Shown here: piece by piece, positions 1 through 64,000 of the stretch | Numbering within the stretch: position 1 is the first letter of the stretch | Layout: the number at the start of each line of letters is the position of its first letter | Source of the DNA: an uncultured Dokdonia sp. | GTDB lineage: Bacteria; Bacteroidota; Bacteroidia; Flavobacteriales; Flavobacteriaceae | DNA: 64,000 bases | Assembly: GCA_947503305.1 (NCBI GenBank) | Contig: CANNDF010000002.1 | Location: forward strand, 310,001 to 374,000 | Direction: 5' to 3' | Made by a program: the position numbers and the translations under genes | The notes under the pieces: model-generated | What the model saw: only the letters and a program-made list of their open reading frames with translations | Told to the model about the DNA's origin: nothing | The model's database searches: none

Positions 1-1
1 T

Positions 2-1942
2 ACTTCTGCAGCTACAACTTGTGAGTGGAAATTCCCAATTGAAAATGGGCAACCAACACCAGAAACAAAAGGATATCACTTTAATATAATTGACACACCG
101 GGTCACGTTGATTTTACGGTTGAGGTAAATCGTTCTTTACGTGTACTAGATGGTTTAGTATTCTTGTTTAGTGCAGTTGATGGTGTTGAACCTCAATCAG
201 AAACTAACTGGAGACTTGCAGATAATTACAAAGTACCACGTATTGGTTTTGTAAATAAAATGGACCGTCAAGGATCTAATTTTCTTGCTGTATGTCAACA
301 AGTAAAGGATATGTTAAAGTCTAATGCTGTGCCAATTGTATTAAACATTGGTGATGAAGCAGACTTTAAGGGGATTATCGATCTTGTAAAAAATCGTGCT
401 ATTGTATGGCATGATGAAACACAAGGATCAACTTTTGATATCATCGATATTCCTGAAGATATGAAAGAAGAAGCTCGTAAATATCGTGCACTACTTATAG
501 AAGAAGTAGCAGGATATGATGAGGATCTTTTAGAGAAATTCATGGAAGATGAAGATTCTATTACAGAAGAAGAAGTGCATGCAGCGCTTCGTGCTGCTGT
601 GATGGATATGTCTATCATTCCTATGATATGTGGATCTGCATTTAAAAATAAAGGAGTTCAGTTCTTGTTAGATGCGGTATGTCGTTACTTGCCTTCTCCG
701 ACAGATAAAGAAGGTATTGTAGGAGTTAATCCAGATACAGATCAAGAAGAAATGCGTAAGCCAGATGTAAAAGAACCATTTGCAGCACTAGCTTTTAAAA
801 TTGCAACAGATCCTTTTGTAGGGCGTTTGGCATTTTTCCGTGCATATTCGGGACGTTTAGATGCTGGATCGTATATCTTAAATAATCGTTCAGGTAAAAA
901 AGAACGTATTTCTCGTATTTATCAAATGCATTCTAATAAACAAAATGCTATTGATTATATAGAAGCAGGAGATATTGGAGCAGCTGTTGGATTTAAAGAT
1001 ATTAAGACTGGAGATACAATGTCTTCTGAGAAGCATCCTATTGTTCTTGAATCAATGGACTTTCCAGATCCAGTAATTGGTATCGCAGTAGAGCCTAAGA
1101 CAAAAGCTGATGTTGATAAGCTAGGTATGGCACTTGCTAAACTTTCTGAAGAAGATCCGACATTCCAAGTTAAAACAGATGAAGCGTCAGGACAGACTAT
1201 TATTTCTGGAATGGGTGAGCTTCACTTAGATATTATTGTAGATAGACTTAAGCGTGAGTTTAAGGTAGAGGTTAACCAAGGTCAGCCACAGGTTGAGTAT
1301 AAAGAAGCGATTACTGCAAAAGCCGATCATCGTGAAGTATACAAAAAACAATCTGGTGGTCGAGGTAAATTTGCAGATATCGTATTTACTATAGAGCCTG
1401 CTGAAGAAGGAAAAGTTGGTCTTGACTTTGTTTCTGTAATAAAAGGTGGTAATGTTCCTAAAGAATTTATCCCTTCTATTGAAAAAGGATTTAAGACAGC
1501 AATGATTAATGGTCCTTTGGCTGGTTATGAAGTAGATGCTATGAAAGTAACACTTACAGATGGATCATATCATGATGTAGATTCTGATCAGTTATCTTTC
1601 GAACTTGCTGCCAAGCTTGGATTTAAGAACGCTGCCAAGGCTGCCAAAGCAGTAATTATGGAGCCTATTATGAAACTTGAGGTAATTACTCCTGAAGAAA
1701 ATATGGGTGACATTGTAGGAGATCTTAACCGTCGTCGTGGACAAGTAAGTGATATGGGTGATCGTGCTGGAGCAAAAACAGTAAAAGCAACGGTGCCACT
1801 TTCAGAAATGTTTGGATATGTAACAACATTAAGAACATTATCTTCTGGACGTGCTACATCTACAATGGAATTTTCTCACTATGCAGAGACTCCTTCTAAT
1901 ATATCAGAAGAAGTAATTGCAGCATCTAAAGGAACAAACTAA
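2..1942 (+). CDS. fusA: Elongation factor G, 5'-truncated by window edge
   Basis: Translational GTPase that moves tRNA and mRNA through the ribosome and helps recycle it. The frame is open from base 2, so the gene starts outside the window and the first in-frame ATG at 164 is not the true start. Visible GTPase motifs are TSAATTCEW at the very beginning (G2 region), DTPGHVDFT (G3), NKMD at 254-265 (G4) and GSAFKNKG (G5). Domains II to V follow and end in the usual SHYAETPSN region. The P-loop lies outside. rpsJ follows after 12 bases, so this is the 3' end of a str operon. Identification rests on motif and length match to EF-G. Confidence 0.97.
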
Positions 1943-1954
1943 TTTACTAAGGAT

Positions 1955-2260
1955 ATGAGTCAAAAAATAAGAATCAAATTAAAGTCTTACGACCACAACT
2001 TAGTAGATAAGTCTGCTGAGAAAATCGTAAAGACAGTAAAAACGACTGGAGCTGTAGTAACTGGACCAATTCCACTTCCTACACATAAGAAAATTTTTAC
2101 AGTACTACGTTCTCCACACGTAAATAAAAAATCTCGTGAGCAATTTGAGCTTAGCTCTTATAAACGTTTACTAGATATCTATAGTTCTTCTTCAAAAACG
2201 ATTGATGCGTTAATGAAGTTAGAGTTACCTAGTGGAGTTGAAGTAGAGATAAAAGTGTGA
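1955..2260 (+). CDS. rpsJ: 30S ribosomal protein S10
   Basis: Component of the 30S head, also known as NusE in antitermination. The 101-residue length is normal for S10. The N-terminus [14 protein letters not shown] and the segment [13 protein letters not shown] are diagnostic. It starts 12 bases after fusA, so it is probably transcribed with the str operon. It is separated from rplC by 149 bases that hold a palindrome and a terminator-like hairpin, which marks a transcriptional boundary or control point. Confidence 0.97.
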
Positions 2261-2271
2261 TAGATTGAGTG

Positions 2272-2287
2272 CGCTTTCGCGAAAGCG
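2272..2287. repeat. Dispersed palindrome, copy 1 (exact core)
   Basis: Perfect 16-bp palindrome CGCTTTCGCGAAAGCG, 11 bases after the rpsJ stop codon. First of 14 copies of a GCTTTCGCGAAAGC element in the window. Function unknown. Confidence 0.85.
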
Positions 2288-2346
2288 TACTCATCACTAT
2301 AAAATGTCCTGAGCTGCGTGCAAGGGAAAAACGGAGAAAATACATT

Positions 2347-2377
2347 CAGGGTTGGAGGTATTTGACCCTGTTTTTTT
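2347..2377 (+). terminator. Terminator or attenuator between rpsJ and rplC
   Basis: CAGGGT (2347-2352) pairs with ACCCTG (2365-2370) around a 12-base loop, followed at once by seven T. This is a minimal intrinsic terminator shape with a short stem. It either ends the str operon or attenuates transcription into the S10 operon. A weak promoter (TTTG at 2361, TAGAATTT at 2381) could overlap it and supply rplC. Choice between these is inference. Confidence 0.5.
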
Positions 2378-2409
2378 GAATAGAATTTTAATAATTAATA
2401 TAAATAAAT

Positions 2410-3021
2410 ATGTCTGGGTTAATCGGAAAAAAAGTAGGTATGACCAGCATCTTTGACGAAAATGGGAAAAACGTTCCATGTACAGTCTTAGAAGTAGGTC
2501 CCTGCGTAGTTACCCAAGTCAGAACCACAGAAACTGACGGGTATGAAGCCCTTCAACTTGGTTTCGATGACGCAAAAAAGGCAAACAAAGCTGCTAGCGG
2601 TCACGCTAAAAAAGCAGGAACAGTTGCTAAGCGTAAAGTCGTTGAATTCCAAGGATTTGAAGGAGATTTTAAATTAGGTGATGCAATCACTGTAGATCAC
2701 TTTGAAGAAGGTGAGTTTGTAGATGTTGCAGGAACTTCAAAAGGAAAAGGTTTTCAAGGAGTTGTAAAGCGTCATGGATTTGCTGGAGTAGGACAAGCTA
2801 CTCATGGTCAGCATAACCGTTTGAGAGCTCCTGGATCTATTGGAGCTGCGTCTTATCCTGCACGTGTATTTAAAGGAATGCGCATGGCTGGACGTATGGG
2901 AGGTGATCAAGTAAAAGTTCAAAATTTAAGAGTTTTAAAAGTAGTTGCTGAAAAGAATCTACTTGTTGTGAAAGGATGTGTTCCTGGCCATAAAAACGCT
3001 TATGTAACTATTCAGAAATAA
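2410..3021 (+). CDS. rplC: 50S ribosomal protein L3
   Basis: Early-assembling large-subunit protein near the peptidyl transferase centre. The 203 residues match the family length. The signature region [14 protein letters not shown] and the loop [16 protein letters not shown] are clear. ATG at 2410 is the first start after the 149-base leader and gives the typical [14 protein letters not shown]-terminus. It is the first gene of the S10 operon here because rpsJ is separated from it. It overlaps rplD by one base. Confidence 0.97.
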
Positions 3022-3650
3022 TGAAAGTAGCAGTTGTAGATATAAAAGGAAAAGAAACAGGAAGAAAGGCAGACCTTTCTGATGCTGTTTTTGCTATAGA
3101 GCCTAATAACCATGCTGTATACTTAGATGTTAAGCAATATCTTGCTAATCAACGTCAAGGAACGCATAAGGCTAAAGAAAGAGCTGAAATCGCGGGATCA
3201 ACTCGTAAGATCAAAAAACAAAAAGGAACTGGTACAGCTCGTGCTGGTAGTATTAAGTCTGGTGTATTTAAAGGAGGGGGAAGGATGTTTGGTCCAAGAC
3301 CAAGAAACTACTCTTTTAAATTAAATAAAGGATTGAAAAGATTAGCTCGTCGTTCTGCACTTTCTTTAAAGGCAAATGACAAGGCAATCACAGTCGTAGA
3401 AGACTTTAATTTTGAGACTCCAAAAACAAAAGATTTTATCAATGTGCTTAAGGCGTTAGGTCTTGAAAACAAAAAATCTTTGATAGTGTTGGGAGAGTCA
3501 AATAATAATGTATATTTGTCGTCACGCAATTTAAAGAAGTCGGTGGTTGTAACCACTTCAGAATTAAGTACTTACAATATTGTTAATGCTAATAATGTTG
3601 TATTGCTTGAGGGTTCTTTAGAAGGTATTGAGACTAACTTAGCTAAATAA
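3021..3650 (+). CDS. rplD: 50S ribosomal protein L4
   Basis: Large-subunit protein lining the exit tunnel. 209 residues, normal length. The central [30 protein letters not shown] stretch (split by its tunnel loop) identifies L4. The start ATG shares one base with the rplC stop, implying translational coupling. In gammaproteobacteria L4 represses the S10 operon. Whether it does so here, at the 2261-2409 leader, is untested. Confidence 0.96.
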
Positions 3651-3656
3651 GACGTC

Positions 3657-3947
3657 ATGAGTATTTTAATAAAACCTGTTATTACAGAAAAAGCTACGAT
3701 GGATAGTGAGGTTAATAATCGCTATACTTTCGAAGTCAGTATGAGAACAAATAAGGTTGAAATTAAAAAAGCAGTAGAAGCTGCTTATGGTGTTTCAGTT
3801 GAAAAAGTTCGAACAATGAATGTCCGTCCAAATCGCAAATCTCGTTACACGAAATCTGGGGTTATTACTGGTAAAACAAATGCAATTAAAAAAGCAATTG
3901 TACAGTTGGCGGAAGGTGATACAATAGATTTTTATAACAACATTTAA
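3657..3947 (+). CDS. rplW: 50S ribosomal protein L23
   Basis: Binds 23S rRNA at the tunnel exit and is the docking site for trigger factor and SRP. 96 residues, family length. The N-terminal IKPVITEKATM and the basic loop VRPNRKSRYTKSG are typical. Six bases separate it from rplD and nine from rplB. Confidence 0.96.
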   Translation: MSILIKPVITEKATMDSEVNNRYTFEVSMRTNKVEIKKAVEAAYGVSVEKVRTMNVRPNRKSRYTKSGVITGKTNAIKKAIVQLAEGDTIDFYNNI

Positions 3948-3956
3948 TTTTAAAAA

Positions 3957-4781
3957 ATGTCAGTAAGAAAATTAAAACCTATCACTCCAGGGCAGCGATT
4001 TAGAGTTGTAAATGGTTTCGACCAGATTACGACTGACAAGCCGGAAAAGAGCCTTTTGGCTCCAAGAAAACGCTCAGGAGGTAGAAACAACACGGGAAAA
4101 ATGACCGTACGCCAACTAGGTGGGGGTCATAAAAGAAGATACCGTATTATTGATTTTAAGCGTAACAAGGAAGGTATCCCTGCTACCGTAGCTTCAATTC
4201 AATACGACCCAAACAGAACAGCATTTATTGCATTGCTTAATTACCAAGATGGTGAAAAGCGATATGTGATTGCTCAAAATGGTCTTCAAGTTGGTCAAAA
4301 TCTTTTATCTGGACCTAATGTAGCTCCAGAAATTGGAAATGCAATGCCGCTTTCAGATATACCATTAGGTACAATAATTTCTTGTATAGAATTACGTCCA
4401 GGTCAAGGAGCTGTGATGGCTCGTAGTGCTGGAGCTTTTGCTCAACTAATGGCTAGAGATGGTAAATTTGCTACGGTTAAATTACCTTCAGGTGAAACAA
4501 GATTAATTCTTGTTACATGTATGGCAACTATAGGAGCAGTATCTAATAGTGATCATCAATTACTTGTGTCTGGTAAAGCGGGTAGAAGTCGTTGGTTAGG
4601 AAGAAGACCTCGAGTACGTCCAGTAGTGATGAACCCAGTTGATCACCCAATGGGTGGTGGAGAAGGGAAATCTTCTGGAGGTCACCCTCGTAATAGAAAC
4701 GGTGTTCCTGCTAAAGGTTATAGAACGCGTTCTAAGACGAAAGCGAGTAATAAATATATTGTAGAACGTAGAAAGAAATAA
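3957..4781 (+). CDS. rplB: 50S ribosomal protein L2
   Basis: Highly conserved protein needed for subunit association and peptidyl transferase activity. 274 residues. The C-terminal signature [14 protein letters not shown], with the conserved His of the peptidyl transferase region, and the [15 protein letters not shown] tail are present. Located in normal S10-operon order between L23 and S19. Confidence 0.98.
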
Positions 4782-4787
4782 TAAGAT

Positions 4788-5066
4788 ATGGCACGTTCAT
4801 TAAAAAAGGGACCTTACGTTCACTATAAGTTAGAAAAGAAAGTAGCTGCAAACGTTGAGAGCAATAAGAAGACGGTCATAAAGACTTGGTCTCGTGCTTC
4901 AATGATTACCCCAGATTTTGTCGGGCAAACAATTGCAGTTCACAATGGTCGTCAGTTTGTACCAGTATATGTTACTGAAAACATGGTAGGCCACAAATTA
5001 GGAGAATTTTCACCGACACGTTCTTACAGAGGGCATGCAGGTGCAAAAAATAAAGGTAAAAAATAA
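4788..5066 (+). CDS. rpsS: 30S ribosomal protein S19
   Basis: Head protein of the small subunit that contacts S13. 92 residues. [29 protein letters not shown] and [16 protein letters not shown] are characteristic. Six-base gap from rplB, eight to rplV. Confidence 0.97.
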
Positions 5067-5074
5067 TTGAAGTC

Positions 5075-5485
5075 ATGGGAGTTCGTAAAAGAGAATCAGC
5101 AGAAGCGCGCAAGGCTGCAAATAAGCAAGTAGCTTTCGCTAAATTGAATAACTGCCCGACTTCACCTCGTAAAATGCGTCTAGTAGCAGATATGATACGA
5201 GGTGCAAAGGTGGAAAGAGCACTTCAATTGTTAAAGTTTAGTAATAAAGAGGCGTCTCGTAAAGTTGAAAAACTTGTCCTTTCTGCGATAGCAAATTGGG
5301 AAGCAAAAAATGAGGAAGCCAGTATAGAAGATGCAGACCTTTTTATCAAAGAGATAAGAGTTGATAGTGGTGCGATGTTAAAAAGACTTCGCCCTGCTCC
5401 ACAAGGTAGAGCACATAGAATAAGAAAACGCAGCAATCACGTTACAGTTGTGCTTGGTGCAAACGATAACACACAAAGCAATTAA
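5075..5485 (+). CDS. rplV: 50S ribosomal protein L22
   Basis: Spans the large subunit and lines the exit tunnel opposite L4. The 136 residues are longer than the roughly 110 of E. coli, mainly through an N-terminal [14 protein letters not shown] extension and an acidic internal segment, as is common in Bacteroidota. The beta-hairpin [22 protein letters not shown] near the C-terminus identifies it. Confidence 0.96.
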
Positions 5486-5489
5486 TTAG

Positions 5490-6206
5490 ATGGGACAGAA
5501 GACAAATCCAATCGGGAATCGCCTAGGTATTATTAGAGGATGGGAATCCAACTGGTACGGAGGTAATGACTACGGTGATAAACTTGCCGAAGACGATAAG
5601 ATTAGAAGATATATTCATGCTCGTTTAAGTAAAGCTAGTGTGTCACGTGTAATTATTGAGCGTACGCTTAAACTTGTAACCGTTACTATCACTACTGCTA
5701 GACCTGGTATTATCATTGGGAAAGGTGGGCAAGAGGTAGACAAGTTAAAAGAAGAGCTTAAGAAAATTACTGAAAAAGAAGTACAAATTAATATCCACGA
5801 AATCAAACGTCCGGAACTAGATGCGTTCTTGGTAGGATCTAGTGTTGCTCGTCAGATAGAGGGTCGTATCTCTTTCCGTCGTGCTATCAAGATGGCTATT
5901 GCGGCTGCAATGCGTATGAATGCAGAGGGTATTAAAATCCAAATTTCTGGACGTTTGAATGGCGCTGAAATGGCACGTTCTGAGTCTTATAAAGATGGAC
6001 GTATTCCTTTATCAACATTTAGAGCCGATATAGACTATGCTTTAGTAGAAGCGCATACTACTTATGGTAGATTGGGTATTAAAGTATGGATTATGAAAGG
6101 TGAAGTATATGGCAAAAGAGAACTTTCTCCATTAGTAGGTTTACAGAAAAAATCTTCTAAAGGTGGTTCTGGTAAGGATAACCGAGGACCTCGTCGTAGA
6201 AAGTAA
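5490..6206 (+). CDS. rpsC: 30S ribosomal protein S3
   Basis: Forms part of the mRNA entry channel and helicase activity. 238 residues. The type II KH domain with [15 protein letters not shown] is seen near residues 74-88, and the C-terminal domain carries [12 protein letters not shown] and [12 protein letters not shown]. The basic, Gly/Ser-rich tail is usual. Four-base gap from rplV. Confidence 0.97.
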
Positions 6207-6226
6207 TTTTTTAAAAGAACAAAAAA

Positions 6227-6649
6227 ATGTTACAGCCTAAAAAAACAAAATTCAGAAAGCAGCAAAAAGGACGTATGAAAGGACTCTCTCAGAGAGGGCA
6301 TACTCTTTCTAATGGTACTTTTGGAATTAAATCTACGGATTCTAATTTTATTACTGCTAGACAAATAGAAGCCGCTCGTATCGCAGCAACTCGTTACATG
6401 AAAAGGGAAGGTCAATTATGGATCAAAATATTCCCGGACAAGCCTATAACTAAGAAACCTCTAGAGGTACGTATGGGTAAAGGTAAAGGAGCTGTAGAAT
6501 ATTGGGCTGCTGTTGTAAAACCAGGACGTATTTTATTTGAAGTAGGAGGTGTGCCTGAGCCAGTGGCTAAAGAAGCACTTAGACTTGCTGCTCAAAAACT
6601 TCCTGTAAGAACGAAATATATCGTAGCTAGAGATTTTTCAGCTGAATAA
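6227..6649 (+). CDS. rplP: 50S ribosomal protein L16
   Basis: Binds near the A site and 5S rRNA. 140 residues. [19 protein letters not shown], the [19 protein letters not shown]-like segment and [12 protein letters not shown] are diagnostic. The 20-base gap from rpsC is slightly longer than the neighbours but shows no hairpin. Confidence 0.97.
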
Positions 6650-6660
6650 ATTTGAATACA

Positions 6661-6849
6661 ATGAAACAATCAGAGGTAAAAGGATTATCTGTAGCAGAAT
6701 TACAAGAAGAACTTGGTAAGGCTAAAAGATCTTATGCAGATCTTAAAATGGCACATACCATTTCTCCATTAGAGAATCCTATTCAATTGCGTACGTTAAG
6801 ACGTACTGTCGCAAGAATAGCAACTGAGTTAACTAAAAGACAAGATTAA
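6661..6849 (+). CDS. rpmC: 50S ribosomal protein L29
   Basis: Small helical protein at the tunnel exit next to L23. I chose ATG at 6661 (62 residues, [18 protein letters not shown]) over an in-frame TTG at 6652, because family members begin at this Met and the TTG lies two bases after the rplP stop. The [19 protein letters not shown] tail matches L29. Confidence 0.94.
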
Positions 6850-6860
6850 CGCTGCTAAAG

Positions 6861-7118
6861 ATGGAAAAAAGAAATTTAAGAAAAGAGCGTATCGGTGTAG
6901 TAACCAGTAACAAGATGCAAAAGTCTATCGTTGTTGCAGAGGTTAAAAAAGTAAAGCACCCTATGTATGGTAAATTCGTTTTGAAAACGAAAAAATACGT
7001 AGCACACGACGAAACAAATGACTGCAACGAAGGAGATACGGTTAGGATAATGGAAACACGTCCTATGAGTAAATCAAAATGTTGGAGACTAGTAGAAATC
7101 ATTGAAAGAGCTAAGTAA
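6861..7118 (+). CDS. rpsQ: 30S ribosomal protein S17
   Basis: OB-fold protein of the small-subunit body. 85 residues. [19 protein letters not shown] and [19 protein letters not shown] identify it. The stop overlaps the rplN ATG by one base, so the two are likely translationally coupled. Confidence 0.96.
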
Positions 7119-7486
7119 TGTTACAGCAAGAATCAAGATTAAAAGTAGCAGATAACACAGGAGCAAAAGAAGTTTTGACTATCCGTGTGTTGGGAGGTAC
7201 TAAAAGAAGATATGCTTCTGTAGGAGATAAGATTGTTGTATCTGTAAAAGATGCAACACCTAACGGTCAAGTTAAAAAAGGAGCCGTATCTACAGCAGTA
7301 GTTGTGCGTACTAAGAAAGAAGTACGTCGTCCAGATGGATCTTATATCCGTTTTGATGATAATGCTTGTGTTCTTTTAAACGCTCAAGGCGAAATGCGAG
7401 GCACTCGTGTTTTTGGTCCTGTAGCGAGAGAACTTCGTGATAAACAATTCATGAAGATTGTATCATTAGCACCAGAAGTGCTTTAA
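7118..7486 (+). CDS. rplN: 50S ribosomal protein L14
   Basis: Located at the subunit interface and the binding site of the silencing factor RsfS. 122 residues, family length. [18 protein letters not shown] and [13 protein letters not shown] are conserved. One-base overlap with rpsQ; 11-base gap to rplX. Confidence 0.97.
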
Positions 7487-7497
7487 TACATTAGAAG

Positions 7498-7809
7498 ATG
7501 ACAAAGCTAAAAATAAAATCTGGAGATACAGTACGTGTAATTGCTGGAGATCATAAAGGTCAGGAAGGTAAAGTTACCAAAGTATTTATAGAAAAGAACA
7601 AAGCGATTGTAGAGGGCGTGAATATGGTAAAGAAACACGAGAAGCCTAGTGCTTCAAACCCTCAAGGCGGTATTAAAGAGAAAGAAGCATCTCTTCAAAT
7701 TTCAAACTTGTCTTTAATAGACAAAAACGGAAAAGCTACTCGTGTAGGTTACCGTATGGAAGATGATAAGAAAGTACGCTTCGCTAAAACAACAAACGAA
7801 ATCATATAG
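7498..7809 (+). CDS. rplX: 50S ribosomal protein L24
   Basis: Assembly initiator protein of the large subunit. 103 residues. The N-terminal KOW motif [18 protein letters not shown] (residues about 9-26) and [14 protein letters not shown] are clear. Two bases to rplE. Confidence 0.96.
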
Positions 7810-7811
7810 TC

Positions 7812-8363
7812 ATGGGATACGTACCAAGATTAAAGCAAGAGTTTAAAGATCGTGTGACGGTTGCTCTTAAAGAAGAATTCGGTTATAAAAATGTAATGCA
7901 AGTACCTAAACTTAACAAGATCGTTGTATCTCGTGGTGTAGGCGCTGCTGTTGCAGATAAAAAATTGGTAGAAAATGCAGTTGAAGAACTTACCCTAATT
8001 ACTGGGCAAAGAGCTATCGCTACTATTTCTAAGAAAGACGTTGCTACATTTAAGCTTCGTAAAGGAATGCCAATTGGAGCAAAAGTTACTTTACGTGGTG
8101 AACGTATGTATGAGTTTTTAGATAGACTTATTACATCTGCATTACCACGAGTAAGAGATTTTGGAGGAATTAGTGCTACTGGATTTGATGGTAGAGGTAA
8201 TTACAATATGGGAATTACTGAACAAATTATCTTCCCAGAAATCAATATCGATAAAATCAAGAAGATTGATGGTATGAATATTACTTTCGAAACTTCTGCT
8301 GCTACCGATAAAGAAGCAAAATCATTGTTAACAGAACTGGGTTTACCTTTCAAAAAGAATTAA
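7812..8363 (+). CDS. rplE: 50S ribosomal protein L5
   Basis: Binds 5S rRNA and contacts the P-site tRNA. 183 residues. [14 protein letters not shown] near the start, [24 protein letters not shown] and the [16 protein letters not shown] segment are typical. Two-base gaps on both sides. Confidence 0.97.
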
Positions 8364-8365
8364 TT

Positions 8366-8635
8366 ATGGCTAAAGAATCAATGAAAGCCCGTGAGGTGAA
8401 AAGAGCAAAGACGGTTGCTAAATATGCTGAAAAACGAAAAGCTTTGAAAGAAGCAGGAGATTATGACGCATTACAAAAGTTACCTAGAAATGCATCGCCT
8501 ATACGTATGCACAACCGATGTAAGTTAACAGGTCGCCCTAAAGGGTATATGAGACAATTTGGAATTTCACGTGTAATGTTCCGTGAAATGGCCAACAAAG
8601 GTCTTATTCCAGGAGTTAAGAAAGCTAGCTGGTAA
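8366..8635 (+). CDS. rpsN: 30S ribosomal protein S14, zinc-free type
   Basis: Small-subunit head protein. The 89-residue length and the absence of paired CxxC motifs (one Cys, in [21 protein letters not shown]) show the longer, zinc-independent form. Together with the zinc-free L36 in this cluster it suggests a low ribosomal zinc demand. A 66-base gap to rpsH follows, unusually long for this operon. Confidence 0.96.
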
Positions 8636-8659
8636 ACAAATAAGTATTAACTGGTAGAA

Positions 8660-8681
8660 GGTTTTGCAAAAGCAAAAAACC
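8660..8681 (+). promoter_or_regulatory. Hairpin in the rpsN-rpsH gap
   Basis: GGTTTTGC (8660-8667), loop AAAA, then GCAAAAAACC (8672-8681) can form an eight-pair stem with a two-base bulge, centred in the 66-base gap before rpsH. There is no T-tract after it, so it is not a terminator. A role in S8 control is only inference from the position. Confidence 0.35.
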
Positions 8682-8701
8682 ATTACTGAAATTAAATATA
8701 A

Positions 8702-9100
8702 ATGAATACAGATCCAATTGCAGATTTTCTGACTAGAGTTAGAAATGCAGCTGCAGCAAATCACAGGGTAGTTGATATCCCTGCATCTAACTTGAAAAAG
8801 GAGATGACGAAAATCTTGTTTGATCAAGGTTATATATTAAGTTACAAATTCGAAAAAGGAAAAGCTCAGGATATTATCAAAATTGCATTGAAATATGATG
8901 GGATGACTAAAGAGTCTGTGATTAAAGATATTCAAAGAATAAGTAAGCCTGGTTTACGTAAATATGCTTCTTCATCTGATATACCTCGTATATTAAATGG
9001 TTTAGGTATTGCTATTGTTTCTACTTCTAAAGGAGTTATGACTGGAAAGCAAGCTCAACAAGCAAATGTAGGTGGCGAAGTACTTTGTTACGTTTACTAA
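8702..9100 (+). CDS. rpsH: 30S ribosomal protein S8
   Basis: Central-domain 16S rRNA binder and the classic autoregulator of the spc operon in E. coli. 132 residues. MNTDPIADFLTRVRNA and the C-terminal STSKGVMTGKQAQQANVGGEVLCYVY are diagnostic. It follows the longest gap in this part of the cluster, which contains a hairpin. Confidence 0.97.
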   Translation: MNTDPIADFLTRVRNAAAANHRVVDIPASNLKKEMTKILFDQGYILSYKFEKGKAQDIIKIALKYDGMTKESVIKDIQRISKPGLRKYASSSDIPRILNGLGIAIVSTSKGVMTGKQAQQANVGGEVLCYVY

Positions 9101-9121
9101 CCAGTTAAAAGACAAAGAATT

Positions 9122-9664
9122 ATGTCAAGAATAGGTAAAAGTCCAATTACAGTACCAGATGGTGTTACAGTTAATGTAGCAAATGGAATTGTAACAGTAA
9201 AAGGAAAATTAGGTGAACTTACACAAGAGTTTTCAGACATTACTATAAAAGTAGAAGATGGAACAGTTACTCTTGAAAGAGCTTCTGATAAAAAAGATGT
9301 TAGAGCAAAGCACGGTTTATATCGTTCGCTTATTTTTAATATGATAGAAGGTGTATCTAAAGGATGGACCAAAGAACTAGAACTTGTAGGAGTAGGATAC
9401 CGTGCGAGTAATCAAGGGCAAAAGTTAGATTTAGCTGTTGGTTTTTCTCATAATATCGTATTAGATATAGCTCCAGAAGTAAAAGTGGAAACAGTATCTG
9501 AAAAAGGTAAAAATCCAATAGTAAAACTTAGCTCACACGATAAGCAATTAGTTGGTGCAGTTGCAGCGAAGATTCGTAGTTTTCGTAAGCCTGAGCCATA
9601 CAAAGGAAAGGGTATTAAGTTTGTAGGTGAAGAATTAAGAAGAAAAGCAGGTAAATCTGCATAA
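9122..9664 (+). CDS. rplF: 50S ribosomal protein L6
   Basis: Two-domain protein near the factor-binding site. 180 residues. MSRIGKSPITVPDGVTV and the C-terminal PEPYKGKGIKFVGEELRRKAGKSA signature are present. 21-base gap from rpsH. Confidence 0.97.
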   Translation: MSRIGKSPITVPDGVTVNVANGIVTVKGKLGELTQEFSDITIKVEDGTVTLERASDKKDVRAKHGLYRSLIFNMIEGVSKGWTKELELVGVGYRASNQGQKLDLAVGFSHNIVLDIAPEVKVETVSEKGKNPIVKLSSHDKQLVGAVAAKIRSFRKPEPYKGKGIKFVGEELRRKAGKSA

Positions 9665-9676
9665 TACATAGGGATC

Positions 9677-10033
9677 ATGGCATTATCAAAAAGTGAAAAA
9701 AGAAATAGAATTCATTTAAGAATTCGTAAGACTATTTCTGGAACTGCAGAGCGCCCAAGACTCTGTGTGTTTAGAAGTAATAAAGAGATATACGCTCAAA
9801 TTATTGATGATTTGACGGGTAATACATTAGGTGCTGCTTCATCTCGTGATAAAGATATAGTTGCTACAAAAGCAAGTAAATCAGATGTCGCAAAATTAGT
9901 AGGAAAAGCAATTGCTGAAAAAGCAACAAAATCTGGTGTTGAATCTGTTGTTTTTGACAGAGGAGGTTATCTATATCATGGAAGAGTAAAACAACTAGCA
10001 GAAGGCGCTCGAGAAGGCGGACTTAAATTCTAA
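9677..10033 (+). CDS. rplR: 50S ribosomal protein L18
   Basis: Binds 5S rRNA with L5. 118 residues. [20 protein letters not shown] and [26 protein letters not shown] identify it. Twelve bases after rplF, seven before rpsE. Confidence 0.97.
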
Positions 10034-10040
10034 AGAAATT

Positions 10041-10565
10041 ATGTATCAGAATTATAAAAACGTAGAGTTAGTAAAACCTAGTGGTTTAGAACTTAAAGAT
10101 CGCTTAGTAGGGGTACAGCGTGTAACTAAAGTAACAAAAGGAGGTAGAGCTTTTGGATTTTCTGCTATTGTTGTTGTAGGTGATGAAAATGGTGTTGTAG
10201 GACAAGGATTAGGAAAATCAAAGGAAGTTGCTTCGGCTATAGCAAAAGCCGTAGAGGATGCAAAGAAAAACCTTGTACGTATTCCTTTGAACAAGAAAAC
10301 AATTCCCCACGAACAAAAAGGGAAATACGGAGGAGCTCGTGTTTTATTACTACCAGCTGCTGCGGGTACTGGAGTAATTGCAGGTGGTGCTATACGTGCT
10401 GTATTGGAATCAGTAGGAATACATGATGTATTATCTAAAAACCAAGGTTCATCAAACCCTCATAATGTTGTAAAAGCAACTTTTGATGCCTTACTTCAAT
10501 TACGAAGTGCAGAAACTGTAGCTAAGCAACGTGGTATTTCGTTGGATAAAGTTTTTAAAGGATAA
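10041..10565 (+). CDS. rpsE: 30S ribosomal protein S5
   Basis: Fidelity protein at the mRNA entry site. 174 residues. The double-stranded RNA-binding-like N-terminal domain has [25 protein letters not shown], and the S5 C-terminal domain has [43 protein letters not shown]. The start ATG at 10041 gives the usual Bacteroidota N-terminus. Confidence 0.97.
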
Positions 10566-10579
10566 AAAACTAAGATAAA

Positions 10580-10759
10580 ATGGCAAAGATAAAAGTAACA
10601 AAGGTTCGTAGTGCGATCAATCGTCCTAAAGACCAGAAAAGAACTCTAGAAGCTCTTGGATTAAGAAAGATGGGCCAGGTTAAGGAGCATGAAAACACTC
10701 CTAATATTCTTGGTATGATAAATAAGGTTAGTCATTTAGTTTCTGTAGAAGAAGCTTAA
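10580..10759 (+). CDS. rpmD: 50S ribosomal protein L30
   Basis: Short gene of 59 codons. The product reads [19 protein letters not shown], then [11 protein letters not shown] and [14 protein letters not shown], the standard L30 pattern. It lies 14 bases after rpsE and 12 before rplO, the usual place. L30 is a peripheral protein of the 50S subunit. Confidence 0.95.
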
Positions 10760-10771
10760 ATAATTATATAG

Positions 10772-11224
10772 ATGGATTTAAGTAACTTAAAACCTGCAAA
10801 AGGTTCTGTTAAGAAAAATGATGGCCGAAAAGGTCGTGGCGAAGCTACAGGAAACGGTGGTACAGCTGGACGTGGTCATAAAGGTCAAAAGTCTCGTTCT
10901 GGATATTCTAAGAAGATAGGTTTTGAAGGAGGTCAAATGCCTTTACAAAGACGTGTGCCTAAGTTTGGTTTTACAAATGTAAACCGTAAAGAGTATGCAG
11001 GAGTAAATATAGATACACTTCAAGAATATGTAGAAGCTGGTCGTATTAAAGATGAAGTAACCCTAGAAGTATTAATTGGTAATGGTCTAGTAGGTAAAAA
11101 TGACTTAGTAAAGATATTAGGTAGAGGAGAGCTTAAGGCTAAACTTAAAATATCTGCACATAAATTTACTGCCTCAGCAAAGCAAGCTATTGAAGCTGCT
11201 GGTGGTGAAGCCGTAACTTTATAA
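10772..11224 (+). CDS. rplO: 50S ribosomal protein L15
   Basis: Late-assembly large-subunit protein. 150 residues. The glycine-rich, basic N-terminal part ([27 protein letters not shown] region) and [17 protein letters not shown] are diagnostic. Followed by secY after 13 bases as in most bacteria. Confidence 0.97.
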
Positions 11225-11237
11225 TCGATAGAAGAGG

Positions 11238-12587
11238 ATGAAATTTATAGATACAATAAAGAATATTTGGAAAATCGATGAGCTTAAGAATCGCATTCTG
11301 CTTACATTGACACTCCTCCTCGTTTATCGTTTTGGTGCACAAGTTGTATTACCTGGAATCGATGCTTCTCAATTAGGGAGCTTTGCTTCAAATTTTGAAG
11401 GTGGATTAGGAGGTTTACTTAATGCATTTACTGGAGGAGCATTTTCTAATGCTTCTGTATTTGCTTTAGGTATTATGCCATATATATCTGCTTCTATTGT
11501 AGTACAGTTGATGGGTATTGCAATACCTTACTTACAGAAACTTCAAAAAGAAGGAGAAAGTGGTCGACGTAAAATCAATCAGATTACAAGATGGCTTACC
11601 ATTGCAATATGTTTATTACAGGCTCCAGGGTATCTTGCAGCACTTCCTTCATTGGGTGTGCCACCAGAAGCATTTGTACTTGGGTTAACACCTACTTTCT
11701 ATGTTTCATCAGTATTGATCTTGGTTACAGGATGTATTTTTGCAATGTGGCTTGGAGAAAAGATTACAGATAAAGGAATCGGTAATGGTATCTCACTTTT
11801 GATTATGGTGGGTATTATTGCAACAATGCCTCTATCATTTGTTCAAGAATGGGCAGCTAGAGTTACTCAATCTAATGGAGGTCTTATTATGATCTTGATA
11901 GAATTGGTAGTATGGTTTGTTATTATTCTACTTTCTGTTTTATTGGTAATGGCTGTACGTCAGATACCAGTATCCTATGCAAGAAGAACTGCTAGCGGAG
12001 CTTATGAAAAAAATGTATTTGGTAGTCGTCAGTACATCCCATTAAAGCTAAATGCTTCTGGAGTAATGCCTATCATATTTGCTCAAGCAATAATGTTTGT
12101 TCCTGGGTTAATAGGAGGAGTAAGCTTTTTAGAAAATACAGGAACTGGACAATGGCTTCAAGCAGAGTTTGGTAATATTTTTGGCTTTTGGTATAACTTA
12201 GTATTTGGATTATTGATAATAATATTCACCTATTTTTATACTGCAATTACAGTTCCTACCAATAAAATGGCAGACGATCTTAAGCGCAGTGGAGGATTTA
12301 TTGCTGGGATTCGTCCTGGTAGTGAAACAGCTGAATATTTAGATAAAATCATGTCACAAATAACATTACCAGGATCTATATTTTTAGCACTCATAGCTAT
12401 ATTTCCTGCAGTAGCAGTAAATGTACTTGGAATGCAGCAAGGATGGGCGTTATTTTATGGAGGAACATCATTACTTATTATGGTTGGTGTTGCAATAGAT
12501 ACTATGCAACAAGTAAATTCATATTTACTTAATAGACATTATGATGGTTTAATGAAGTCTGGTAAAAATCGTAAAGCAGTAGCATAA
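11238..12587 (+). CDS. secY: Preprotein translocase subunit SecY
   Basis: Channel subunit of the Sec translocon in the inner membrane. 449 residues with about ten hydrophobic segments. Seen motifs are [14 protein letters not shown] (TM2/plug side), [18 protein letters not shown] and the cytoplasmic loop [34 protein letters not shown]. The gene sits between L15 and IF-1. Its stop overlaps the infA start by one base. No map or adk gene lies between secY and infA. Confidence 0.97.
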
Positions 12588-12802
12588 TGGCAAAACAGGC
12601 AGCTATAGAACAAGATGGATCAATTATAGAAGCATTGTCTAATGCAATGTTTAGAGTTGAACTAGAAAATGGTCACGTCGTGACTGCGCACATATCAGGT
12701 AAGATGCGTATGCACTATATAAAATTATTACCTGGAGATAAAGTAAAATTAGAAATGAGCCCTTATGATTTATCTAAGGCTCGTATAACGTACCGTTATT
12801 AA
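12587..12802 (+). CDS. infA: Translation initiation factor IF-1
   Basis: Binds the ribosomal A site during initiation. 71 residues forming one S1-type OB fold: [31 protein letters not shown], then [23 protein letters not shown]. Standard length. It begins at the secY stop (one-base overlap). Confidence 0.97.
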
Positions 12803-12820
12803 CGGGGAAAATAGCTTGAT

Positions 12821-12937
12821 ATGAAAGTAAGAGCGTCTATTAAAAAAAGAAGTGCCGATTGTAAGATTGTACGTCGCAAAGGCAGATTATACGTAATTAA
12901 CAAAAAGAACCCTAGGTTTAAACAAAGACAAGGTTAA
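12821..12937 (+). CDS. rpmJ: 50S ribosomal protein L36, zinc-free form
   Basis: 38-residue protein beginning [17 protein letters not shown] and ending NPRFKQRQG, the family pattern. The zinc-binding form has three Cys and one His. Here only Cys14 remains, while the positions equivalent to Cys11, Cys27 and His32 are Ser, Asn and Arg. So it should not bind zinc. Located between infA and rpsM. Confidence 0.95.
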
Positions 12938-12942
12938 GAGTT

Positions 12943-13317
12943 ATGGCTAGAATTGCAGGGATAGATATCCCAAAACATAAGAGAGGTGTAATTGCATTAA
13001 CATACATCTTTGGAATAGGTAAAAGTAGAGCACAAGAAATCTTGACTACTGCAAATGTATCAGAAGACAAGAAAGTTTCTGAATGGAATGACGATGAAAT
13101 TGGTCGTATTCGAGATGCAGTAGGTAGTTATACTATCGAAGGAGAATTGCGTAGTGAAGTATCCTTGAACATTAAGCGTTTAATGGATATAGGATGTTAC
13201 AGAGGAATTCGTCATCGTGTTGGACTTCCATTAAGAGGACAACGTACTAAGAATAACTCTCGTACAAGAAAAGGAAAGCGTAAAACTGTTGCAAACAAGA
13301 AAAAAGCAACTAAATAA
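12943..13317 (+). CDS. rpsM: 30S ribosomal protein S13
   Basis: Head protein that bridges to the large subunit and touches P-site tRNA. 124 residues. [26 protein letters not shown], the [27 protein letters not shown] signature and a lysine-rich tail are seen. First gene of the alpha operon block, five bases after rpmJ. Confidence 0.97.
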
Positions 13318-13329
13318 TAACTTGTAGTA

Positions 13330-13713
13330 ATGGCAAAGCAAAGTACAAAAAAACGTAAGGTTGTTGTTGAATCTGTAGGTGAAGCTCATATCACTGCATC
13401 TTTTAATAACTTAATTATCTCTTTAACTAATAAGAAAGGGGATGTGATCTCATGGTCTTCTGCAGGTAAGATGGGCTTTAGAGGTTCTAAGAAAAATACA
13501 CCTTATGCAGCTCAAACTGCAGCTGAAGATTGTGTAAAAGTGGCTCATGAAGCTGGTTTACGTAAGGTAAAAGTATATGTAAAAGGACCAGGTAACGGAC
13601 GAGAGTCTGCTATACGTTCTATTCATAATAACGGTATTGAGGTTACAGAAATTATAGATGTAACTCCAGCACCACATAATGGTTGTCGTCCACCAAAAAG
13701 ACGTCGCGTTTAA
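13330..13713 (+). CDS. rpsK: 30S ribosomal protein S11
   Basis: Platform protein near the E site and Shine-Dalgarno helix. 127 residues. [43 protein letters not shown] and the C-terminal [18 protein letters not shown] are diagnostic. Followed by a 79-base gap before rpsD that can fold into a nested hairpin. Confidence 0.97.
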
Positions 13714-13729
13714 TTTTTTATAATATCTA

Positions 13730-13777
13730 GAGGGAAATGTGGTTTGCGAAGGATTGACCTTAATTCCTAACCCCCTC
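13730..13777 (+). promoter_or_regulatory. Candidate structured leader upstream of rpsD
   Basis: Nested inverted repeats in the 79-base rpsK-rpsD gap: GAGGG (13730-13734) with CCCTC (13773-13777); GGTT (13741-13744) with AACC (13769-13772); AGGATT (13750-13755) with AATTCCT (13762-13768, one bulged T); hexaloop GACCTT. This is a long arm with two internal loops, ending 15 bases before the rpsD ATG. S4 autoregulates its own operon in E. coli and Bacillus, so an S4-binding leader is a reasonable hypothesis. I recall computational proposals of S4 leaders in this phylum but could not check them. Confidence 0.5.
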
Positions 13778-13792
13778 ATAAAAACTTTTTTA

Positions 13793-14398
13793 ATGGCAAG
13801 ATATACGGGTCCTAAAACTAAAATTGCTCGTAAGTTTAGTGAAGCAATTTACGGAGAAGATAAGTCTTTTGAAAAAAGAAATTATCCTCCTGGACAACAT
13901 GGAAACAACAGACGTAGAGGTAAAAAATCTGAATACGCTGTACAATTACAAGAAAAACAAAAAGCAAAATATACATACGGTATATTAGAGCGTCAGTTTA
14001 GAAACCTTTATTCAAAAGCAAATAGAGCTAGCGGAATTACAGGTGAAGTACTACTTCAATTATGTGAACAACGTTTAGACAATGTCGTTTTTAGAATGGG
14101 GATTGCACCATCAAGAAATGGTGGACGTCAACTAGTTTCTCACCGTCATATTACTGTAAACGGAAGTATTGTAAACATACCTTCTTATCAAGTTAAGCCA
14201 GGAGATGTTGTTGCAGTACGTGAGAAGTCAAAATCACTAGAAGTAATCGAAAACTCTTTGGCAAATGCAAGCCATGTATATGAGTGGATCAGCTGGAATA
14301 ATGATAAAAAGGAAGGTACGTTTGTATCTGTTCCTCAACGTCTTCAAATTCCAGAAAATATCAATGAGCAGTTCATCGTCGAATTGTACTCTAAGTAA
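13793..14398 (+). CDS. rpsD: 30S ribosomal protein S4
   Basis: Primary 16S rRNA binder and fidelity protein. I place the start at ATG 13793 (201 residues, [21 protein letters not shown]). An upstream in-frame GTG at 13739 would only translate the structured leader. [27 protein letters not shown] and the S4 RNA-binding domain ([30 protein letters not shown]) are clear. Confidence 0.96.
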
Positions 14399-14424
14399 AA
14401 TTAACTAAAGATAGAAAACACGAT

Positions 14425-15417
14425 ATGGCAATATTAAATTTCCAAAAACCCGATAAAGTCATCATGATTGACTCTACTGATTTTGAGGGTAAATTTGAGT
14501 TTAGACCTTTAGAACCAGGTTATGGTTTGACAGTAGGAAACGCTTTAAGACGTGTATTGCTTTCTTCTTTAGAAGGATTTGCAATCACATCTGTACGAAT
14601 TGAAGGCGTAGATCATGAGTTTTCTACAATTGCTGGAGTAGTTGAAGATGTTACTGAAATTATTCTTAATCTAAAACAAGTACGATTCAAAAGACAGATA
14701 GAAGAAATAGATAACGAAACTGTTACAATTTCACTTTCTGGTATAGATCAACTTACAGCAGGAGATTTCCAGAAATTTATTTCTGGTTTTCAAGTACTAA
14801 ACCCAGACCTTGTAATCGCAAATATGGATAAGAAGGTTAACCTTAATATGGAAATAACCATAGAAAAGGGTAGAGGGTATGTTCCAGCAGAAGAAAATAA
14901 AAAATCAAACGCTCCTTTAGGTACTATATTTACAGATTCTATCTACACACCGATACGTAATGTAAAATATAGTATAGAAAACTACCGAGTAGAACAAAAG
15001 ACGGATTACGAAAAATTAGTATTCGAAATCATTACAGATGGTTCTATTCACCCTAAAGAAGCACTTACAGAAGCAGCAAAGACATTGATTCATCACTTTA
15101 TGCTATTTTCTGATGAGCGTATCACTCTGGAAGCAGATGAGATTGCTCAAACAGAAACTTATGATGAAGAATCACTTCATATGCGTCAGTTACTTAAAAC
15201 AAAACTTATCGACATGGATCTCTCTGTTCGTGCTCTTAATTGTCTTAAAGCAGCTGAAGTTGATACATTAGGAGATCTAGTTTCTTTTAATAAGAATGAT
15301 CTTATGAAATTTAGAAACTTTGGTAAGAAGTCATTGACTGAGCTTGAGGAACTGGTGAATGTAAAAGGCTTAAATTTTGGTATGGATTTATCAAAATATA
15401 AACTAGATAAAGACTAA
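14425..15417 (+). CDS. rpoA: RNA polymerase alpha subunit
   Basis: Scaffold for RNA polymerase assembly and target of activators. 330 residues. The N-terminal domain has [26 protein letters not shown] and [12 protein letters not shown]. The C-terminal domain (about residues 255-315) has [21 protein letters not shown] and [13 protein letters not shown], the helix-hairpin-helix DNA-contact region. Between S4 and L17 as usual. Confidence 0.98.
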
Positions 15418-15434
15418 GTAGGTACGGATTTGTA

Positions 15435-15450
15435 CGCTTTCGCGAAAGCG
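15435..15450. repeat. Dispersed palindrome, copy 2 (exact core)
   Basis: Perfect palindrome CGCTTTCGCGAAAGCG in the 50-base gap between rpoA and rplQ, ending 17 bases before the rplQ ATG. It fills most of an otherwise minimal operon gap. Confidence 0.85.
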
Positions 15451-15467
15451 AATAAATATTTATAACA

Positions 15468-15935
15468 ATGAGACACGGAAAGAAATTTAATCATTTAGGA
15501 AGAAAGACAGCTCATAGAAAGGCAATGCTTGCAAATATGGCTTGTTCCCTAATTGAACATAAAAGGATTAACACTACAGTTGCAAAAGCCAAAGCACTTA
15601 AACAATTTGTAGAGCCCTTAGTAACAAAATCTAAAGAAGATACTACTCATAATAGACGTATTGTCTTTTCTAGATTACGCCAAAAAGAAGCTGTAACAGA
15701 ACTTTTTAGAGATGTAGCGGCAAAGGTTGGAGATCGCCCTGGAGGTTATACCCGTATTATCAAATTAGGTAATCGTCTGGGGGATAATGCAGATATGGCA
15801 ATGATTGAACTTGTAGATTATAATGAAATTTACAATTCTAATAAACCAGCTAAGAAAAAGTCTACTAGACGTGGTAGATCTAAAAAAGCTGAAGTGGCAC
15901 CAGTGACAGAAACAACTTCTAGCGAGGAAGAATAA
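15468..15935 (+). CDS. rplQ: 50S ribosomal protein L17
   Basis: Large-subunit protein near the tunnel exit. 155 residues. [25 protein letters not shown] and [31 protein letters not shown] are diagnostic. About 30 extra C-terminal residues, Lys/Arg-rich then Ser/Thr/Glu-rich, form a low-complexity tail common in Bacteroidota. Last gene of the ribosomal cluster; a strong terminator follows. Confidence 0.96.
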
Positions 15936-15971
15936 GTCGGGAGTACTGTTACAAAAAGGTTAAATAGTATC

Positions 15972-16002
15972 GGGATTTACTGCAAGGTAAATCCCTTTTT
16001 TT
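15972..16002 (+). terminator. Terminator of the ribosomal/alpha operon
   Basis: GGGATTTAC (15972-15980), loop TGCAAG, GTAAATCCC (15987-15995), then seven T. Perfect nine-pair stem 36 bases after the rplQ stop. Confidence 0.9.
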
Positions 16003-16073
16003 ATTTTTACATTGTTGAATTAGTTTGGCAAAGAGTTTGACTACTAATTCATAAAGAATACAAAAGTATAATT

Positions 16074-16784
16074 ATGAGAAAATTAATGATTGTTTTAGTT
16101 TCCCTAGCTTTTACAATGGGATATGGACAAGATGAAAACACAAACGCAGTAGACACAAATAATAACATCTTAGGTGCATTGGCTACCTATGGACCAGATG
16201 GTATTAATGTTGGAGGATCTAGCCTTATACGTAACCCCCCTAAACCTATAGACGGTACTGTCTATCTTTTTGATGGGTGGAATAATAATGCAGTACTTGA
16301 AACAAGTAAAAATCAAAAATTTAGATTACGTAATATTAATTTTAATGCAAAACGTAATGTTTTTGAATCTCAAATAGTAGGTACGGATTCTATATTTACA
16401 TTTGATTTTACAAATATTGAAAAAATCTCTGTAAAAAATAGAGTTTTTAAAAATGTGTACTCTCCTGTTGATGGAGGTTATAGAGTTTTTGAAGTAGTTG
16501 CAGAAACTGCAGATTTTGAAATCTATAAAGATTACACTATCGATATAAGAGAAGGAAATCCAAATCCTTTGTTAGCACGTGCTAATGATAAGTATATAAT
16601 GAGAGATAGTTATTATGTGAAGAAGGGTAAATCTTTCAAAAAATTTAAACTTAAAAAATCTGACATTCTTAAAGTCGCTGGTAAAAAATCTGAGGAGCTT
16701 GAGAAATATGCAAAGGATAATAATTTAAGTTTTAAAAACGAGCGAGATTTACGGAAAATCGCAAGTTATTACGCTACTCTTTAA
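16074..16784 (+). CDS. Secreted protein of unknown function, paralogue A
   Basis: 236 residues. A signal peptide is visible (MRKLMIVLVSLAFTMGYGQ, cleavage likely after the Gln-containing end). The mature part has a GTVYLFDGWNNNAV strand, a beta-rich middle (KFRLRNINFNAK, FTFDFTNIEKI) and a basic helical C-terminus (YVKKGKSFKKFKLKKSDILKVAGKKS). It has no motif I can assign to an enzyme or known fold. It is followed 70 bases later by a close paralogue. Both probably act in the periplasm or at the cell surface. Confidence 0.8.
   Translation: MRKLMIVLVSLAFTMGYGQDENTNAVDTNNNILGALATYGPDGINVGGSSLIRNPPKPIDGTVYLFDGWNNNAVLETSKNQKFRLRNINFNAKRNVFESQIVGTDSIFTFDFTNIEKISVKNRVFKNVYSPVDGGYRVFEVVAETADFEIYKDYTIDIREGNPNPLLARANDKYIMRDSYYVKKGKSFKKFKLKKSDILKVAGKKSEELEKYAKDNNLSFKNERDLRKIASYYATL
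16608..16657 (+). repeat. 50-bp identical block shared by the paralogue pair (copy in A)
   Basis: Identical over 50 bases to 17383-17432, while bases on both sides differ at many synonymous sites. It encodes SYYVKKGKSFKKFKLK. Looks like a short gene-conversion tract or a site under nucleotide-level constraint. Confidence 0.75.
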
Positions 16785-16854
16785 AGGTATTTTGATTTAG
16801 TAAAATCATATAAAAAGAGGTCCAGAAATTTAGAAAACTAATTAAAATAATAAG

Positions 16855-17562
16855 ATGAAAAAATTAATAATTATCAACTTTCTTTTTATGTCTATGTTAG
16901 GTGTTGTTTTTGGACAAGGTGAAGGCGCTTTTGTAACTACGACTCTATCTGATCTAACTGCTTTTGAAGTTGGAGCAAATCTTGGCGAATTAAATTCAAT
17001 TTCAAATTCGATTATAGAAAGAGAAATAGAAGGAACTGTCTATCTTTTTGATGGCTGGACTAATAATGCTGTAATTGTTACATCAAAAGATCAGAAATTT
17101 AGATTGAAAAACATCAATTTTAATGCAAAAGAGAATGCATTTGAATCAAAAATAAGTCAAGATTCTCTTTTTACTTTTGATTTTGCAAATATTGAAAGAA
17201 TAGTTCTTAAAAAGAAAACCTTTAAAAATGTATATTCTCCGTCAGATGGTGGTTATAGGATTTATGAAGTAATTATAGAAAATAAAGATTTTGAAATCTA
17301 TAAAGACTACGCTGTCGATATACGAGAAGGAAACCCAAACCCACAGCTTGGGAGAGCAAATGATAAATATATAATGAGAGACAGTTATTATGTGAAGAAG
17401 GGTAAATCTTTCAAAAAATTTAAACTTAAAAAGTCAGATATTCTCAAAGTTGCCGGAAAAAAATCTGACGATATTGAGAAATATGCTAAGGATAATAACC
17501 TAAGCTTTAAAAATGAGCGAGACTTACAAAAGATCGCAAATTATTATAAGACCTTATTATAA
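16855..17562 (+). CDS. Secreted protein of unknown function, paralogue B
   Basis: 235 residues, tandem paralogue of the preceding gene. N-terminal signal peptide (MKKLIIINFLFMSMLGVVFGQ). The 45 residues after it are unlike paralogue A. From GTVYLFDGW (about residue 61) onward the two align without gaps apart from a residue or two. A terminator follows, so the pair likely forms one unit. Function not recognised. Confidence 0.8.
   Translation: MKKLIIINFLFMSMLGVVFGQGEGAFVTTTLSDLTAFEVGANLGELNSISNSIIEREIEGTVYLFDGWTNNAVIVTSKDQKFRLKNINFNAKENAFESKISQDSLFTFDFANIERIVLKKKTFKNVYSPSDGGYRIYEVIIENKDFEIYKDYAVDIREGNPNPQLGRANDKYIMRDSYYVKKGKSFKKFKLKKSDILKVAGKKSDDIEKYAKDNNLSFKNERDLQKIANYYKTLL
17383..17432 (+). 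repeat. 50-bp identical block shared by the paralogue pair (copy in B)
   Basis: Second copy of the identical 50-base tract (first at 16608-16657). Same reading frame in both genes. Confidence 0.75.
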
Positions 17563-17576
17563 TAGGTCAAGTTTTT

Positions 17577-17603
17577 AAAAAGGAGCCAAGTGCTCCTTTT
17601 TTT
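17577..17603 (+). terminator. Terminator after the paralogue pair
   Basis: AGGAGC (17581-17586), loop CAAGT, GCTCCT (17592-17597), extended by flanking A and T tracts, with a seven-base T run. Fifteen bases after the stop codon. Confidence 0.85.
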
Positions 17604-17650
17604 ATGAAATGATCTTAATAACTTATTTTTAGTAAGGAGTTATTTTGAAT

Positions 17651-17658
17651 TATTTTTG
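17651..17658 (+). promoter_or_regulatory. Possible -7 element of the carA promoter
   Basis: TATTTTTG matches the Bacteroidota -7 consensus TAnnTTTG and lies 32 bases before the carA ATG, after a terminator. No good -33 TTTG is seen, so only moderately supported. Confidence 0.4.
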
Positions 17659-17690
17659 CATAAAAATTAATTGTTTCTATATCATAAATT

Positions 17691-18803
17691 ATGAAGTATC
17701 AATCTAGACGCCCAGCAATAATATTACTTGCAGATGGGACTATTTTTCATGGAAAATCAGTAGGTAATAAAGAAGGAACATCTTTTGGTGAAGTATGTTT
17801 TAATACTGGAATGACAGGGTATCAAGAAATTTTTACAGATCCCTCTTATTTTGGACAACTTATGGTTACTACAAATGCTCATATAGGTAACTACGGAGCA
17901 ACAGACGTAGAGACAGAGTCTGATGGCGTTAAAATTTCTGGACTTATTTGTAGGAATTTTAGTTATACATATTCAAGACAAGATGCGCAAGAATCGCTTG
18001 AGGAATTTTTAGAAACTCATAATTTATTTGCTATTTCTGATGTGGATACGAGGGCATTAGTTTCATATATTAGAGATAATGGAGCTATGAATGCTGTAAT
18101 ATCTACGAATGTAGATAATATAGATACTCTTAAGAAACAACTTTCTGAAGTGCCTAGTATGAATGGACTTGAACTCGCTTCTAAAGTATCAACAAAAGAA
18201 CCTTATTATTTTGGAGATGAAAGTGCTCCTGTTAAAATAGCAGCACTAGATATAGGGATTAAACGTAATATATTAAGAAACCTAGCAAAAAGAGGAGCGT
18301 ATATAAAAGTATTTCCTTACGACACTTCATATGCTGCTATGAAACTTTGGGAGGCAGATGGTTATTTCCTTTCTAATGGACCAGGAGACCCAGAACCTTT
18401 GGAGAATGCAATACAAGTGGCAAAAGATATTATTTCTAATGACCATCCATTATTCGGTATTTGTTTAGGCCATCAAGTGATCGCTCTTGCAAATGGTATT
18501 TCTACCTATAAAATGCATAATGGACATAGAGGGATTAATCATCCTATTAAAAATTTAGTTACAGGGAAAGGAGAAATTACATCTCAAAACCATGGTTTTG
18601 CAATTAATAGAGAAGAGACAGAAGCAAATGCAGATGTAGAAATAACTCATGTCCATCTTAATGATAATACAGTTGCAGGTATACGTTTGAAAAATAAAAA
18701 CTGTTTTTCTGTACAATACCACCCGGAGGCAAGCCCAGGCCCTAATGATGCGACGTACCTTTTTGATCAATTTATTGATAATATTAAAAAGGTAACAGTA
18801 TAA
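17691..18803 (+). CDS. carA: Carbamoyl-phosphate synthase, small (glutaminase) subunit
   Basis: Hydrolyses glutamine and feeds ammonia to CarB for carbamoyl phosphate, used in pyrimidine and arginine synthesis. 370 residues. The N-terminal CPSase domain has GTSFGEVCFNTGMTGYQEI. The class I amidotransferase domain has the nucleophile Cys258 in GICLGHQ and the HPEASPGP segment with catalytic His and Glu. carB is not adjacent. Own terminator downstream. Confidence 0.97.
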   Translation: MKYQSRRPAIILLADGTIFHGKSVGNKEGTSFGEVCFNTGMTGYQEIFTDPSYFGQLMVTTNAHIGNYGATDVETESDGVKISGLICRNFSYTYSRQDAQESLEEFLETHNLFAISDVDTRALVSYIRDNGAMNAVISTNVDNIDTLKKQLSEVPSMNGLELASKVSTKEPYYFGDESAPVKIAALDIGIKRNILRNLAKRGAYIKVFPYDTSYAAMKLWEADGYFLSNGPGDPEPLENAIQVAKDIISNDHPLFGICLGHQVIALANGISTYKMHNGHRGINHPIKNLVTGKGEITSQNHGFAINREETEANADVEITHVHLNDNTVAGIRLKNKNCFSVQYHPEASPGPNDATYLFDQFIDNIKKVTV

Positions 18804-18838
18804 AATAAGCCTCGGTTCTAAGACTGAGGCTTATTTTT
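18804..18838 (+). terminator. Terminator of carA
   Basis: AATAAGCCTC (18804-18813) pairs with GAGGCTTATT (18826-18835), followed by further T. The stem begins directly after the carA stop codon. Confidence 0.9.
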
Positions 18839-18919
18839 GCGAAAACGTTATCGCGACTATTCACAAAATAACAAGGTGGAAAAGAGCACAAATCGTATCT
18901 TTCAGCTATTAAATTATAA

Positions 18920-20215
<1,296 letters not shown>

Positions 20216-20230
20216 AATTATCATATTTTT

Positions 20231-20261
20231 AAAAAAGGCTTCTTTTAAAGAAGCCTTTTTT
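20231..20261 (+). terminator. Terminator of eno
   Basis: AAAAAAGGCTTCTTT directly followed by its complement AAAGAAGCCTTTTTT with a very small loop. U-rich 3' arm. Sixteen bases after the stop. Confidence 0.9.
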
Positions 20262-20494
20262 ATTGCAAAAACATCGTTTAAATACAATTTAATATAGTTT
20301 AAATGCAATTTATGGTATCTTAAAACATTAATTTTCGCATATATAAGTAATGATTTTTAAAAATATTAAGTGATATTTACACGTATTTATAAATTTAATT
20401 ATTTGATAATCAATTATTTATAATTTTTTAACATTATTTGTAGGAATTATATTACACTACAAAAGTAATCTAAGCTTGCTTTTTGTATACTTTT

Positions 20495-20697
20495 ATAATC
20501 CCAAACAACAAGAACTTAAAAGAAGACCTACTTATTGGAATGTAGCTTTTAAAAAAGCTTAAAGACCACCCACTTCATCTTTTAAATTCTTACTTGACTT
20601 ATTGTATTGCAGGTTAGTGAATGAACACGCAGACGATTTTAAGTTGGGTAAAGGGCGGGCAGTAATGCCTCAAACGCTGAACGCTCGCTCTTTTTTT
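20495..20697 (+). ncRNA. Candidate small RNA between eno and gltA
   Basis: AGAACTTAAAAGA (20511-20523) can pair with TCTTTTAAATTCT (20578-20590), 12 of 13 positions. The helix encloses a hairpin AGCTTT..AAAGCT (about 20544-20559). The unit ends in a terminator with AGGGCGGGC (20652-20660) against GCTCGCTCT (20683-20691, two G-U pairs) and seven T. No coding potential. Size and shape would suit a 6S-like or other flavobacterial small RNA. The 5' end is a guess. Confidence 0.45.
20652..20697 (+). terminator. Terminator module 1 upstream of gltA
   Basis: Nine-pair GC-rich stem (20652-20660 with 20683-20691), 22-base loop and a T7 run. There is no upstream protein gene for it to serve after the eno terminator, so it ends a non-coding transcript or attenuates. 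Confidence 0.75.
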
Positions 20698-20747
20698 AAG
20701 AATTATTTTTTGGTAATTACCAAAATCTAGGTTTGAAGTTGGGTAAA

Positions 20748-20779
20748 AGGGCTTATGCTATGGTATAAGCTCTTTTTTT
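20748..20779 (+). terminator. Terminator module 2 upstream of gltA
   Basis: AGGGCTTAT (20748-20756), loop GCTATGGT, ATAAGCTCT (20765-20773), then T7. Preceded by TTTGAAGTTGGGTAAA, the same motif as before module 1. Confidence 0.8.
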
Positions 20780-20940
20780 ATTTATCTACTCGTATACAGT
20801 AATGAGCTCTCATAAAGATTTTTTGTCGTTTTAAGTATATTTTAACCAGATACTGTATAGTGACATAAAAAATAACGACCTAGTTTTTGTAAATTAGCAT
20901 TCTTGCTACATAATTAATCATACAAAACAAAACCATACAA

Positions 20941-22227
20941 ATGGCAGACAAGGCAACACTTACTATAGATGGTCAAAGTTATGACTTTCCAATTATTTCA
21001 GGAACTGAGAATGAACATGCAATAGACATAAAGACTCTTAGAGGAGCAACAGGTGGGATTACGACAATTGATCCAGGTTATAAAAATACAGGATCATGTG
21101 AAAGTGCTATTACATTTTTAAATGGAGAAAAAGGGATATTAAGATATCGAGGTTATTCTATAGAAGATCTTGCCGCAAAAGCAGATTTTCTAGAAGTAGC
21201 CTATCTCTTAATTTTTGGGGAGTTGCCCAATGAAGAACAACTTACAAAATTTCATAAAGATATAAAGGCTGAGTCTCATGTAGATGAGGATATGAAGAGA
21301 ATTCTTGATGGATTCCCAAAATCTGCTCACCCTATGGGAGTTCTTAGTGCATTAACATCTGCACTTATTGCTTTTAATCCATCTTCGGTAAACGTCGATT
21401 CTGAAGAGGAGATGTATAATACAATAGTAAAATTATTGGCAAAATTTCCAGTATTAGCATCATGGGCGTTACGTAAGAAAAAAAGCCAGCCTCTAGATTA
21501 TGGAGATAACTCTTTAGGGTATGTAGAGAATCTACACAAGATGATGTTTGCTAAACCTAATGAGGAATACAAGGTAGATACAGCTGTGATTGATGCCTTG
21601 GATAAATTATTAATTCTGCATGCAGATCATGAGCAAAATTGTTCTACATCTACTGTACGTATCGTAGGATCTTCTCATGCAGGACTATTTGCATCTATTT
21701 CAGCAGGGATTTCAGCATTATGGGGCCCACTACATGGAGGAGCAAATCAAGCTGTAATTGAGATGTTAGAGGCTATAAAAGAAGATGGAGGTGATACAAA
21801 GAAATATATGGCTAAGGCTAAGGATAAACAAGATCCTTTTCGCTTAATGGGCTTTGGACATAGAGTCTATAAGAATTTTGATCCTAGAGCTAAAATTATA
21901 AAAGTAGCTGCAGATGAAGTTTTAGGACAGTTAGGGATAGAAGATCCAGTATTGGATATTGCAAAAGGACTTGAAAAAGAAGCTCTGGAAGATCAATATT
22001 TTGTAGATCGTAAACTGTATCCTAATGTAGATTTTTACTCTGGAATTATTTACCGCGCATTAGGAATTCCAGTAGAAATGTTTACTGTAATGTTTGCGTT
22101 AGGTCGTATACCTGGATGGATTGCACAGTGGAAAGAAATGCGTGAGCGCAAAGAACCGATTGGACGTCCTCGTCAAATATATATTGGAGAAAATTTACGT
22201 GAATTTAAAGCTGTTTCAGATAGATAA
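20941..22227 (+). CDS. gltA: Citrate synthase
   Basis: Condenses acetyl-CoA and oxaloacetate at the entry of the TCA cycle. 428 residues, typical of the hexameric bacterial type with an N-terminal beta domain (MADKATLTIDGQSYDFPI). Active-site regions ILHADHEQNCSTSTVR, WGPLHGGANQAVIEML and FGHRVYKNFDPRA contain the expected His and Asp residues. Long leader upstream, terminator downstream. Confidence 0.97.
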   Translation: MADKATLTIDGQSYDFPIISGTENEHAIDIKTLRGATGGITTIDPGYKNTGSCESAITFLNGEKGILRYRGYSIEDLAAKADFLEVAYLLIFGELPNEEQLTKFHKDIKAESHVDEDMKRILDGFPKSAHPMGVLSALTSALIAFNPSSVNVDSEEEMYNTIVKLLAKFPVLASWALRKKKSQPLDYGDNSLGYVENLHKMMFAKPNEEYKVDTAVIDALDKLLILHADHEQNCSTSTVRIVGSSHAGLFASISAGISALWGPLHGGANQAVIEMLEAIKEDGGDTKKYMAKAKDKQDPFRLMGFGHRVYKNFDPRAKIIKVAADEVLGQLGIEDPVLDIAKGLEKEALEDQYFVDRKLYPNVDFYSGIIYRALGIPVEMFTVMFALGRIPGWIAQWKEMRERKEPIGRPRQIYIGENLREFKAVSDR

Positions 22228-22252
22228 GTCTTTAAATACATACGAATGATTT

Positions 22253-22283
22253 AAAGAGTATGTATAGGCATACTCTTTTTTTT
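22253..22283 (+). terminator. Terminator of gltA
   Basis: AAAGAGTATG (22253-22262), loop TATAGG, CATACTCTTT (22269-22278), and a run of T. Perfect ten-pair stem. Confidence 0.9.
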
Positions 22284-22482
22284 GTACATGTTTTTTATGA
22301 AAGTAAAAAAGTACAATGACCAGAGTATCTTTACTCAGCTTAGAGGTCTGATAATTAATAGTTCCCTTAGGATACTTTTTATATAAATACAAGATTTTTA
22401 AACAACTAATTATTTTAAATATCTAATAAGAAGTTTGGTGCCTATTAAGTGAATACATCTGTTGTTTTCTTATCTTAGTAGC

Positions 22483-23397
22483 ATGCTAAAATTGAATATC
22501 AAAGATGAGACATCTAGGCTTCGGGCAGTAGTCTTAGGTACCGCGGAGAGTTGTGGGCCGACACCTAAATTGGAAGATGCTTATGACCCTAAAAGTGCGC
22601 AACATATAAAAGCAGGGACTTATCCATTAGAGCAAGATATGATTCCAGAAATGGAAGCGGTAGCAGCGGTATTTAAAAAATATGATGTACAGGTTTTCCG
22701 ACCAAAAGTATTGGAGGATTACAATCAGATTTTCTCAAGAGATATAGGTTTTGTAATAAATGATAAGTTTATTAAAGCAAATATTTTGCCTGATCGTGAA
22801 CGGGAGATTGATGCGATACAACATGTTTTAGATCAGATACCAGCTACACATATTTTTCGTTTACCTGAAGATGCACATGTAGAAGGGGGAGATGTGATGC
22901 CTTGGAATGATTATATTTTTGTAGGCACCTATTCTGGTGATGATTACCCAGATTATATTACTGCACGCACAAATAAAGAAGCTGTACAATATCTTGCAGA
23001 ACTCTTTCCAAAAAAGAAAGTCGTCTCTTTTGAACTTCGTAAACATAATACAGACCCTAAGGAAAACGCATTACATTTAGATTGTTGTTTCCAACCAGTA
23101 GGAACTGATAAAGCAATTATTCATAAAAATGGATTTATAAAAGAAGAAGAATATGATTGGCTTGTAAATTTATTTGGAAAAAAAAATGTATTTGAAATAT
23201 CTAAAGATGAGATGTATAATATGAACTCTAATGTATTTAGTGTTGCACCCGATGTTGTTGTCTCAGAACAGAATTTCACACGTTTAAATACATGGTTACG
23301 TTCACATAATATTACAGTAGAAGAAGTGCCATATGCTGAGATCGCTAAACAAGAAGGATTGTTACGATGCAGTACATTGCCATTAATTAGAGATTAA
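22483..23397 (+). CDS. Amidinotransferase/DDAH-fold enzyme (arginine deiminase family-like)
   Basis: 304 residues from ATG 22483; an in-frame TTG at 22462 adds seven residues but is less likely. The pentein fold catalytic set is visible: acidic SRDIGFVI and EGGDVM, HLD in LHLDCCFQPV, and the nucleophile Cys296 in GLLRCSTLPL at the C-terminus. Such enzymes act on guanidino groups of arginine or methylated arginine derivatives. Substrate cannot be told from sequence. It stands alone, convergent with purT with seven bases between the stops. Confidence 0.75.
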   Translation: MLKLNIKDETSRLRAVVLGTAESCGPTPKLEDAYDPKSAQHIKAGTYPLEQDMIPEMEAVAAVFKKYDVQVFRPKVLEDYNQIFSRDIGFVINDKFIKANILPDREREIDAIQHVLDQIPATHIFRLPEDAHVEGGDVMPWNDYIFVGTYSGDDYPDYITARTNKEAVQYLAELFPKKKVVSFELRKHNTDPKENALHLDCCFQPVGTDKAIIHKNGFIKEEEYDWLVNLFGKKNVFEISKDEMYNMNSNVFSVAPDVVVSEQNFTRLNTWLRSHNITVEEVPYAEIAKQEGLLRCSTLPLIRD

Positions 23398-23404
23398 TAA
23401 TCTT

Positions 23405-24565
23405 CTACGTGACAGAAACAATTTTTGCCAATTCTTTTGCTTTTTCGGTAACATCTTTTAAGTTTCCATTTACTGAATCATAGGTGACTACAACTCCCAT
23501 TCGTCTATAGGGTCTAGAACTTGGTTTCCCAAATAATCTAAAATCTGATTTTGGGATTGCTGCTAGCTCCTCAATACCTGTGAAATTTGGATGGTCAGAA
23601 TGTTTGCTAGCGAGTATTACTGCACTAGCACCTATACGTTCCTGTGTAATTTCAGCAATTGGGAGCCCTAAAATAGCACGTAGATGCAATTCAAATTCAT
23701 TAAAATTTTGTGTATTCCCTAAGGTAACCATACCTGTGTCATGAGGTCTTGGAGAAAGTTCGGAAAAATAAACACCATCATCAGCTATAAAAAATTCAAC
23801 ACCCCATATACCTGCACCTGTTAAGGCTTCTGTTACTTTTTGTGCCATTTCTTGAGCAACCTGTAGATGTTGAGGTAGCATTTGAGCGGGTTGCCAGCTT
23901 TCTTGATAGTCCCCTCTTTCCTGACGATGACCTATGGGTGGGCAAAATAGTGTTAATCCATTATTTTGAGTAACGGTAAGCAATGTGATTTCATAATTGA
24001 AGTTAATAAACCTTTCTACAATTACTTCTGCGACATCTCCACGTGATCCTTCTTGCGCATATTCCCATGCTTTTTGTATATCACTTTCTGTTTTAATGGT
24101 GCTTTGTCCTTTTCCTGATGAGGACATTAATGGCTTTACAACACACGGCATTCCAATGCTAACTACTGCTTCTAATAACTCTTTCGCGGAAGCGGCATAT
24201 GTATAAGGAGCCGTTTTTAGACCAAGATCTATTGCTGCAAGATCTCGTATGGCTTTGCGATTCATTGTATAATTTGCGGCCTTTGCACTAGGAATTACAG
24301 TATAGCCTTGTTCTTCGTATGCATAAAAACGCTCTGTACGTATAGCTTCTATCTCTGGTACAATAAAATCAGGTTGATGTTTTGCTATAATGGTATCCAG
24401 TGCTTCACCATTTAACATATTAATAACCTCATAATCATCTGCAACGTGCATTGCAGGGGCATTTTTATAGCTATCTACAGCTATAATTTTTTGGCCTAAA
24501 CGTTGTGCTGCAATTACAAATTCTTTGCCCAGTTCTCCTGAGCCTAAAAGTAGGATTTTTGCCAT
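23405..24565 (-). CDS. purT: Formate-dependent phosphoribosylglycinamide formyltransferase
   Basis: ATP-grasp enzyme that makes formyl-GAR from GAR, formate and ATP in purine synthesis, without folate. 386 residues. Seen are the N-terminal [21 protein letters not shown], the ATP-binding loop [17 protein letters not shown] and the [13 protein letters not shown] segment. It carries a degraded copy of the dispersed palindrome in its coding sequence (read as AASAKE). Single gene on the minus strand. Confidence 0.94.
24180..24193. repeat. Dispersed palindrome, copy 3 (two substitutions, in purT)
   Basis: TCTTTCGCGGAAGC, two changes from the core GCTTTCGCGAAAGC. Inside purT, where the minus strand reads AASAKE. 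Confidence 0.55.
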
Positions 24566-24607
24566 GTTGTATATGAGGTATTTTTAATGACTCATTTTAT
24601 TGAGTAT

Positions 24608-26218
24608 TTATTTTATGATGTATTTCTTGTATTCTTTATCCCCTTTTTCTGTTGTGATCTCTAATGTATAAATACCTCGTGATAATTTTGGAAATCGCAC
24701 TTGGTGAGTTCCCGATATATACTCATTGGTGATATCTATTTTTTGACCACTCATAGTATAGATTGAAAGCTGTACATTTTCTAATGTGGTGACGGTTATA
24801 ATTCCAGCAGAACTTACGGGGTTAGGATGTATTGCTATTTGTATATTATTTTGATTTTCTAATCCTAGTGTTACGTTATTAAGAGCATCTCTTGCGTTTA
24901 TTCTTCCATGACCGAAAAAATTATCAAAACCAGGTGTATCCTCGTTGCTTGGACCTACCATATCTTCTGAGGTATTAATGAGGATTTCATTTATTTGATC
25001 TATGGTTAGACTTGGATCTATGGATAACATTAACGATATAACACCCGCTATATGTGGTGCAGCTTGAGAAGTCCCACCCCAGTAGGAGTTATAGTTTGTG
25101 TCTGAACTGAAATTTGCACCATATATATAATTTCCAGGAGCTACATAATCTATCTCCGGGCCAAAGTTACTCCCACTAGAATCACTCCAGAAAAAGGGAG
25201 CGCTACGGGAATCATCTGGATTTGTAGAACCTGCAGCAATAGCATTTTCATATCGCGCAGGATATTGAATGACACTGTTTTGATTTCCTGTAGAAATGAC
25301 AATAGGAACATTTTCTGAATAGCTATAATTAACCGCTTCTTCTAGAAGAGAAGAAGGAGAATTCCCTCCAATAGACATATTTATGACATGAGAACCATTA
25401 TCTACCGCATAATATATAGCATCAATCATCCATGAATAAAACCCAGAATTTGCATTGTCCAATGCCTTTATAGTCATGATTTGAGAATTCCAATTCACAC
25501 CAGCATACCCTATATTATTATCTCCTTTCATTCCTAAAATACTCGTGACATTAGTACCATGACCATGGTCATCTACTGGATTGTCATCATCATAGGCAAA
25601 ATCCCAACCTAGAATGTCATCTATATATCCATTACCATCATTATCAATACCATCTATAGTCTCGCCTGCATTTTCCCAGATTCTATCTTGAAATTCTGGA
25701 TGACTGTATCTAAGTCCAGAATCTATTACAGCAATTATGATATTTTCATCCCCGGTAGTAATATCCCATGCTTCGTCCATATCTATATCGGCATCATCTG
25801 TAGCAGTAGTGAGAGGGAATGTTCCGTCATTAAACATAGACCATTGTCTGTTATAGAATAGAGGATCGTCTGGAATTAAAAACTGACGTCCTCCTCCAGT
25901 CATCACATAATCTTTTTCGACAATATGTATCGCGTCTATTTCTTTATATAGTTCTATTACTTGGTCAAGGGTATATGTGCTTGTTTGAAAAACAATCACA
26001 TAAGTGTCTTTTCTCTTTTTGTTCCCTATGCATTGAATAGACTGCATGTTTATTTGTTGATGTACATCCATAAAGGTGCTAGATGAAAGCATAGACTCTA
26101 TACCCTCTGGAGTATACTGTTTATCAAACTGAATCATTATTCTATTAGGAGCAAAAGAAGTTTCTTGTGCTGTCAAACTAATACAGATAAATAAAAGAAG
26201 TAGTGTTAGTGTTCTCAT
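24608..26218 (-). CDS. Secreted subtilisin-like serine protease with T9SS sorting domain
   Basis: 536 residues from the Met at 26218 (MRTLTLLLLFICISLTAQ, a signal peptide). An upstream in-frame Met at 26281 would overlap the neighbouring gene and bury the signal. Residues about 20-110 look like an I9-type prodomain. The S8 catalytic domain shows Asp166 (AVIDSGL), His220 (HGHGTNV), oxyanion Asn312 (STGNQNS) and Ser384 (GGTSQAAPH). The last 80 residues (IAIHPNPVSS...GIYTLEI...KKYIIK) form a type A C-terminal sorting domain, implying export by the type IX system and surface display or release. Confidence 0.9.
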   Translation of the reverse strand: MRTLTLLLLFICISLTAQETSFAPNRIMIQFDKQYTPEGIESMLSSSTFMDVHQQINMQSIQCIGNKKRKDTYVIVFQTSTYTLDQVIELYKEIDAIHIVEKDYVMTGGGRQFLIPDDPLFYNRQWSMFNDGTFPLTTATDDADIDMDEAWDITTGDENIIIAVIDSGLRYSHPEFQDRIWENAGETIDGIDNDGNGYIDDILGWDFAYDDDNPVDDHGHGTNVTSILGMKGDNNIGYAGVNWNSQIMTIKALDNANSGFYSWMIDAIYYAVDNGSHVINMSIGGNSPSSLLEEAVNYSYSENVPIVISTGNQNSVIQYPARYENAIAAGSTNPDDSRSAPFFWSDSSGSNFGPEIDYVAPGNYIYGANFSSDTNYNSYWGGTSQAAPHIAGVISLMLSIDPSLTIDQINEILINTSEDMVGPSNEDTPGFDNFFGHGRINARDALNNVTLGLENQNNIQIAIHPNPVSSAGIITVTTLENVQLSIYTMSGQKIDITNEYISGTHQVRFPKLSRGIYTLEITTEKGDKEYKKYIIK

Positions 26219-26237
26219 GGTAATATGTTTAAGTCGT

Positions 26238-28025
26238 TTATGCTTTATTTTTTTCAATCCAATTATCAATCTTGTCTTCAAGAAGTGCTAATGGAATACA
26301 TCCTGTTTCTAATACTTGTTTGTGAAATTCACGTATATCAAATGCTTCTCCTAATGCATCAGTTGCCTTTGCTCTTAATTCTCTTATTTTTAATTGTCCA
26401 ATTTTATAAGAAAGCGCCTGTCCGGGATTCGCCATATAACGTTCTATCTCTGATGTAATACCTGCTTCGCTTTCGGCTTCATTATCGAGGCAATAAGCAA
26501 TTGCTTTTTCACGAGACCAACCTTTGGTATGAATCCCTGTATCTACAACAAGTCTCACAGCACGATGCATCTCTGCGCCTAGCATTCCAAATAACTGGTA
26601 CGGATCTGTATATAATCCAAGTTCAGAGCCTAATGATTCTGTATATAATGCCCATCCTTCTCCGTAAGCACTATACCATAAAGTTTTTCTGAATTGAGGT
26701 AGTTCTGTACTTTCTTGTGTCAGAGAGATCTGGAAATGATGTCCAGGAATTGCTTCATGCAAAAACAGAGATTCGTCAGAGTATACATTATATGTTGTAG
26801 CATCAGGGATGGGAGTATAAAAAATCCCTGGTCGAGTACCATCTAGAGATCCTGGATTATATTCTGCACTAGCAGATTTTTCTCTGAACGTTTCTGTACG
26901 TCTTACTTCAAACCCTGTTTTAGGTTGTAAACTAAAGAGTTCATCTACCTTTGGCTTCATTGTTTCATGAATTTTATTGAAGTTGGCAATAATTTCTTCT
27001 GGTGTAGAAAATGGCATTTGCTCTTTACTATTGCGAACAAAATCAAAAAATGCTTTCAAATCTCCTTTGAAACCTACTTGTTCTTTTATTTTTTCCATTT
27101 CGCTACGTATACGAGCTACTTCACTCAACCCTAATTGGTGAATCTGATCTGCGGTCATGGTTGTAGTAGTGTAATACTTAATAGCAAAATCATAATAATC
27201 TGATCCATTAGGTAGATCAGAAAATCCAGAAGATTCTCTACCAGCATCCATATATTCTCCAGCCATAAAGTCTCTCATTTTTATATAAGCAGGGATTACT
27301 TTTTCAGTGATCATTTTTGTGTAAGATGTTTTAATGGCTTTTTGATCTTCTTCACTGATTTCATCTGGTATATTGAGAACAGGCTTATAAAATAAATGAT
27401 TTTCTACATCAGATTGAGCAAGAGCATCCATTTGTGGCACTACTTTTTTAATTAAAGATTTAGGAAGTACATACCCTTCGCTAATTCCCTGGCGCATATT
27501 TTTTTCTGAACTGGCGAGCCATTCTAAATATCCATCAACTCTTTTTTCCCAATTGCGATAATCTTGAGCAGTTTTAAATGGTTGGGCACTGGCGCCACTT
27601 GCTAACTGTCCGACCATAAGATGTGGAGACCACATTTGATCTATTGGCATAAGATCTTTTTTATAGGATAACCCTTCTAAGTTAACGTTACAGTCCCAAG
27701 CTAAAATAGCTTTGCTCATTTTTTCACTTTCTGATAAGTCTTCATCGGGATATGAGTTTATGGCAGCTTTGTAAGACTCAAAATGTGCTTTTGCTTTTGC
27801 TTTATACGTAGCAGATAGAACATCTGGAAATTGATCATTATATCGATTGTCTCCAGCCATTGTTGCTGTAAGGGGGTTAAGTTTTAAACCATCTTCATAA
27901 TAATTGTCAAGCATCTCTCCAAAAGGGATAGAAGCTTTAGTCGTATTTTCTTCTGTAGTAGGCATCTCCTTTTTACAACTTATAAATAGTAGTAAAGCGA
28001 GGCTAGTAACGAGTAGTTTTTTCAT
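26238..28025 (-). CDS. DUF885 family lipoprotein, putative metallohydrolase
   Basis: 595 residues. Lipoprotein signal MKKLLVTSLALLLFISC with lipid-anchored Cys17. The body matches DUF885: PLTATMAGDNRYND near the start, and HEAIPGHHFQISL in the C-terminal half, an HExxxHH-like zinc site. Family members are annotated as predicted peptidases or hydrolases without a firm substrate. Ends 19 bases before the protease start downstream on the same strand, so the two may be co-transcribed. Confidence 0.85.
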   Translation of the reverse strand: MKKLLVTSLALLLFISCKKEMPTTEENTTKASIPFGEMLDNYYEDGLKLNPLTATMAGDNRYNDQFPDVLSATYKAKAKAHFESYKAAINSYPDEDLSESEKMSKAILAWDCNVNLEGLSYKKDLMPIDQMWSPHLMVGQLASGASAQPFKTAQDYRNWEKRVDGYLEWLASSEKNMRQGISEGYVLPKSLIKKVVPQMDALAQSDVENHLFYKPVLNIPDEISEEDQKAIKTSYTKMITEKVIPAYIKMRDFMAGEYMDAGRESSGFSDLPNGSDYYDFAIKYYTTTTMTADQIHQLGLSEVARIRSEMEKIKEQVGFKGDLKAFFDFVRNSKEQMPFSTPEEIIANFNKIHETMKPKVDELFSLQPKTGFEVRRTETFREKSASAEYNPGSLDGTRPGIFYTPIPDATTYNVYSDESLFLHEAIPGHHFQISLTQESTELPQFRKTLWYSAYGEGWALYTESLGSELGLYTDPYQLFGMLGAEMHRAVRLVVDTGIHTKGWSREKAIAYCLDNEAESEAGITSEIERYMANPGQALSYKIGQLKIRELRAKATDALGEAFDIREFHKQVLETGCIPLALLEDKIDNWIEKNKA

Positions 28026-28160
28026 AATATATTTTGATTATACTAAGGTCAGTAGTTATATGGTTTATGAGTAGTTAGTAATTTTTTATTCAATGATTAA
28101 AGATACGTATAAGACATTAAAAAAATCACATCTTCTTTGAGCGAAGAGTATTACGAGTTA

Positions 28161-28182
28161 GTACGCTTTCGCGAAAGCATAC
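28161..28182. repeat. Dispersed palindrome, copy 4 (exact core)
   Basis: GTACGCTTTCGCGAAAGCAT plus AC: exact core with arms symmetrical over 22 bp except one pair. In the 200-bp gap between two minus-strand lipoprotein genes. Confidence 0.85.
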
Positions 28183-28225
28183 TATTACAATATGAAGTAA
28201 CAATTTAGTAGGATAGATGCAAATA

Positions 28226-29230
28226 TTATTGTTTTGTAAATCGCACTTGTACTGGGACTGTGCCAAACCCACAGTCACCGTCCCAACCTTCGAACCCTTC
28301 AACAAAGAGTAAGTCAAATGTAACATCATCATTGGGATTAATCGTGCTGTTTTGAGTGTCTGGCCCTAAAAGTACTGGTGGACCTCCAAAAGAAGTTGCT
28401 CCACTTGGTCTACACCAACTGAAAAAACTTGATAATTGATTTTTATCAAACCTTATCTCATCACAGGTTACAACAAATCTAAAAGGACGTGAAGCTTCGT
28501 TTCGTCTAGATACAATATAATCTGCATAAAAAACCCTTGAATTCTCTGAGGTTCCTTTGACTATTTCAACAACATCTGACTCCCCAAAAGTAGGCCCAAA
28601 TGGGCCATCAATTATTGAAGTATATCTATAAATACCAGTAAATTGATCTTTACTGGGTAGTGGGTCTACTAAATTAATTGTATAACAGAAAGGAGAGCTA
28701 GAAAAGGTGTCTAATGCAATTATTGAAGAAGTGTTACTAGAATCTTCAGATGTAAATGTCCTACCATCATTAAGATTTAAGGCTAAGCGAACCAAAATTT
28801 GATCTTTACAAGAGATTGCAGGAGCGTTAATATTTAAAGTTTCAATTAATTCTTGATACCCAAGATTTAATGTTGTACGAGGTAAGTTATCTGGACCAAT
28901 TGAAAAATCATTAAGATTTAATGTTTTTACTAATATTTCTTCAGTAGATATATCTTCACTATCAATCGTATTGTCAATAAACTGGATGTAGACTTCAATA
29001 TTTTCCAGCAATTCTCCATTTCTTTCATCTTGTTCCTCTAAGTTAAGACTAAAAATTGCACTTGTGTCCCCTATGATAAAGTCAGTGTTTGATAAACTTA
29101 AGGTTCTAATAAAACTCCCTCTAGTAATTGACTCAAACACTGTATCAATCGGTTTTTCATCGTCAGAACAGGATATATGAATATGTGTGATTATAATGAA
29201 AATGAAACAAAATAACTTTCCTTTTGACAT
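28226..29230 (-). CDS. Lipoprotein of unknown function
   Basis: 334 residues. Lipobox HISC with Cys21 after a hydrophobic stretch, followed by acidic SDDEKP, the usual surface-lipoprotein context in this phylum. The rest is beta-strand-rich with Asp/Asn/Ser-rich loops and several Cys. I recognise no domain, though the layout resembles SusE/SusF-like or Ig-like surface lipoproteins. No TonB partner is adjacent. The following 172 bases (29231-29403) carry no feature. Confidence 0.7.
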   Translation of the reverse strand: MSKGKLFCFIFIIITHIHISCSDDEKPIDTVFESITRGSFIRTLSLSNTDFIIGDTSAIFSLNLEEQDERNGELLENIEVYIQFIDNTIDSEDISTEEILVKTLNLNDFSIGPDNLPRTTLNLGYQELIETLNINAPAISCKDQILVRLALNLNDGRTFTSEDSSNTSSIIALDTFSSSPFCYTINLVDPLPSKDQFTGIYRYTSIIDGPFGPTFGESDVVEIVKGTSENSRVFYADYIVSRRNEASRPFRFVVTCDEIRFDKNQLSSFFSWCRPSGATSFGGPPVLLGPDTQNSTINPNDDVTFDLLFVEGFEGWDGDCGFGTVPVQVRFTKQ

Positions 29231-29403
29231 AGCTTTGATTTTTGAGATTCCATTCTATATAAATTTATATAGTTGGATTCAAGAGCTGGTTATGCCTTAT
29301 AAAGGATTACTTGTAACCGCTAGAACGTTACTGTAGGTATATTATATTATCTATGATAAAGTTTGTCAAAAAACTCCAATAAATAATATGTATTGTTTTC
29401 TTG

Positions 29404-30588
29404 TTAAGAAACCGCTTTTTTAATTCTAGCAATAGCTTCTTTAATTTCATCTACACTAGCGGCATATGAAATACGTATAGAATTACCATTTCCGAATGCA
29501 TCTCCAGTTACTGTGGCAACATTTGCATACTCTAAAAGATATAGCGCAAAATCTGATGCGTTATTAATGGCAACACCATTAAGCGTCTTTCCAAAAAAGG
29601 CAGTGACATCCGGAAAAACATAAAATGCACCATCAGGTTCATTACATGTAAAACCATCTATATCTTGCAATAAATCTATAATGAGACGACGTCTGTTTTT
29701 AAACTCATCAATCATGTATTGAACGGTACTCGGATTTGCATTAAGCGCAGTAATAACAGCACGTTGTGCAATACAGTTTGCACCACTTGTAATTTGTCCT
29801 TGCATTTTGTTACATGCTCTTGCAATTGTAGAAGGTGCCCCGATGTATCCTATACGCCATCCGGTCATTGCAAAGGCTTTAGAAACACCATTTACAGTAA
29901 CAGTACGATCATACATGTCTTCAAATTGTGCCATGCTTGCGTGACCACCCACATAATTGATATGCTCGTATATTTCGTCACTCACGACTATAATTTGTGG
30001 ATATTTCACAAGCACATCTGCGAGTGCTCGTAATTCTTCTTTGCTATATACTGATCCAGATGGATTACATGGAGAGCTATACCAAAGCATTTTTGTTTTT
30101 GGAGTAATGGCAGCTTCCAGTTGTTCAGGAGTCATTTTAAAATTGGTGTTTATAGAAGTTTTTACTTCTACAGGAACACCTTCTGCTATTTTTACAATAT
30201 CAGAATAGCTTACCCAGTATGGGCAAGGTAATATTACTTCATCCCCAGGATTAAGAGATACCAACGCTACATTTGCCAGTGATTGTTTTGCACCTGTAGA
30301 TACAACTATTTGAGAAGCATTGTATGTTAAGTCATTATCACGTTTGAACTTGGTAATAATAGCCTCTTTGAGTTCTCCATACCCGTCTACAGGGGTATAA
30401 GAATTATAATCTTCATTAATAGCATTAATAGCAGCATCCTTGATAAAGTCTGGAGTGTTAAAATCGGGTTCTCCTAAGCTTAGACCTATAATATCTTTTC
30501 CTTCGGCTCTTAATTCTCTTGCTTTAGCAGCCATAGCCAGTGTTGCAGAGGTTGCCATTGTAACTACACGATTAGAAAGTGTGCTCAT
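29404..30588 (-). CDS. aspC: Class I aminotransferase, aspartate aminotransferase type
   Basis: PLP enzyme interconverting aspartate and 2-oxoglutarate with oxaloacetate and glutamate. 394 residues of the I-gamma subgroup type (LSLGEPDFNTPDFI, SPCNPSGSVYS, VSDEIYEHI). The Schiff-base Lys237 is in VNGVSKAFAMTGWRIGY, and the C-terminal RISYA Arg binds substrate carboxylate. Substrate range may extend to aromatic or prephenate substrates. Upstream desaturase gene lies 36 bases away on the same strand. Confidence 0.88.
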   Translation of the reverse strand: MSTLSNRVVTMATSATLAMAAKARELRAEGKDIIGLSLGEPDFNTPDFIKDAAINAINEDYNSYTPVDGYGELKEAIITKFKRDNDLTYNASQIVVSTGAKQSLANVALVSLNPGDEVILPCPYWVSYSDIVKIAEGVPVEVKTSINTNFKMTPEQLEAAITPKTKMLWYSSPCNPSGSVYSKEELRALADVLVKYPQIIVVSDEIYEHINYVGGHASMAQFEDMYDRTVTVNGVSKAFAMTGWRIGYIGAPSTIARACNKMQGQITSGANCIAQRAVITALNANPSTVQYMIDEFKNRRRLIIDLLQDIDGFTCNEPDGAFYVFPDVTAFFGKTLNGVAINNASDFALYLLEYANVATVTGDAFGNGNSIRISYAASVDEIKEAIARIKKAVS

Positions 30589-30624
30589 TTTGTATAATGG
30601 TTGGGATGGTATATGAATAAAAAG

Positions 30625-31725
30625 TTATGCATTTACGGGTAAAGGTTGCATTCCCATCTCACGAAGATGACGGAAATGAGCCATAATTGCCTTACGCGTT
30701 GTTTGGTACTCAAAGTAAGGGAGATTGAATTCTTTTGCAGTCTCTCTTACAATTTTACTAATCTTGGTATAGTGTACATGACTAATATGCGGAAATATAT
30801 GATGCTCCACTTGATGATTTAATCCGCCAGAGAACCAATTCATAATACGATTTTTAGTCGAAAAATTTACAGTGGTAAATAACTGATGAATAGCCCATGT
30901 ATTTTTCATAGTACCCGTTTCATCAGGTAACGGCATTTGTGCTTCTTCCACCATATGTGCTAGTTGAAATATTAGACTTAAAATAACACCCGCCGTATAA
31001 TGCATAATAAAAAACCCTAATAATACTTTCCACCAAGCAATGTTTGAAAATATAAGAGGAATTACAATCCACATACTTATATAGATAAGTTTTGTGATTA
31101 CTAAAGTACTCCATTGCTTTGTAGGACTTTGTAATTTCCCATAGGATAATTTACGTTTGATATAGCGTTTCATCTGCGTGACATCTGCAGTAATCACCCA
31201 GTTGATAGTCAACAATCCATACAACAGAAAAGAGTAATAATGCTGAAATTTATGATGTTTATGCCATTTGCTATGTTTTGAAAAGCGAAGTATGCGACCC
31301 GCCTCCATATCTTCATCATGCCCATGTATATTTGTATAGGTATGATGGAGTACATTATGCTGTACTTGCCAGTTGTAGACATTTCCTGCAAGAATATAGA
31401 TACTACTTCCCATGAGTTTATTTACCCACTTCTTACTTGAAAAAGAACCATGATTTCCATCATGCATTACATTCATTCCTACTCCTGCCATTCCAATACC
31501 CATTACTACTGTAAGTAATAATTGTACCCATCCTGGCATGTCTAACGTAAGAAATAAAAAATAGGGAATTAGGTATATGGAAAACATAATAATTGCCTTT
31601 CCATATAATTTCCAATTCCCGGTACGTTTAATATTATTTTCTTTAAAGTAGCTATTCACTCGCTTATTTAAAGTTCTAAAAAACTTAGCAGAGTCAGCTC
31701 TTGAAAATTTAATTGTAGATTCCAT
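30625..31725 (-). CDS. Membrane fatty acid desaturase
   Basis: 366 residues with paired hydrophobic segments. The three histidine boxes of membrane di-iron desaturases are intact: HDGNH (88-92), HNVLHH (123-128) and QVEHH (305-309). QxxHH with NHQVEHHIFPHI is typical of acyl-CoA or acyl-lipid front-end-like (linoleoyl-CoA type) desaturases. It probably adjusts membrane fluidity at low temperature. Regiospecificity cannot be read from sequence. Confidence 0.88.
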   Translation of the reverse strand: MESTIKFSRADSAKFFRTLNKRVNSYFKENNIKRTGNWKLYGKAIIMFSIYLIPYFLFLTLDMPGWVQLLLTVVMGIGMAGVGMNVMHDGNHGSFSSKKWVNKLMGSSIYILAGNVYNWQVQHNVLHHTYTNIHGHDEDMEAGRILRFSKHSKWHKHHKFQHYYSFLLYGLLTINWVITADVTQMKRYIKRKLSYGKLQSPTKQWSTLVITKLIYISMWIVIPLIFSNIAWWKVLLGFFIMHYTAGVILSLIFQLAHMVEEAQMPLPDETGTMKNTWAIHQLFTTVNFSTKNRIMNWFSGGLNHQVEHHIFPHISHVHYTKISKIVRETAKEFNLPYFEYQTTRKAIMAHFRHLREMGMQPLPVNA

Positions 31726-31796
31726 AGGTTTTTTAATGCTCTAGATTTTATACATTACTACTATAATTAATGCTTCTTTATATAGAGTTTTGATAG

Positions 31797-31814
31797 ACGC
31801 TTTCGCGAAAGCGT
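31797..31814. repeat. Dispersed palindrome, copy 5 (exact core)
   Basis: Perfect 18-bp palindrome ACGCTTTCGCGAAAGCGT in the divergent gap between the desaturase gene and rsmG, 65 bases upstream of the rsmG -7 element. Confidence 0.85.
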
Positions 31815-31878
31815 AAAAATACTCATATAATTTATTACTCAGCTTTACTTTCACATAAAAATAACGCCTAAAAATGGG

Positions 31879-31886
31879 TATTTTTG
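31879..31886 (+). promoter_or_regulatory. Possible -7 element of the rsmG promoter
   Basis: TATTTTTG matches TAnnTTTG, 19 bases upstream of the rsmG ATG and in a divergent intergenic region where a promoter is needed. Confidence 0.5.
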
Positions 31887-31905
31887 TACAAGATTTCAAC
31901 AATTT

Positions 31906-32535
31906 ATGGATAGAATTATACATTACTTCCCAGATTTGACAGAAGATCAAATCCAACAGTTTACTCAATTAAAGGAATTATACCAAGACTGGAATCTTAA
32001 AATCAATGTAGTAAGTCGTAAAGATATAGATGAAATTTATATTAGACATGTCTTGCATTCTCTTGGTATAGCAAAGGTGCAAAAATTCAAGCCAGGAGCA
32101 ACGGTATTAGATGTTGGAACAGGTGGAGGATTTCCAGGAATTCCGTTAGCCATTCTTTTTCCAGAAACACAATTTCATTTAGTAGATAGTATTGGAAAAA
32201 AAATTAAAGTAGTAAATGAAGTTGTAGAGGGGCTCGGGATTATTAATGTAAAGACAACAAATGATCGTGTAGAAAATGTATCAGGACAGTACGATTTTAT
32301 TGTGAGTCGTGCCGTGGCTCAAATGGAAACATTTGTACGTTGGGTAAAAGGTCATATAAAAAAGAAAAGCGTTCACGAACTCAAGAATGGTATTTTATAC
32401 CTTAAAGGAGGAGACCTCACAGAAGAATTGTCATTGTACACAACAGCTCAAATATATGAGCTTACTGCTTTTTATGAAGAAGCCTTTTTTGAAACCAAAA
32501 AAGTAGTTCATTTACCTTTAAAGTATAAAGGATAA
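31906..32535 (+). CDS. rsmG: 16S rRNA (guanine-527 N7)-methyltransferase RsmG/GidB
   Basis: Uses SAM to methylate G527 of 16S rRNA; loss gives low-level streptomycin resistance in several bacteria. 209 residues. LYQDWNLKINVVSRKDIDEIYIRHVLHSLGI and the SAM-binding VLDVGTGGGFPGIPLAI are diagnostic, as are VDSIGKKIKV and SRAVAQMETFVRW. Single gene. The 118 bases after it show only a small palindrome, CGTTTT..AAAACG near 32605. Confidence 0.95.
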   Translation: MDRIIHYFPDLTEDQIQQFTQLKELYQDWNLKINVVSRKDIDEIYIRHVLHSLGIAKVQKFKPGATVLDVGTGGGFPGIPLAILFPETQFHLVDSIGKKIKVVNEVVEGLGIINVKTTNDRVENVSGQYDFIVSRAVAQMETFVRWVKGHIKKKSVHELKNGILYLKGGDLTEELSLYTTAQIYELTAFYEEAFFETKKVVHLPLKYKG

Positions 32536-32653
32536 GATATAATACATTGTAGTAGCTTATAAATAATTTACGATAGATAGAATTATTTTTATGATCAGGC
32601 AACGTTTTTTTAAAACGATGCGTCTATGTTAATAGAAACCTATTATATAACTG

Positions 32654-33214
32654 ATGAAAGTCATACAGTTTACAAACCAAAAACAACTTATTAAAAAAGC
32701 GATCCGCGCAGATCGCGATGCACAGAGACGTCTGTATGAGTTGCATGCACCTAAAATGCTAAGTGTTTGTAGATATTATATAAATGATATATATCAAGCC
32801 GAAGAAGCAATGTGTAATGGGTTTTTAAAAGTTTTTACGCATTTACAATCGTATAAAGGAACTGGTAGTTTTGAAGGATGGATACGTCGTATTATGGTAA
32901 GAGAAAGTATCTCTTACATACGATCTTCAAAAAAGCTTTATTTTTCTGAAGATGGTAATTTTGAAACAGGTGATAGTGCAAATAACATTAAAAGTGCATT
33001 AGAGGTAGATCATATACAACAACTTATAGATGATCTGCCAGAGGGGTATCGGGTAGTTTTTATTATGTATGCTATAGAAGGTTATAAGCATAAAGAAATT
33101 GCAGACACATTAGGCATTTCTGAGAGTACATCAAAATCACAATTATTTAAAGCGCGTAAACTTTTACAGTCTAAGTTAAATAAAGAAAATATGTTGAGTT
33201 ATGGCACCGATTAA
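32654..33214 (+). CDS. RNA polymerase ECF-type sigma factor
   Basis: 186 residues with region 2 (about 22-88: DAQRRLYELHAPKMLSVCRYYINDIYQAEEAMCNGFLKVF, GSFEGWIRRIMVRESISYIR) and region 4 (about 118-178: LPEGYRVVFIMYAIEGYKHKEIADTLGISESTSKSQLFKARKLL). Regions 1 and 3 are absent, as in ECF factors. It overlaps the next gene by 14 bases, and that gene encodes a single-pass membrane protein, a layout common for sigma/anti-sigma pairs. Signal unknown. Confidence 0.93.
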   Translation: MKVIQFTNQKQLIKKAIRADRDAQRRLYELHAPKMLSVCRYYINDIYQAEEAMCNGFLKVFTHLQSYKGTGSFEGWIRRIMVRESISYIRSSKKLYFSEDGNFETGDSANNIKSALEVDHIQQLIDDLPEGYRVVFIMYAIEGYKHKEIADTLGISESTSKSQLFKARKLLQSKLNKENMLSYGTD

Positions 33215-34046
33215 GCTAGAAGATACGATGAAAGAGCGCTTGGAAGAACGCAGGTTGGAACCTACTTCAGCTGCTTGGGAACGAATTTCAGGAAAACTAG
33301 AAGTGGCTCAGGAAACTAAAAAAAACAAACGTGTTTTGTGGATGTCTATTGCAGCAAGTTTTGTAGGAGGGCTTATTATTGCAGTATTATTTTTTCAAAA
33401 TACGAGTATTAATGAGGCGCCTAGTATTGTTACAACTCCTGAAACAGATGTAGATACGCAAGTAATAGAAGATGCAAAAAGAACACCTCAAAGTAACAAA
33501 GAGCAAATTATAGTAGATCAAATTGCAGAAGTAACCCCTGATCAAAACTCTTTCTCTAAAAATGATGATGTAGTTTCTATGGCGAATAATAGTAGTAAGC
33601 AGTCTACTCAATCTAAAGTCGTTAAGAAAAAAGAAAATATATCTATTGTTCAAAAAGAGATGATCGCTTCTCAAAATAAGAAAGAGGTAAAAGAAAGTAT
33701 TGCGATTGTAAATGAAACCATAGATACCAAAGAAGAAGTCCTTATTGAAAACGCTTCATCACAATTTGATACAGCTATCTCAAATAAAGTTAATGAGATT
33801 GTAGCTCAAGTAGAACATAAATCTTCGGTAAGTGATAAAGAGCTTGATGCATTGCTTAAAGATGCACAAAGAGAGATCATTAGCACTCAGATATTTAATA
33901 AAAAAACGAACAAGGTAGATGCAAATGCACTGTTGCTAGACGTAGAGGCAGAGGTAGATCCGGCATCTTTTAGAGAAAAAATCTTTGATGCACTCAAAGA
34001 TGGTTTTGAAAAAGCAAGAACAGCGGTTGCCGACCGTAATAATTAA
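33201..34046 (+). CDS. Single-pass membrane protein, possible anti-sigma factor
   Basis: 281 residues. A cytoplasmic N-terminus of about 45 residues (MKERLEERRLEPTSAAWERISGKLE) precedes one membrane segment (VLWMSIAASFVGGLIIAVLFF). A long, charged, Lys/Glu/Ser-rich periplasmic part follows. The topology and the 14-base overlap with the sigma gene suggest an anti-sigma role, but no zinc-binding HxxxCxxC motif is present, so the sigma-binding part would be of another type. Function is inference. Confidence 0.6.
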   Translation: MAPIKLEDTMKERLEERRLEPTSAAWERISGKLEVAQETKKNKRVLWMSIAASFVGGLIIAVLFFQNTSINEAPSIVTTPETDVDTQVIEDAKRTPQSNKEQIIVDQIAEVTPDQNSFSKNDDVVSMANNSSKQSTQSKVVKKKENISIVQKEMIASQNKKEVKESIAIVNETIDTKEEVLIENASSQFDTAISNKVNEIVAQVEHKSSVSDKELDALLKDAQREIISTQIFNKKTNKVDANALLLDVEAEVDPASFREKIFDALKDGFEKARTAVADRNN

Positions 34047-34059
34047 AATTCATCAATTC

Positions 34060-34073
34060 GCTTTTGCGAAAGC
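34060..34073. repeat. Dispersed palindrome, copy 6 (one substitution)
   Basis: GCTTTTGCGAAAGC, one C-to-T change from the core, in the short gap after the candidate anti-sigma gene, 41 bases before the next start. Confidence 0.65.
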
Positions 34074-34114
34074 ATCATCAAGCAGATATCGCAAAGCATA
34101 TAAAATCAATACTT

Positions 34115-35152
34115 ATGAGAATACTATTCATATTCGTCTTAACGACGGTAATGGGACTTTCTGTCCAAAATGTAATAGCACAAGAATCTGAAACTAACAG
34201 GGATCAAATAGAAAGATTACAGCAGCGCAAAGAAGATATTGTAAGTTCAGAACGAGATGCTTTACGAAGTGAAGTAGAAAAAATTATGGAACGTCTCGAT
34301 AATGGTGAGATTACACAAGCAGAAGCAGATCGCCTTAAAAGGAAGGCAGCAGAACGCCGTGCTTTAAATATTGAAAATAAAGTTGCTATCCTTGAAAATC
34401 AGATCGCTCTTCTAGAACGTGACGAAGCATCAGAAAATATACTAGAAGACGATAGCTCTATAAATATTATATTAGGAAAAAAGAAAACCTGGAGAAAAAA
34501 GCGTAAATATGATCGTCGTACTACATCTGACTTTGTACTTGCAATTGGATTTAATAATGCTATTATAGATGGTCAATCAATTGATGACTCTCCGTATAGA
34601 GTGGCCGGAAGTCGTTTTGCAGAACTAGGGTGGGCTTGGAAAACAAGAGTATTTGAAAATACAGCCTGGTTACGATTAAAGTATGGATTTTCTTTTCAAT
34701 TTAATGGATTAAAACCTACAGGAAACCGACTATTTGTAGATGAAAACGGGCAGACAACATTGCAGGAGTTTGATGGAGATCTGGATAAAAGCAAGTTGAG
34801 AATGGATAATCTAGTGATACCTATTCATTTTGAGATTGGACCCTATAAAAAACGAATTGGAGAAGATTATGTGCGATACTCGACTCATAGACGACTTAAA
34901 ATAGGAATAGGAGGATATGCTGGATTTAATATAGGAACACGTCAGAAACTAAAATTTAATCGTGATGGCGATGATGTAAAAGAAAAGCAGAGAGGTGATT
35001 TTAATACCAACGATTTTATATACGGGCTCAGTAGTTACATAGCTTTAGGTGATGTTGCTATCTATGCTAAGTATGACCTTAATACTATTTTTAAAAACAA
35101 TCCTGTAGAGCAACGCAATATTTCATTGGGAGTGCGATTTGATATGGATTGA
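34115..35152 (+). CDS. Outer-membrane beta-barrel protein with N-terminal coiled coil
   Basis: 345 residues from ATG 34115, which starts a signal peptide (MRILFIFVLTTVMGLSVQNVIAQ). A Met at 34064 in frame is less likely, since it precedes this signal and reads the palindrome. After the signal, about 90 residues are strongly helical and charged (coiled coil), followed by a barrel-like part with alternating aromatic and polar residues and a terminal GVRFDMD. Likely the third member of the sigma/anti-sigma unit. Exact family unknown. Confidence 0.72.
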   Translation: MRILFIFVLTTVMGLSVQNVIAQESETNRDQIERLQQRKEDIVSSERDALRSEVEKIMERLDNGEITQAEADRLKRKAAERRALNIENKVAILENQIALLERDEASENILEDDSSINIILGKKKTWRKKRKYDRRTTSDFVLAIGFNNAIIDGQSIDDSPYRVAGSRFAELGWAWKTRVFENTAWLRLKYGFSFQFNGLKPTGNRLFVDENGQTTLQEFDGDLDKSKLRMDNLVIPIHFEIGPYKKRIGEDYVRYSTHRRLKIGIGGYAGFNIGTRQKLKFNRDGDDVKEKQRGDFNTNDFIYGLSSYIALGDVAIYAKYDLNTIFKNNPVEQRNISLGVRFDMD

Positions 35153-35242
35153 TACACGATGCTACTTTGTTTTATGTAAATTCTGTTTTTGTAATGGTAT
35201 CTTAATACTGTTATAAAGGCAGAATTTTTTGTGGGAATTAAT

Positions 35243-35266
35243 TATATGCTTTCGCAAAAGCATATA
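35243..35266. repeat. Dispersed palindrome, copy 7 (one substitution)
   Basis: Core GCTTTCGCAAAAGC at 35248-35261, one G-to-A change, with TATAT and ATATA arms that extend the symmetry to 24 bp. In the gap before dnaG. Confidence 0.7.
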
Positions 35267-35327
35267 CAATTTTAAATTACTTTCCTTTTAAAAATTGCTA
35301 TTTTTACAAACTAGCATTTGTCACACC

Positions 35328-37295
35328 TTGATATCAAAAGAAACTATAGATAAAGTATTTGAAACTGCTCGCGTAGAGGAGGTGATCGGGGATTTTGTAA
35401 ATCTTAAAAAATCAGGAAGTAATTTTAAAGGATTGAGCCCTTTTTCTGATGAGCGTACGCCTAGCTTTATGGTATCGCCTGTTAAGCAAATCTGGAAAGA
35501 CTTTTCAAGTGGAAAAGGAGGGAACTCAGTTGCTTTCTTGATGGAACACGAGCATTTTACATACCCGGAGGCCATCAAATATCTTGCAAAAAAATACAAT
35601 ATAGAAGTTGAAGAAACCGAGCAATCGGACGAACAAAAAGAGCAAGCAAATACGCGAGAGAGTTTATATTTAGTAAGTGAATATGCGCGTGATTATTTTC
35701 ATAATACATTGCTTCATTCTGAACAAGGAAAAGCTATAGCTCTTACCTATTTTAAAGAGCGAGGATTTACAGATGAGATCATAAAAAAATTCCAATTGGG
35801 GTACAACCCTGATCAATGGGATGCATTTACAAGTGAAGCACTCCGTAAAGGATATAAATTAGATTTTTTAGATAAGACAGGGCTTACAATTGTAAAAGAA
35901 GAAAAACAGTTTGATCGTTTTAAAGGACGAGTGATGTTTCCTATACACTCTATGAGTGGACGAGTATTGGGGTTTGGGGGACGTATATTGACTTCAGAAA
36001 AAAAAGCGGCAAAATATCTCAACTCTCCTGAGAGTGATATCTATCATAAAAGTAAGGTGCTGTATGGGATATACTATGCAAAACAAGCAATAGCTAAAGA
36101 AGACAATTGTTATCTCGTAGAGGGGTATACAGATGTTATCCAAATGTATCAAGCGGGTATAGAAAATGTAGTTTCATCTTCTGGAACAGCATTAACTCCT
36201 GAGCAGATACGACTTGTCAATAGATTAACAAAGAACATTACAGTATTATTTGATGGAGATGCTGCAGGACAACGTGCTGCCATTAGAGGAATTGACTTGA
36301 TTCTTGAACAAGGGATGAATGTTAAAGTATGTTCTTTTCCCGAAGGTGAGGATCCCGATAGTTTTTCTAGAAAGCATACCCAAGAAGAAATCTTGAATTA
36401 CTTTGCAGAAAATGCAAAAGATTTTATACAATACAAAGCAAACCTTCTTGTAAAAGAAGCTGCAGGCGATCCTATAAAAAAGGCGAGTACTGTTCGGGAT
36501 ATGGTAGAAAGTATTTCTAAAATACCAGATACTATTAAACGTGAAATATATGTGCAAGAATGTTCTCGTATTATGGAAATTTCAGAAGAAGTTCTGTACA
36601 ATACCTTAGCTCAGATTTTTAATAAAAATAGGAAAGAGGTTACCAAAAAGAGTTCTTCTAATGAAGCAAAGCCGTTCTCTGTAATCCCAGAAGGAGTCTC
36701 TACACCTGAAGAAAAAGTAGATGTTCTTTATGTTTTAGAACGTAAACTTATAGAAGCTTTATTGTTGTATGGGCATGTCGAAGAACAATTTGAAGATCTA
36801 GTACTTAAAGAGACCGAATCTGGTGAATTAGAATTAGAACCTGTTGTACATAAAGCTAGAGTTTTTGAAAAAATTTACTTAGACCTTCAAGACGATGAGG
36901 TTGCATTTACAAATGATTTATTTAGGTCGCTTTATGCAAAGATCATAGATCGTTTACATCAAGATAAGGAGTTTAAGATACAATCATTTATTAACGAACT
37001 TGAACCAGAAGAATCTTATGAGATATCAAATATTGTTCTTAATGATGAGAAGTATTTATTACATCGTTGGGATACCCGAGAAGTATATGTAAAGAAAAAA
37101 GAAACAACAATTGCACAACTAGTTTCTGAAACCGTATTGAGTCTACGTAAATATTTAATAAGCCAGAAAATTGCCGAACTTTCTAGTAAAACTGAAAATA
37201 GTATAGATAATATGGAAGTTATTAAAGATATTATGGATTACCAATCTCTTAATACATTGCTAGGTAATAAGCTAGGTAGAGTTTTATCTGTTTAA
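35328..37295 (+). CDS. dnaG: DNA primase
   Basis: Makes RNA primers for replication. I chose the TTG at 35328 (655 residues, reading M-ISKETIDKVFETARVEEVIG), the normal family N-terminus. A TTG at 35295 would add 11 unrelated residues. The TOPRIM motifs YLVEGYTDVIQMYQAG and LFDGDAAGQRAAIRG are intact. The usual N-terminal zinc ligands are not seen: the place of the Cys/His set in LKKSGSNFKGLSPFSDERTPSF lacks Cys, unlike the CPFHxEKTPSF of most primases. Convergent with the next gene, sharing three bases. Confidence 0.94.
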   Translation: MISKETIDKVFETARVEEVIGDFVNLKKSGSNFKGLSPFSDERTPSFMVSPVKQIWKDFSSGKGGNSVAFLMEHEHFTYPEAIKYLAKKYNIEVEETEQSDEQKEQANTRESLYLVSEYARDYFHNTLLHSEQGKAIALTYFKERGFTDEIIKKFQLGYNPDQWDAFTSEALRKGYKLDFLDKTGLTIVKEEKQFDRFKGRVMFPIHSMSGRVLGFGGRILTSEKKAAKYLNSPESDIYHKSKVLYGIYYAKQAIAKEDNCYLVEGYTDVIQMYQAGIENVVSSSGTALTPEQIRLVNRLTKNITVLFDGDAAGQRAAIRGIDLILEQGMNVKVCSFPEGEDPDSFSRKHTQEEILNYFAENAKDFIQYKANLLVKEAAGDPIKKASTVRDMVESISKIPDTIKREIYVQECSRIMEISEEVLYNTLAQIFNKNRKEVTKKSSSNEAKPFSVIPEGVSTPEEKVDVLYVLERKLIEALLLYGHVEEQFEDLVLKETESGELELEPVVHKARVFEKIYLDLQDDEVAFTNDLFRSLYAKIIDRLHQDKEFKIQSFINELEPEESYEISNIVLNDEKYLLHRWDTREVYVKKKETTIAQLVSETVLSLRKYLISQKIAELSSKTENSIDNMEVIKDIMDYQSLNTLLGNKLGRVLSV

Positions 37296-37930
37296 ATACT
37301 TGTACTCTGTAATAAGCGTGCATGTTTTATAAGCTCTGCAACGTTTTGCGCTTCTAGTTTTTTGAGTAATCGCATTTTATAAGTACTCACTGTTTTCTCG
37401 TTAATATCCAGATGTGATGCTATCTCTTTATTTCGTTTCCCGTTAGAAAGTAAGTTAAGAACTTCTATTTCTCTACTCGATAGCTTTTTGTACTTATAAG
37501 CAAGTCCATGGGTAGAATTACCATTATTAACTAGGCGTTCACTTAAAGCTTTATTGAGATAAATACCTCCTCTTTGAATTTGATTAATAGCATCTAAAAC
37601 ACGTTGTAATGATGCAGTTTTTGCGACATAACCTGCAGCGCCATACTTAATAGCGCTTAGAGCATACATCTCTTCAGGATGGCAACTTAGTACTAAAACT
37701 TTAATATGTGGAAACTCGCGTTTGATTGCTTTAATAGCAGTGATGCTATTAAGGTTAGGGATGTCTATCTCTAGAATAAGAATATCGACTTCTGTTTTAG
37801 TAAGTATTTTAAGTAAGTCATTACCGTCACTTATGTAACCTGTAACTTCATAGTTTCCCTCAGCTTTTAAAATAGAGGAAATCCCTTTTCTGGTGATAGG
37901 ATGATGGTCCGCAATTAGAACTTTGTCCAT
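37292..37930 (-). CDS. NarL/LuxR-type response regulator with degenerate receiver
   Basis: 212 residues. Receiver domain (1-120) plus LuxR-type HTH (about 148-205: LSSREIEVLNLLSNGKRNKEIASHLDINEKTVSTYKMRLL). The position of the phosphoacceptor Asp is Glu54 (LILEIDIP; codon GAG), and one residue of the acidic pair is His (ADHHP at 7-11). Lys104 and Ser82 remain. No histidine kinase is nearby. It may act as a constitutively active or phosphorylation-independent regulator. Its stop overlaps the dnaG stop on the other strand. Confidence 0.9.
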   Translation of the reverse strand: MDKVLIADHHPITRKGISSILKAEGNYEVTGYISDGNDLLKILTKTEVDILILEIDIPNLNSITAIKAIKREFPHIKVLVLSCHPEEMYALSAIKYGAAGYVAKTASLQRVLDAINQIQRGGIYLNKALSERLVNNGNSTHGLAYKYKKLSSREIEVLNLLSNGKRNKEIASHLDINEKTVSTYKMRLLKKLEAQNVAELIKHARLLQSTSI

Positions 37931-38051
37931 TTAGTCGCTTGTTTCAATAAGTTAAAGAACAAGTCAATAAAGGGGGGAACTTGCTTGTAACTGCAAAATA
38001 CGAAGAAATGCTTCCAGCAGAGCTATTTTTAAAATCAAATCGATGAAATGC

Positions 38052-38843
38052 TTATTTTTTTAGATGAAATGGTATTTTGCAAACAGGAATAGGCTGCATT
38101 TTGTGTTGATTTGCATTATTTAATCTTTTAAAAAGCACAAAAACTCGTTTTTCTTCACCTTCAAAATCATTTTCAGTCTTTTTTAATTCATCTTGTTGCA
38201 TTGCCCACTCTAACTGATCATAGGTAGCTCCTATTTGATCTTCATCGGTGCGGTCATCACCCCATAACCCATCAGTAGGCTTTGCATTTTGGATACTGGC
38301 AGGGACTCCAACTTCAGCTGCAAGAGCATATACTTCGGATTTCATTAAATCTGCTATGGGACTTAAGTCCACGCCACCATCTCCATATTTTGTGTAAAAT
38401 CCAACTCCAAAATCCTCTACTTTATTTCCTGTACCAGCTACAAGATATTTATGAAGCCCAGCAAAGTAATATAGTGTTGTCATACGAATACGTGCTCTAG
38501 TATTTGCTAGACTTAGAAAAAGTGTTTCATGTTCAGAATCATCAGGTACTTCTGTTTTAAAAGTTTCAAATACCGTGGTCAGGTTTACTTCAATACTAGA
38601 AACATTAGAATACCTTTCTTTGAGTTGTGTAATATGCTCTTGAGCACGAGTTACTTGGCTTTGTGCTTGATGGATAGGCATCTCAACACATAAGGTTGGG
38701 AATCCTGTTTTTGCACATAATGTAGAGGTGAGAGCACTGTCTATTCCTCCACTTACTCCTACTACAAAACCACTCATTTTTGCATTAGTGGCATATTGTT
38801 CTAACCATGAAACAATGTGATTTACGACTTTATCTGTTTGCAT
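38052..38843 (-). CDS. nadE: NAD synthetase, ammonia-dependent
   Basis: Last step of NAD synthesis, amidating nicotinate adenine dinucleotide with ATP. 263 residues, no N-terminal glutaminase domain. The ATP-pyrophosphatase P-loop SGGIDSA is at 31-37. GTGNKVEDFGVGFYTKYGDGGVDLSPIADLMKSEV and KPTDGLWGDDRTDEDQIG are family signatures. Divergent from gldB. Confidence 0.95.
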   Translation of the reverse strand: MQTDKVVNHIVSWLEQYATNAKMSGFVVGVSGGIDSALTSTLCAKTGFPTLCVEMPIHQAQSQVTRAQEHITQLKERYSNVSSIEVNLTTVFETFKTEVPDDSEHETLFLSLANTRARIRMTTLYYFAGLHKYLVAGTGNKVEDFGVGFYTKYGDGGVDLSPIADLMKSEVYALAAEVGVPASIQNAKPTDGLWGDDRTDEDQIGATYDQLEWAMQQDELKKTENDFEGEEKRVFVLFKRLNNANQHKMQPIPVCKIPFHLKK

Positions 38844-38949
38844 ATATATGTCTTTAAGTTTGTAACTCGTATTTTTGTGCCTTTAATAGAGGCATTATAA
38901 AATGAAATTTATTTTGTAACGTTTAAGAACCCTAAAGATACAAATTCAC

Positions 38950-39897
38950 ATGAAGAAATGGCTGGCTAGTATAGGCATACTATGTATTATAGTTGGGTGT
39001 AAACATGACGAAAGACTTCATCCAGAAATTGCAGATATTCCTGTGGTAATAACAGTAGATCGTTTTGATCGATCCTTTGCAAATGCTACCCCCGAAGAGT
39101 TGCCCTCATTAAAAAATAAATACCCTTATTTATTTTCAAAAAGATATAGTGATGAATTTTGGGAAGCAAAGCTTTCGGATACACTTCAAAAGGAGTTGGA
39201 AAGAGAAGTTGATATTGCTTTTAAAGAGCTAGCAGAAATAGAAGAAGATTTAGAATTATTATATAAACATATAAAGTATTACTATCCTGAGACTTCAGTT
39301 CCTAAGGTAATAAGTATTATTACTGAGGTAAGGAATAAAGTTGTGCTTACAGATTCTTTATTACTTATAGGATTGGACAATTATTTAGGGAAAGATCATT
39401 ACTTCTATGAAGGAATCCAAAAATATAAATCTAAAAATTTTAGAAAAGAACAAATTGACGTTGATGTGGCTTCTGCTTTCGCGAAAGCAAAAATAACCAG
39501 ACCTCAAACGTCTACTTTTTTAAATCAAATGATCTATGAAGGTAAGCAGTTATACCTAATGAAATTGTTATTGAGTCAAAAACCTATCCATGAAGTTTTG
39601 TCATATACAGAAGAGGAGTACACTTTTGCCGAATCTAATCAAGTAAATATGTGGGAATATTTTGTTTCTGGTCAATTACTGTATAGTACGGATAGAAAAC
39701 TACTTTCTCGATTTATAGATCCAGCTCCATTTTCTAAATTTTATTTAGACTTTGATAATGATACTCCTGGGAGATTAGGGAGATATGTGGGATACAAAAT
39801 TGTATTATCATATATGGAAAAGAATGACATTTCACTTAAAACTATGTTGCTGCAAGATGCAGAGACGATTTTTACAAACGCAAAATATAAACCCTAA
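38950..39897 (+). CDS. gldB: Gliding motility lipoprotein GldB
   Basis: 315 residues. Lipobox IIVGC with Cys17. The sequence pattern (VDRFDRSFA, YPYLFSKRYSDEFW, RLGRYVGYKIVLSYM) and the following gldC gene fit GldB, required for gliding and type IX secretion-related surface motility in Flavobacterium johnsoniae. An exact copy of the dispersed palindrome lies inside the gene at 39474-39489 and is translated as SAFAKAK. Two-base gap to gldC. Confidence 0.9.
   Translation: MKKWLASIGILCIIVGCKHDERLHPEIADIPVVITVDRFDRSFANATPEELPSLKNKYPYLFSKRYSDEFWEAKLSDTLQKELEREVDIAFKELAEIEEDLELLYKHIKYYYPETSVPKVISIITEVRNKVVLTDSLLLIGLDNYLGKDHYFYEGIQKYKSKNFRKEQIDVDVASAFAKAKITRPQTSTFLNQMIYEGKQLYLMKLLLSQKPIHEVLSYTEEEYTFAESNQVNMWEYFVSGQLLYSTDRKLLSRFIDPAPFSKFYLDFDNDTPGRLGRYVGYKIVLSYMEKNDISLKTMLLQDAETIFTNAKYKP
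39474..39489. repeat. Dispersed palindrome, copy 8 (exact core, inside gldB)
   Basis: Perfect 16-bp palindrome TGCTTTCGCGAAAGCA within the gldB reading frame, encoding AFAKA. Shows that the element is tolerated inside a protein gene with its sequence unchanged. Confidence 0.85.
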
Positions 39898-39899
39898 TT

Positions 39900-40238
39900 A
39901 TGGCAACCAAAATTAAATCAGATATTAAAATCTCCATCGAACTTGATGAAAATAGAGTTCCTGAAAAAATGGCTTGGACAGCTAGAGATGGTGGTGTTGC
40001 AAATGAACCAGCAAAAGCGATGTTATTAGGTCTTTGGGATCATGAGCACCAAGAAGCAGTAAGTATTGATTTATGGACAAAAGATATGCCTGTAGATGAA
40101 ATGCAAGTCTTTTTTCATCAAACGTTAGTAGGGATGACAGAAACTTTCCGTCGAGCGACAGGTAATGATAAAATGAGCGACACAATGAAGGATTTTTGTG
40201 ATTATTTTGCAGAGCATCTTAACCTTAAAAAAGATTAA
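39900..40238 (+). CDS. gldC: Gliding motility protein GldC
   Basis: 112 residues, no signal peptide, so cytoplasmic. IKSDIKISIELDENRVPEKMAWTARDGG and LWTKDMPVDEMQVFFHQTL match GldC, which enhances but is not essential for gliding in F. johnsoniae. It starts two bases after gldB and is surely co-translated. Confidence 0.92.
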   Translation: MATKIKSDIKISIELDENRVPEKMAWTARDGGVANEPAKAMLLGLWDHEHQEAVSIDLWTKDMPVDEMQVFFHQTLVGMTETFRRATGNDKMSDTMKDFCDYFAEHLNLKKD

Positions 40239-40269
40239 GTATTCATATTCAAAATAGGTATAGCTTAAC

Positions 40270-40641
40270 ATGAGATTACTCTTTGTGTATAATGCAAACT
40301 CAGGCTTAGTTAATAACTGGATAGATATTGCTCATAAGGTTGTACATCCTAATAGCTATGAGTGTGATCTTTGTTTATTAACACATGGTAGCTTTCGCGA
40401 AAAACGACTCTGGAAAACATTTCGCGATCGTAGTAAAATACATATGGAGTTTTATCATAAAGACGAATTTCTTAAAAAATTTGCTTCTAAATGGCTGCCT
40501 AAGTATGACTTTCCCATGATACTATTTGAAAAAAATGGGTACTTAGAACCTTTTATAACCGCTCCAATGTTTAAGGACATACATTCTGTAGACGATTTAA
40601 TATCAAAAATTGAGCTTCTAGCTTTCAATACTATAAATTAA
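40270..40641 (+). CDS. Conserved small protein of unknown function
   Basis: 123 residues, soluble. MRLLFVYNANSGLVNNWIDIAHKVVHPNSYECDLCLLTHGSF looks like the start of a conserved flavobacterial family that I believe is often annotated loosely as a GTPase, but no P-loop or other GTPase motif is present. The CDLC pair could bind a metal. A half-degraded palindrome copy at 40391 is read as SFREK. Downstream of gldC by 31 bases. Function unknown. Confidence 0.75.
   Translation: MRLLFVYNANSGLVNNWIDIAHKVVHPNSYECDLCLLTHGSFREKRLWKTFRDRSKIHMEFYHKDEFLKKFASKWLPKYDFPMILFEKNGYLEPFITAPMFKDIHSVDDLISKIELLAFNTIN
40391..40404. repeat. Dispersed palindrome, copy 9 (two substitutions, coding)
   Basis: GCTTTCGCGAAAAA, intact up to the last two bases of the core. 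Read as SFREK in the 123-residue protein. Confidence 0.5.
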
Positions 40642-40963
40642 TTTTTTTCTTCCTTTTAAATAGCTATTTTTTGTGTAAGTCGTTGAGAATCTATGATCTA
40701 TTGTTTTGAAGGTGAAATAGTATAAAAATCACTAGCTATCAGTTAATTACATTTATGATTACGGTATAAACGTACTTAATTACGTTCATTTAATTATGTT
40801 AATTATTTGTTAAAATGTGTTGTTTATCGATGATTTTGGTAATTATATAGATATTTGTCACAAAATAAATAAGAATTTACAAGTTTATAACGATTAAATT
40901 ATGTTTGTTTTGACTCTCAAGAGCCCCCCCGATGTCTCTATGAGATGTCCCCAAATCATGAAT

Positions 40964-42106
40964 ATGAAATTAATGGAACCTACAATACGAAAGATAGTAT
41001 CTTTTTTGGTGTTTACTATTGTTTTTATAGTACTTGGCTATAAGACTTATGGACAAACACAAGCAAACTCTGTTCGGACAGGTGTTACATTTCAGTGGTC
41101 TGACACACAACCTGATACGGATGATCCCGCTACAATAAGCTCTATAACTATAGATGGAGCTATCTATTCTTCATTTACGGTACCATCTTCTTATGCATTA
41201 ACCCGACTTGGTCCTAATGGGAATAATAATAATAGAATTAATGAAAATGGGAATCAAATAAATAATAGTAGTGCAAATTCAGATTGGGTAGATGATGCTA
41301 TTGCTGCATTTCAAGATAAGAACCTAAATCATTATTTCTCATCAAATAGTAATGGGAGAAATTTTTGTAATGATTTTGATGAGGTAGCAACAACTGATGC
41401 TCAAATCCAATCACTCTTATATTCTCCAGGCATTCCTTCTAATGATGGAGGGATTCTGGCTATTACAGAACGAAATGCCAATAATTGTTATTACATCTCT
41501 GTATATGGGATTCCAGATGGAGGTAGTAGTGAAGAATTACTAGGGGATACTTTTGTAAGACAAAACTCAGGTCAATCAGGACCGCAGTTTAATGCTCCTC
41601 CAGATGGGGTAGATTACTGGAATTCTGGAAGAGTGGTCGAAAATAATGGAACTATAGGGATAGCTATTTTTACACTAGATGATCTAGCTCCTATTGGATC
41701 TACCATAACTAGAGTAGACCTTACTGGTGCTACGAATGATCATGGAGATGGAAAATGTTTTATACTCCAGAGATATGCAGTACCTATTATTGAAAAGAGC
41801 TGTATGAATGATCGTTTTGACGGTAGTGTTAATGGAAGAAATAACCCTACAGGATCGACATTTTCCTTAGTATCAGGCCCAACTCCAGCTGGGCAGGATT
41901 TTACATTTAATACAGATGGATCATATAGCTATACGCCAGACATAGCCTTTACTGGAGATGTTGTCTTTGAGTATGAAGTATGTTTGCCTGTACCAAATAC
42001 GTCCACCTGTGATAACTCAACAGTTACACTAACTTATGAAACAGGACCTACAACAGATTGTGAATGCTCCTCTGGGACAGCCGATGCACCTCTGTTGCAA
42101 AATTAG
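40964..42106 (+). CDS. Secreted surface protein with C-terminal Ig-like domain
   Basis: About 380 residues from the Met at 40964; other in-frame ATGs at 40901, 40958 and 40973 are possible. A signal peptide ends near GYKTYGQ. The body is rich in Asn, Asp, Gly and Ser with four or more Cys. A segment near the C-terminus (FTFNTDGSYSYTPDIAFTGDVVFEYEV) is a cadherin-like or VCBS-type repeat as in surface adhesins. There is no T9SS sorting domain. A run of seven C (40924-40930) lies between the first and the chosen ATG. The 260 bases upstream have no gene. Confidence 0.65.
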   Translation: MKLMEPTIRKIVSFLVFTIVFIVLGYKTYGQTQANSVRTGVTFQWSDTQPDTDDPATISSITIDGAIYSSFTVPSSYALTRLGPNGNNNNRINENGNQINNSSANSDWVDDAIAAFQDKNLNHYFSSNSNGRNFCNDFDEVATTDAQIQSLLYSPGIPSNDGGILAITERNANNCYYISVYGIPDGGSSEELLGDTFVRQNSGQSGPQFNAPPDGVDYWNSGRVVENNGTIGIAIFTLDDLAPIGSTITRVDLTGATNDHGDGKCFILQRYAVPIIEKSCMNDRFDGSVNGRNNPTGSTFSLVSGPTPAGQDFTFNTDGSYSYTPDIAFTGDVVFEYEVCLPVPNTSTCDNSTVTLTYETGPTTDCECSSGTADAPLLQN

Positions 42107-42146
42107 TTTTTAAATAAATGATAACCCTTCCCAAATATATCTGATA

Positions 42147-42851
42147 ATGAAAAAAATAATAACTCTTTATGTATTATGCTTTTTTACAACCTATGTAAGT
42201 TTTGCACAAGTAGGTATTGGCACTAGTGAACCTAAAGAAGCATTGCATGTGGCAGGAAGTACCAGTACTATACGTATTGAAGGATTAAGTAATGAAAATA
42301 ATAGTCATAATTCTGGAGATGGTAAAATGTATAATGTATTTGTAGATTCCGATGGTGATCTTTCCTTGGGAACTCAATCTGGGCAGATAGCATCGGGTCC
42401 TAATGTTACAGCCCCAGTTGTAGTCCAAACTACACCAAATTCTGGATTAAATGCTGCTGAACTCTATCAGAAAGATTTTACACTAACTCAAAGAGCATTA
42501 GTAGTGATAACATACTATGTGTCTGTAGACTTCAAGACCTACGATGGAACTGCAAATATAGATGACGGTAGAGCAAAGGTAGCTCACAATTATTTTTACT
42601 TAGGTAATGGGACTACCGCCGATACTACAAAAGCTTATGGTATGACAAGTACTGTATATTCAAACGTAAATTGCGATACAGCAACAGGGTTTGTGTATAA
42701 CTCTAGATCTGCAACAATTTCTCTAGATCCAGGTACATATAGTGTTCATTTAAATGGCGCTGTTTTTGGAGGAGATTTAACTTCTGAAGCTGCATTTAGA
42801 GCTACATTTGGTGATATAGATAGATTGGACATTGACGCTATATATCTGTAA
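42147..42851 (+). CDS. Secreted protein with adhesin-type N-terminal repeat
   Basis: 234 residues. Signal peptide MKKIITLYVLCFFTTYVSFA, then QVGIGTSEPKEALHVAGSTSTIRIEGL. This is the short motif that begins many Bacteroidota surface and tail-fibre-like proteins. The remainder is beta-rich without recognised catalytic motifs and ends DRLDIDAIYL. Only 40 bases after the previous secreted protein, so the two are probably one unit with a related surface role. Confidence 0.7.
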   Translation: MKKIITLYVLCFFTTYVSFAQVGIGTSEPKEALHVAGSTSTIRIEGLSNENNSHNSGDGKMYNVFVDSDGDLSLGTQSGQIASGPNVTAPVVVQTTPNSGLNAAELYQKDFTLTQRALVVITYYVSVDFKTYDGTANIDDGRAKVAHNYFYLGNGTTADTTKAYGMTSTVYSNVNCDTATGFVYNSRSATISLDPGTYSVHLNGAVFGGDLTSEAAFRATFGDIDRLDIDAIYL

Positions 42852-42856
42852 TAATA

Positions 42857-42877
42857 TAGATAGGATATCACTATCTA
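42857..42877. terminator. Inverted repeat between convergent genes
   Basis: TAGATAG (42857-42863), loop GATATCA, CTATCTA (42871-42877), in the gap between converging genes. No T-tract follows on either strand, so termination activity is uncertain. Confidence 0.35.
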
Positions 42878-42916
42878 AATAAAGTAGAATGGAGAATTTT
42901 AAGAAAAGGGCTTTGA

Positions 42917-43525
42917 TTAGTCTTGCTCAAAATTATTGTTAATCTCATCTATGTATGCTAGAATTTCTTCTTGACCTATTTTATTTGAAGCGCTACTTAT
43001 AAAATAGTTTGGAAATTCTATCCAAGCACTAGCTAATAGCGTTTTTTTGTAAAATTCTATATTACGTTCTAAGGCATTAGGCTTGAGTTTGTCTGCCTTG
43101 GTAAAAATAATAGAAAACGGGATTTGATGTTCCCCTAGATACTCCATAAAATCAGTATCTATAGGTTGTGGTTCGTGACGACAATCTACAAGGACAAATG
43201 CAGAGACAAGTTGTTGACGGTGCTCAAAATAATCAGTAATAAATTTTTGAAAATACTTCTTATCTTTTTTAGAAACACGAGCATATCCATAGCCTGGTAA
43301 ATCTACAAGATGCCAATTTTTATTAATTAAGAAGTGATTAATAAGCTGTGTTTTTCCAGGTCTACCCGAGGTTTTGGCTAGACTTTTTCTATTAGTAAGC
43401 ATGTTTATTAAAGATGACTTCCCTACATTAGATCTCCCTATGAATGCATATTCAGGAATCATAGTGTTTGGACACTTTGCAACTTCAGAATTGCTTACCA
43501 CAAATGTAGCCGACTTGACTTGCAT
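42917..43525 (-). CDS. engB: Ribosome biogenesis GTP-binding protein YihA/YsxC
   Basis: Essential GTPase in large-subunit assembly. 202 residues. G1 GRSNVGKSS at 30-38, G3 DLPGYGYA, G4 TKADK and the end ISSASNKIGQEEI are diagnostic. Twelve bases downstream of the hydrolase gene on the same strand, so likely co-transcribed with it. Confidence 0.96.
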   Translation of the reverse strand: MQVKSATFVVSNSEVAKCPNTMIPEYAFIGRSNVGKSSLINMLTNRKSLAKTSGRPGKTQLINHFLINKNWHLVDLPGYGYARVSKKDKKYFQKFITDYFEHRQQLVSAFVLVDCRHEPQPIDTDFMEYLGEHQIPFSIIFTKADKLKPNALERNIEFYKKTLLASAWIEFPNYFISSASNKIGQEEILAYIDEINNNFEQD

Positions 43526-43537
43526 ACAATACTGTGA

Positions 43538-44302
43538 TTATAAACTTCTATCTTTTAACCAGTTAAGTAGGATCTTATTGAATTGATCAGGTTGCTCCAT
43601 CATAGCTGCATGCCCACATTTATCAATCCAGTATAAATCAGAATCTGGAAGAAGCTTGTCAAAATCTTCGGCAACTTCAGGTGGAGTAACACTATCTTGT
43701 TTTCCCCATATAATACAGGTAGGGGTATGCATTTCTGGAAGATCCTGAGCCATATTATGGCGAATAGCGCTTTTTGCAATCGCAAGCGTCTTAATTAATT
43801 TATTGCGATCATTTACCGTTTCATAAACTTCATCTACAATTTCTTTGGTGGCAATTTCTGGATTATAAAATACTCCTTGCGCTTTCTTTTTAATATACTC
43901 GTAATCTCCACGTTTAGGATAGCTTTCTCCCATAGCACTCTCGTAAAGACCAGAGCTACCAGTGATCACAAGTCCTTTGACTTTTTCGGGATATACTTTA
44001 GTATGATATAACCCTACATGACCTCCCATAGAATTTCCTAAGAGTACTACTTGATCATATCCTTTGAAGTCTATAAATTCTTTTAAATATTTTGCAAAAC
44101 TCTTTACCCCTGTTTTAATAAGAGGCATCGAATAAACAGGGAGTTCTGGAATAACTACCTTAAAACCATTTGCAGAAAAGAAATCTGTTACTGAATCAAA
44201 GTTGCTCAAACCACCCATTAATCCATGTAAAATAATAATAGGTGTGCCTTCTCCTTCTTCTAAATAGGTGAATTTATCTTCGGTTTTAAGATTATATTTC
44301 AT
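43538..44302 (-). CDS. Alpha/beta hydrolase
   Basis: 254 residues from the Met at 44302 (MKYNLKTEDKFTYLEEG). An upstream in-frame Met at 44419 would add 39 residues without family similarity. The oxyanion HG is in IIILHGLMGG, the nucleophile Ser91 in GNSMGG, and the catalytic His231 in DKCGHAAMMEQP; Asp is likely in WGKQDSVTPP. Family members include esterases and C-C hydrolases. The substrate is unknown. Adjacent to engB. Confidence 0.85.
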   Translation of the reverse strand: MKYNLKTEDKFTYLEEGEGTPIIILHGLMGGLSNFDSVTDFFSANGFKVVIPELPVYSMPLIKTGVKSFAKYLKEFIDFKGYDQVVLLGNSMGGHVGLYHTKVYPEKVKGLVITGSSGLYESAMGESYPKRGDYEYIKKKAQGVFYNPEIATKEIVDEVYETVNDRNKLIKTLAIAKSAIRHNMAQDLPEMHTPTCIIWGKQDSVTPPEVAEDFDKLLPDSDLYWIDKCGHAAMMEQPDQFNKILLNWLKDRSL

Positions 44303-44446
44303 AGTTATAGTTAGGCAGTCACTTGATGACAAATATAGGTATTTCCTTGTGATTGCATCCTTTTTTTGTAAATGCTTCACAAGTAATTTGTTGTCGTATA
44401 ATAATAGCATAACTATCATTCATTTTAAACAAATATTTTTTTTTCA

Positions 44447-44470
44447 AGTATGCTTTCGCGAAAGCATGCT
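44447..44470. repeat. Dispersed palindrome, copy 10 (exact core)
   Basis: Perfect 18-bp centre ATGCTTTCGCGAAAGCAT (44450-44467), symmetry extending to 24 bp with one mismatched pair. In the divergent 307-bp gap between the hydrolase and mraZ genes. Confidence 0.85.
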
Positions 44471-44572
44471 ATAAATAGTAACAATGCTCTTCGAAATTGT
44501 TGATAAACTAGTCTTGTGTCAAAACTTATCAACAAAGTGCAATTATGTGGTAAAATGTGCAATATTTTCTTT

Positions 44573-44580
44573 TATATTTG
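44573..44580 (+). promoter_or_regulatory. Probable -7 element of the division cluster promoter
   Basis: TATATTTG is a perfect match to the Bacteroidota -7 consensus, 29 bases before the mraZ GTG. No convincing -33 TTTG is visible about 20 bases upstream. The rest of the 44303-44609 gap holds palindrome copy 10 and GTTGATAA / TTATCAAC half sites (44500-44532) of unknown role. Confidence 0.55.
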
Positions 44581-44609
44581 ATCAATGTTGGTAATTTTTA
44601 GAGATATAA

Positions 44610-45083
44610 GTGCATAATCTTATTGGAACATACGAGTGTAAAATTGATGCAAAAGGCCGTTTAATGTTGCCTCAGGCATTTAAAAAACAACTAGCTCCCG
44701 TCTTACAAGACGGTTTTGTGCTTAAACGTGCTGTGTTTCAAAAATGTTTGGAATTATATCCTATTGCAGAATGGAATGTTCTTTCTCAAAAAGTAAATAA
44801 GCTGAATCGTTTTAATAAAAAGAATGATGAGTTTATACGTCGTTTTAATGCAGGATTGAAACCTGTTGAGGTTGATGGTTCGGGAAGAATCCTTATTTCA
44901 AAAGATTTGCATGCATTTGCAAAAACAAAAAAAGAGGTAGTTGTTAATGCTGCAATAAATGTACTTGAAATATGGGATAAGGAATTATATGAAAAAGCAA
45001 TAGATGAAGCGGCATTGGATTTTGCAGAGTTGGCAGAAGAGGTGATGGGAAATCAAAATGATGTGCCAGATGGATTATCATAA
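44610..45083 (+). CDS. mraZ: Transcriptional regulator MraZ
   Basis: DNA-binding regulator of the dcw cluster. 157 residues, starting at GTG 44610 (reads M-HNLIGTYECKIDAKGRLMLPQAFKKQL). The two SpoVT/AbrB-like DXXXR-containing repeats are seen as DAKGRLMLP and DGSGRILIS. In E. coli MraZ binds its own leader and represses the cluster. The matching direct repeats were not identified here. Overlaps rsmH. Confidence 0.94.
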   Translation: MHNLIGTYECKIDAKGRLMLPQAFKKQLAPVLQDGFVLKRAVFQKCLELYPIAEWNVLSQKVNKLNRFNKKNDEFIRRFNAGLKPVEVDGSGRILISKDLHAFAKTKKEVVVNAAINVLEIWDKELYEKAIDEAALDFAELAEEVMGNQNDVPDGLS

Positions 45084-45966
45084 CCCAGTTTTATTAAAAG
45101 AAACCGTTGACGGTCTTGATATTCGGCCTGATGGGATATATGTAGATGTCACTTTTGGGGGAGGAGGGCATTCAAAAGAAATATTAAAAAGACTTGATGA
45201 ACGTGGGAAGCTTTTTGCTTTTGATCAGGATCAAGATGCTCAGGGAAATATTTTGGAAGACAATCGGTTTGTGTTGATACCAGAAAATTTTAGATATGTC
45301 AAACGGTTTTTACGTCTTCATGGGCTTAGGAAAGTAGACGGGATTCTAGGAGATTTTGGAGTTTCTTCCCATCAGTTTGATGTAGCAGAGCGAGGGTTTT
45401 CTACACGATTTGAAAGTGATCTTGATATGCGGATGAATCAGAATGACGCACTTTCTGCATATCATGTGGTAAACGATTATGAAGAAGAAGATTTGAGACG
45501 TGTGTTCTGGCAGTATGGTGAATTACGGAATGCTCCTAAACTGGCGAGAGCTATTTTGGGAAGTCGTGAAAAGGAGGTGATAAAAACTAGTGAACAACTT
45601 AAAGAGGTCTTACGTATGTTCTTGCCTAAACATAAAGAACATAAAATCCTTGCTCAAATATACCAAGCGATACGCATAGAAGTAAATCAAGAAATAGAGG
45701 CATTAAAGGAATTCTTAACACAAACTGAACAATTGCTAGAAACTGGAGGACGTTTAAGTTTAATATCCTATCACTCTCTAGAAGATAGATTAGTAAAAAG
45801 GTATATAAGAAATGGTTTGTTTGAAGGAGAGCCAGAAAAAGATATGTATGGAAATTTTGAAGTCCCTTTTAAAAAAATAGGGAAACTTATTATTCCAAGT
45901 CAAGAAGAAATAAATAGTAATAATAGAGCGCGAAGTGCAAAATTAAGAATTGCTCAACGTTTGTAG
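45070..45966 (+). CDS. rsmH: 16S rRNA (cytosine-1402 N4)-methyltransferase RsmH/MraW
   Basis: Methylates C1402 in the decoding centre. I chose ATG 45070 (298 residues, MDYHNPVLLKETVDGL), the family-like N-terminus. ATGs at 45058 and 45061 are also in frame. The SAM site VDVTFGGGGHSKEIL and GILGDFGVSSHQFD are clear, as is SYHSLEDRLVKRYI. Its start lies inside mraZ (14-base overlap), so the pair is coupled. Confidence 0.94.
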   Translation: MDYHNPVLLKETVDGLDIRPDGIYVDVTFGGGGHSKEILKRLDERGKLFAFDQDQDAQGNILEDNRFVLIPENFRYVKRFLRLHGLRKVDGILGDFGVSSHQFDVAERGFSTRFESDLDMRMNQNDALSAYHVVNDYEEEDLRRVFWQYGELRNAPKLARAILGSREKEVIKTSEQLKEVLRMFLPKHKEHKILAQIYQAIRIEVNQEIEALKEFLTQTEQLLETGGRLSLISYHSLEDRLVKRYIRNGLFEGEPEKDMYGNFEVPFKKIGKLIIPSQEEINSNNRARSAKLRIAQRL

Positions 45967-45974
45967 TAAGTGAC

Positions 45975-46295
45975 ATGAAGAAACGTATAAATGATATTCT
46001 CAAAGGAAAATTTTTGGTGGATGAAGAAGCCTTTAAAAACTGGCGGATGATCATTTTTTTATCTGTACTGGCACTTATTATGATAGCAAGTTCACATAGA
46101 GCTGATGAAAAAGTTCATGAAATAGCAAGGCTTAAGGCAAAAGTAGAAGAGCTTAGAAGCGAGTCTGTAGATGCCCGATTAGAGTTATGGAAACTCAAAA
46201 TAGAGAGCAACGTAGCTCGTAAGATGGAATCTAGAGGAGTGCAACCTTCTACGACTCCTCCCAAAAAAATAAAAGTAAAAAGAAAGCAACAATAA
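45975..46295 (+). CDS. ftsL: FtsL-like cell division protein
   Basis: 106 residues, bitopic: a 45-residue cytoplasmic N-terminus, one membrane segment (WRMIIFLSVLALIMIASS), then a leucine-zipper-like coiled coil (ADEKVHEIARLKAKVEELRSESVDARLELWKLKIE) and a basic tail. Size, topology and position between rsmH and ftsI define it as FtsL. Sequence conservation of this family is always low. FtsL recruits and activates FtsWI with FtsB and FtsQ. Confidence 0.85.
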   Translation: MKKRINDILKGKFLVDEEAFKNWRMIIFLSVLALIMIASSHRADEKVHEIARLKAKVEELRSESVDARLELWKLKIESNVARKMESRGVQPSTTPPKKIKVKRKQQ

Positions 46296-46302
46296 CTTCA
46301 GA

Positions 46303-48294
46303 ATGGCAACCACAGAGAAGAGCATATTAAACCGTTTGTATTTTGTAGCTGGATGTATGTTCATCTTTGCACTGGCGGTTACGATTAAGCTTGTGGATAT
46401 TCAGTTATTCAAAGGTGAAAAGTATAGAAAACTAGCTATCACTAGTACGGAGAAAATGGTAACGATTCCAGCTACTCGTGGAAATCTTTATGCTGGAGAT
46501 GGTAGCTTACTTGCCACTTCTGTTATAAAATATGATATTCGATGGGATGCAGTTTCTCCTACAGAAGAACATTTTGGAGAAACTATTATAGGGCTAAGCG
46601 AAGGCCTGTCGGAGTTACTTGGAAAACCTAAGGCCTATTATGAGGCTCGTTTACGTAAAGCTAGAGCAACAAAAAACAGATATCTCTTTATTGCACGGGA
46701 CTTAAGTTATGGTGATTTTATAAAGATTAAATCCTTACCTCTTTTTAATAAAGGTCAATTTAGAGGAGGGATTATTGTAGAGCAACATACAGAAAGAGAA
46801 CATCCATTAGACAAAATGGCCGAACGTACTGTAGGGTATGAGCGAAAAGATGATAGTGGATATTTTACAAGGGTCGGGTTAGAAGGTGCTTATGGACATT
46901 ATCTAAGAGGGAAAGAAGGACGTAGACTTAAACAAAAAATTGCTAAAGGGGAATGGAAGCCTTTAGGAGTCGGTAATATTGTTGAGCCTAGAGATGGGTA
47001 CGATGTAATATCTACTATAGATGTAAATATTCAGGACATTGCTCATAATGCATTACTTACAAGTCTTGAAAAATTTAAAGCAGATCATGGTTGTGTTGTA
47101 GTAATGGAAACCAAAACAGGGGAAATAAAGGCGATTTCTAATTTGGGTCGTACTTCTGAAGGAAAATACTATGAACGACTTAATTATGCAGTAGGAGAGT
47201 CCCATGAACCCGGGAGTACTTTTAAGTTAATGGCTATGGTTGCTGCTCTAGAAGATAAGGCTATAGACACGAGTATGGTTATTGATACAGAAAAGGGTCG
47301 TGTAAAATTTTATGACCGCACAGTTTACGATTCCAAATGGGGTGGTTATGGAAAAGTAAGTGCAGCAAGGGCTTTTGAGTTAAGTAGCAATACGGCCTTT
47401 GCAAAAATGATAAACGAACCCTATAAGAAGGATCCAAAGCGTTTTGTAAAACGATTATTCAATATGGGTCTAAATGAGAAGCTAGGGTTAGAAATTAAAG
47501 GGGAAGGAGAGCCTACATTTCCATATCCAGGCGATAAGAATTGGTATGGAACAACATTGCCTTGGATGGCTTTTGGATATGGAATTGAACTAACACCGCT
47601 TCAAACGTTGACATTTTATAATGCAATAGCAAATGATGGAGAGATGATAAAACCGCGTTTTATCAAAGAAGTAAAGGAATGGGATGTTACTGTAGAAAAA
47701 TTTGAAAAAGAAGTTATTAACCCACGTATTGCATCACAGTCTACCATCAATGCTGTTAAGAAAATGATGGAAAATACAGTACGCCGTGGAACTGCAAAGA
47801 ATATATATAGTAAGGAGTTTTCTATGGCAGGTAAGACAGGTACATGTCAAACAGAATACTGGATTGAACCTAATCGCTATATAGCTTCTTTTGCAGGTTA
47901 TTTTCCTGCAGATAATCCTAAGTACTCATGTATTGTCGTGATTCATAAACCAGAAAAATCATTGGGGTATTATGGTAATATCGTTGCAGCTCCTGTTTTT
48001 AAACGGATCGCTCAGAAAATATATTCAGATACACCTGTAATAGACGAGGTATTAATTCCTGATGCTAATAGTCCTTTAATAGAAAAAGATTATCAGAATT
48101 ATTATACACAAGAAAATAAAACACATAAAACTATTCCCAATGTAAAGGGGATGAGTGGTATGGATGCTGTAGCACTGTTGGAAAATTTAGGATTAAAAGT
48201 TCGCTTTCGCGGAAGCGGAAAAGTAAAGAATCAATCTATAGACGCTGGTACGGCACTAAAAAAAGGAGTAACAATCTCATTAGAATTATCTTGA
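46303..48294 (+). CDS. ftsI: Division-specific transpeptidase FtsI (PBP3) with PASTA domain
   Basis: Class B penicillin-binding protein that cross-links septal peptidoglycan. 663 residues: N-terminal membrane anchor (about 12-32), pedestal domain, and transpeptidase with SxxK at Ser305-Lys308, SSN at 361-363 and KTGT at 511-514. A single C-terminal PASTA domain (about 600-663, IPNVKGMSGMDAVALLENLGLKV) is present, as in many Bacteroidota and Gram-positives but not E. coli. The PASTA region contains palindrome copy 11, read as RFRGSG. Confidence 0.96.
   Translation: MATTEKSILNRLYFVAGCMFIFALAVTIKLVDIQLFKGEKYRKLAITSTEKMVTIPATRGNLYAGDGSLLATSVIKYDIRWDAVSPTEEHFGETIIGLSEGLSELLGKPKAYYEARLRKARATKNRYLFIARDLSYGDFIKIKSLPLFNKGQFRGGIIVEQHTEREHPLDKMAERTVGYERKDDSGYFTRVGLEGAYGHYLRGKEGRRLKQKIAKGEWKPLGVGNIVEPRDGYDVISTIDVNIQDIAHNALLTSLEKFKADHGCVVVMETKTGEIKAISNLGRTSEGKYYERLNYAVGESHEPGSTFKLMAMVAALEDKAIDTSMVIDTEKGRVKFYDRTVYDSKWGGYGKVSAARAFELSSNTAFAKMINEPYKKDPKRFVKRLFNMGLNEKLGLEIKGEGEPTFPYPGDKNWYGTTLPWMAFGYGIELTPLQTLTFYNAIANDGEMIKPRFIKEVKEWDVTVEKFEKEVINPRIASQSTINAVKKMMENTVRRGTAKNIYSKEFSMAGKTGTCQTEYWIEPNRYIASFAGYFPADNPKYSCIVVIHKPEKSLGYYGNIVAAPVFKRIAQKIYSDTPVIDEVLIPDANSPLIEKDYQNYYTQENKTHKTIPNVKGMSGMDAVALLENLGLKVRFRGSGKVKNQSIDAGTALKKGVTISLELS
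48203..48216. repeat. Dispersed palindrome, copy 11 (one substitution, in ftsI)
   Basis: GCTTTCGCGGAAGC, one A-to-G change. Encodes part of RFRGSG in the PASTA domain of FtsI. Confidence 0.6.
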
Positions 48295-49754
48295 TACTAT
48301 TAAAAGACATATTGTATAAAGTAACACTAGATGCTGTTGTAGGTAATACAACAGTAGCTGTTACAGAGTTGCAGTTTGATTCTCGAACAGTGGGGTTGAA
48401 TGATGTTTTTGTGGCTATACGAGGAACGCAAAGCGATGGTCATAATTATATAAATAAGGCCATTGAAAAAGGGGCCATTGCGATAATTTGTGAAGAGCTT
48501 CCAGAACAAATTATCAATGGAATCACGTATGTTAAAGTAGTTGATACGTCGAGTGCTTTGGCTATTATGGCCTCAAATTACTATAAGAACCCATCTCATA
48601 ATTTAAAACTAATAGGTATAACAGGAACTAATGGTAAAACAACTATTGCATCCCTGTTATACCAACTTTTTTCAAAGGCGGGCTATAAAGTAGGGCTACT
48701 GTCTACAGTTAAGATAATGGTTGGCTCTCAGGAGTATAAAGCAACACATACAACTCCAGATTCTATTACAATCAATAAATACCTTGCCCAAATGAATGAG
48801 GTAGGAGTAGAGTATTGTTTTATGGAAGTGAGTTCTCACGGTATTCATCAAAGACGTACTGAGGGATTGCAATTTACAGGGGGAGTTTTTACAAATATTA
48901 CGCATGACCATTTGGATTACCATCACACGTTTGCTGCATATCGAGACGTAAAAAAACGGTTTTTTGACCAACTTCCCAAAGAAGCTTTTGCACTTACAAA
49001 CATAGATGATAAGAACGGTCTTGTAATGTTGCAAAATACCAAAGCAAAGAAAATAACATACGCATTAAAGTCTTATGCAGATTTTAAAGCTCAGATTTTA
49101 GAAAGTCAACTTTCGGGCTTATTACTTAAAATCAATGGTCATGAAGTATGGGTGAAACTTATAGGTTCTTTTAATGCCTATAATCTATTGGCAATATACG
49201 CTACAGCTGAGTTGATGGGATTAGAACAGATGGAAGCATTGCAATTATTAAGTGAGTTAGAGAGTGTGAGCGGTCGTTTCCAATATTTGATTTCAAAGGA
49301 GAATATTACAGCTATTGTAGATTATGCCCATACCCCAGATGCCTTAAAAAATGTATTGGAGACCATAAATGGTATTCGTACTCAAAAAGAGCAATTAATA
49401 ACAGTTGTAGGTGCAGGTGGAGATCGCGATAATTCTAAACGACCTAAGATGGGGCATATAGCTTCTTCACTAAGTACTAAAGTGATTTTTACAAGTGATA
49501 ATCCACGAAGTGAACATCCAGAAACTATCATCCAAGAAATAGAAGAAGGTGTAGAACCACAACATTTTAAAAAGATCTTATCTATTACAGATAGAAAGCA
49601 AGCTATAAAAACAGCATGCCAACTTGCATCAACTAATGATATCATACTTATTGCAGGAAAAGGGCATGAAAATTATCAAGAAATTAATGGAGAACGATAT
49701 GATTTTGATGATTATAAGATTGTAGAAGAAACCTTAAATCAACTCAAGAAGTAA
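48291..49754 (+). CDS. murE: UDP-MurNAc-tripeptide synthetase MurE
   Basis: Adds the third amino acid to the peptidoglycan stem. 487 residues from TTG 48291, which overlaps the ftsI stop by four bases. The ATP site [11 protein letters not shown] is at 110-120. The SDNPRSEHP motif near residue 400 is the DNPR signature of meso-diaminopimelate-adding MurE, in line with Gram-negative peptidoglycan. murF, its usual neighbour, is not next to it. Confidence 0.96.
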
Positions 49755-50992
49755 TGTTATACTATCTATTTAAATATCTAGAAGAAGCTTATAATCTACC
49801 TGGAGCAGGACTGTTTCAGTTCAGTACGTTTAGAGCGGCAATGGCAATACTTTTTTCACTAGCAATATCTACCATATATGGTAAACGTATTATCCTTTTC
49901 TTACAGCGCAAGCAAATGGGAGAGACGATTAGAGATCTAGGTCTTGAAGGGCAAGCAGAAAAAGCCGGAACTCCTACTATGGGTGGGCTTATCATTATTG
50001 TCGCTACTTTAGTACCCGTCTTATTATTTGCAAAGTTAGATAACATCTATATCATTTTATTAATTGTCACAACACTCTGGATGGGGGTCATCGGATTTAT
50101 AGATGATTATAAAAAGAAAATGGAAAGAAATAAGGATGGGCTTGCTGGAAAATACAAAGTTATTGGGCAAGTAGGTCTTGGAATTATCGTAGGTACGACT
50201 ATGTTTTTTCATTCAGATATTACGATCAAAGAAGAACGTAAAATAAAACTAGGAACCGAGCAAATTGAAATTACAGAAGGTGCAGAAACTGTTCAGTTTA
50301 ACCAAGAAGAAAAAAGTCTTAAAACAACGATTCCTTTTGCAAAAGATAATGAACTGGATTATGCAAAACTAGTAACATGGATCAATCCAGATTGGAAAAA
50401 ATACGCATGGATTGTTTTTATTCCTATTGTTATTATTATTGTCACAGCAGTATCCAATGCAGCAAACCTTACAGACGGCATTGATGGACTGGCGGCGGGA
50501 ACCTCTGCTATTGCAGTACTTACTCTTGGGATATTTGCTTTTGTCTCCGGTAATATCATTTTTAGTGATTACCTCAATGTGATGTATATCCCTAATAGTG
50601 GTGAGATGCTCATATTTATTACTGCTTTTGTAGGTGCGCTGATAGGCTTTTTATGGTATAATACATATCCGGCTCAAGTATTTATGGGAGATACAGGAAG
50701 TCTTACTATAGGGGGAATCATTGCAGTATTGGCTATTGCAACTCGGAAAGAATGGTTGATTCCCATTCTTTGTGGAATCTTCTTTATGGAAACGCTTTCA
50801 GTAATGATGCAGGTGAGTTACTTCAAGTATACAAAGAAAAAATTTGGAGAAGGGCGTCGCATTTTTCTAATGTCACCTCTACATCATCATTATCAGAAAA
50901 AAGGAGTACACGAGAGTAAAATAGTAACTCGATTTTGGATTGTAGGTATTTTGCTTGCAATTCTGACGATAGTGACATTAAAAATTAGATAA
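49754..50992 (+). CDS. mraY: Phospho-MurNAc-pentapeptide transferase MraY
   Basis: Transfers phospho-MurNAc-pentapeptide to undecaprenyl phosphate, making lipid I. 412 residues, about 50 more than E. coli. The extra residues form a soluble insert (about 155-210, [18 protein letters not shown] and following) between membrane segments, a Bacteroidota feature. Catalytic [21 protein letters not shown] and FMGDTGSL and the [13 protein letters not shown] loop are intact. One-base overlap with murE. Confidence 0.96.
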
Positions 50993-50993
50993 G

Positions 50994-51013
50994 TACGCTT
51001 TCGCGAAAGCGTA
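50994..51013. repeat. Dispersed palindrome, copy 12 (best copy)
   Basis: Perfect 20-bp palindrome TACGCTTTCGCGAAAGCGTA. It begins right after the mraY stop codon and ends eight bases before the murD ATG, so it takes up nearly the whole 29-base gap inside an essential operon. Confidence 0.9.
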
Positions 51014-51021
51014 AAAAGAAA

Positions 51022-52362
51022 ATGAACGGTAAGAAAATCGTAATACTGGGAGGAGGAGAAAGTGGTGTAGGTACTGCGATACTTGCAAAACAAAAAGGAT
51101 ATGAAGTCTTGGTTTCTGACTTCGGAAAAATAAAAGAAATCTATAAAAACGTTCTGAGAAATTTTGACATTGTTTGGGAAGAAAATGGTCATACAGAGAC
51201 TGTAATTCTAGAATCAAACCTAGTGATGAAAAGCCCAGGAATACCTGATAAAGCACCTATTGTAAAAGCATTAAGAGCAAAAGGTGTTCCAGTGATTTCT
51301 GAAATTGAATTTGCTGCACAGTATACAGATGCAATGCTTATAGGTATTACAGGAAGTAATGGAAAAACAACGACAACCATGCTTACAGGATACATTCTTA
51401 AGCAAGCTGGTATACATGTAGGAGTGGCAGGGAATATAGGGGATAGTTTTGCAAAGATGGTGGCTACAGAGACAATAGATACTTACGTACTTGAGATCAG
51501 TAGTTTTCAATTAGACGGCATAGTAAATTTTGCACCTCATATCGCTGTCTTGACCAATATTACGCCTGATCATTTGGATAGATATGAGTATGATTTTAAT
51601 GCATATATCGCTTCAAAATTTAGGATTGCAATGAACCAAACAGAGAAGGATTATCTTATTTATGATGCCGATGATCCAGTAATTGTAAACTGGCTAGAAA
51701 AACATCCAGTGCGGTCACAATTGCTACCCTTCTCACTAACAAAAATATTTAAAAAGGGAGCTTTTATAGCTCAAAATAAAATACATATACAAACTGATAA
51801 CAACCCACTTAATATGACAACCCAAGGTTTAGCGTTAAAAGGACAACATAATAAGAAAAATGCAATGGCAGCGGCTACAATAGCTAACCTGTTAAGTATT
51901 AGAAAGGCGACAATAAGAGAAAGCTTAGAGGGTTTTCAAGGTGTTGAGCATCGCTTGGAGCAAGTTCTTAAAATCAATAATGTACAATACATTAATGACA
52001 GTAAAGCGACCAATGTAAATGCTACATTTTATGCACTTGATAGTATGAGTGCTCCTACTGTTTGGATTGTAGGTGGTGTGGACAAAGGCAATGATTACCG
52101 TGACTTATACCCATTAGTTAACGAAAAAGTGAAAGCTATTGTTTGCTTGGGGGTTGATAATGCAAAATTGATGAGTCACTTTGGAAATATGGTTGATATT
52201 ATTGTAGAGACACCTTCCATGAGTGAAGCTGTAAAAATAGCATATAAAGTTGCAGAACGTGGTGATAATGTATTGCTGTCACCAGCATGTGCGAGTTTTG
52301 ATTTGTTTGAAAATTATGAAGATCGAGGTCGTCAGTTTAAAAATGCAGTACGCAATTTATAA
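51022..52362 (+). CDS. murD: UDP-MurNAc-L-alanine:D-glutamate ligase MurD
   Basis: Adds D-Glu to UDP-MurNAc-Ala. 446 residues. N-terminal Rossmann VILGGGESGVGTA, ATP site GSNGKTTTT (111-119), NITPDHLDRY, and VEHRLEQV / NDSKATNVNAT are Mur ligase features in the MurD arrangement. Starts eight bases after palindrome copy 12. Confidence 0.96.
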   Translation: MNGKKIVILGGGESGVGTAILAKQKGYEVLVSDFGKIKEIYKNVLRNFDIVWEENGHTETVILESNLVMKSPGIPDKAPIVKALRAKGVPVISEIEFAAQYTDAMLIGITGSNGKTTTTMLTGYILKQAGIHVGVAGNIGDSFAKMVATETIDTYVLEISSFQLDGIVNFAPHIAVLTNITPDHLDRYEYDFNAYIASKFRIAMNQTEKDYLIYDADDPVIVNWLEKHPVRSQLLPFSLTKIFKKGAFIAQNKIHIQTDNNPLNMTTQGLALKGQHNKKNAMAAATIANLLSIRKATIRESLEGFQGVEHRLEQVLKINNVQYINDSKATNVNATFYALDSMSAPTVWIVGGVDKGNDYRDLYPLVNEKVKAIVCLGVDNAKLMSHFGNMVDIIVETPSMSEAVKIAYKVAERGDNVLLSPACASFDLFENYEDRGRQFKNAVRNL

Positions 52363-52466
52363 TACAGTAATCAATTAATAAGGTTTATATAGAAACAAGA
52401 TTACAATTGTTGAAATAAAAATTTTGTTACAGTATAAAAATATACAAAGGCTAGAAGAGTAACTGA

Positions 52467-53672
52467 ATGTCAAATACAAAAAACATATTTGCTGGATTAA
52501 AAGGGGATAAAGCAATTTGGGCTATAGTAGCACTACTTGCGTTATTTTCATTTTTGCCAGTGTATAGTGCGGCAAGTAATTTGGCATACATAAAAGGGGA
52601 TGGTAATACAATACGATTTTTGATTAAACACGGAATGCATCTCATACTTGGATTTGCAATATTGTATGGTGTACATAAGATACCTTATCATTATTTCAGG
52701 GGGCTGTCTGTTATTTTTTTACCTCTGGTATTGCTGTTATTAATTGTAACCTTAGCTCAAGGAACGGTGATGGCTGGTGCTAATGCGGCTCGTTGGATTC
52801 GTATTCCATTTATGGGAGTAGGTTTTCAAACTTCGACACTCGCGGCTGTAGTGTTAATGGTTTATGTGGCAAGATATTTATCTAAAATAAAAGATAAACA
52901 GGTGACATTTAAAGAAACACTAGTACCTCTCTGGTTACCCGTAGGGGCTGTGTTGGCATTGATACTACCTGCCAACTTTTCGACGACGGCTATTATGTTT
53001 TCAATGGTAATTGCATTGGTATTTCTAGGAGGATATCCTTTAAAATATCTAGGTGTTATTATAGCGACGGGCATTGTAGCTTTACTCTTTTTTGTTTTAC
53101 TGGCTAAGGCTTTTCCTGGAGTATTTCCTAATCGGGTAGATACTTGGATAAGTCGCGTAGAAAATTTTACTAGTAGTGAAGTAGATACAGATGCCGATTA
53201 TCAAATAGAAAAAGCAAAGATAGCAATTGCTTCAGGTGGTGTATTTGGACAAGGGCCTGGTAAAAGTGTTCAGAAAAATTTCCTGCCGCAGTCATCATCA
53301 GATTTTATATATGCTATTATCGTCGAAGAATTTGGTCTTTTTGGTGCATTCTTCCTAATGATTATGTACCTGTTGTTGCTCTTTAGGGTTGTGATTGTTG
53401 CTCATAAATCTGAAACGATTTTTGGAAAACTCTTGGTTATAGGTGTAGGAATGCCTATTGTCTTTCAAGCCTTAATCAATATGGCGGTGGCGGTAGAATT
53501 GTTTCCTGTTACTGGGCAAACACTTCCTTTGGTCAGTAGTGGAGGTACTTCTATATGGATGACATGTCTTGCAATAGGTATTGTATTAAGTGTGAGTGCA
53601 AAACGAGAGGTGCAAAATAATAAAAATGAAAATGAACTTAACCCATTAGATATTTTAAGTGAGACCTTATAA
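52467..53672 (+). CDS. ftsW: Septal peptidoglycan polymerase FtsW
   Basis: SEDS-family glycosyltransferase working with FtsI. 401 residues with about ten membrane helices. [24 protein letters not shown] and the C-terminal [20 protein letters not shown] are family signatures, and [10 protein letters not shown] holds the conserved Glu region. A 104-base gap from murD has no recognisable site. Overlaps murG by 14 bases. Confidence 0.95.
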
Positions 53673-54762
53673 AGTCATAGTATCAGGCGGAGGCACAGGT
53701 GGACATATCTATCCTGCTATAGCTATTGCACGTGAGATCAAGGCTCGTTATCCAGATACTCAATTTCTTTTTGTAGGTGCAAAAGATAGAATGGAAATGG
53801 AAAAAGTTCCTCAGGCAGGTTTTAAAATTGAGGGTCTTTGGATTTCTGGAATCCAAAGAAGTTTAAGTATAGAGAATCTGAAGTTTCCATTTAAACTGTT
53901 AAGTAGTTTGTGGAAATCGGGTAAAATCATACGTCGTTTTAAGCCAGATGTAGTTATAGGAACGGGAGGCTTTGCAAGTGGACCATTATTAAAAAGAGCT
54001 GTAGGGAAGAATATACCCGCACTTATCCAAGAGCAAAATTCATATGCTGGTATTACAAATAAGTTACTTGCAAAGAATGTTCAAAAAATATGTGTTGCTT
54101 ATGATAATATGCAACGTTTTTTTCCTGAAGAAAAAATCATAAAAACAGGGAACCCTGTACGGAGTGATTTGCTTGATATTGAAAGCAAAAAGGCTACCGC
54201 TTTTGCAAAATATGAGTTATCTCCTAATTCAAAAGTAGTCCTGATTTTAGGAGGTAGTTTAGGAGCAAGAGCGATAAATGAATTAATAGCGGCTCATCTA
54301 GATTTTTTTAAAAAGCAAGGTATTCAATTATTATGGCAGACTGGAAAACTGTATTATGATCGTTATAGGCATATGGAAAGAGAAGGGGTGTCGGTCTTGT
54401 CTTATATAGATCAAATGGATATGGCATATGCTGCTGCAGATATTATTATATCAAGAGCTGGTGCTGGATCTGTATCTGAGTTATGTATTGTAGGAAAGGC
54501 AGCTGTATTTATTCCTTCGCCTAATGTAGCCGAAGATCATCAGACATATAATGCCCAAGCCGTTACTTCTAAGGACGCTGGAGTGCTTATTAAAGAGAGT
54601 GAATTAGATTCTAAGTTCCAATCTGAGATGGAAAGTTTATTGACAGATGAAGTACGTCGTAAAAAACTTGGAGCTGCTATAAAAAAAATGGCAATGCCCG
54701 ACGCTACTAAAACGATTGTAGATGAGGTCGAAAAGTTATTAGAAATAAAAAATATTTCGTGA
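53659..54762 (+). CDS. murG: UDP-GlcNAc transferase MurG
   Basis: Adds GlcNAc to lipid I to form lipid II at the inner membrane face. 367 residues from GTG 53659, inside the end of ftsW. The N-terminal glycine-rich loop [12 protein letters not shown], the second loop [15 protein letters not shown] and [11 protein letters not shown] / [10 protein letters not shown] are diagnostic. Confidence 0.96.
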
Positions 54763-56111
54763 GTACATTAAAAAACATACAAAACTTTTACTTCATCGGG
54801 ATTGGTGGAATTGGAATGAGTGCACTTGCGTTTTATTTTAAAACTAATGGTTACAACGTTGCAGGTTATGATAAAACACCTAGTGATGTGACGAGTGCTT
54901 TGGCCAAAGAAAAAATTGATATCCATTTTGAAGATAGAGGAACTGATGTTAAAGAAGATTTTACAGATACGAAAAACACTCTTGTTGTATACACTCCTGC
55001 AGTACCAGATAGTTTTGGGGAATTAGTGCATTTTCGCGAAAGCGGATATATGATAAAAAAGCGAGCAGAAGTTCTTGGGATGATTGCCAATGAAAAATTT
55101 TGTGCTGCTGTTGCAGGTACTCATGGAAAAACAACTACGTCTAGTATTTTAGGACACTTACTTGCAGAAACTGGAATTGGAGTGACAGCATTTATCGGTG
55201 GATTTACAAATAATTACAATGGTAATTTAATACAAAAAGGGAATGATGTTATTGTCGTGGAAGCAGATGAGTTTGATCGCTCTTTTTTACAATTAAAACC
55301 TAATGTGGCATGTATTACATCTATGGATGCCGATCATTTGGATATTTACGGAGATGCTTCTGAACTTGAAAAAACGTTTAAAGCATTTGGAAATTTAGTC
55401 CCTTCTGAAAAATTATTTATTAAAAACGGATTGCCATTAGAAGGGAATACAGTAGGTGTAAATGATAATGCATCTTACAGAGCGCAAAATATACGTATTG
55501 ATAGAGGGGCATATATTTTTGATTTTAAATACCCTAATGGCTTATTAAAAGAGTTAATATTTAACCTACCTGGATGGCATAATTTGTCCAATGCAGTAAC
55601 AGCTTTGGGAATGGCAATAGCTTGTGGTTCCCCGACCGAGTGTCTTCCCAAAGCTTTGCGTACTTACCAAGGAGTAAATAGAAGGTTTACCTATAGAATA
55701 CGAACAGAATCTTGTGTTCTTATAGATGATTATGCACATCATCCTACAGAGATTGATGCTATACATCAGAGTGTGACAGAAATGTATCCTGATGAAAAAG
55801 TGCTTGTTGTTTTTCAGCCACACTTGTATAGTAGGACTCAGGACTTTATGGACGATTTTGCAATGCAACTTTCGCAATTTGATGAAGTCCTTTTGTTAGA
55901 TATATACCCAGCAAGAGAATTACCTATTTCTGGAGTGTCGAGTAGTGAATTACTAAAAAAAATAACAACAAAAAGGAAGCTATTAGTGTCTAAAGATGAC
56001 TTGCCAGAAATGATAAAGAATGCTTCTCAAAAAATAGTCGTCATGCTGGGAGCTGGTGATATAGGTGTAGAAATTATAAAAGTAACAAACTATTTGAAAC
56101 GTGCGAGTTAA
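54759..56111 (+). CDS. murC: UDP-MurNAc-L-alanine ligase MurC
   Basis: First Mur ligase, adding L-Ala to UDP-MurNAc. 450 residues from GTG 54759, overlapping murG by four bases. [13 protein letters not shown] near the start and the ATP loop [10 protein letters not shown] at 119-128 are clear, as are [10 protein letters not shown] and [10 protein letters not shown] degraded palindrome copy is read as HFRESG (residues 91-96). Confidence 0.96.
55030..55043. repeat. Dispersed palindrome, copy 13 (two substitutions, in murC)
   Basis: ATTTTCGCGAAAGC, two changes at the left end of the core. Encodes HFRES in MurC, a different frame from the copy in gldB. Confidence 0.5.
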
Positions 56112-56817
56112 TTGGTCTTATATAAAGTTAGTGGTTTTGATAGGGTTTACCTTATTTCTATATGCATTTTCCTCTCATAGAAATGATAAGAGAACTGTAG
56201 AGGATATTGTGATACAATTTACGGATGAAAGCACTCCTTTTGTGACTCGTGATGCAGTTAATAAATTGTTAATACAAAATGATGCTAGTGTTACGGGTAC
56301 ACCTAAAGAAAAATTAGCTTTGAAAGAAATGGAGGCCAGATTAAACGCCCACCCAATTATCAATAAGGCAGACATTTATGTTACAATGTCTGGATCAGTA
56401 GGAGTCACTATTCAACAGCGTAAACCGATTGCTAGATTGAATGGTAAGACTTCTTTTTATATAGATCAAGATGGTGAAGTAATGCCGCTTTCTGATAATT
56501 TTTCGGCGAGAGTGCCATTGGTTATAGGTGTTTCTAAGGAAGATACTAAGGCTGTTTTTGAATTAGTGTCCTTTATTGTAGAAGATGAATTTTTAAAAAA
56601 ACACATTGTAGGAATTCATAAAGAACAAGATGGTGGCTATGAATTAACACCAAGAAAATTAGGATATAAAATAAAGATAGGCGCTGTAGAAAGTTTAGTA
56701 GAGAAGTTTAGTAATTACAAAGCATTTTATCAGAAAGCTCAAAAAGATAAAACATTAGATAACTATAGATTAATAAATCTTAAGTATAGAAGGCAAGTAG
56801 TTTGCAAAAAAGTATAA
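56101..56817 (+). CDS. ftsQ: Cell division protein FtsQ
   Basis: Bitopic division protein linking early and late divisome parts. 238 residues from GTG 56101, overlapping murC by 11 bases. Short cytoplasmic N-terminus, membrane helix (IKLVVLIGFTLFLYAF), then a POTRA-like domain and the FtsQ domain with QQRKPIARLNGKTSFYIDQDGEVMPL. Identity also rests on its place between murC and ftsA. Confidence 0.9.
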   Translation: MRVNWSYIKLVVLIGFTLFLYAFSSHRNDKRTVEDIVIQFTDESTPFVTRDAVNKLLIQNDASVTGTPKEKLALKEMEARLNAHPIINKADIYVTMSGSVGVTIQQRKPIARLNGKTSFYIDQDGEVMPLSDNFSARVPLVIGVSKEDTKAVFELVSFIVEDEFLKKHIVGIHKEQDGGYELTPRKLGYKIKIGAVESLVEKFSNYKAFYQKAQKDKTLDNYRLINLKYRRQVVCKKV

Positions 56818-56885
56818 GTGGGGAATGAGTAGGTGTATATGGAAAGGAATTGACATAGGCATCAATATCTCAAAACTGTAGTCAT

Positions 56886-58226
56886 ATGGAACAACAAAAC
56901 ATTGCAGTAGGATTAGACATTGGAACAACAAAGATTGTTGCCATGATAGGTCGTTATAATGAGTACAATAAAGTAGAGATTCTTGGAATTGGAAAATCTA
57001 AAAGTCTCGGTGTGCATAGAGGTGTTGTAAATAATATTACACAGACAATTCAGTCTGTACAACAAGCAGTTCAAGAAGCTGAGAGTGTGTCTGGTATAAA
57101 AATTCAGGATGTAGTTGTTGGAATTGCTGGACAACATATACGTAGTTTACAGCATAGTGATTATATCACAAGGGCCAATGCAGATGAGGTTATAGATAAC
57201 CATGATATTGAACTTTTATGTAATCAAGTTCATAAGCTTGTCATGTTACCAGGAGAGGAGATCATTCATGTATTGCCACAAGAATATAAGGTGGATGGTC
57301 AGAGTGAGATTAAGGAACCTGTAGGGATGTATGGAGGGCGTGTAGAAGCAAATTTTCATGTCGTTGTAGGACAAGTAGCATCCATACGTAATATAGGACG
57401 CTGTGTAAAAAGTGCTGGGCTTAGCTTAGATACAATTACATTAGAACCTCTTGCTTCTGCAAATGCTGTATTAAGTCAAGAAGAGAAAGAAGCGGGGGTA
57501 GCTCTTATTGATATAGGAGGAGGAACCACAGATCTTGCCATATTTAAAGATGGTATTATTCGCCATACAGCGGTAATTCCTTTTGGAGGAAATGTAATTA
57601 CTGAAGATATAAAAGAAGGTTGTTCTATTATTGAAAAACAAGCCGAATTACTTAAAATAAAATTTGGATCTGCATGGCCAGGTGAAAATAAAGATAATGA
57701 GATTGTTTCTATTCCAGGCTTACGAGGTCGTGAACCTAAGGAAATTACACTAAAAAACCTTTCTAAAATTATTCATGCTCGCGTAGTTGAAATTATAGAA
57801 CAAGTATATCTTGAAATTAAAAATTACGGTCACGAAGAACAAAAAAAGAAACTAATTGCAGGTATTGTATTAACAGGAGGAGGATCTCAGTTAAAACACT
57901 TAAAACAACTTGTAGAATATATCACAGGGATGGATACTAGGATCGGATATCCTAATGAACACCTTGCAGGTGATAGTGACGCAGAAACGACAAGTCCATT
58001 ATTTGCAACAGCAGTAGGACTGGTTATGAATAGTCTTGAGCAAGGGAGGTATAACAGTCCTGTAGTTGAAGATAATACTGACACTACAAGTACTGAAAAT
58101 ACTATCTCTGAATTAAATGATAACGGAACAGATGTTACGACAGGAACAGTACCACCACAGGCTAAGAAAAGTATTTTTGACAGGTGGGCAGAGAAGTTTA
58201 AAGATTTCTTAGATAATGCAGAGTAA
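56886..58226 (+). CDS. ftsA: Cell division protein FtsA
   Basis: Actin-like ATPase that anchors FtsZ to the membrane. 446 residues. VGLDIGTTKIVAMIG (phosphate 1), ALIDIGGGTTDLAIF (phosphate 2) and IVLTGGGSQLKHL (adenosine) motifs are present. After an Asp/Asn/Thr-rich linker, the C-terminus SIFDRWAEKFKDFLDNAE is an amphipathic membrane-targeting helix. Separated from ftsQ by 68 bases. Confidence 0.96.
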   Translation: MEQQNIAVGLDIGTTKIVAMIGRYNEYNKVEILGIGKSKSLGVHRGVVNNITQTIQSVQQAVQEAESVSGIKIQDVVVGIAGQHIRSLQHSDYITRANADEVIDNHDIELLCNQVHKLVMLPGEEIIHVLPQEYKVDGQSEIKEPVGMYGGRVEANFHVVVGQVASIRNIGRCVKSAGLSLDTITLEPLASANAVLSQEEKEAGVALIDIGGGTTDLAIFKDGIIRHTAVIPFGGNVITEDIKEGCSIIEKQAELLKIKFGSAWPGENKDNEIVSIPGLRGREPKEITLKNLSKIIHARVVEIIEQVYLEIKNYGHEEQKKKLIAGIVLTGGGSQLKHLKQLVEYITGMDTRIGYPNEHLAGDSDAETTSPLFATAVGLVMNSLEQGRYNSPVVEDNTDTTSTENTISELNDNGTDVTTGTVPPQAKKSIFDRWAEKFKDFLDNAE

Positions 58227-58328
58227 TAAAGAATAATAAAATGCCTTTTTTGGGCAAATAAATATAAGTAGATACTAATCAATGAACCTTCGTTTGAAGG
58301 ATAAAATAAAGGGGCTAAAATCAAAAAT
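58227..58328 (+). promoter_or_regulatory. ftsA-ftsZ gap with two small hairpins
   Basis: TGCC-TTTTTT-GGCA-type (about 58243-58257) and CCTTC-GTTT-GAAGG (about 58290-58303) inverted repeats in a 102-base gap before ftsZ. Neither has a T-tract on its 3' side. A leader or extra promoter for ftsZ is possible but unproven. Confidence 0.3.
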
Positions 58329-60254
58329 ATGAGTACGACAGAATTTGATGGAATTACATTTGATCTACCAAAAAACCAAAGCAATGTCATAAAAGTCATT
58401 GGAGTTGGAGGGGGCGGTAGTAATGCTATTAATCACATGTTTCAACAAGGAATTAAGGGAGTTGATTTTGTGATTTGTAATACAGATGCACAGGCACTAG
58501 AGAATAGTACAGTGCCTATTAAAATTCAACTTGGAGTAGGGTTGACAGAAGGGCTAGGAGCTGGAGCAAATCCAGATGTGGGAGAGCTAGCTGCTATAGA
58601 AAGTGAAGATGATATTAAAGAGATGCTAGGGAGTAATACCAAAATGATCTTTATTACTGCTGGAATGGGAGGTGGTACTGGAACTGGAGCAGCACCAATA
58701 ATAGCAAAAATGGCAAGAGAATTAGACATCCTGGTCGTAGGGATTGTAACTATTCCTTTCCAGTTTGAAGGAAAAATGCGTAATGATCAAGCCCAAAAAG
58801 GAGTTGATCGCTTGAGAGCTCATGTAGATTCTTTGATTGTTATTAATAATAATAAACTTCGTGAAGTATATGGTAATTTAGGATTTAAGGCAGGTTTTAG
58901 TAAGGCTGATGAAGTCCTTGCAACTGCTTCCCGTGGTATTGCCGAAGTAATTACACATCACTATACACAGAATATTGACCTTCGTGATGCAAAAACAGTA
59001 TTGAGTAAAAGTGGTACTGCTATTATGGGTAGTGCCTCGGCGAGTGGTACAAATCGAGCACATGAGGCTATTTCAAAAGCATTAGATTCTCCATTATTAA
59101 ATGATAATAAAATTACTGGAGCTAAGAATGTATTACTTCTTATCGTATCAGGAAGCGATGAGATTACTATAGATGAAATAGGAGAAATTAATGATCATAT
59201 TCAGGCAGAGGCAGGTAATAGTGCAAATATCATTATGGGGGTAGGAGAAGATGAAGCATTGGGAGATGCAATATCTGTTACAATTATTGCTACCGGATTT
59301 AATGTAGAACAACAGAATGAAATAGTTAATGTAGAAACAAAAAAGATCATTCATACACTTGAAGAAGAGCAGAAAGCTGAGCAAGATTTGATGCCCGAAT
59401 CAACAGTTATTGCGCCTGCTATTATTGAAGAAGAGGAGGAAGTAACTCCTGAAAAGATCATACATACATTAGATTTAGATGAGTTAGAGAGTCCAGTAAG
59501 TGTAGCTCCAATAGGAGAACAAATCGAAATGGATATCATTCCTACGACAAGTATCATTAAGGAAATTGATGTAGTCTATGATGAGGTATTAGCCACGCAA
59601 GAAGAGGATTTTGAGATCATTGATACAACAATACGTCATGAACTGGAAATTCCTGAAGATGAGACTACAAATATGCTGTCTTTTGATATGCCTATGAATG
59701 AGGAAGATTCAAAATCTGTAGTTCCAGAAGAGGCTCCGGTACTTTTTGAATTAAATGAAGAAGTGGCCTCTATAGAGGTAAAAGAACCTATAGAAATCAT
59801 TCCGGTAACCGAACTTTCTGTGCAAGGCGAGACGCGTTATAGCCTTGAAGATTATATGGAAGTTGAAGATACAATGACTTCAGCACAACAATCTGATGAA
59901 TCTAAGGTAGAAGAAGAAGAGATTGTTTTTGAAACAAAGACAGTAGCTCCAGCACCTACAGAAGAAGATAAAGATGAAGAGATTGACCCTATGAATAGCC
60001 CAATCTCAAAACTTTTGATAGATCGTGCAGCAGAACGTAAACGTAAGATGAAAGAGTTTAACTATAAATTTCATCATAATCAATCTCGTATTGAAGAGAT
60101 AGAAAAACAACCTGCGTATAAGCGTATGGGAATAGATCTTAATAGTACTCCTGATAAAGAAGGAAATCTATCACGTACTACATTATCTACCGATGATAAT
60201 GAAGATATCCAATTGCGAAGTAATAACTCGTTTCTACATGATAATGTAGATTAA
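58329..60254 (+). CDS. ftsZ: Cell division protein FtsZ with long acidic C-terminal linker
   Basis: Tubulin-like GTPase forming the Z ring. 641 residues against about 380 in E. coli. The GTPase core (about 20-330) has VGGGGSNAINHM, the tubulin signature GGGTGTG at 114-120 and the T7 loop NIDLRDAKT. Residues about 335-590 form a Glu/Asp/Thr/Val-rich, probably disordered linker. A conserved basic helix (LLIDRAAERKRKMKEFNYKF) and QPAYKRMGIDLN, the likely partner-binding peptide, follow, then a 30-residue tail. Long linkers are usual in Flavobacteriaceae. Confidence 0.96.
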   Translation: MSTTEFDGITFDLPKNQSNVIKVIGVGGGGSNAINHMFQQGIKGVDFVICNTDAQALENSTVPIKIQLGVGLTEGLGAGANPDVGELAAIESEDDIKEMLGSNTKMIFITAGMGGGTGTGAAPIIAKMARELDILVVGIVTIPFQFEGKMRNDQAQKGVDRLRAHVDSLIVINNNKLREVYGNLGFKAGFSKADEVLATASRGIAEVITHHYTQNIDLRDAKTVLSKSGTAIMGSASASGTNRAHEAISKALDSPLLNDNKITGAKNVLLLIVSGSDEITIDEIGEINDHIQAEAGNSANIIMGVGEDEALGDAISVTIIATGFNVEQQNEIVNVETKKIIHTLEEEQKAEQDLMPESTVIAPAIIEEEEEVTPEKIIHTLDLDELESPVSVAPIGEQIEMDIIPTTSIIKEIDVVYDEVLATQEEDFEIIDTTIRHELEIPEDETTNMLSFDMPMNEEDSKSVVPEEAPVLFELNEEVASIEVKEPIEIIPVTELSVQGETRYSLEDYMEVEDTMTSAQQSDESKVEEEEIVFETKTVAPAPTEEDKDEEIDPMNSPISKLLIDRAAERKRKMKEFNYKFHHNQSRIEEIEKQPAYKRMGIDLNSTPDKEGNLSRTTLSTDDNEDIQLRSNNSFLHDNVD

Positions 60255-60275
60255 AGCAAACCCCATATATTTCGA

Positions 60276-60317
60276 GAAACCCGTTAGTTTTCCCCCTACT
60301 TTCGGGTTTCTTTTTTT
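60276..60317 (+). terminator. Terminator of the division cluster
   Basis: GAAACCCG (60276-60283) pairs with CGGGTTTC (60303-60310), then T7. Twenty-two bases after the ftsZ stop. Confidence 0.88.
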
Positions 60318-60324
60318 ATCTTCG
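60317..60324 (+). promoter_or_regulatory. Possible -7 element upstream of yqeY
   Basis: TATCTTCG, one change from TAnnTTTG, overlapping the end of the ftsZ terminator and 37 bases before the yqeY ATG. Palindrome copy 14 would lie in the 5' untranslated region. Confidence 0.4.
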
Positions 60325-60330
60325 CAGTTC

Positions 60331-60344
60331 GCTTTCGCGAAAGC
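60331..60344. repeat. Dispersed palindrome, copy 14 (exact core)
   Basis: GCTTTCGCGAAAGC, ending 17 bases before the yqeY ATG, the same distance as copy 2 from rplQ. Confidence 0.85.
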
Positions 60345-60361
60345 ATATAAATACAAGAATC

Positions 60362-60811
60362 ATGAGTTTATCATCAAAAGTAATGACTGCAATGAAAGAG
60401 GCTATGAAAGCCAAAGATCAGAATGCATTAACATCATTACGTGCCGTAAAATCGGCGATATTGCTGGCACAGACTGCGTCAGGTGCCAAAGAAGAATTGA
60501 CAGAAGAACAAGAACTTAAATTGCTTCAAAAATTGGTAAAGCAACGTAGGGATAGTGCTGCAATTTTTGAAGAGCAATCCCGTCCAGATCTGGCAGAACC
60601 AGAACTTGCACAAGCCGAAGTTATTGCAGCTTTTTTACCAGAACAAATGAGCGAAGAAGCTATTACAGTAATTGTAGATGAGGTTATTGCAGCTATCGGT
60701 GCTTCAGGAATGAAGGATATGGGAAAAGTGATGGGACAAGTAAATGGGAAACTTGCAGGAAAGGCAGATGGAAAAACAATATCTGGTATTGTGAAAAGTA
60801 GACTGAGTTAA
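60362..60811 (+). CDS. GatB/YqeY domain protein
   Basis: 149 residues. SLSSKVMTAMKEAMKAKDQNALTSLRAVKSAI and the C-terminal GMKDMGKVMGQVNGKLAGKADGKTISGIVKSRL are typical of the YqeY family, related to the tRNA-binding tail domain of GatB. Proposed to bind tRNA, but its cellular role is unclear. Sits between ftsZ and tRNA-Arg. Confidence 0.92.
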   Translation: MSLSSKVMTAMKEAMKAKDQNALTSLRAVKSAILLAQTASGAKEELTEEQELKLLQKLVKQRRDSAAIFEEQSRPDLAEPELAQAEVIAAFLPEQMSEEAITVIVDEVIAAIGASGMKDMGKVMGQVNGKLAGKADGKTISGIVKSRLS

Positions 60812-60838
60812 CTTTAAACTACATAGAAGATATATAAT

Positions 60839-60912
60839 GGCCTCGTAGTTCAACTGGATAGAATATCAGATTTCGGCTCTGAGGGTTGGGGGTTCGAATC
60901 CCTTCGAGGTCA
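60839..60912 (+). tRNA. tRNA-Arg, anticodon TCG
   Basis: Acceptor GGCCTCG pairs with CGAGGTC (one G-U), discriminator A, no encoded CCA. Anticodon stem TCAGA/TCTGA encloses loop TTTCGGC, giving anticodon TCG (codon CGA and wobble). T-loop TTCGAAT with a GGGGG/CCCTT stem. 74 bases. Starts 27 bases after the YqeY-family gene. No tRNA 3'-end duplication is seen nearby. Confidence 0.93.
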
Positions 60913-60917
60913 CGAAT

Positions 60918-60979
60918 AAACACAAAATGCACACGTCAAATCAAGTTTACTTGAATTTGTAAGTGTGCATTTTGTGTTT
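60918..60979. repeat. Large hairpin directly after tRNA-Arg
   Basis: AAACACAAAATGCACAC (60918-60934) is perfectly complementary to GTGTGCATTTTGTGTTT (60963-60979), a 17-bp stem. The loop itself holds TCAAGT..ACTTGA. May act as tRNA transcript terminator or be part of a mobile element. Confidence 0.75.
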
Positions 60980-61005
60980 TCAAAGCGGCGCTTTGTGGGA
61001 TCACC
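60944..61005. repeat. 62-bp direct repeat, copy 1
   Basis: Matches 61045-61106 with one mismatch (A/G near the 3' end). Contains the right arm of the 17-bp hairpin and the near-palindrome CAAAGCG-G-CGCTTTG (60981-60995). Offset between copies is 101 bp. Confidence 0.85.
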
Positions 61006-61024
61006 GAGCGTAGCGAGGTAATCC
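60998..61024. repeat. Hairpin with GAGCGTAGCGA loop region
   Basis: GGAT (60998-61001) pairs with ATCC (61021-61024), ACC with GGT, and GC with GC around GTA, with a tandem G-A mismatch in CGAGC/GCGAGG. Third hairpin in a row after the tRNA, lying between the two repeat copies. Confidence 0.6.
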
Positions 61025-61044
61025 TATAGTAATTAATATATCTG

Positions 61045-61106
61045 AGTTTACTTGAATTTGTAAGTGTGCATTTTGTGTTTTCAAAGCGGCGCTTTGTGGG
61101 GTCACC
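61045..61106. repeat. 62-bp direct repeat, copy 2
   Basis: Second copy; includes CAAAGCG-G-CGCTTTG at 61082-61096. Its end at 61106 abuts the open frame of the gene remnant. Confidence 0.85.
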
Positions 61107-61269
61107 ATTAGGAAGAAAATTAAATTGGAGTACTCTTGAAATTGTAACCCATAATAAAACAGGCACGGGTAACAAACCTTTAGTAGATGAACAAACAAAA
61201 ACATTGATTAGATCTTATAACCAAAAGGATCAATCACTTTACGAACATGCTCTTGCTTTGAGAAAATAA
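61107..61269 (+). pseudogene. 3' remnant of a protein gene
   Basis: From 61107 a frame reads LGRKLNWSTLEIVTHNKTGTG, continues KPLVDEQTKTLIRSY and ends DQSLYEHALALRK before TAA. It looks like the natural C-terminus of a larger protein; the KPLVDEQTK...LYE pattern weakly recalls the ends of sulfotransferase-like proteins. In frame it runs back into repeat copy 2 (an ATG at 61066), which cannot be its original start. Most likely the 5' part was lost when the repeats arrived or recombined. Confidence 0.55.
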
Positions 61270-61328
61270 GCCATTTGCTTAAAATTTAGATATCAAAATG
61301 CTGAAGGTCAAATAAATAATCAATAACT

Positions 61329-62495
61329 CTAAAATGCTTCGGCAATAGTAAAGTAGAAATAATTAGAACTTTGCCCGAATCCATAGTCAAATCGCAGATT
61401 CAAATTCTCCGTTTTATCTAGTTTAAAACGTATCCCAGCTCCATAGTTAGGTCTAAAATTAGAAAGCTTAAAATTACTTACCGTATTTGCTACATCACCA
61501 GCGCCTACAAAAGCTACGGCACCCCATCGGGAGTCTCCAAATGATCTACGATATTCCATTTGACCAGCCATCAAATGCCTGTCGACATATCTGCCTTCTC
61601 TATAACCTCGCATAATTTCATTACCTCCTAATAATGCCAATTCATTAAACGGAACATCACCACTTGAAAAACTCCCAAGTAGCTGAAAACCTAAAATATC
61701 TTGTCCACTTTCTGATAATCCAAGGAAATGACGAACATCAAAACGTGTTAACTCAAAAGAATGTGTTCCTCCCAATGCTTTCCCATATACGCCATAGGTG
61801 GCTTCTATATACCAACCATTTTCTGCATTAAGTATGTTATTCCTACTATCATATAAGATAGCTGCTTCAACCCCTGAGGAAGTACTTCCATTAAACCCTG
61901 TGATATTATCTGGACCAACTGCGATGGCATCTTCTTCTTCAAATGCTACATTCGAAATCGTATTGTAACGTATACCAGCTCCTATAAAAAGGTATCTCGC
62001 AAACATCTGCTTTAAAAAAATAGGCTCAAATAAAAATTGATAGTAATTATACTCAAGTTCGTTTTCTTTAGGACTATCACGTCCTATCCCATAAAATAAA
62101 CGCGGATAGTTTTGAAATAACAAATTACCCTCTATTACCCATTTTTCTTGATTTGTAAATACCTCGAAACCAGAATAAAATATAAACTGATTATTGAGTG
62201 TATATCGTACAGACATAGGAATATTAGAAGCTCTTGTCTCTTCACCACTACCATTAAATTTAAAAAGATATTTAGCTCCAGTTCCTATAGCTAGGTTTGT
62301 TTCTGGGCTATAAGTCATCACTGGTGCTGCAATAAACTTTTGTAAATACAGTGTCGAATCTTTCTGATGTGCCTTTTTATTAGGGTAAAAAGTGAAGAAC
62401 TCTGCTATTTTTTCCAAATTTTGACCTTGTACCCATTGAAAATTAAAAATAATTAGAGCAAATAGAATAACGTTTCTTATACTGATTAACTTCAT
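61329..62495 (-). CDS. Omp85/BamA-like outer membrane barrel protein
   Basis: 388 residues. Signal peptide MKLISIRNVILFALIIFNFQWVQG, then mainly the C-terminal surface-antigen barrel domain; POTRA domains are not evident in the short N-terminus. The Omp85 lid-loop motif is visible in GGNEIMRGYREGRYVDRHLM, and the last residue is Phe as in barrel proteins. Likely inserted by BAM; may act in lipid or protein handling like patatin-linked Omp85 proteins, but no passenger domain is fused. Confidence 0.82.
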   Translation of the reverse strand: MKLISIRNVILFALIIFNFQWVQGQNLEKIAEFFTFYPNKKAHQKDSTLYLQKFIAAPVMTYSPETNLAIGTGAKYLFKFNGSGEETRASNIPMSVRYTLNNQFIFYSGFEVFTNQEKWVIEGNLLFQNYPRLFYGIGRDSPKENELEYNYYQFLFEPIFLKQMFARYLFIGAGIRYNTISNVAFEEEDAIAVGPDNITGFNGSTSSGVEAAILYDSRNNILNAENGWYIEATYGVYGKALGGTHSFELTRFDVRHFLGLSESGQDILGFQLLGSFSSGDVPFNELALLGGNEIMRGYREGRYVDRHLMAGQMEYRRSFGDSRWGAVAFVGAGDVANTVSNFKLSNFRPNYGAGIRFKLDKTENLNLRFDYGFGQSSNYFYFTIAEAF

Positions 62496-62661
62496 TATAG
62501 ATTAGATATTGGTACTGCAAGTTTAACATCTTTTTCATTTAGAATATGACTAAATGGTAAATTTTAACTTATAGTAAAGTCTTTTTAAGCCCATTTACAT
62601 GGTGTGTAAAACGTAAGTCTATTTTTTTTATTAAATTGATTAGAATTTAAATCAAAACATT

Positions 62662-62742
62662 ATGGGTGTAGGAGCAATTTTTTTCGGGAGTCTAGCAATT
62701 TGCTTAGTACTAGGTATTATAGCAATGATTCAAGGAGAATAA
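62662..62742 (+). CDS. Putative 26-residue membrane peptide
   Basis: ATG at 62662 followed by 25 codons and TAA; the product is MGVGAIFFGSLAICLVLGII plus AMIQGE, one hydrophobic helix with a glycine-rich start and acidic end. It sits alone in a 465-bp gap between two minus-strand genes, 166 bases upstream of the start of the Omp85 gene. No homologue recalled. It could be a small membrane protein or a chance ORF. Confidence 0.35.
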   Translation: MGVGAIFFGSLAICLVLGIIAMIQGE

Positions 62743-62960
62743 TTCAATAATCATTAAAATAAAAACTATAAAATCAACTCATTTTAACGCGTTAAGCAAC
62801 TACGAATTACCAAAATCTTCTATAAGTATTCAAGGCAGAAGAGGTACTCTTACTGTTCTGGATACCGATATGAAATCTATTGTAAAACAAGATTAACTTA
62901 TTATTTTAAAGTCCATTTCTACTACAGAAATAGACTTTTATAATATATAGCTTTTTGCAA
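62743..62960. other. Gap with open frame lacking a start and a hairpin
   Basis: Plus strand has a frame from about 62728 to 62896 (SNYELPKSSISIQG, RRGTLTVLDTDMKSIVKQD, TAA) with protein-like composition but no ATG before the last nine codons. It may be a remnant or use a rare start. An inverted repeat AAAGTC-ATTTCT..AGAAAT-GACTTT (62908-62939, one mismatch) precedes the stop of the minus-strand gene and could terminate it. Confidence 0.35.
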
Positions 62961-64000
62961 TTACTTAATCCCTAAAGCCTTTTCAAGGTATAGCAATCCT
63001 TCATTATTATTTACTTTTAAACCCGTATTGATAAATTTCATCATATCATTGTAGGCTTTAAAACTTTTGTCCTTCCCATAATTCTTAGGTATAGTAGCTG
63101 CTTCTGGATACACACATGTAAATGCATGAAGAGTACCTTTGGATCCTGATTTGATACCAAAACTAGTATTGTCTGTAGTCGTTACAGAGTACTTAGTATA
63201 AATTAATTTTGGAAGATCTATATATTTACTTTGCTTGTCTTTTTCTGTTTGAAAACTCCAGGTGATTGGAGTTTCAATTGTTTTACTTTCAAAAATTTGG
63301 AGTTCAGGCACATTAATACAAGCTCCACTACAATTACATCCCGAACAAAAATTATTACCTTGACATAGTCCGTAACCAAATAACATTGCTATATCATTAC
63401 CAACGGCTGTATTATGGTTTCCAGAGAGAAAAGGTTGTTCTTGAACATTGTCAAATGCTACAATATTAAACTCATTATCTTTACTATTCAACTGTAAAAA
63501 ACTCACTAATTGTGCAACCCCCGAGTTATCTACAGCACCTCCATCTGCAAGTCTAACCATTATACTATCACGAAGATGATCTATTGTCATTTCATATGGA
63601 CTTTTAAAAGTAACTGTTGAATTTGCAAAGCTAAATGCCGGAGCTAGATTCTGTGCTTCATAAGACGCTTCCCAATATCCAGATATATTATCACTTGCTG
63701 CAAAGCCAAGAGCTGCACTAGAAGCAGCGGCTGCATGTATTACTTGTACATTATCGTTTTTTAATGGGTTTTGAAAATGATTATTTCTTTCCTTCCAGCC
63801 AGATTTAAAATTGTTAGTGTAGCCTATTTTAAATTTCAATTTATCAACACCTGTCCCTGCAGCAGGGAGAAATGGCGGAGTCTTTATATTTAAATTTTTG
63901 CTTTTACCGATACTGGAAAAGGTTACAGGAGTAACATTTGTAGTTACCCCATTATCACATGTAGATTGATTATATCCATTTAGTTTAGGCTTTGATGAAA
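62961..64000 (-). CDS. Patatin/phospholipase-like protein, truncated by window edge
   Basis: At least 346 residues. The frame stays open from 63998, so the true start is outside; the TTG at 63839 is not a start. VIHAAAASSAALGFAAS and ADGGAVDNSGVAQLVSFL resemble the C-terminal part of a patatin or cPLA2 acyl hydrolase, in which Asp of a DGG motif pairs with an upstream GxSxG Ser (not in window). A Cys-rich insert (LCQGNNFCSGCNCSGACIN) is unusual and could bind metal. Class assignment is tentative. Confidence 0.5.
   Translation of the reverse strand, partial: SSKPKLNGYNQSTCDNGVTTNVTPVTFSSIGKSKNLNIKTPPFLPAAGTGVDKLKFKIGYTNNFKSGWKERNNHFQNPLKNDNVQVIHAAAASSAALGFAASDNISGYWEASYEAQNLAPAFSFANSTVTFKSPYEMTIDHLRDSIMVRLADGGAVDNSGVAQLVSFLQLNSKDNEFNIVAFDNVQEQPFLSGNHNTAVGNDIAMLFGYGLCQGNNFCSGCNCSGACINVPELQIFESKTIETPITWSFQTEKDKQSKYIDLPKLIYTKYSVTTTDNTSFGIKSGSKGTLHAFTCVYPEAATIPKNYGKDKSFKAYNDMMKFINTGLKVNNNEGLLYLEKALGIK

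Follow-up and report, generated by a model that had tools for sequence, protein, structure and literature searches.

The best-known uptake sequences are those of two proteobacterial families, the DUS of the Neisseriaceae and the USS of the Pasteurellaceae. They comprise hundreds of near-exact short motifs that are evenly spread over coding and non-coding DNA, common to a group of related bacteria, and gained and lost by point mutation, and the palindrome described here, GCTTTCGCGAAAGC, is alike in all these respects. Other comparable elements include Chi sites, which are frequent short sequences marking self DNA, parS and Noc-binding sites, which are dimer-bound palindromes with TTTC..GAAA half-sites, and REP/RAYT hairpins, which are mostly confined to spacers. 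HIP1 of cyanobacteria (GCGATCGC / GGCGATCGCC) is a highly iterated perfect palindrome in which exact copies dominate, as they do here (5648 exact to 1830 one-mismatch copies for HIP1; PMC1939737 Table 6). The same table lists 1008 Chi sites in the 4.64 Mb of E. coli K12, and the paper describes uptake sequences as non-palindromic.

In contrast to DUS and USS, GCTTTCGCGAAAGC is palindromic, has a longer core (14 bp), is sparser (one per 4–8 kb), belongs to another phylum and occurs in two non-sister clades, and its uptake role is putative; because its core is perfectly palindromic, we do not file it as a standard DUS. It is a different sequence from HIP1 (identity is excluded, the core being GCTTTCGCGAAAGC and not GCGATCGC), with a longer core, 16 nt of biased composition to either side and a sparser distribution. 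It is close to Chi in density but is palindromic and longer. Unlike parS and Noc sites it occurs everywhere in hundreds of copies, and its half-site spacing is presumably off by one base per side. A text search of the literature did not find the GCTTTCGCGAAAGC 14-mer, and for TTTCGCGAAA it returned only papers that are unrelated judging by title and the start of the abstract.

The window, the whole 64,000-nt stretch of uncultured Dokdonia sp. DNA that was analysed, was scanned for matches to GCTTTCGCGAAAGC with up to two mismatches. It holds 14 copies (8 exact, 3 with one mismatch and 3 with two), whereas sequences shuffled by dinucleotides have 0.11 matches on average and at most 2, so the palindromic repeat reported by the first-pass annotation is real; its list of copies stands, with coordinates that were shifted by 0–5 bases. 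Its division into nine intergenic and five coding copies fits the ORF list, provided that the copy at 34060, which overlaps the TTG start of an ORF at 34064, counts as intergenic. The copies are as follows, together with one example of the footprint described below (no strand assigned; "scan" denotes the window scan and "ORFs" the ORF list).

2273..2286, exact copy, rpsJ/rplC spacer (scan)
2254..2305, one instance of the inferred 52-bp footprint at full length (base frequencies around copies, three genomes)
15436..15449, exact copy, rpoA/rplQ spacer (scan)
24180..24193, two-mismatch copy within an ATP-grasp gene (scan, ORFs)
28165..28178, exact copy, spacer flanked by two minus-strand genes (scan, ORFs)
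31799..31812, exact copy, divergent spacer between a desaturase gene and a GidB-family gene (scan, ORFs)
34060..34073, one-mismatch copy, spacer / TTG ORF start (scan, ORFs)
35248..35261, one-mismatch copy, spacer (scan, ORFs)
39475..39488, exact copy within a gldB-like gene (scan)
40391..40404, two-mismatch copy within a 123-aa ORF without Pfam match (scan, ORFs)
44452..44465, exact copy, divergent spacer 5' of mraZ (scan)
48203..48216, one-mismatch copy within an ftsI-like (PBP) gene (scan)
50997..51010, exact copy, mraY/murD spacer (scan)
55030..55043, two-mismatch copy within a Mur-ligase (murC-like) gene (scan)
60331..60344, exact copy, ftsZ/yqeY-like spacer (scan)

The source Dokdonia genome contains 570 exact copies against 0 for the reversed control sequence, a strong over-representation. 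Copy numbers are high throughout two marine genera (288–905 exact copies per genome), with 369–905 in 18/18 Dokdonia and 288–857 in 23/23 Nonlabens genomes. Among the genomes searched, high counts are limited to these genera and one further genome, G484 (408 copies). Of 397 family genomes, 6 exceed 100 copies and the other 391 hold 19 or fewer; low counts occur in genus g163 (16 and 19 copies), in G359 (17 copies in an 88% complete bin, with 1 copy in its genus mate G562) and in g225, in which scattered decayed copies were seen, and G320 and G377 have 0 copies each.

Exact copies outnumber one-mismatch copies by 61:14, 194:20, 39:8 and 20:3 in four genomes, and the second of these ratios, obtained from 740 kb, contrasts with 438:947 for a Pasteurellaceae 10-mer (PMC1939737 Table 6). 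The copies had been described as irregularly spaced, but their spacing is more even than chance would give (CV 0.48 and 0.46 in two genomes) and close pairs are rare, with 1, 4, 0 and 0 pairs <1 kb apart in four genomes where 6.5, 24.9, 6.1 and 2.3 are expected. Along the G311 chromosome they are even (1–8 copies per 20 kb over 37 stretches), with no gradient in density. Between half and two thirds of copies are coding (32/61, 90/194 and 24/37 in three sets, based on crude gene calls), and the remainder of contexts occupied includes tandem, convergent and divergent spacers, with some copies in mid-operon.

The core is a perfect 14-bp palindrome, and both outer arms share the consensus TAC..GTA. 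The earlier proposal that the outer arms vary while staying complementary fails, since matching within copies is near the base-frequency prediction: for 292 copies pooled from three genomes, the arm match at positions -1 to -3 is 0.627 against 0.591 when shuffled, a small excess that may derive partly from pooling, and at -4 to -8 it is 0.323 against 0.362, below expectation. Each half-site is therefore constrained and pairing hardly so, and arms that covary so little argue that the element is not a hairpin. Base frequencies around 61, 194 and 39 copies (three genomes) indicate that the 16-nt 5' flank is C-poor on each strand, which extends the palindrome to about 52 bp in the order 16-nt C-poor 5' flank, three TAC-like bases, core, three GTA-like bases and 16-nt G-poor 3' flank. 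The 5' flanks are rich in G/T, and those of coding copies too are low in C, with 1.22 per 16 nt versus 2.95 at random. Beyond the footprint there is no conserved flank. Methylation of TCGCGA alone, suggested previously, is an unlikely cause, as the constraint covers 14 core positions and the flanks. The near-independent half-sites, symmetric extended footprint, exactness and occurrence in all gene contexts support the suggestion of a protein-binding site, which a sequence-specific protein would read on double-stranded DNA.

Copies are retained at syntenic places across species, and the cases of decay that were seen involve point mutation. The rpsJ/rplC spacer carries an exact copy in 10/13 Dokdonia, in G484 and in 1/3 Nonlabens, and the rpoA/rplQ spacer carries a copy in 13/13 Dokdonia examined, in 0/3 Nonlabens and not in G484. 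In Nonlabens G681 a T run follows the rpsJ/rplC copy, and two relatives have another hairpin-like sequence there. Copies are absent from a 63-kb stretch that encodes an integrase and a T4SS coupling protein (an integrative element), and from 35.0 of the 35.7 kb of one Nonlabens phage.

Our tentative reading is that selection maintains the palindrome as a signal of self DNA, and that it most likely serves as a DNA uptake sequence. The flavobacterial machinery for natural transformation would then bind and import DNA of the same group, which carries one site every 4–8 kb, in preference to other DNA; uptake bias together with selection would keep the sites exact and evenly distributed while leaving them free to lie in spacers or within codons. 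We count for this reading the copy numbers, exactness, even spacing, the flank in coding copies, the absence from the integrative element and phage, the host and receptor trees described below, and the findings in Riemerella; against it we count the palindromy, the acidic candidate receptors, the zero-copy G320 and G377 within the receptor clade, the dependence on labels, the DUF5689 tree and the pattern of protein identities. We infer uptake as the function, competence of these bacteria, and the CarboxypepD_reg outer-membrane protein or its complex as the reader; no report of competence in Dokdonia or Nonlabens was found in the literature matched by our search. In Riemerella anatipestifer, transformation requires both a CarboxypepD_reg protein and the DUF5689 protein next to it (PMC8459023), and R. 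columbina is described as favouring its own DNA, for which no motif is known (PMC7965970). For flavobacterial self-DNA recognition, the palindrome would supply a motif and its density together with a candidate receptor.

The distribution of carriers departs from the host tree, on which Dokdonia and Nonlabens as one carrier clade are rejected (p-AU 5e-16). On the tree of the CarboxypepD_reg outer-membrane protein the same clade is not rejected (p 0.25); there Dokdonia, Nonlabens, G484, g225 and g163 form one clade with the non-carriers G320 and G377 (SH-aLRT 100). This tree also rejects the grouping of Dokdonia, G484, g225, G318 and G342 that the host tree shows (0.004). For speed or short data, 5 of 42 rows were dropped from the host tree and 3 of 40 from the receptor tree, and the latter omits 11 of 51 genomes compared for identity (G343, G325, G445, G332, G336, G087, G313, G476, G514, G505 and G455), of which G343, G313 and G087 fall outside the carrier group in a smaller tree. 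Support from the receptor tree varies with the carrier status assigned to the low-copy genera, and variants were run with G359 as non-carrier or carrier and with g163 as a remnant carrier. With only Dokdonia, Nonlabens and G484 as carriers, the host and receptor trees require 3:3 changes, which become 2:2 on adding g225, 3:2 on adding g225 and g163, and 4:3 on adding G359 as well; with this last labelling, the receptor tree rejects a single clade of carriers (p 7e-7). Carriers are not brought together in the DUF5689 tree. The outer-membrane protein of G484 is divergent (51% to G000), and Nonlabens (58–65% identity) is not set apart from the non-carriers G377, G320, G371 and G420 (61–66%). The two genes are adjacent in 40/40 genomes fetched, carriers and non-carriers alike; 28/28 of the DUF5689 proteins in the alignment match PF18942, the check for CarboxypepD_reg covered 3 outer-membrane proteins, and the DUF5689 protein is acidic in 8/8 genomes checked and the outer-membrane protein in 7/8. 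A joint reading, in which the palindrome would be a palindromic uptake sequence, the first in Bacteroidota, read from both ends by an outer-membrane transformation complex of the flavobacterial CarboxypepD_reg barrel and DUF5689 lipoprotein, with non-sister sharing through lateral transfer of the receptor gene and Dokdonia and Nonlabens forming one DNA-exchange club, is on the whole unlikely to hold in all its parts.

The main rival, a credible if somewhat unlikely one, is a dimeric cytoplasmic nucleoid-associated or segregation protein that organises the chromosome by binding the palindrome every ~4–8 kb. Such a protein would suit the perfect dyad symmetry and near-independence of the half-sites, the symmetric 52-bp footprint, more regular spacing than random, the uniform distribution along one chromosome and the presence in all sequence contexts. 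The absence of a gradient along G311, the toleration of a 63-kb gap, and the sharing of one 14-mer by two non-sister clades, which requires reader transfer or repeated loss, argue against it, as does the single ParB_N match in 13/14 high-copy genomes (a second is present only in G306); matches to ParB_N (PF02195) number one in 3/4 low-copy genomes, two in G446, and one or two in non-carriers, and a reader could belong to another family. Were the reader cytoplasmic, the palindrome would be a genome-wide chromosome-organising site, to our knowledge unlike parS, matS or SlmA sites.

We consider it improbable that the palindrome is a HIP1-like iterated sequence that has no dedicated reader and is kept by methylation or by a bias of mutation or repair. 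Palindromy, hundreds of copies in coding and non-coding DNA, point-mutational turnover and the dominance of exact copies are shared, but a 14-bp core bordered at either end by 16 nt of biased composition, in coding copies too, is probably more than a methylase or short-patch repair would read. A Chi-like signal, in which a helicase-nuclease of double-strand-break repair would read the palindrome either way as a mark of self DNA, seems quite improbable: the density near that of Chi in E. coli K12, the G/T-rich 5' flanks and the lack of copies in one integrative element and one phage are in its favour, but known Chi sites are short and non-palindromic. A REP/MITE-type mobile palindrome, a transcription terminator or an RNA processing hairpin, the first and last of which had been raised in the first-pass annotation, is highly improbable despite the palindromy and the T run in G681, given the little arm covariation, the location of at least half of the copies in genes (where REP/RAYT elements would be mostly confined to spacers), the occupation of divergent as well as convergent spacers and mid-operon positions, the lack of a conserved flank past the footprint, the shared syntenic positions, and loss by point mutation, with a remnant of 1–2 mismatches kept in 3/5 unshared syntenic spacers.

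The palindrome may also tag DNA that has moved out of these genera, an example being a heavy-metal efflux cluster in other genera.

The palindrome GCTTTCGCGAAAGC is a sequence-specific, symmetric and strongly constrained DNA signal that reaches high counts in few genera. The window holds 14 matches, eight exact and six with one or two mismatches, compared with 0.11 expected from dinucleotide shuffles, upholding the claim of the first-pass annotation that its 14 dispersed copies lie far above chance. This excess extends to the whole of the window's own genome (G000; 4.26 Mb, 57 contigs), with 570 exact copies and none of a reversed-control sequence, and to related flavobacteria. A 39-genome count gave 369–905 copies in all 18 Dokdonia genomes and none in the 21 genomes outside this genus, and Nonlabens is a second carrier genus (288–857 copies in 23/23 genomes). 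Across 397 genomes of the flavobacterial family, six held 408–857 copies and the other 391 held 19 or fewer, while in an order-level sample (n = 296) only G000 exceeded 6 copies. Searching for the core extended by GTA among named genomes returned at least 80 records, and 68 of those listed were Dokdonia or Nonlabens. Low counts were found in three more genera, each represented by two genomes: g225 (29 and 23 places at ≤1 mismatch, 9 and 6 exact, spread across many contigs), g163 (26 and 28; 16 and 19 exact) and g138 (24 and 2; 17 and 1 exact), the reversed control giving 0 or 1 in this search. Genomes G133, G316 and G313 had no palindrome places and G317 had one.

In the 740 kb analysed of the Dokdonia genome G311, 194 copies are exact, 20 differ at one position and 29 at two, and exact to one-mismatch counts in three other genomes were 61:14, 39:8 and 20:3; Table 6 of PMC1939737 gives 438 and 947 for a Pasteurellaceae uptake 10-mer and 5648 and 1830 for a HIP1 10-mer in Synechocystis. 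Just beyond the core, TAC/GTA is preferred on both sides, and the 5′ flank from −4 to −19 on either strand is C-poor and G-richer, with an edge at ~20 bp (1.0–1.2 C per 16-nt flank vs 2.95 in random 16-mers). Coding copies show the same C-poor flank (1.22 C per 16 nt), and the bias is less clear in G484, a further high-copy genome outside both carrier genera (45% G+C, 20 copies examined). Likeness of the arms within one copy is slightly above expectation at −1 to −3 and below it at −4 to −8, which does not bear out the annotation's view that the arms stay complementary and does not fit a hairpin. This pattern fits a protein reading each half-site, supporting the protein-binding site among the annotation's candidates but not the RNA hairpin.

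By crude gene calls, coding copies make up 32/61 in G000, 90/194 in G311 and 24/37 in the Nonlabens genome G681, with Ala-Phe-Ala-Lys as the preferred frame; per-kb density is 5–10 times higher in spacers than in genes, and tandem, convergent and divergent spacers alike carry copies. Close pairs are avoided, with intervals <1 kb numbering 1 vs 6.5 expected in G000, 4 vs 24.9 in G311, 0 vs 6.1 in G681 and 0 vs 2.3 in G484. The coefficient of variation of spacing (gaps >20 kb excluded) is 0.48 in G000, where the null is ~0.84, and 0.72, 0.46 and 0.62 in G311, G681 and G484, respectively; spacing is thus less irregular than first described. Copies are spread throughout the G311 chromosome with no gradient along it. 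One integrative element and one phage lack the signal. A 63.5-kb copy-free stretch of G000 is taken for an integrative element because genes for a tyrosine integrase and for a T4SS coupling protein lie in it, and Nonlabens phage P12024S has no copy in 35.0 of its 35.7 kb, even at two mismatches. The stretch is a likely integrative conjugative element (G000:C1:326200–389710; loci L017–L020), one of whose ends lies close to the gene for a large DUF6443/Peptidase_M91 protein.

Within the S10-spc-alpha operon, the same three spacers carry the palindrome repeatedly. It occupies the rpoA–rplQ spacer in 13/13 Dokdonia examined and the rpsJ–rplC spacer in 10/13; at the latter, G299 and G311 keep one-mismatch remnants and G305 (locus L272) has a half-site followed by a ~1 kb insert with a possible gene. 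A copy at rpsJ–rplC is also present in G484 and one of three Nonlabens, and none was found in the four others examined (G384, G578, G133 and G316). Among 52 syntenic spacers compared between G000 and G311, three carry a copy in both, two in G000 only and three in G311 only, with a remnant of 1–2 mismatches left in 3/5 unshared cases; both coding copies with a comparable orthologue are exact, and 30 others lack an orthologue in the compared DNA. This turnover is consistent with copies being gained and lost by point mutation under selection; the shared syntenic spacers and point-mismatch remnants disfavour transposition, and with it the REP/MITE-type element proposed initially. The rpoA–rplQ spacer (L270–L281) itself takes two unlike forms among Dokdonia species, long-leader and short, with the palindrome in both.

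A host tree of 20 conserved proteins groups Dokdonia with G484 and g225, with Nonlabens far off. Constraining Dokdonia and Nonlabens together was rejected (p-AU 5e-16), as were constraints adding G484 (4e-4) or G484, g225 and g163 (9e-11), and therefore the 14-mer arose, moved by transfer or was lost more than once. Transformation of Riemerella, also a flavobacterium, requires a DUF5689 surface protein and an adjacent carboxypeptidase-regulatory-domain protein, predicted to lie in the outer membrane, as reported in PMC8459023. Homologues of the corresponding G000 pair were present in 40/40 genomes fetched (Pfam domains confirmed in three pairs, DUF5689 in 28). The DUF5689 protein has a sub-cut-off match to an NCBI family named after M949_1556, which we take to be a Riemerella locus tag, and domains and gene order make the pair a candidate equivalent of the Riemerella genes. 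The outer-membrane protein tree unites Dokdonia, Nonlabens, G484, g225, g163 and the copy-free genomes G320 and G377 in a single clade of 25 rows (SH-aLRT 100). On this tree, neither that set without G320 and G377 (p 0.34) nor Dokdonia plus Nonlabens (p 0.25) was rejected, and the host clade including G318 and G342 was (0.004). Identities of the outer-membrane protein and FtsI correlate at −0.62 (28 genomes outside Dokdonia), showing that this gene departs from host kinship. The group was chosen after an earlier, smaller tree, so the test was not blind, and its outcome turns on carrier labels: the fewest changes on host and receptor trees are 3:3 with Dokdonia, Nonlabens and G484 as carriers, 2:2 adding g225, 3:2 including g225 and g163, and 4:3 adding the low-copy genome G359, a labelling under which the receptor tree no longer allows a single carrier clade (p 7e-7). 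Given this label dependence, the non-blind test and a DUF5689 tree more mixed than that of its partner, the receptor evidence is suggestive, not strong.

We infer that the palindrome is a self-DNA recognition mark and tentatively favour a DNA uptake sequence, by which DNA of the own group would be recognised during uptake. Density, exactness, spacing, codon tolerance and discordant host history fit this reading, as do the known preference of one flavobacterium for its own DNA (PMC7965970) and the compatible history of one transformation protein. Its palindromic form, the mostly acidic receptor candidates and the exceptions call for caution; the main rival, which we consider somewhat less likely, is that a cytoplasmic dimeric chromosome-organising protein reads the palindrome. 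The putative uptake sequence would act like known uptake or self signals but is palindromic, unlike those described in PMC1939737, and is therefore not classed as a standard uptake sequence. No description of this palindrome was found in the open-access literature searched.

Some low-copy genera hold palindromes clustered close together. Loci L310–L314, from four genera otherwise poor in copies, share homologous DNA; in the three scanned (L310, L311 and L314) it forms a heavy-metal/copper efflux cluster encoding an RND pump, P-type ATPases and a multicopper oxidase, with palindromes near or within these genes. This DNA looks like an export from a carrier genus, in the presumed direction, with its marks retained. 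Pairs of copies separated by 933 bp were seen repeatedly, in several genomes.

At the gathering threshold, Rfam returned only two matches in the whole window (G000:C2:310001–374000):
window 13741–13772, S4-Flavobacteria ribosomal leader
window 60839–60912, tRNA
Upstream of rplC, in the rpsJ–rplC spacer (window 2305–2378), which had no Rfam match at this threshold, lies a conserved stretch, TGTCC.GAGCTGCG.GC.A.GGAAAAACGG, followed by a stem-like part. It is present in Dokdonia and G484, altered in four low- or non-carriers examined and absent from the three Nonlabens examined, and may be an undescribed ribosomal-protein leader. The 10-mers GGAACGGTAA/GAACGGTAAC occur 30 times in four 20-kb stretches of G311 (L290–L293), possibly reflecting a repetitive protein.
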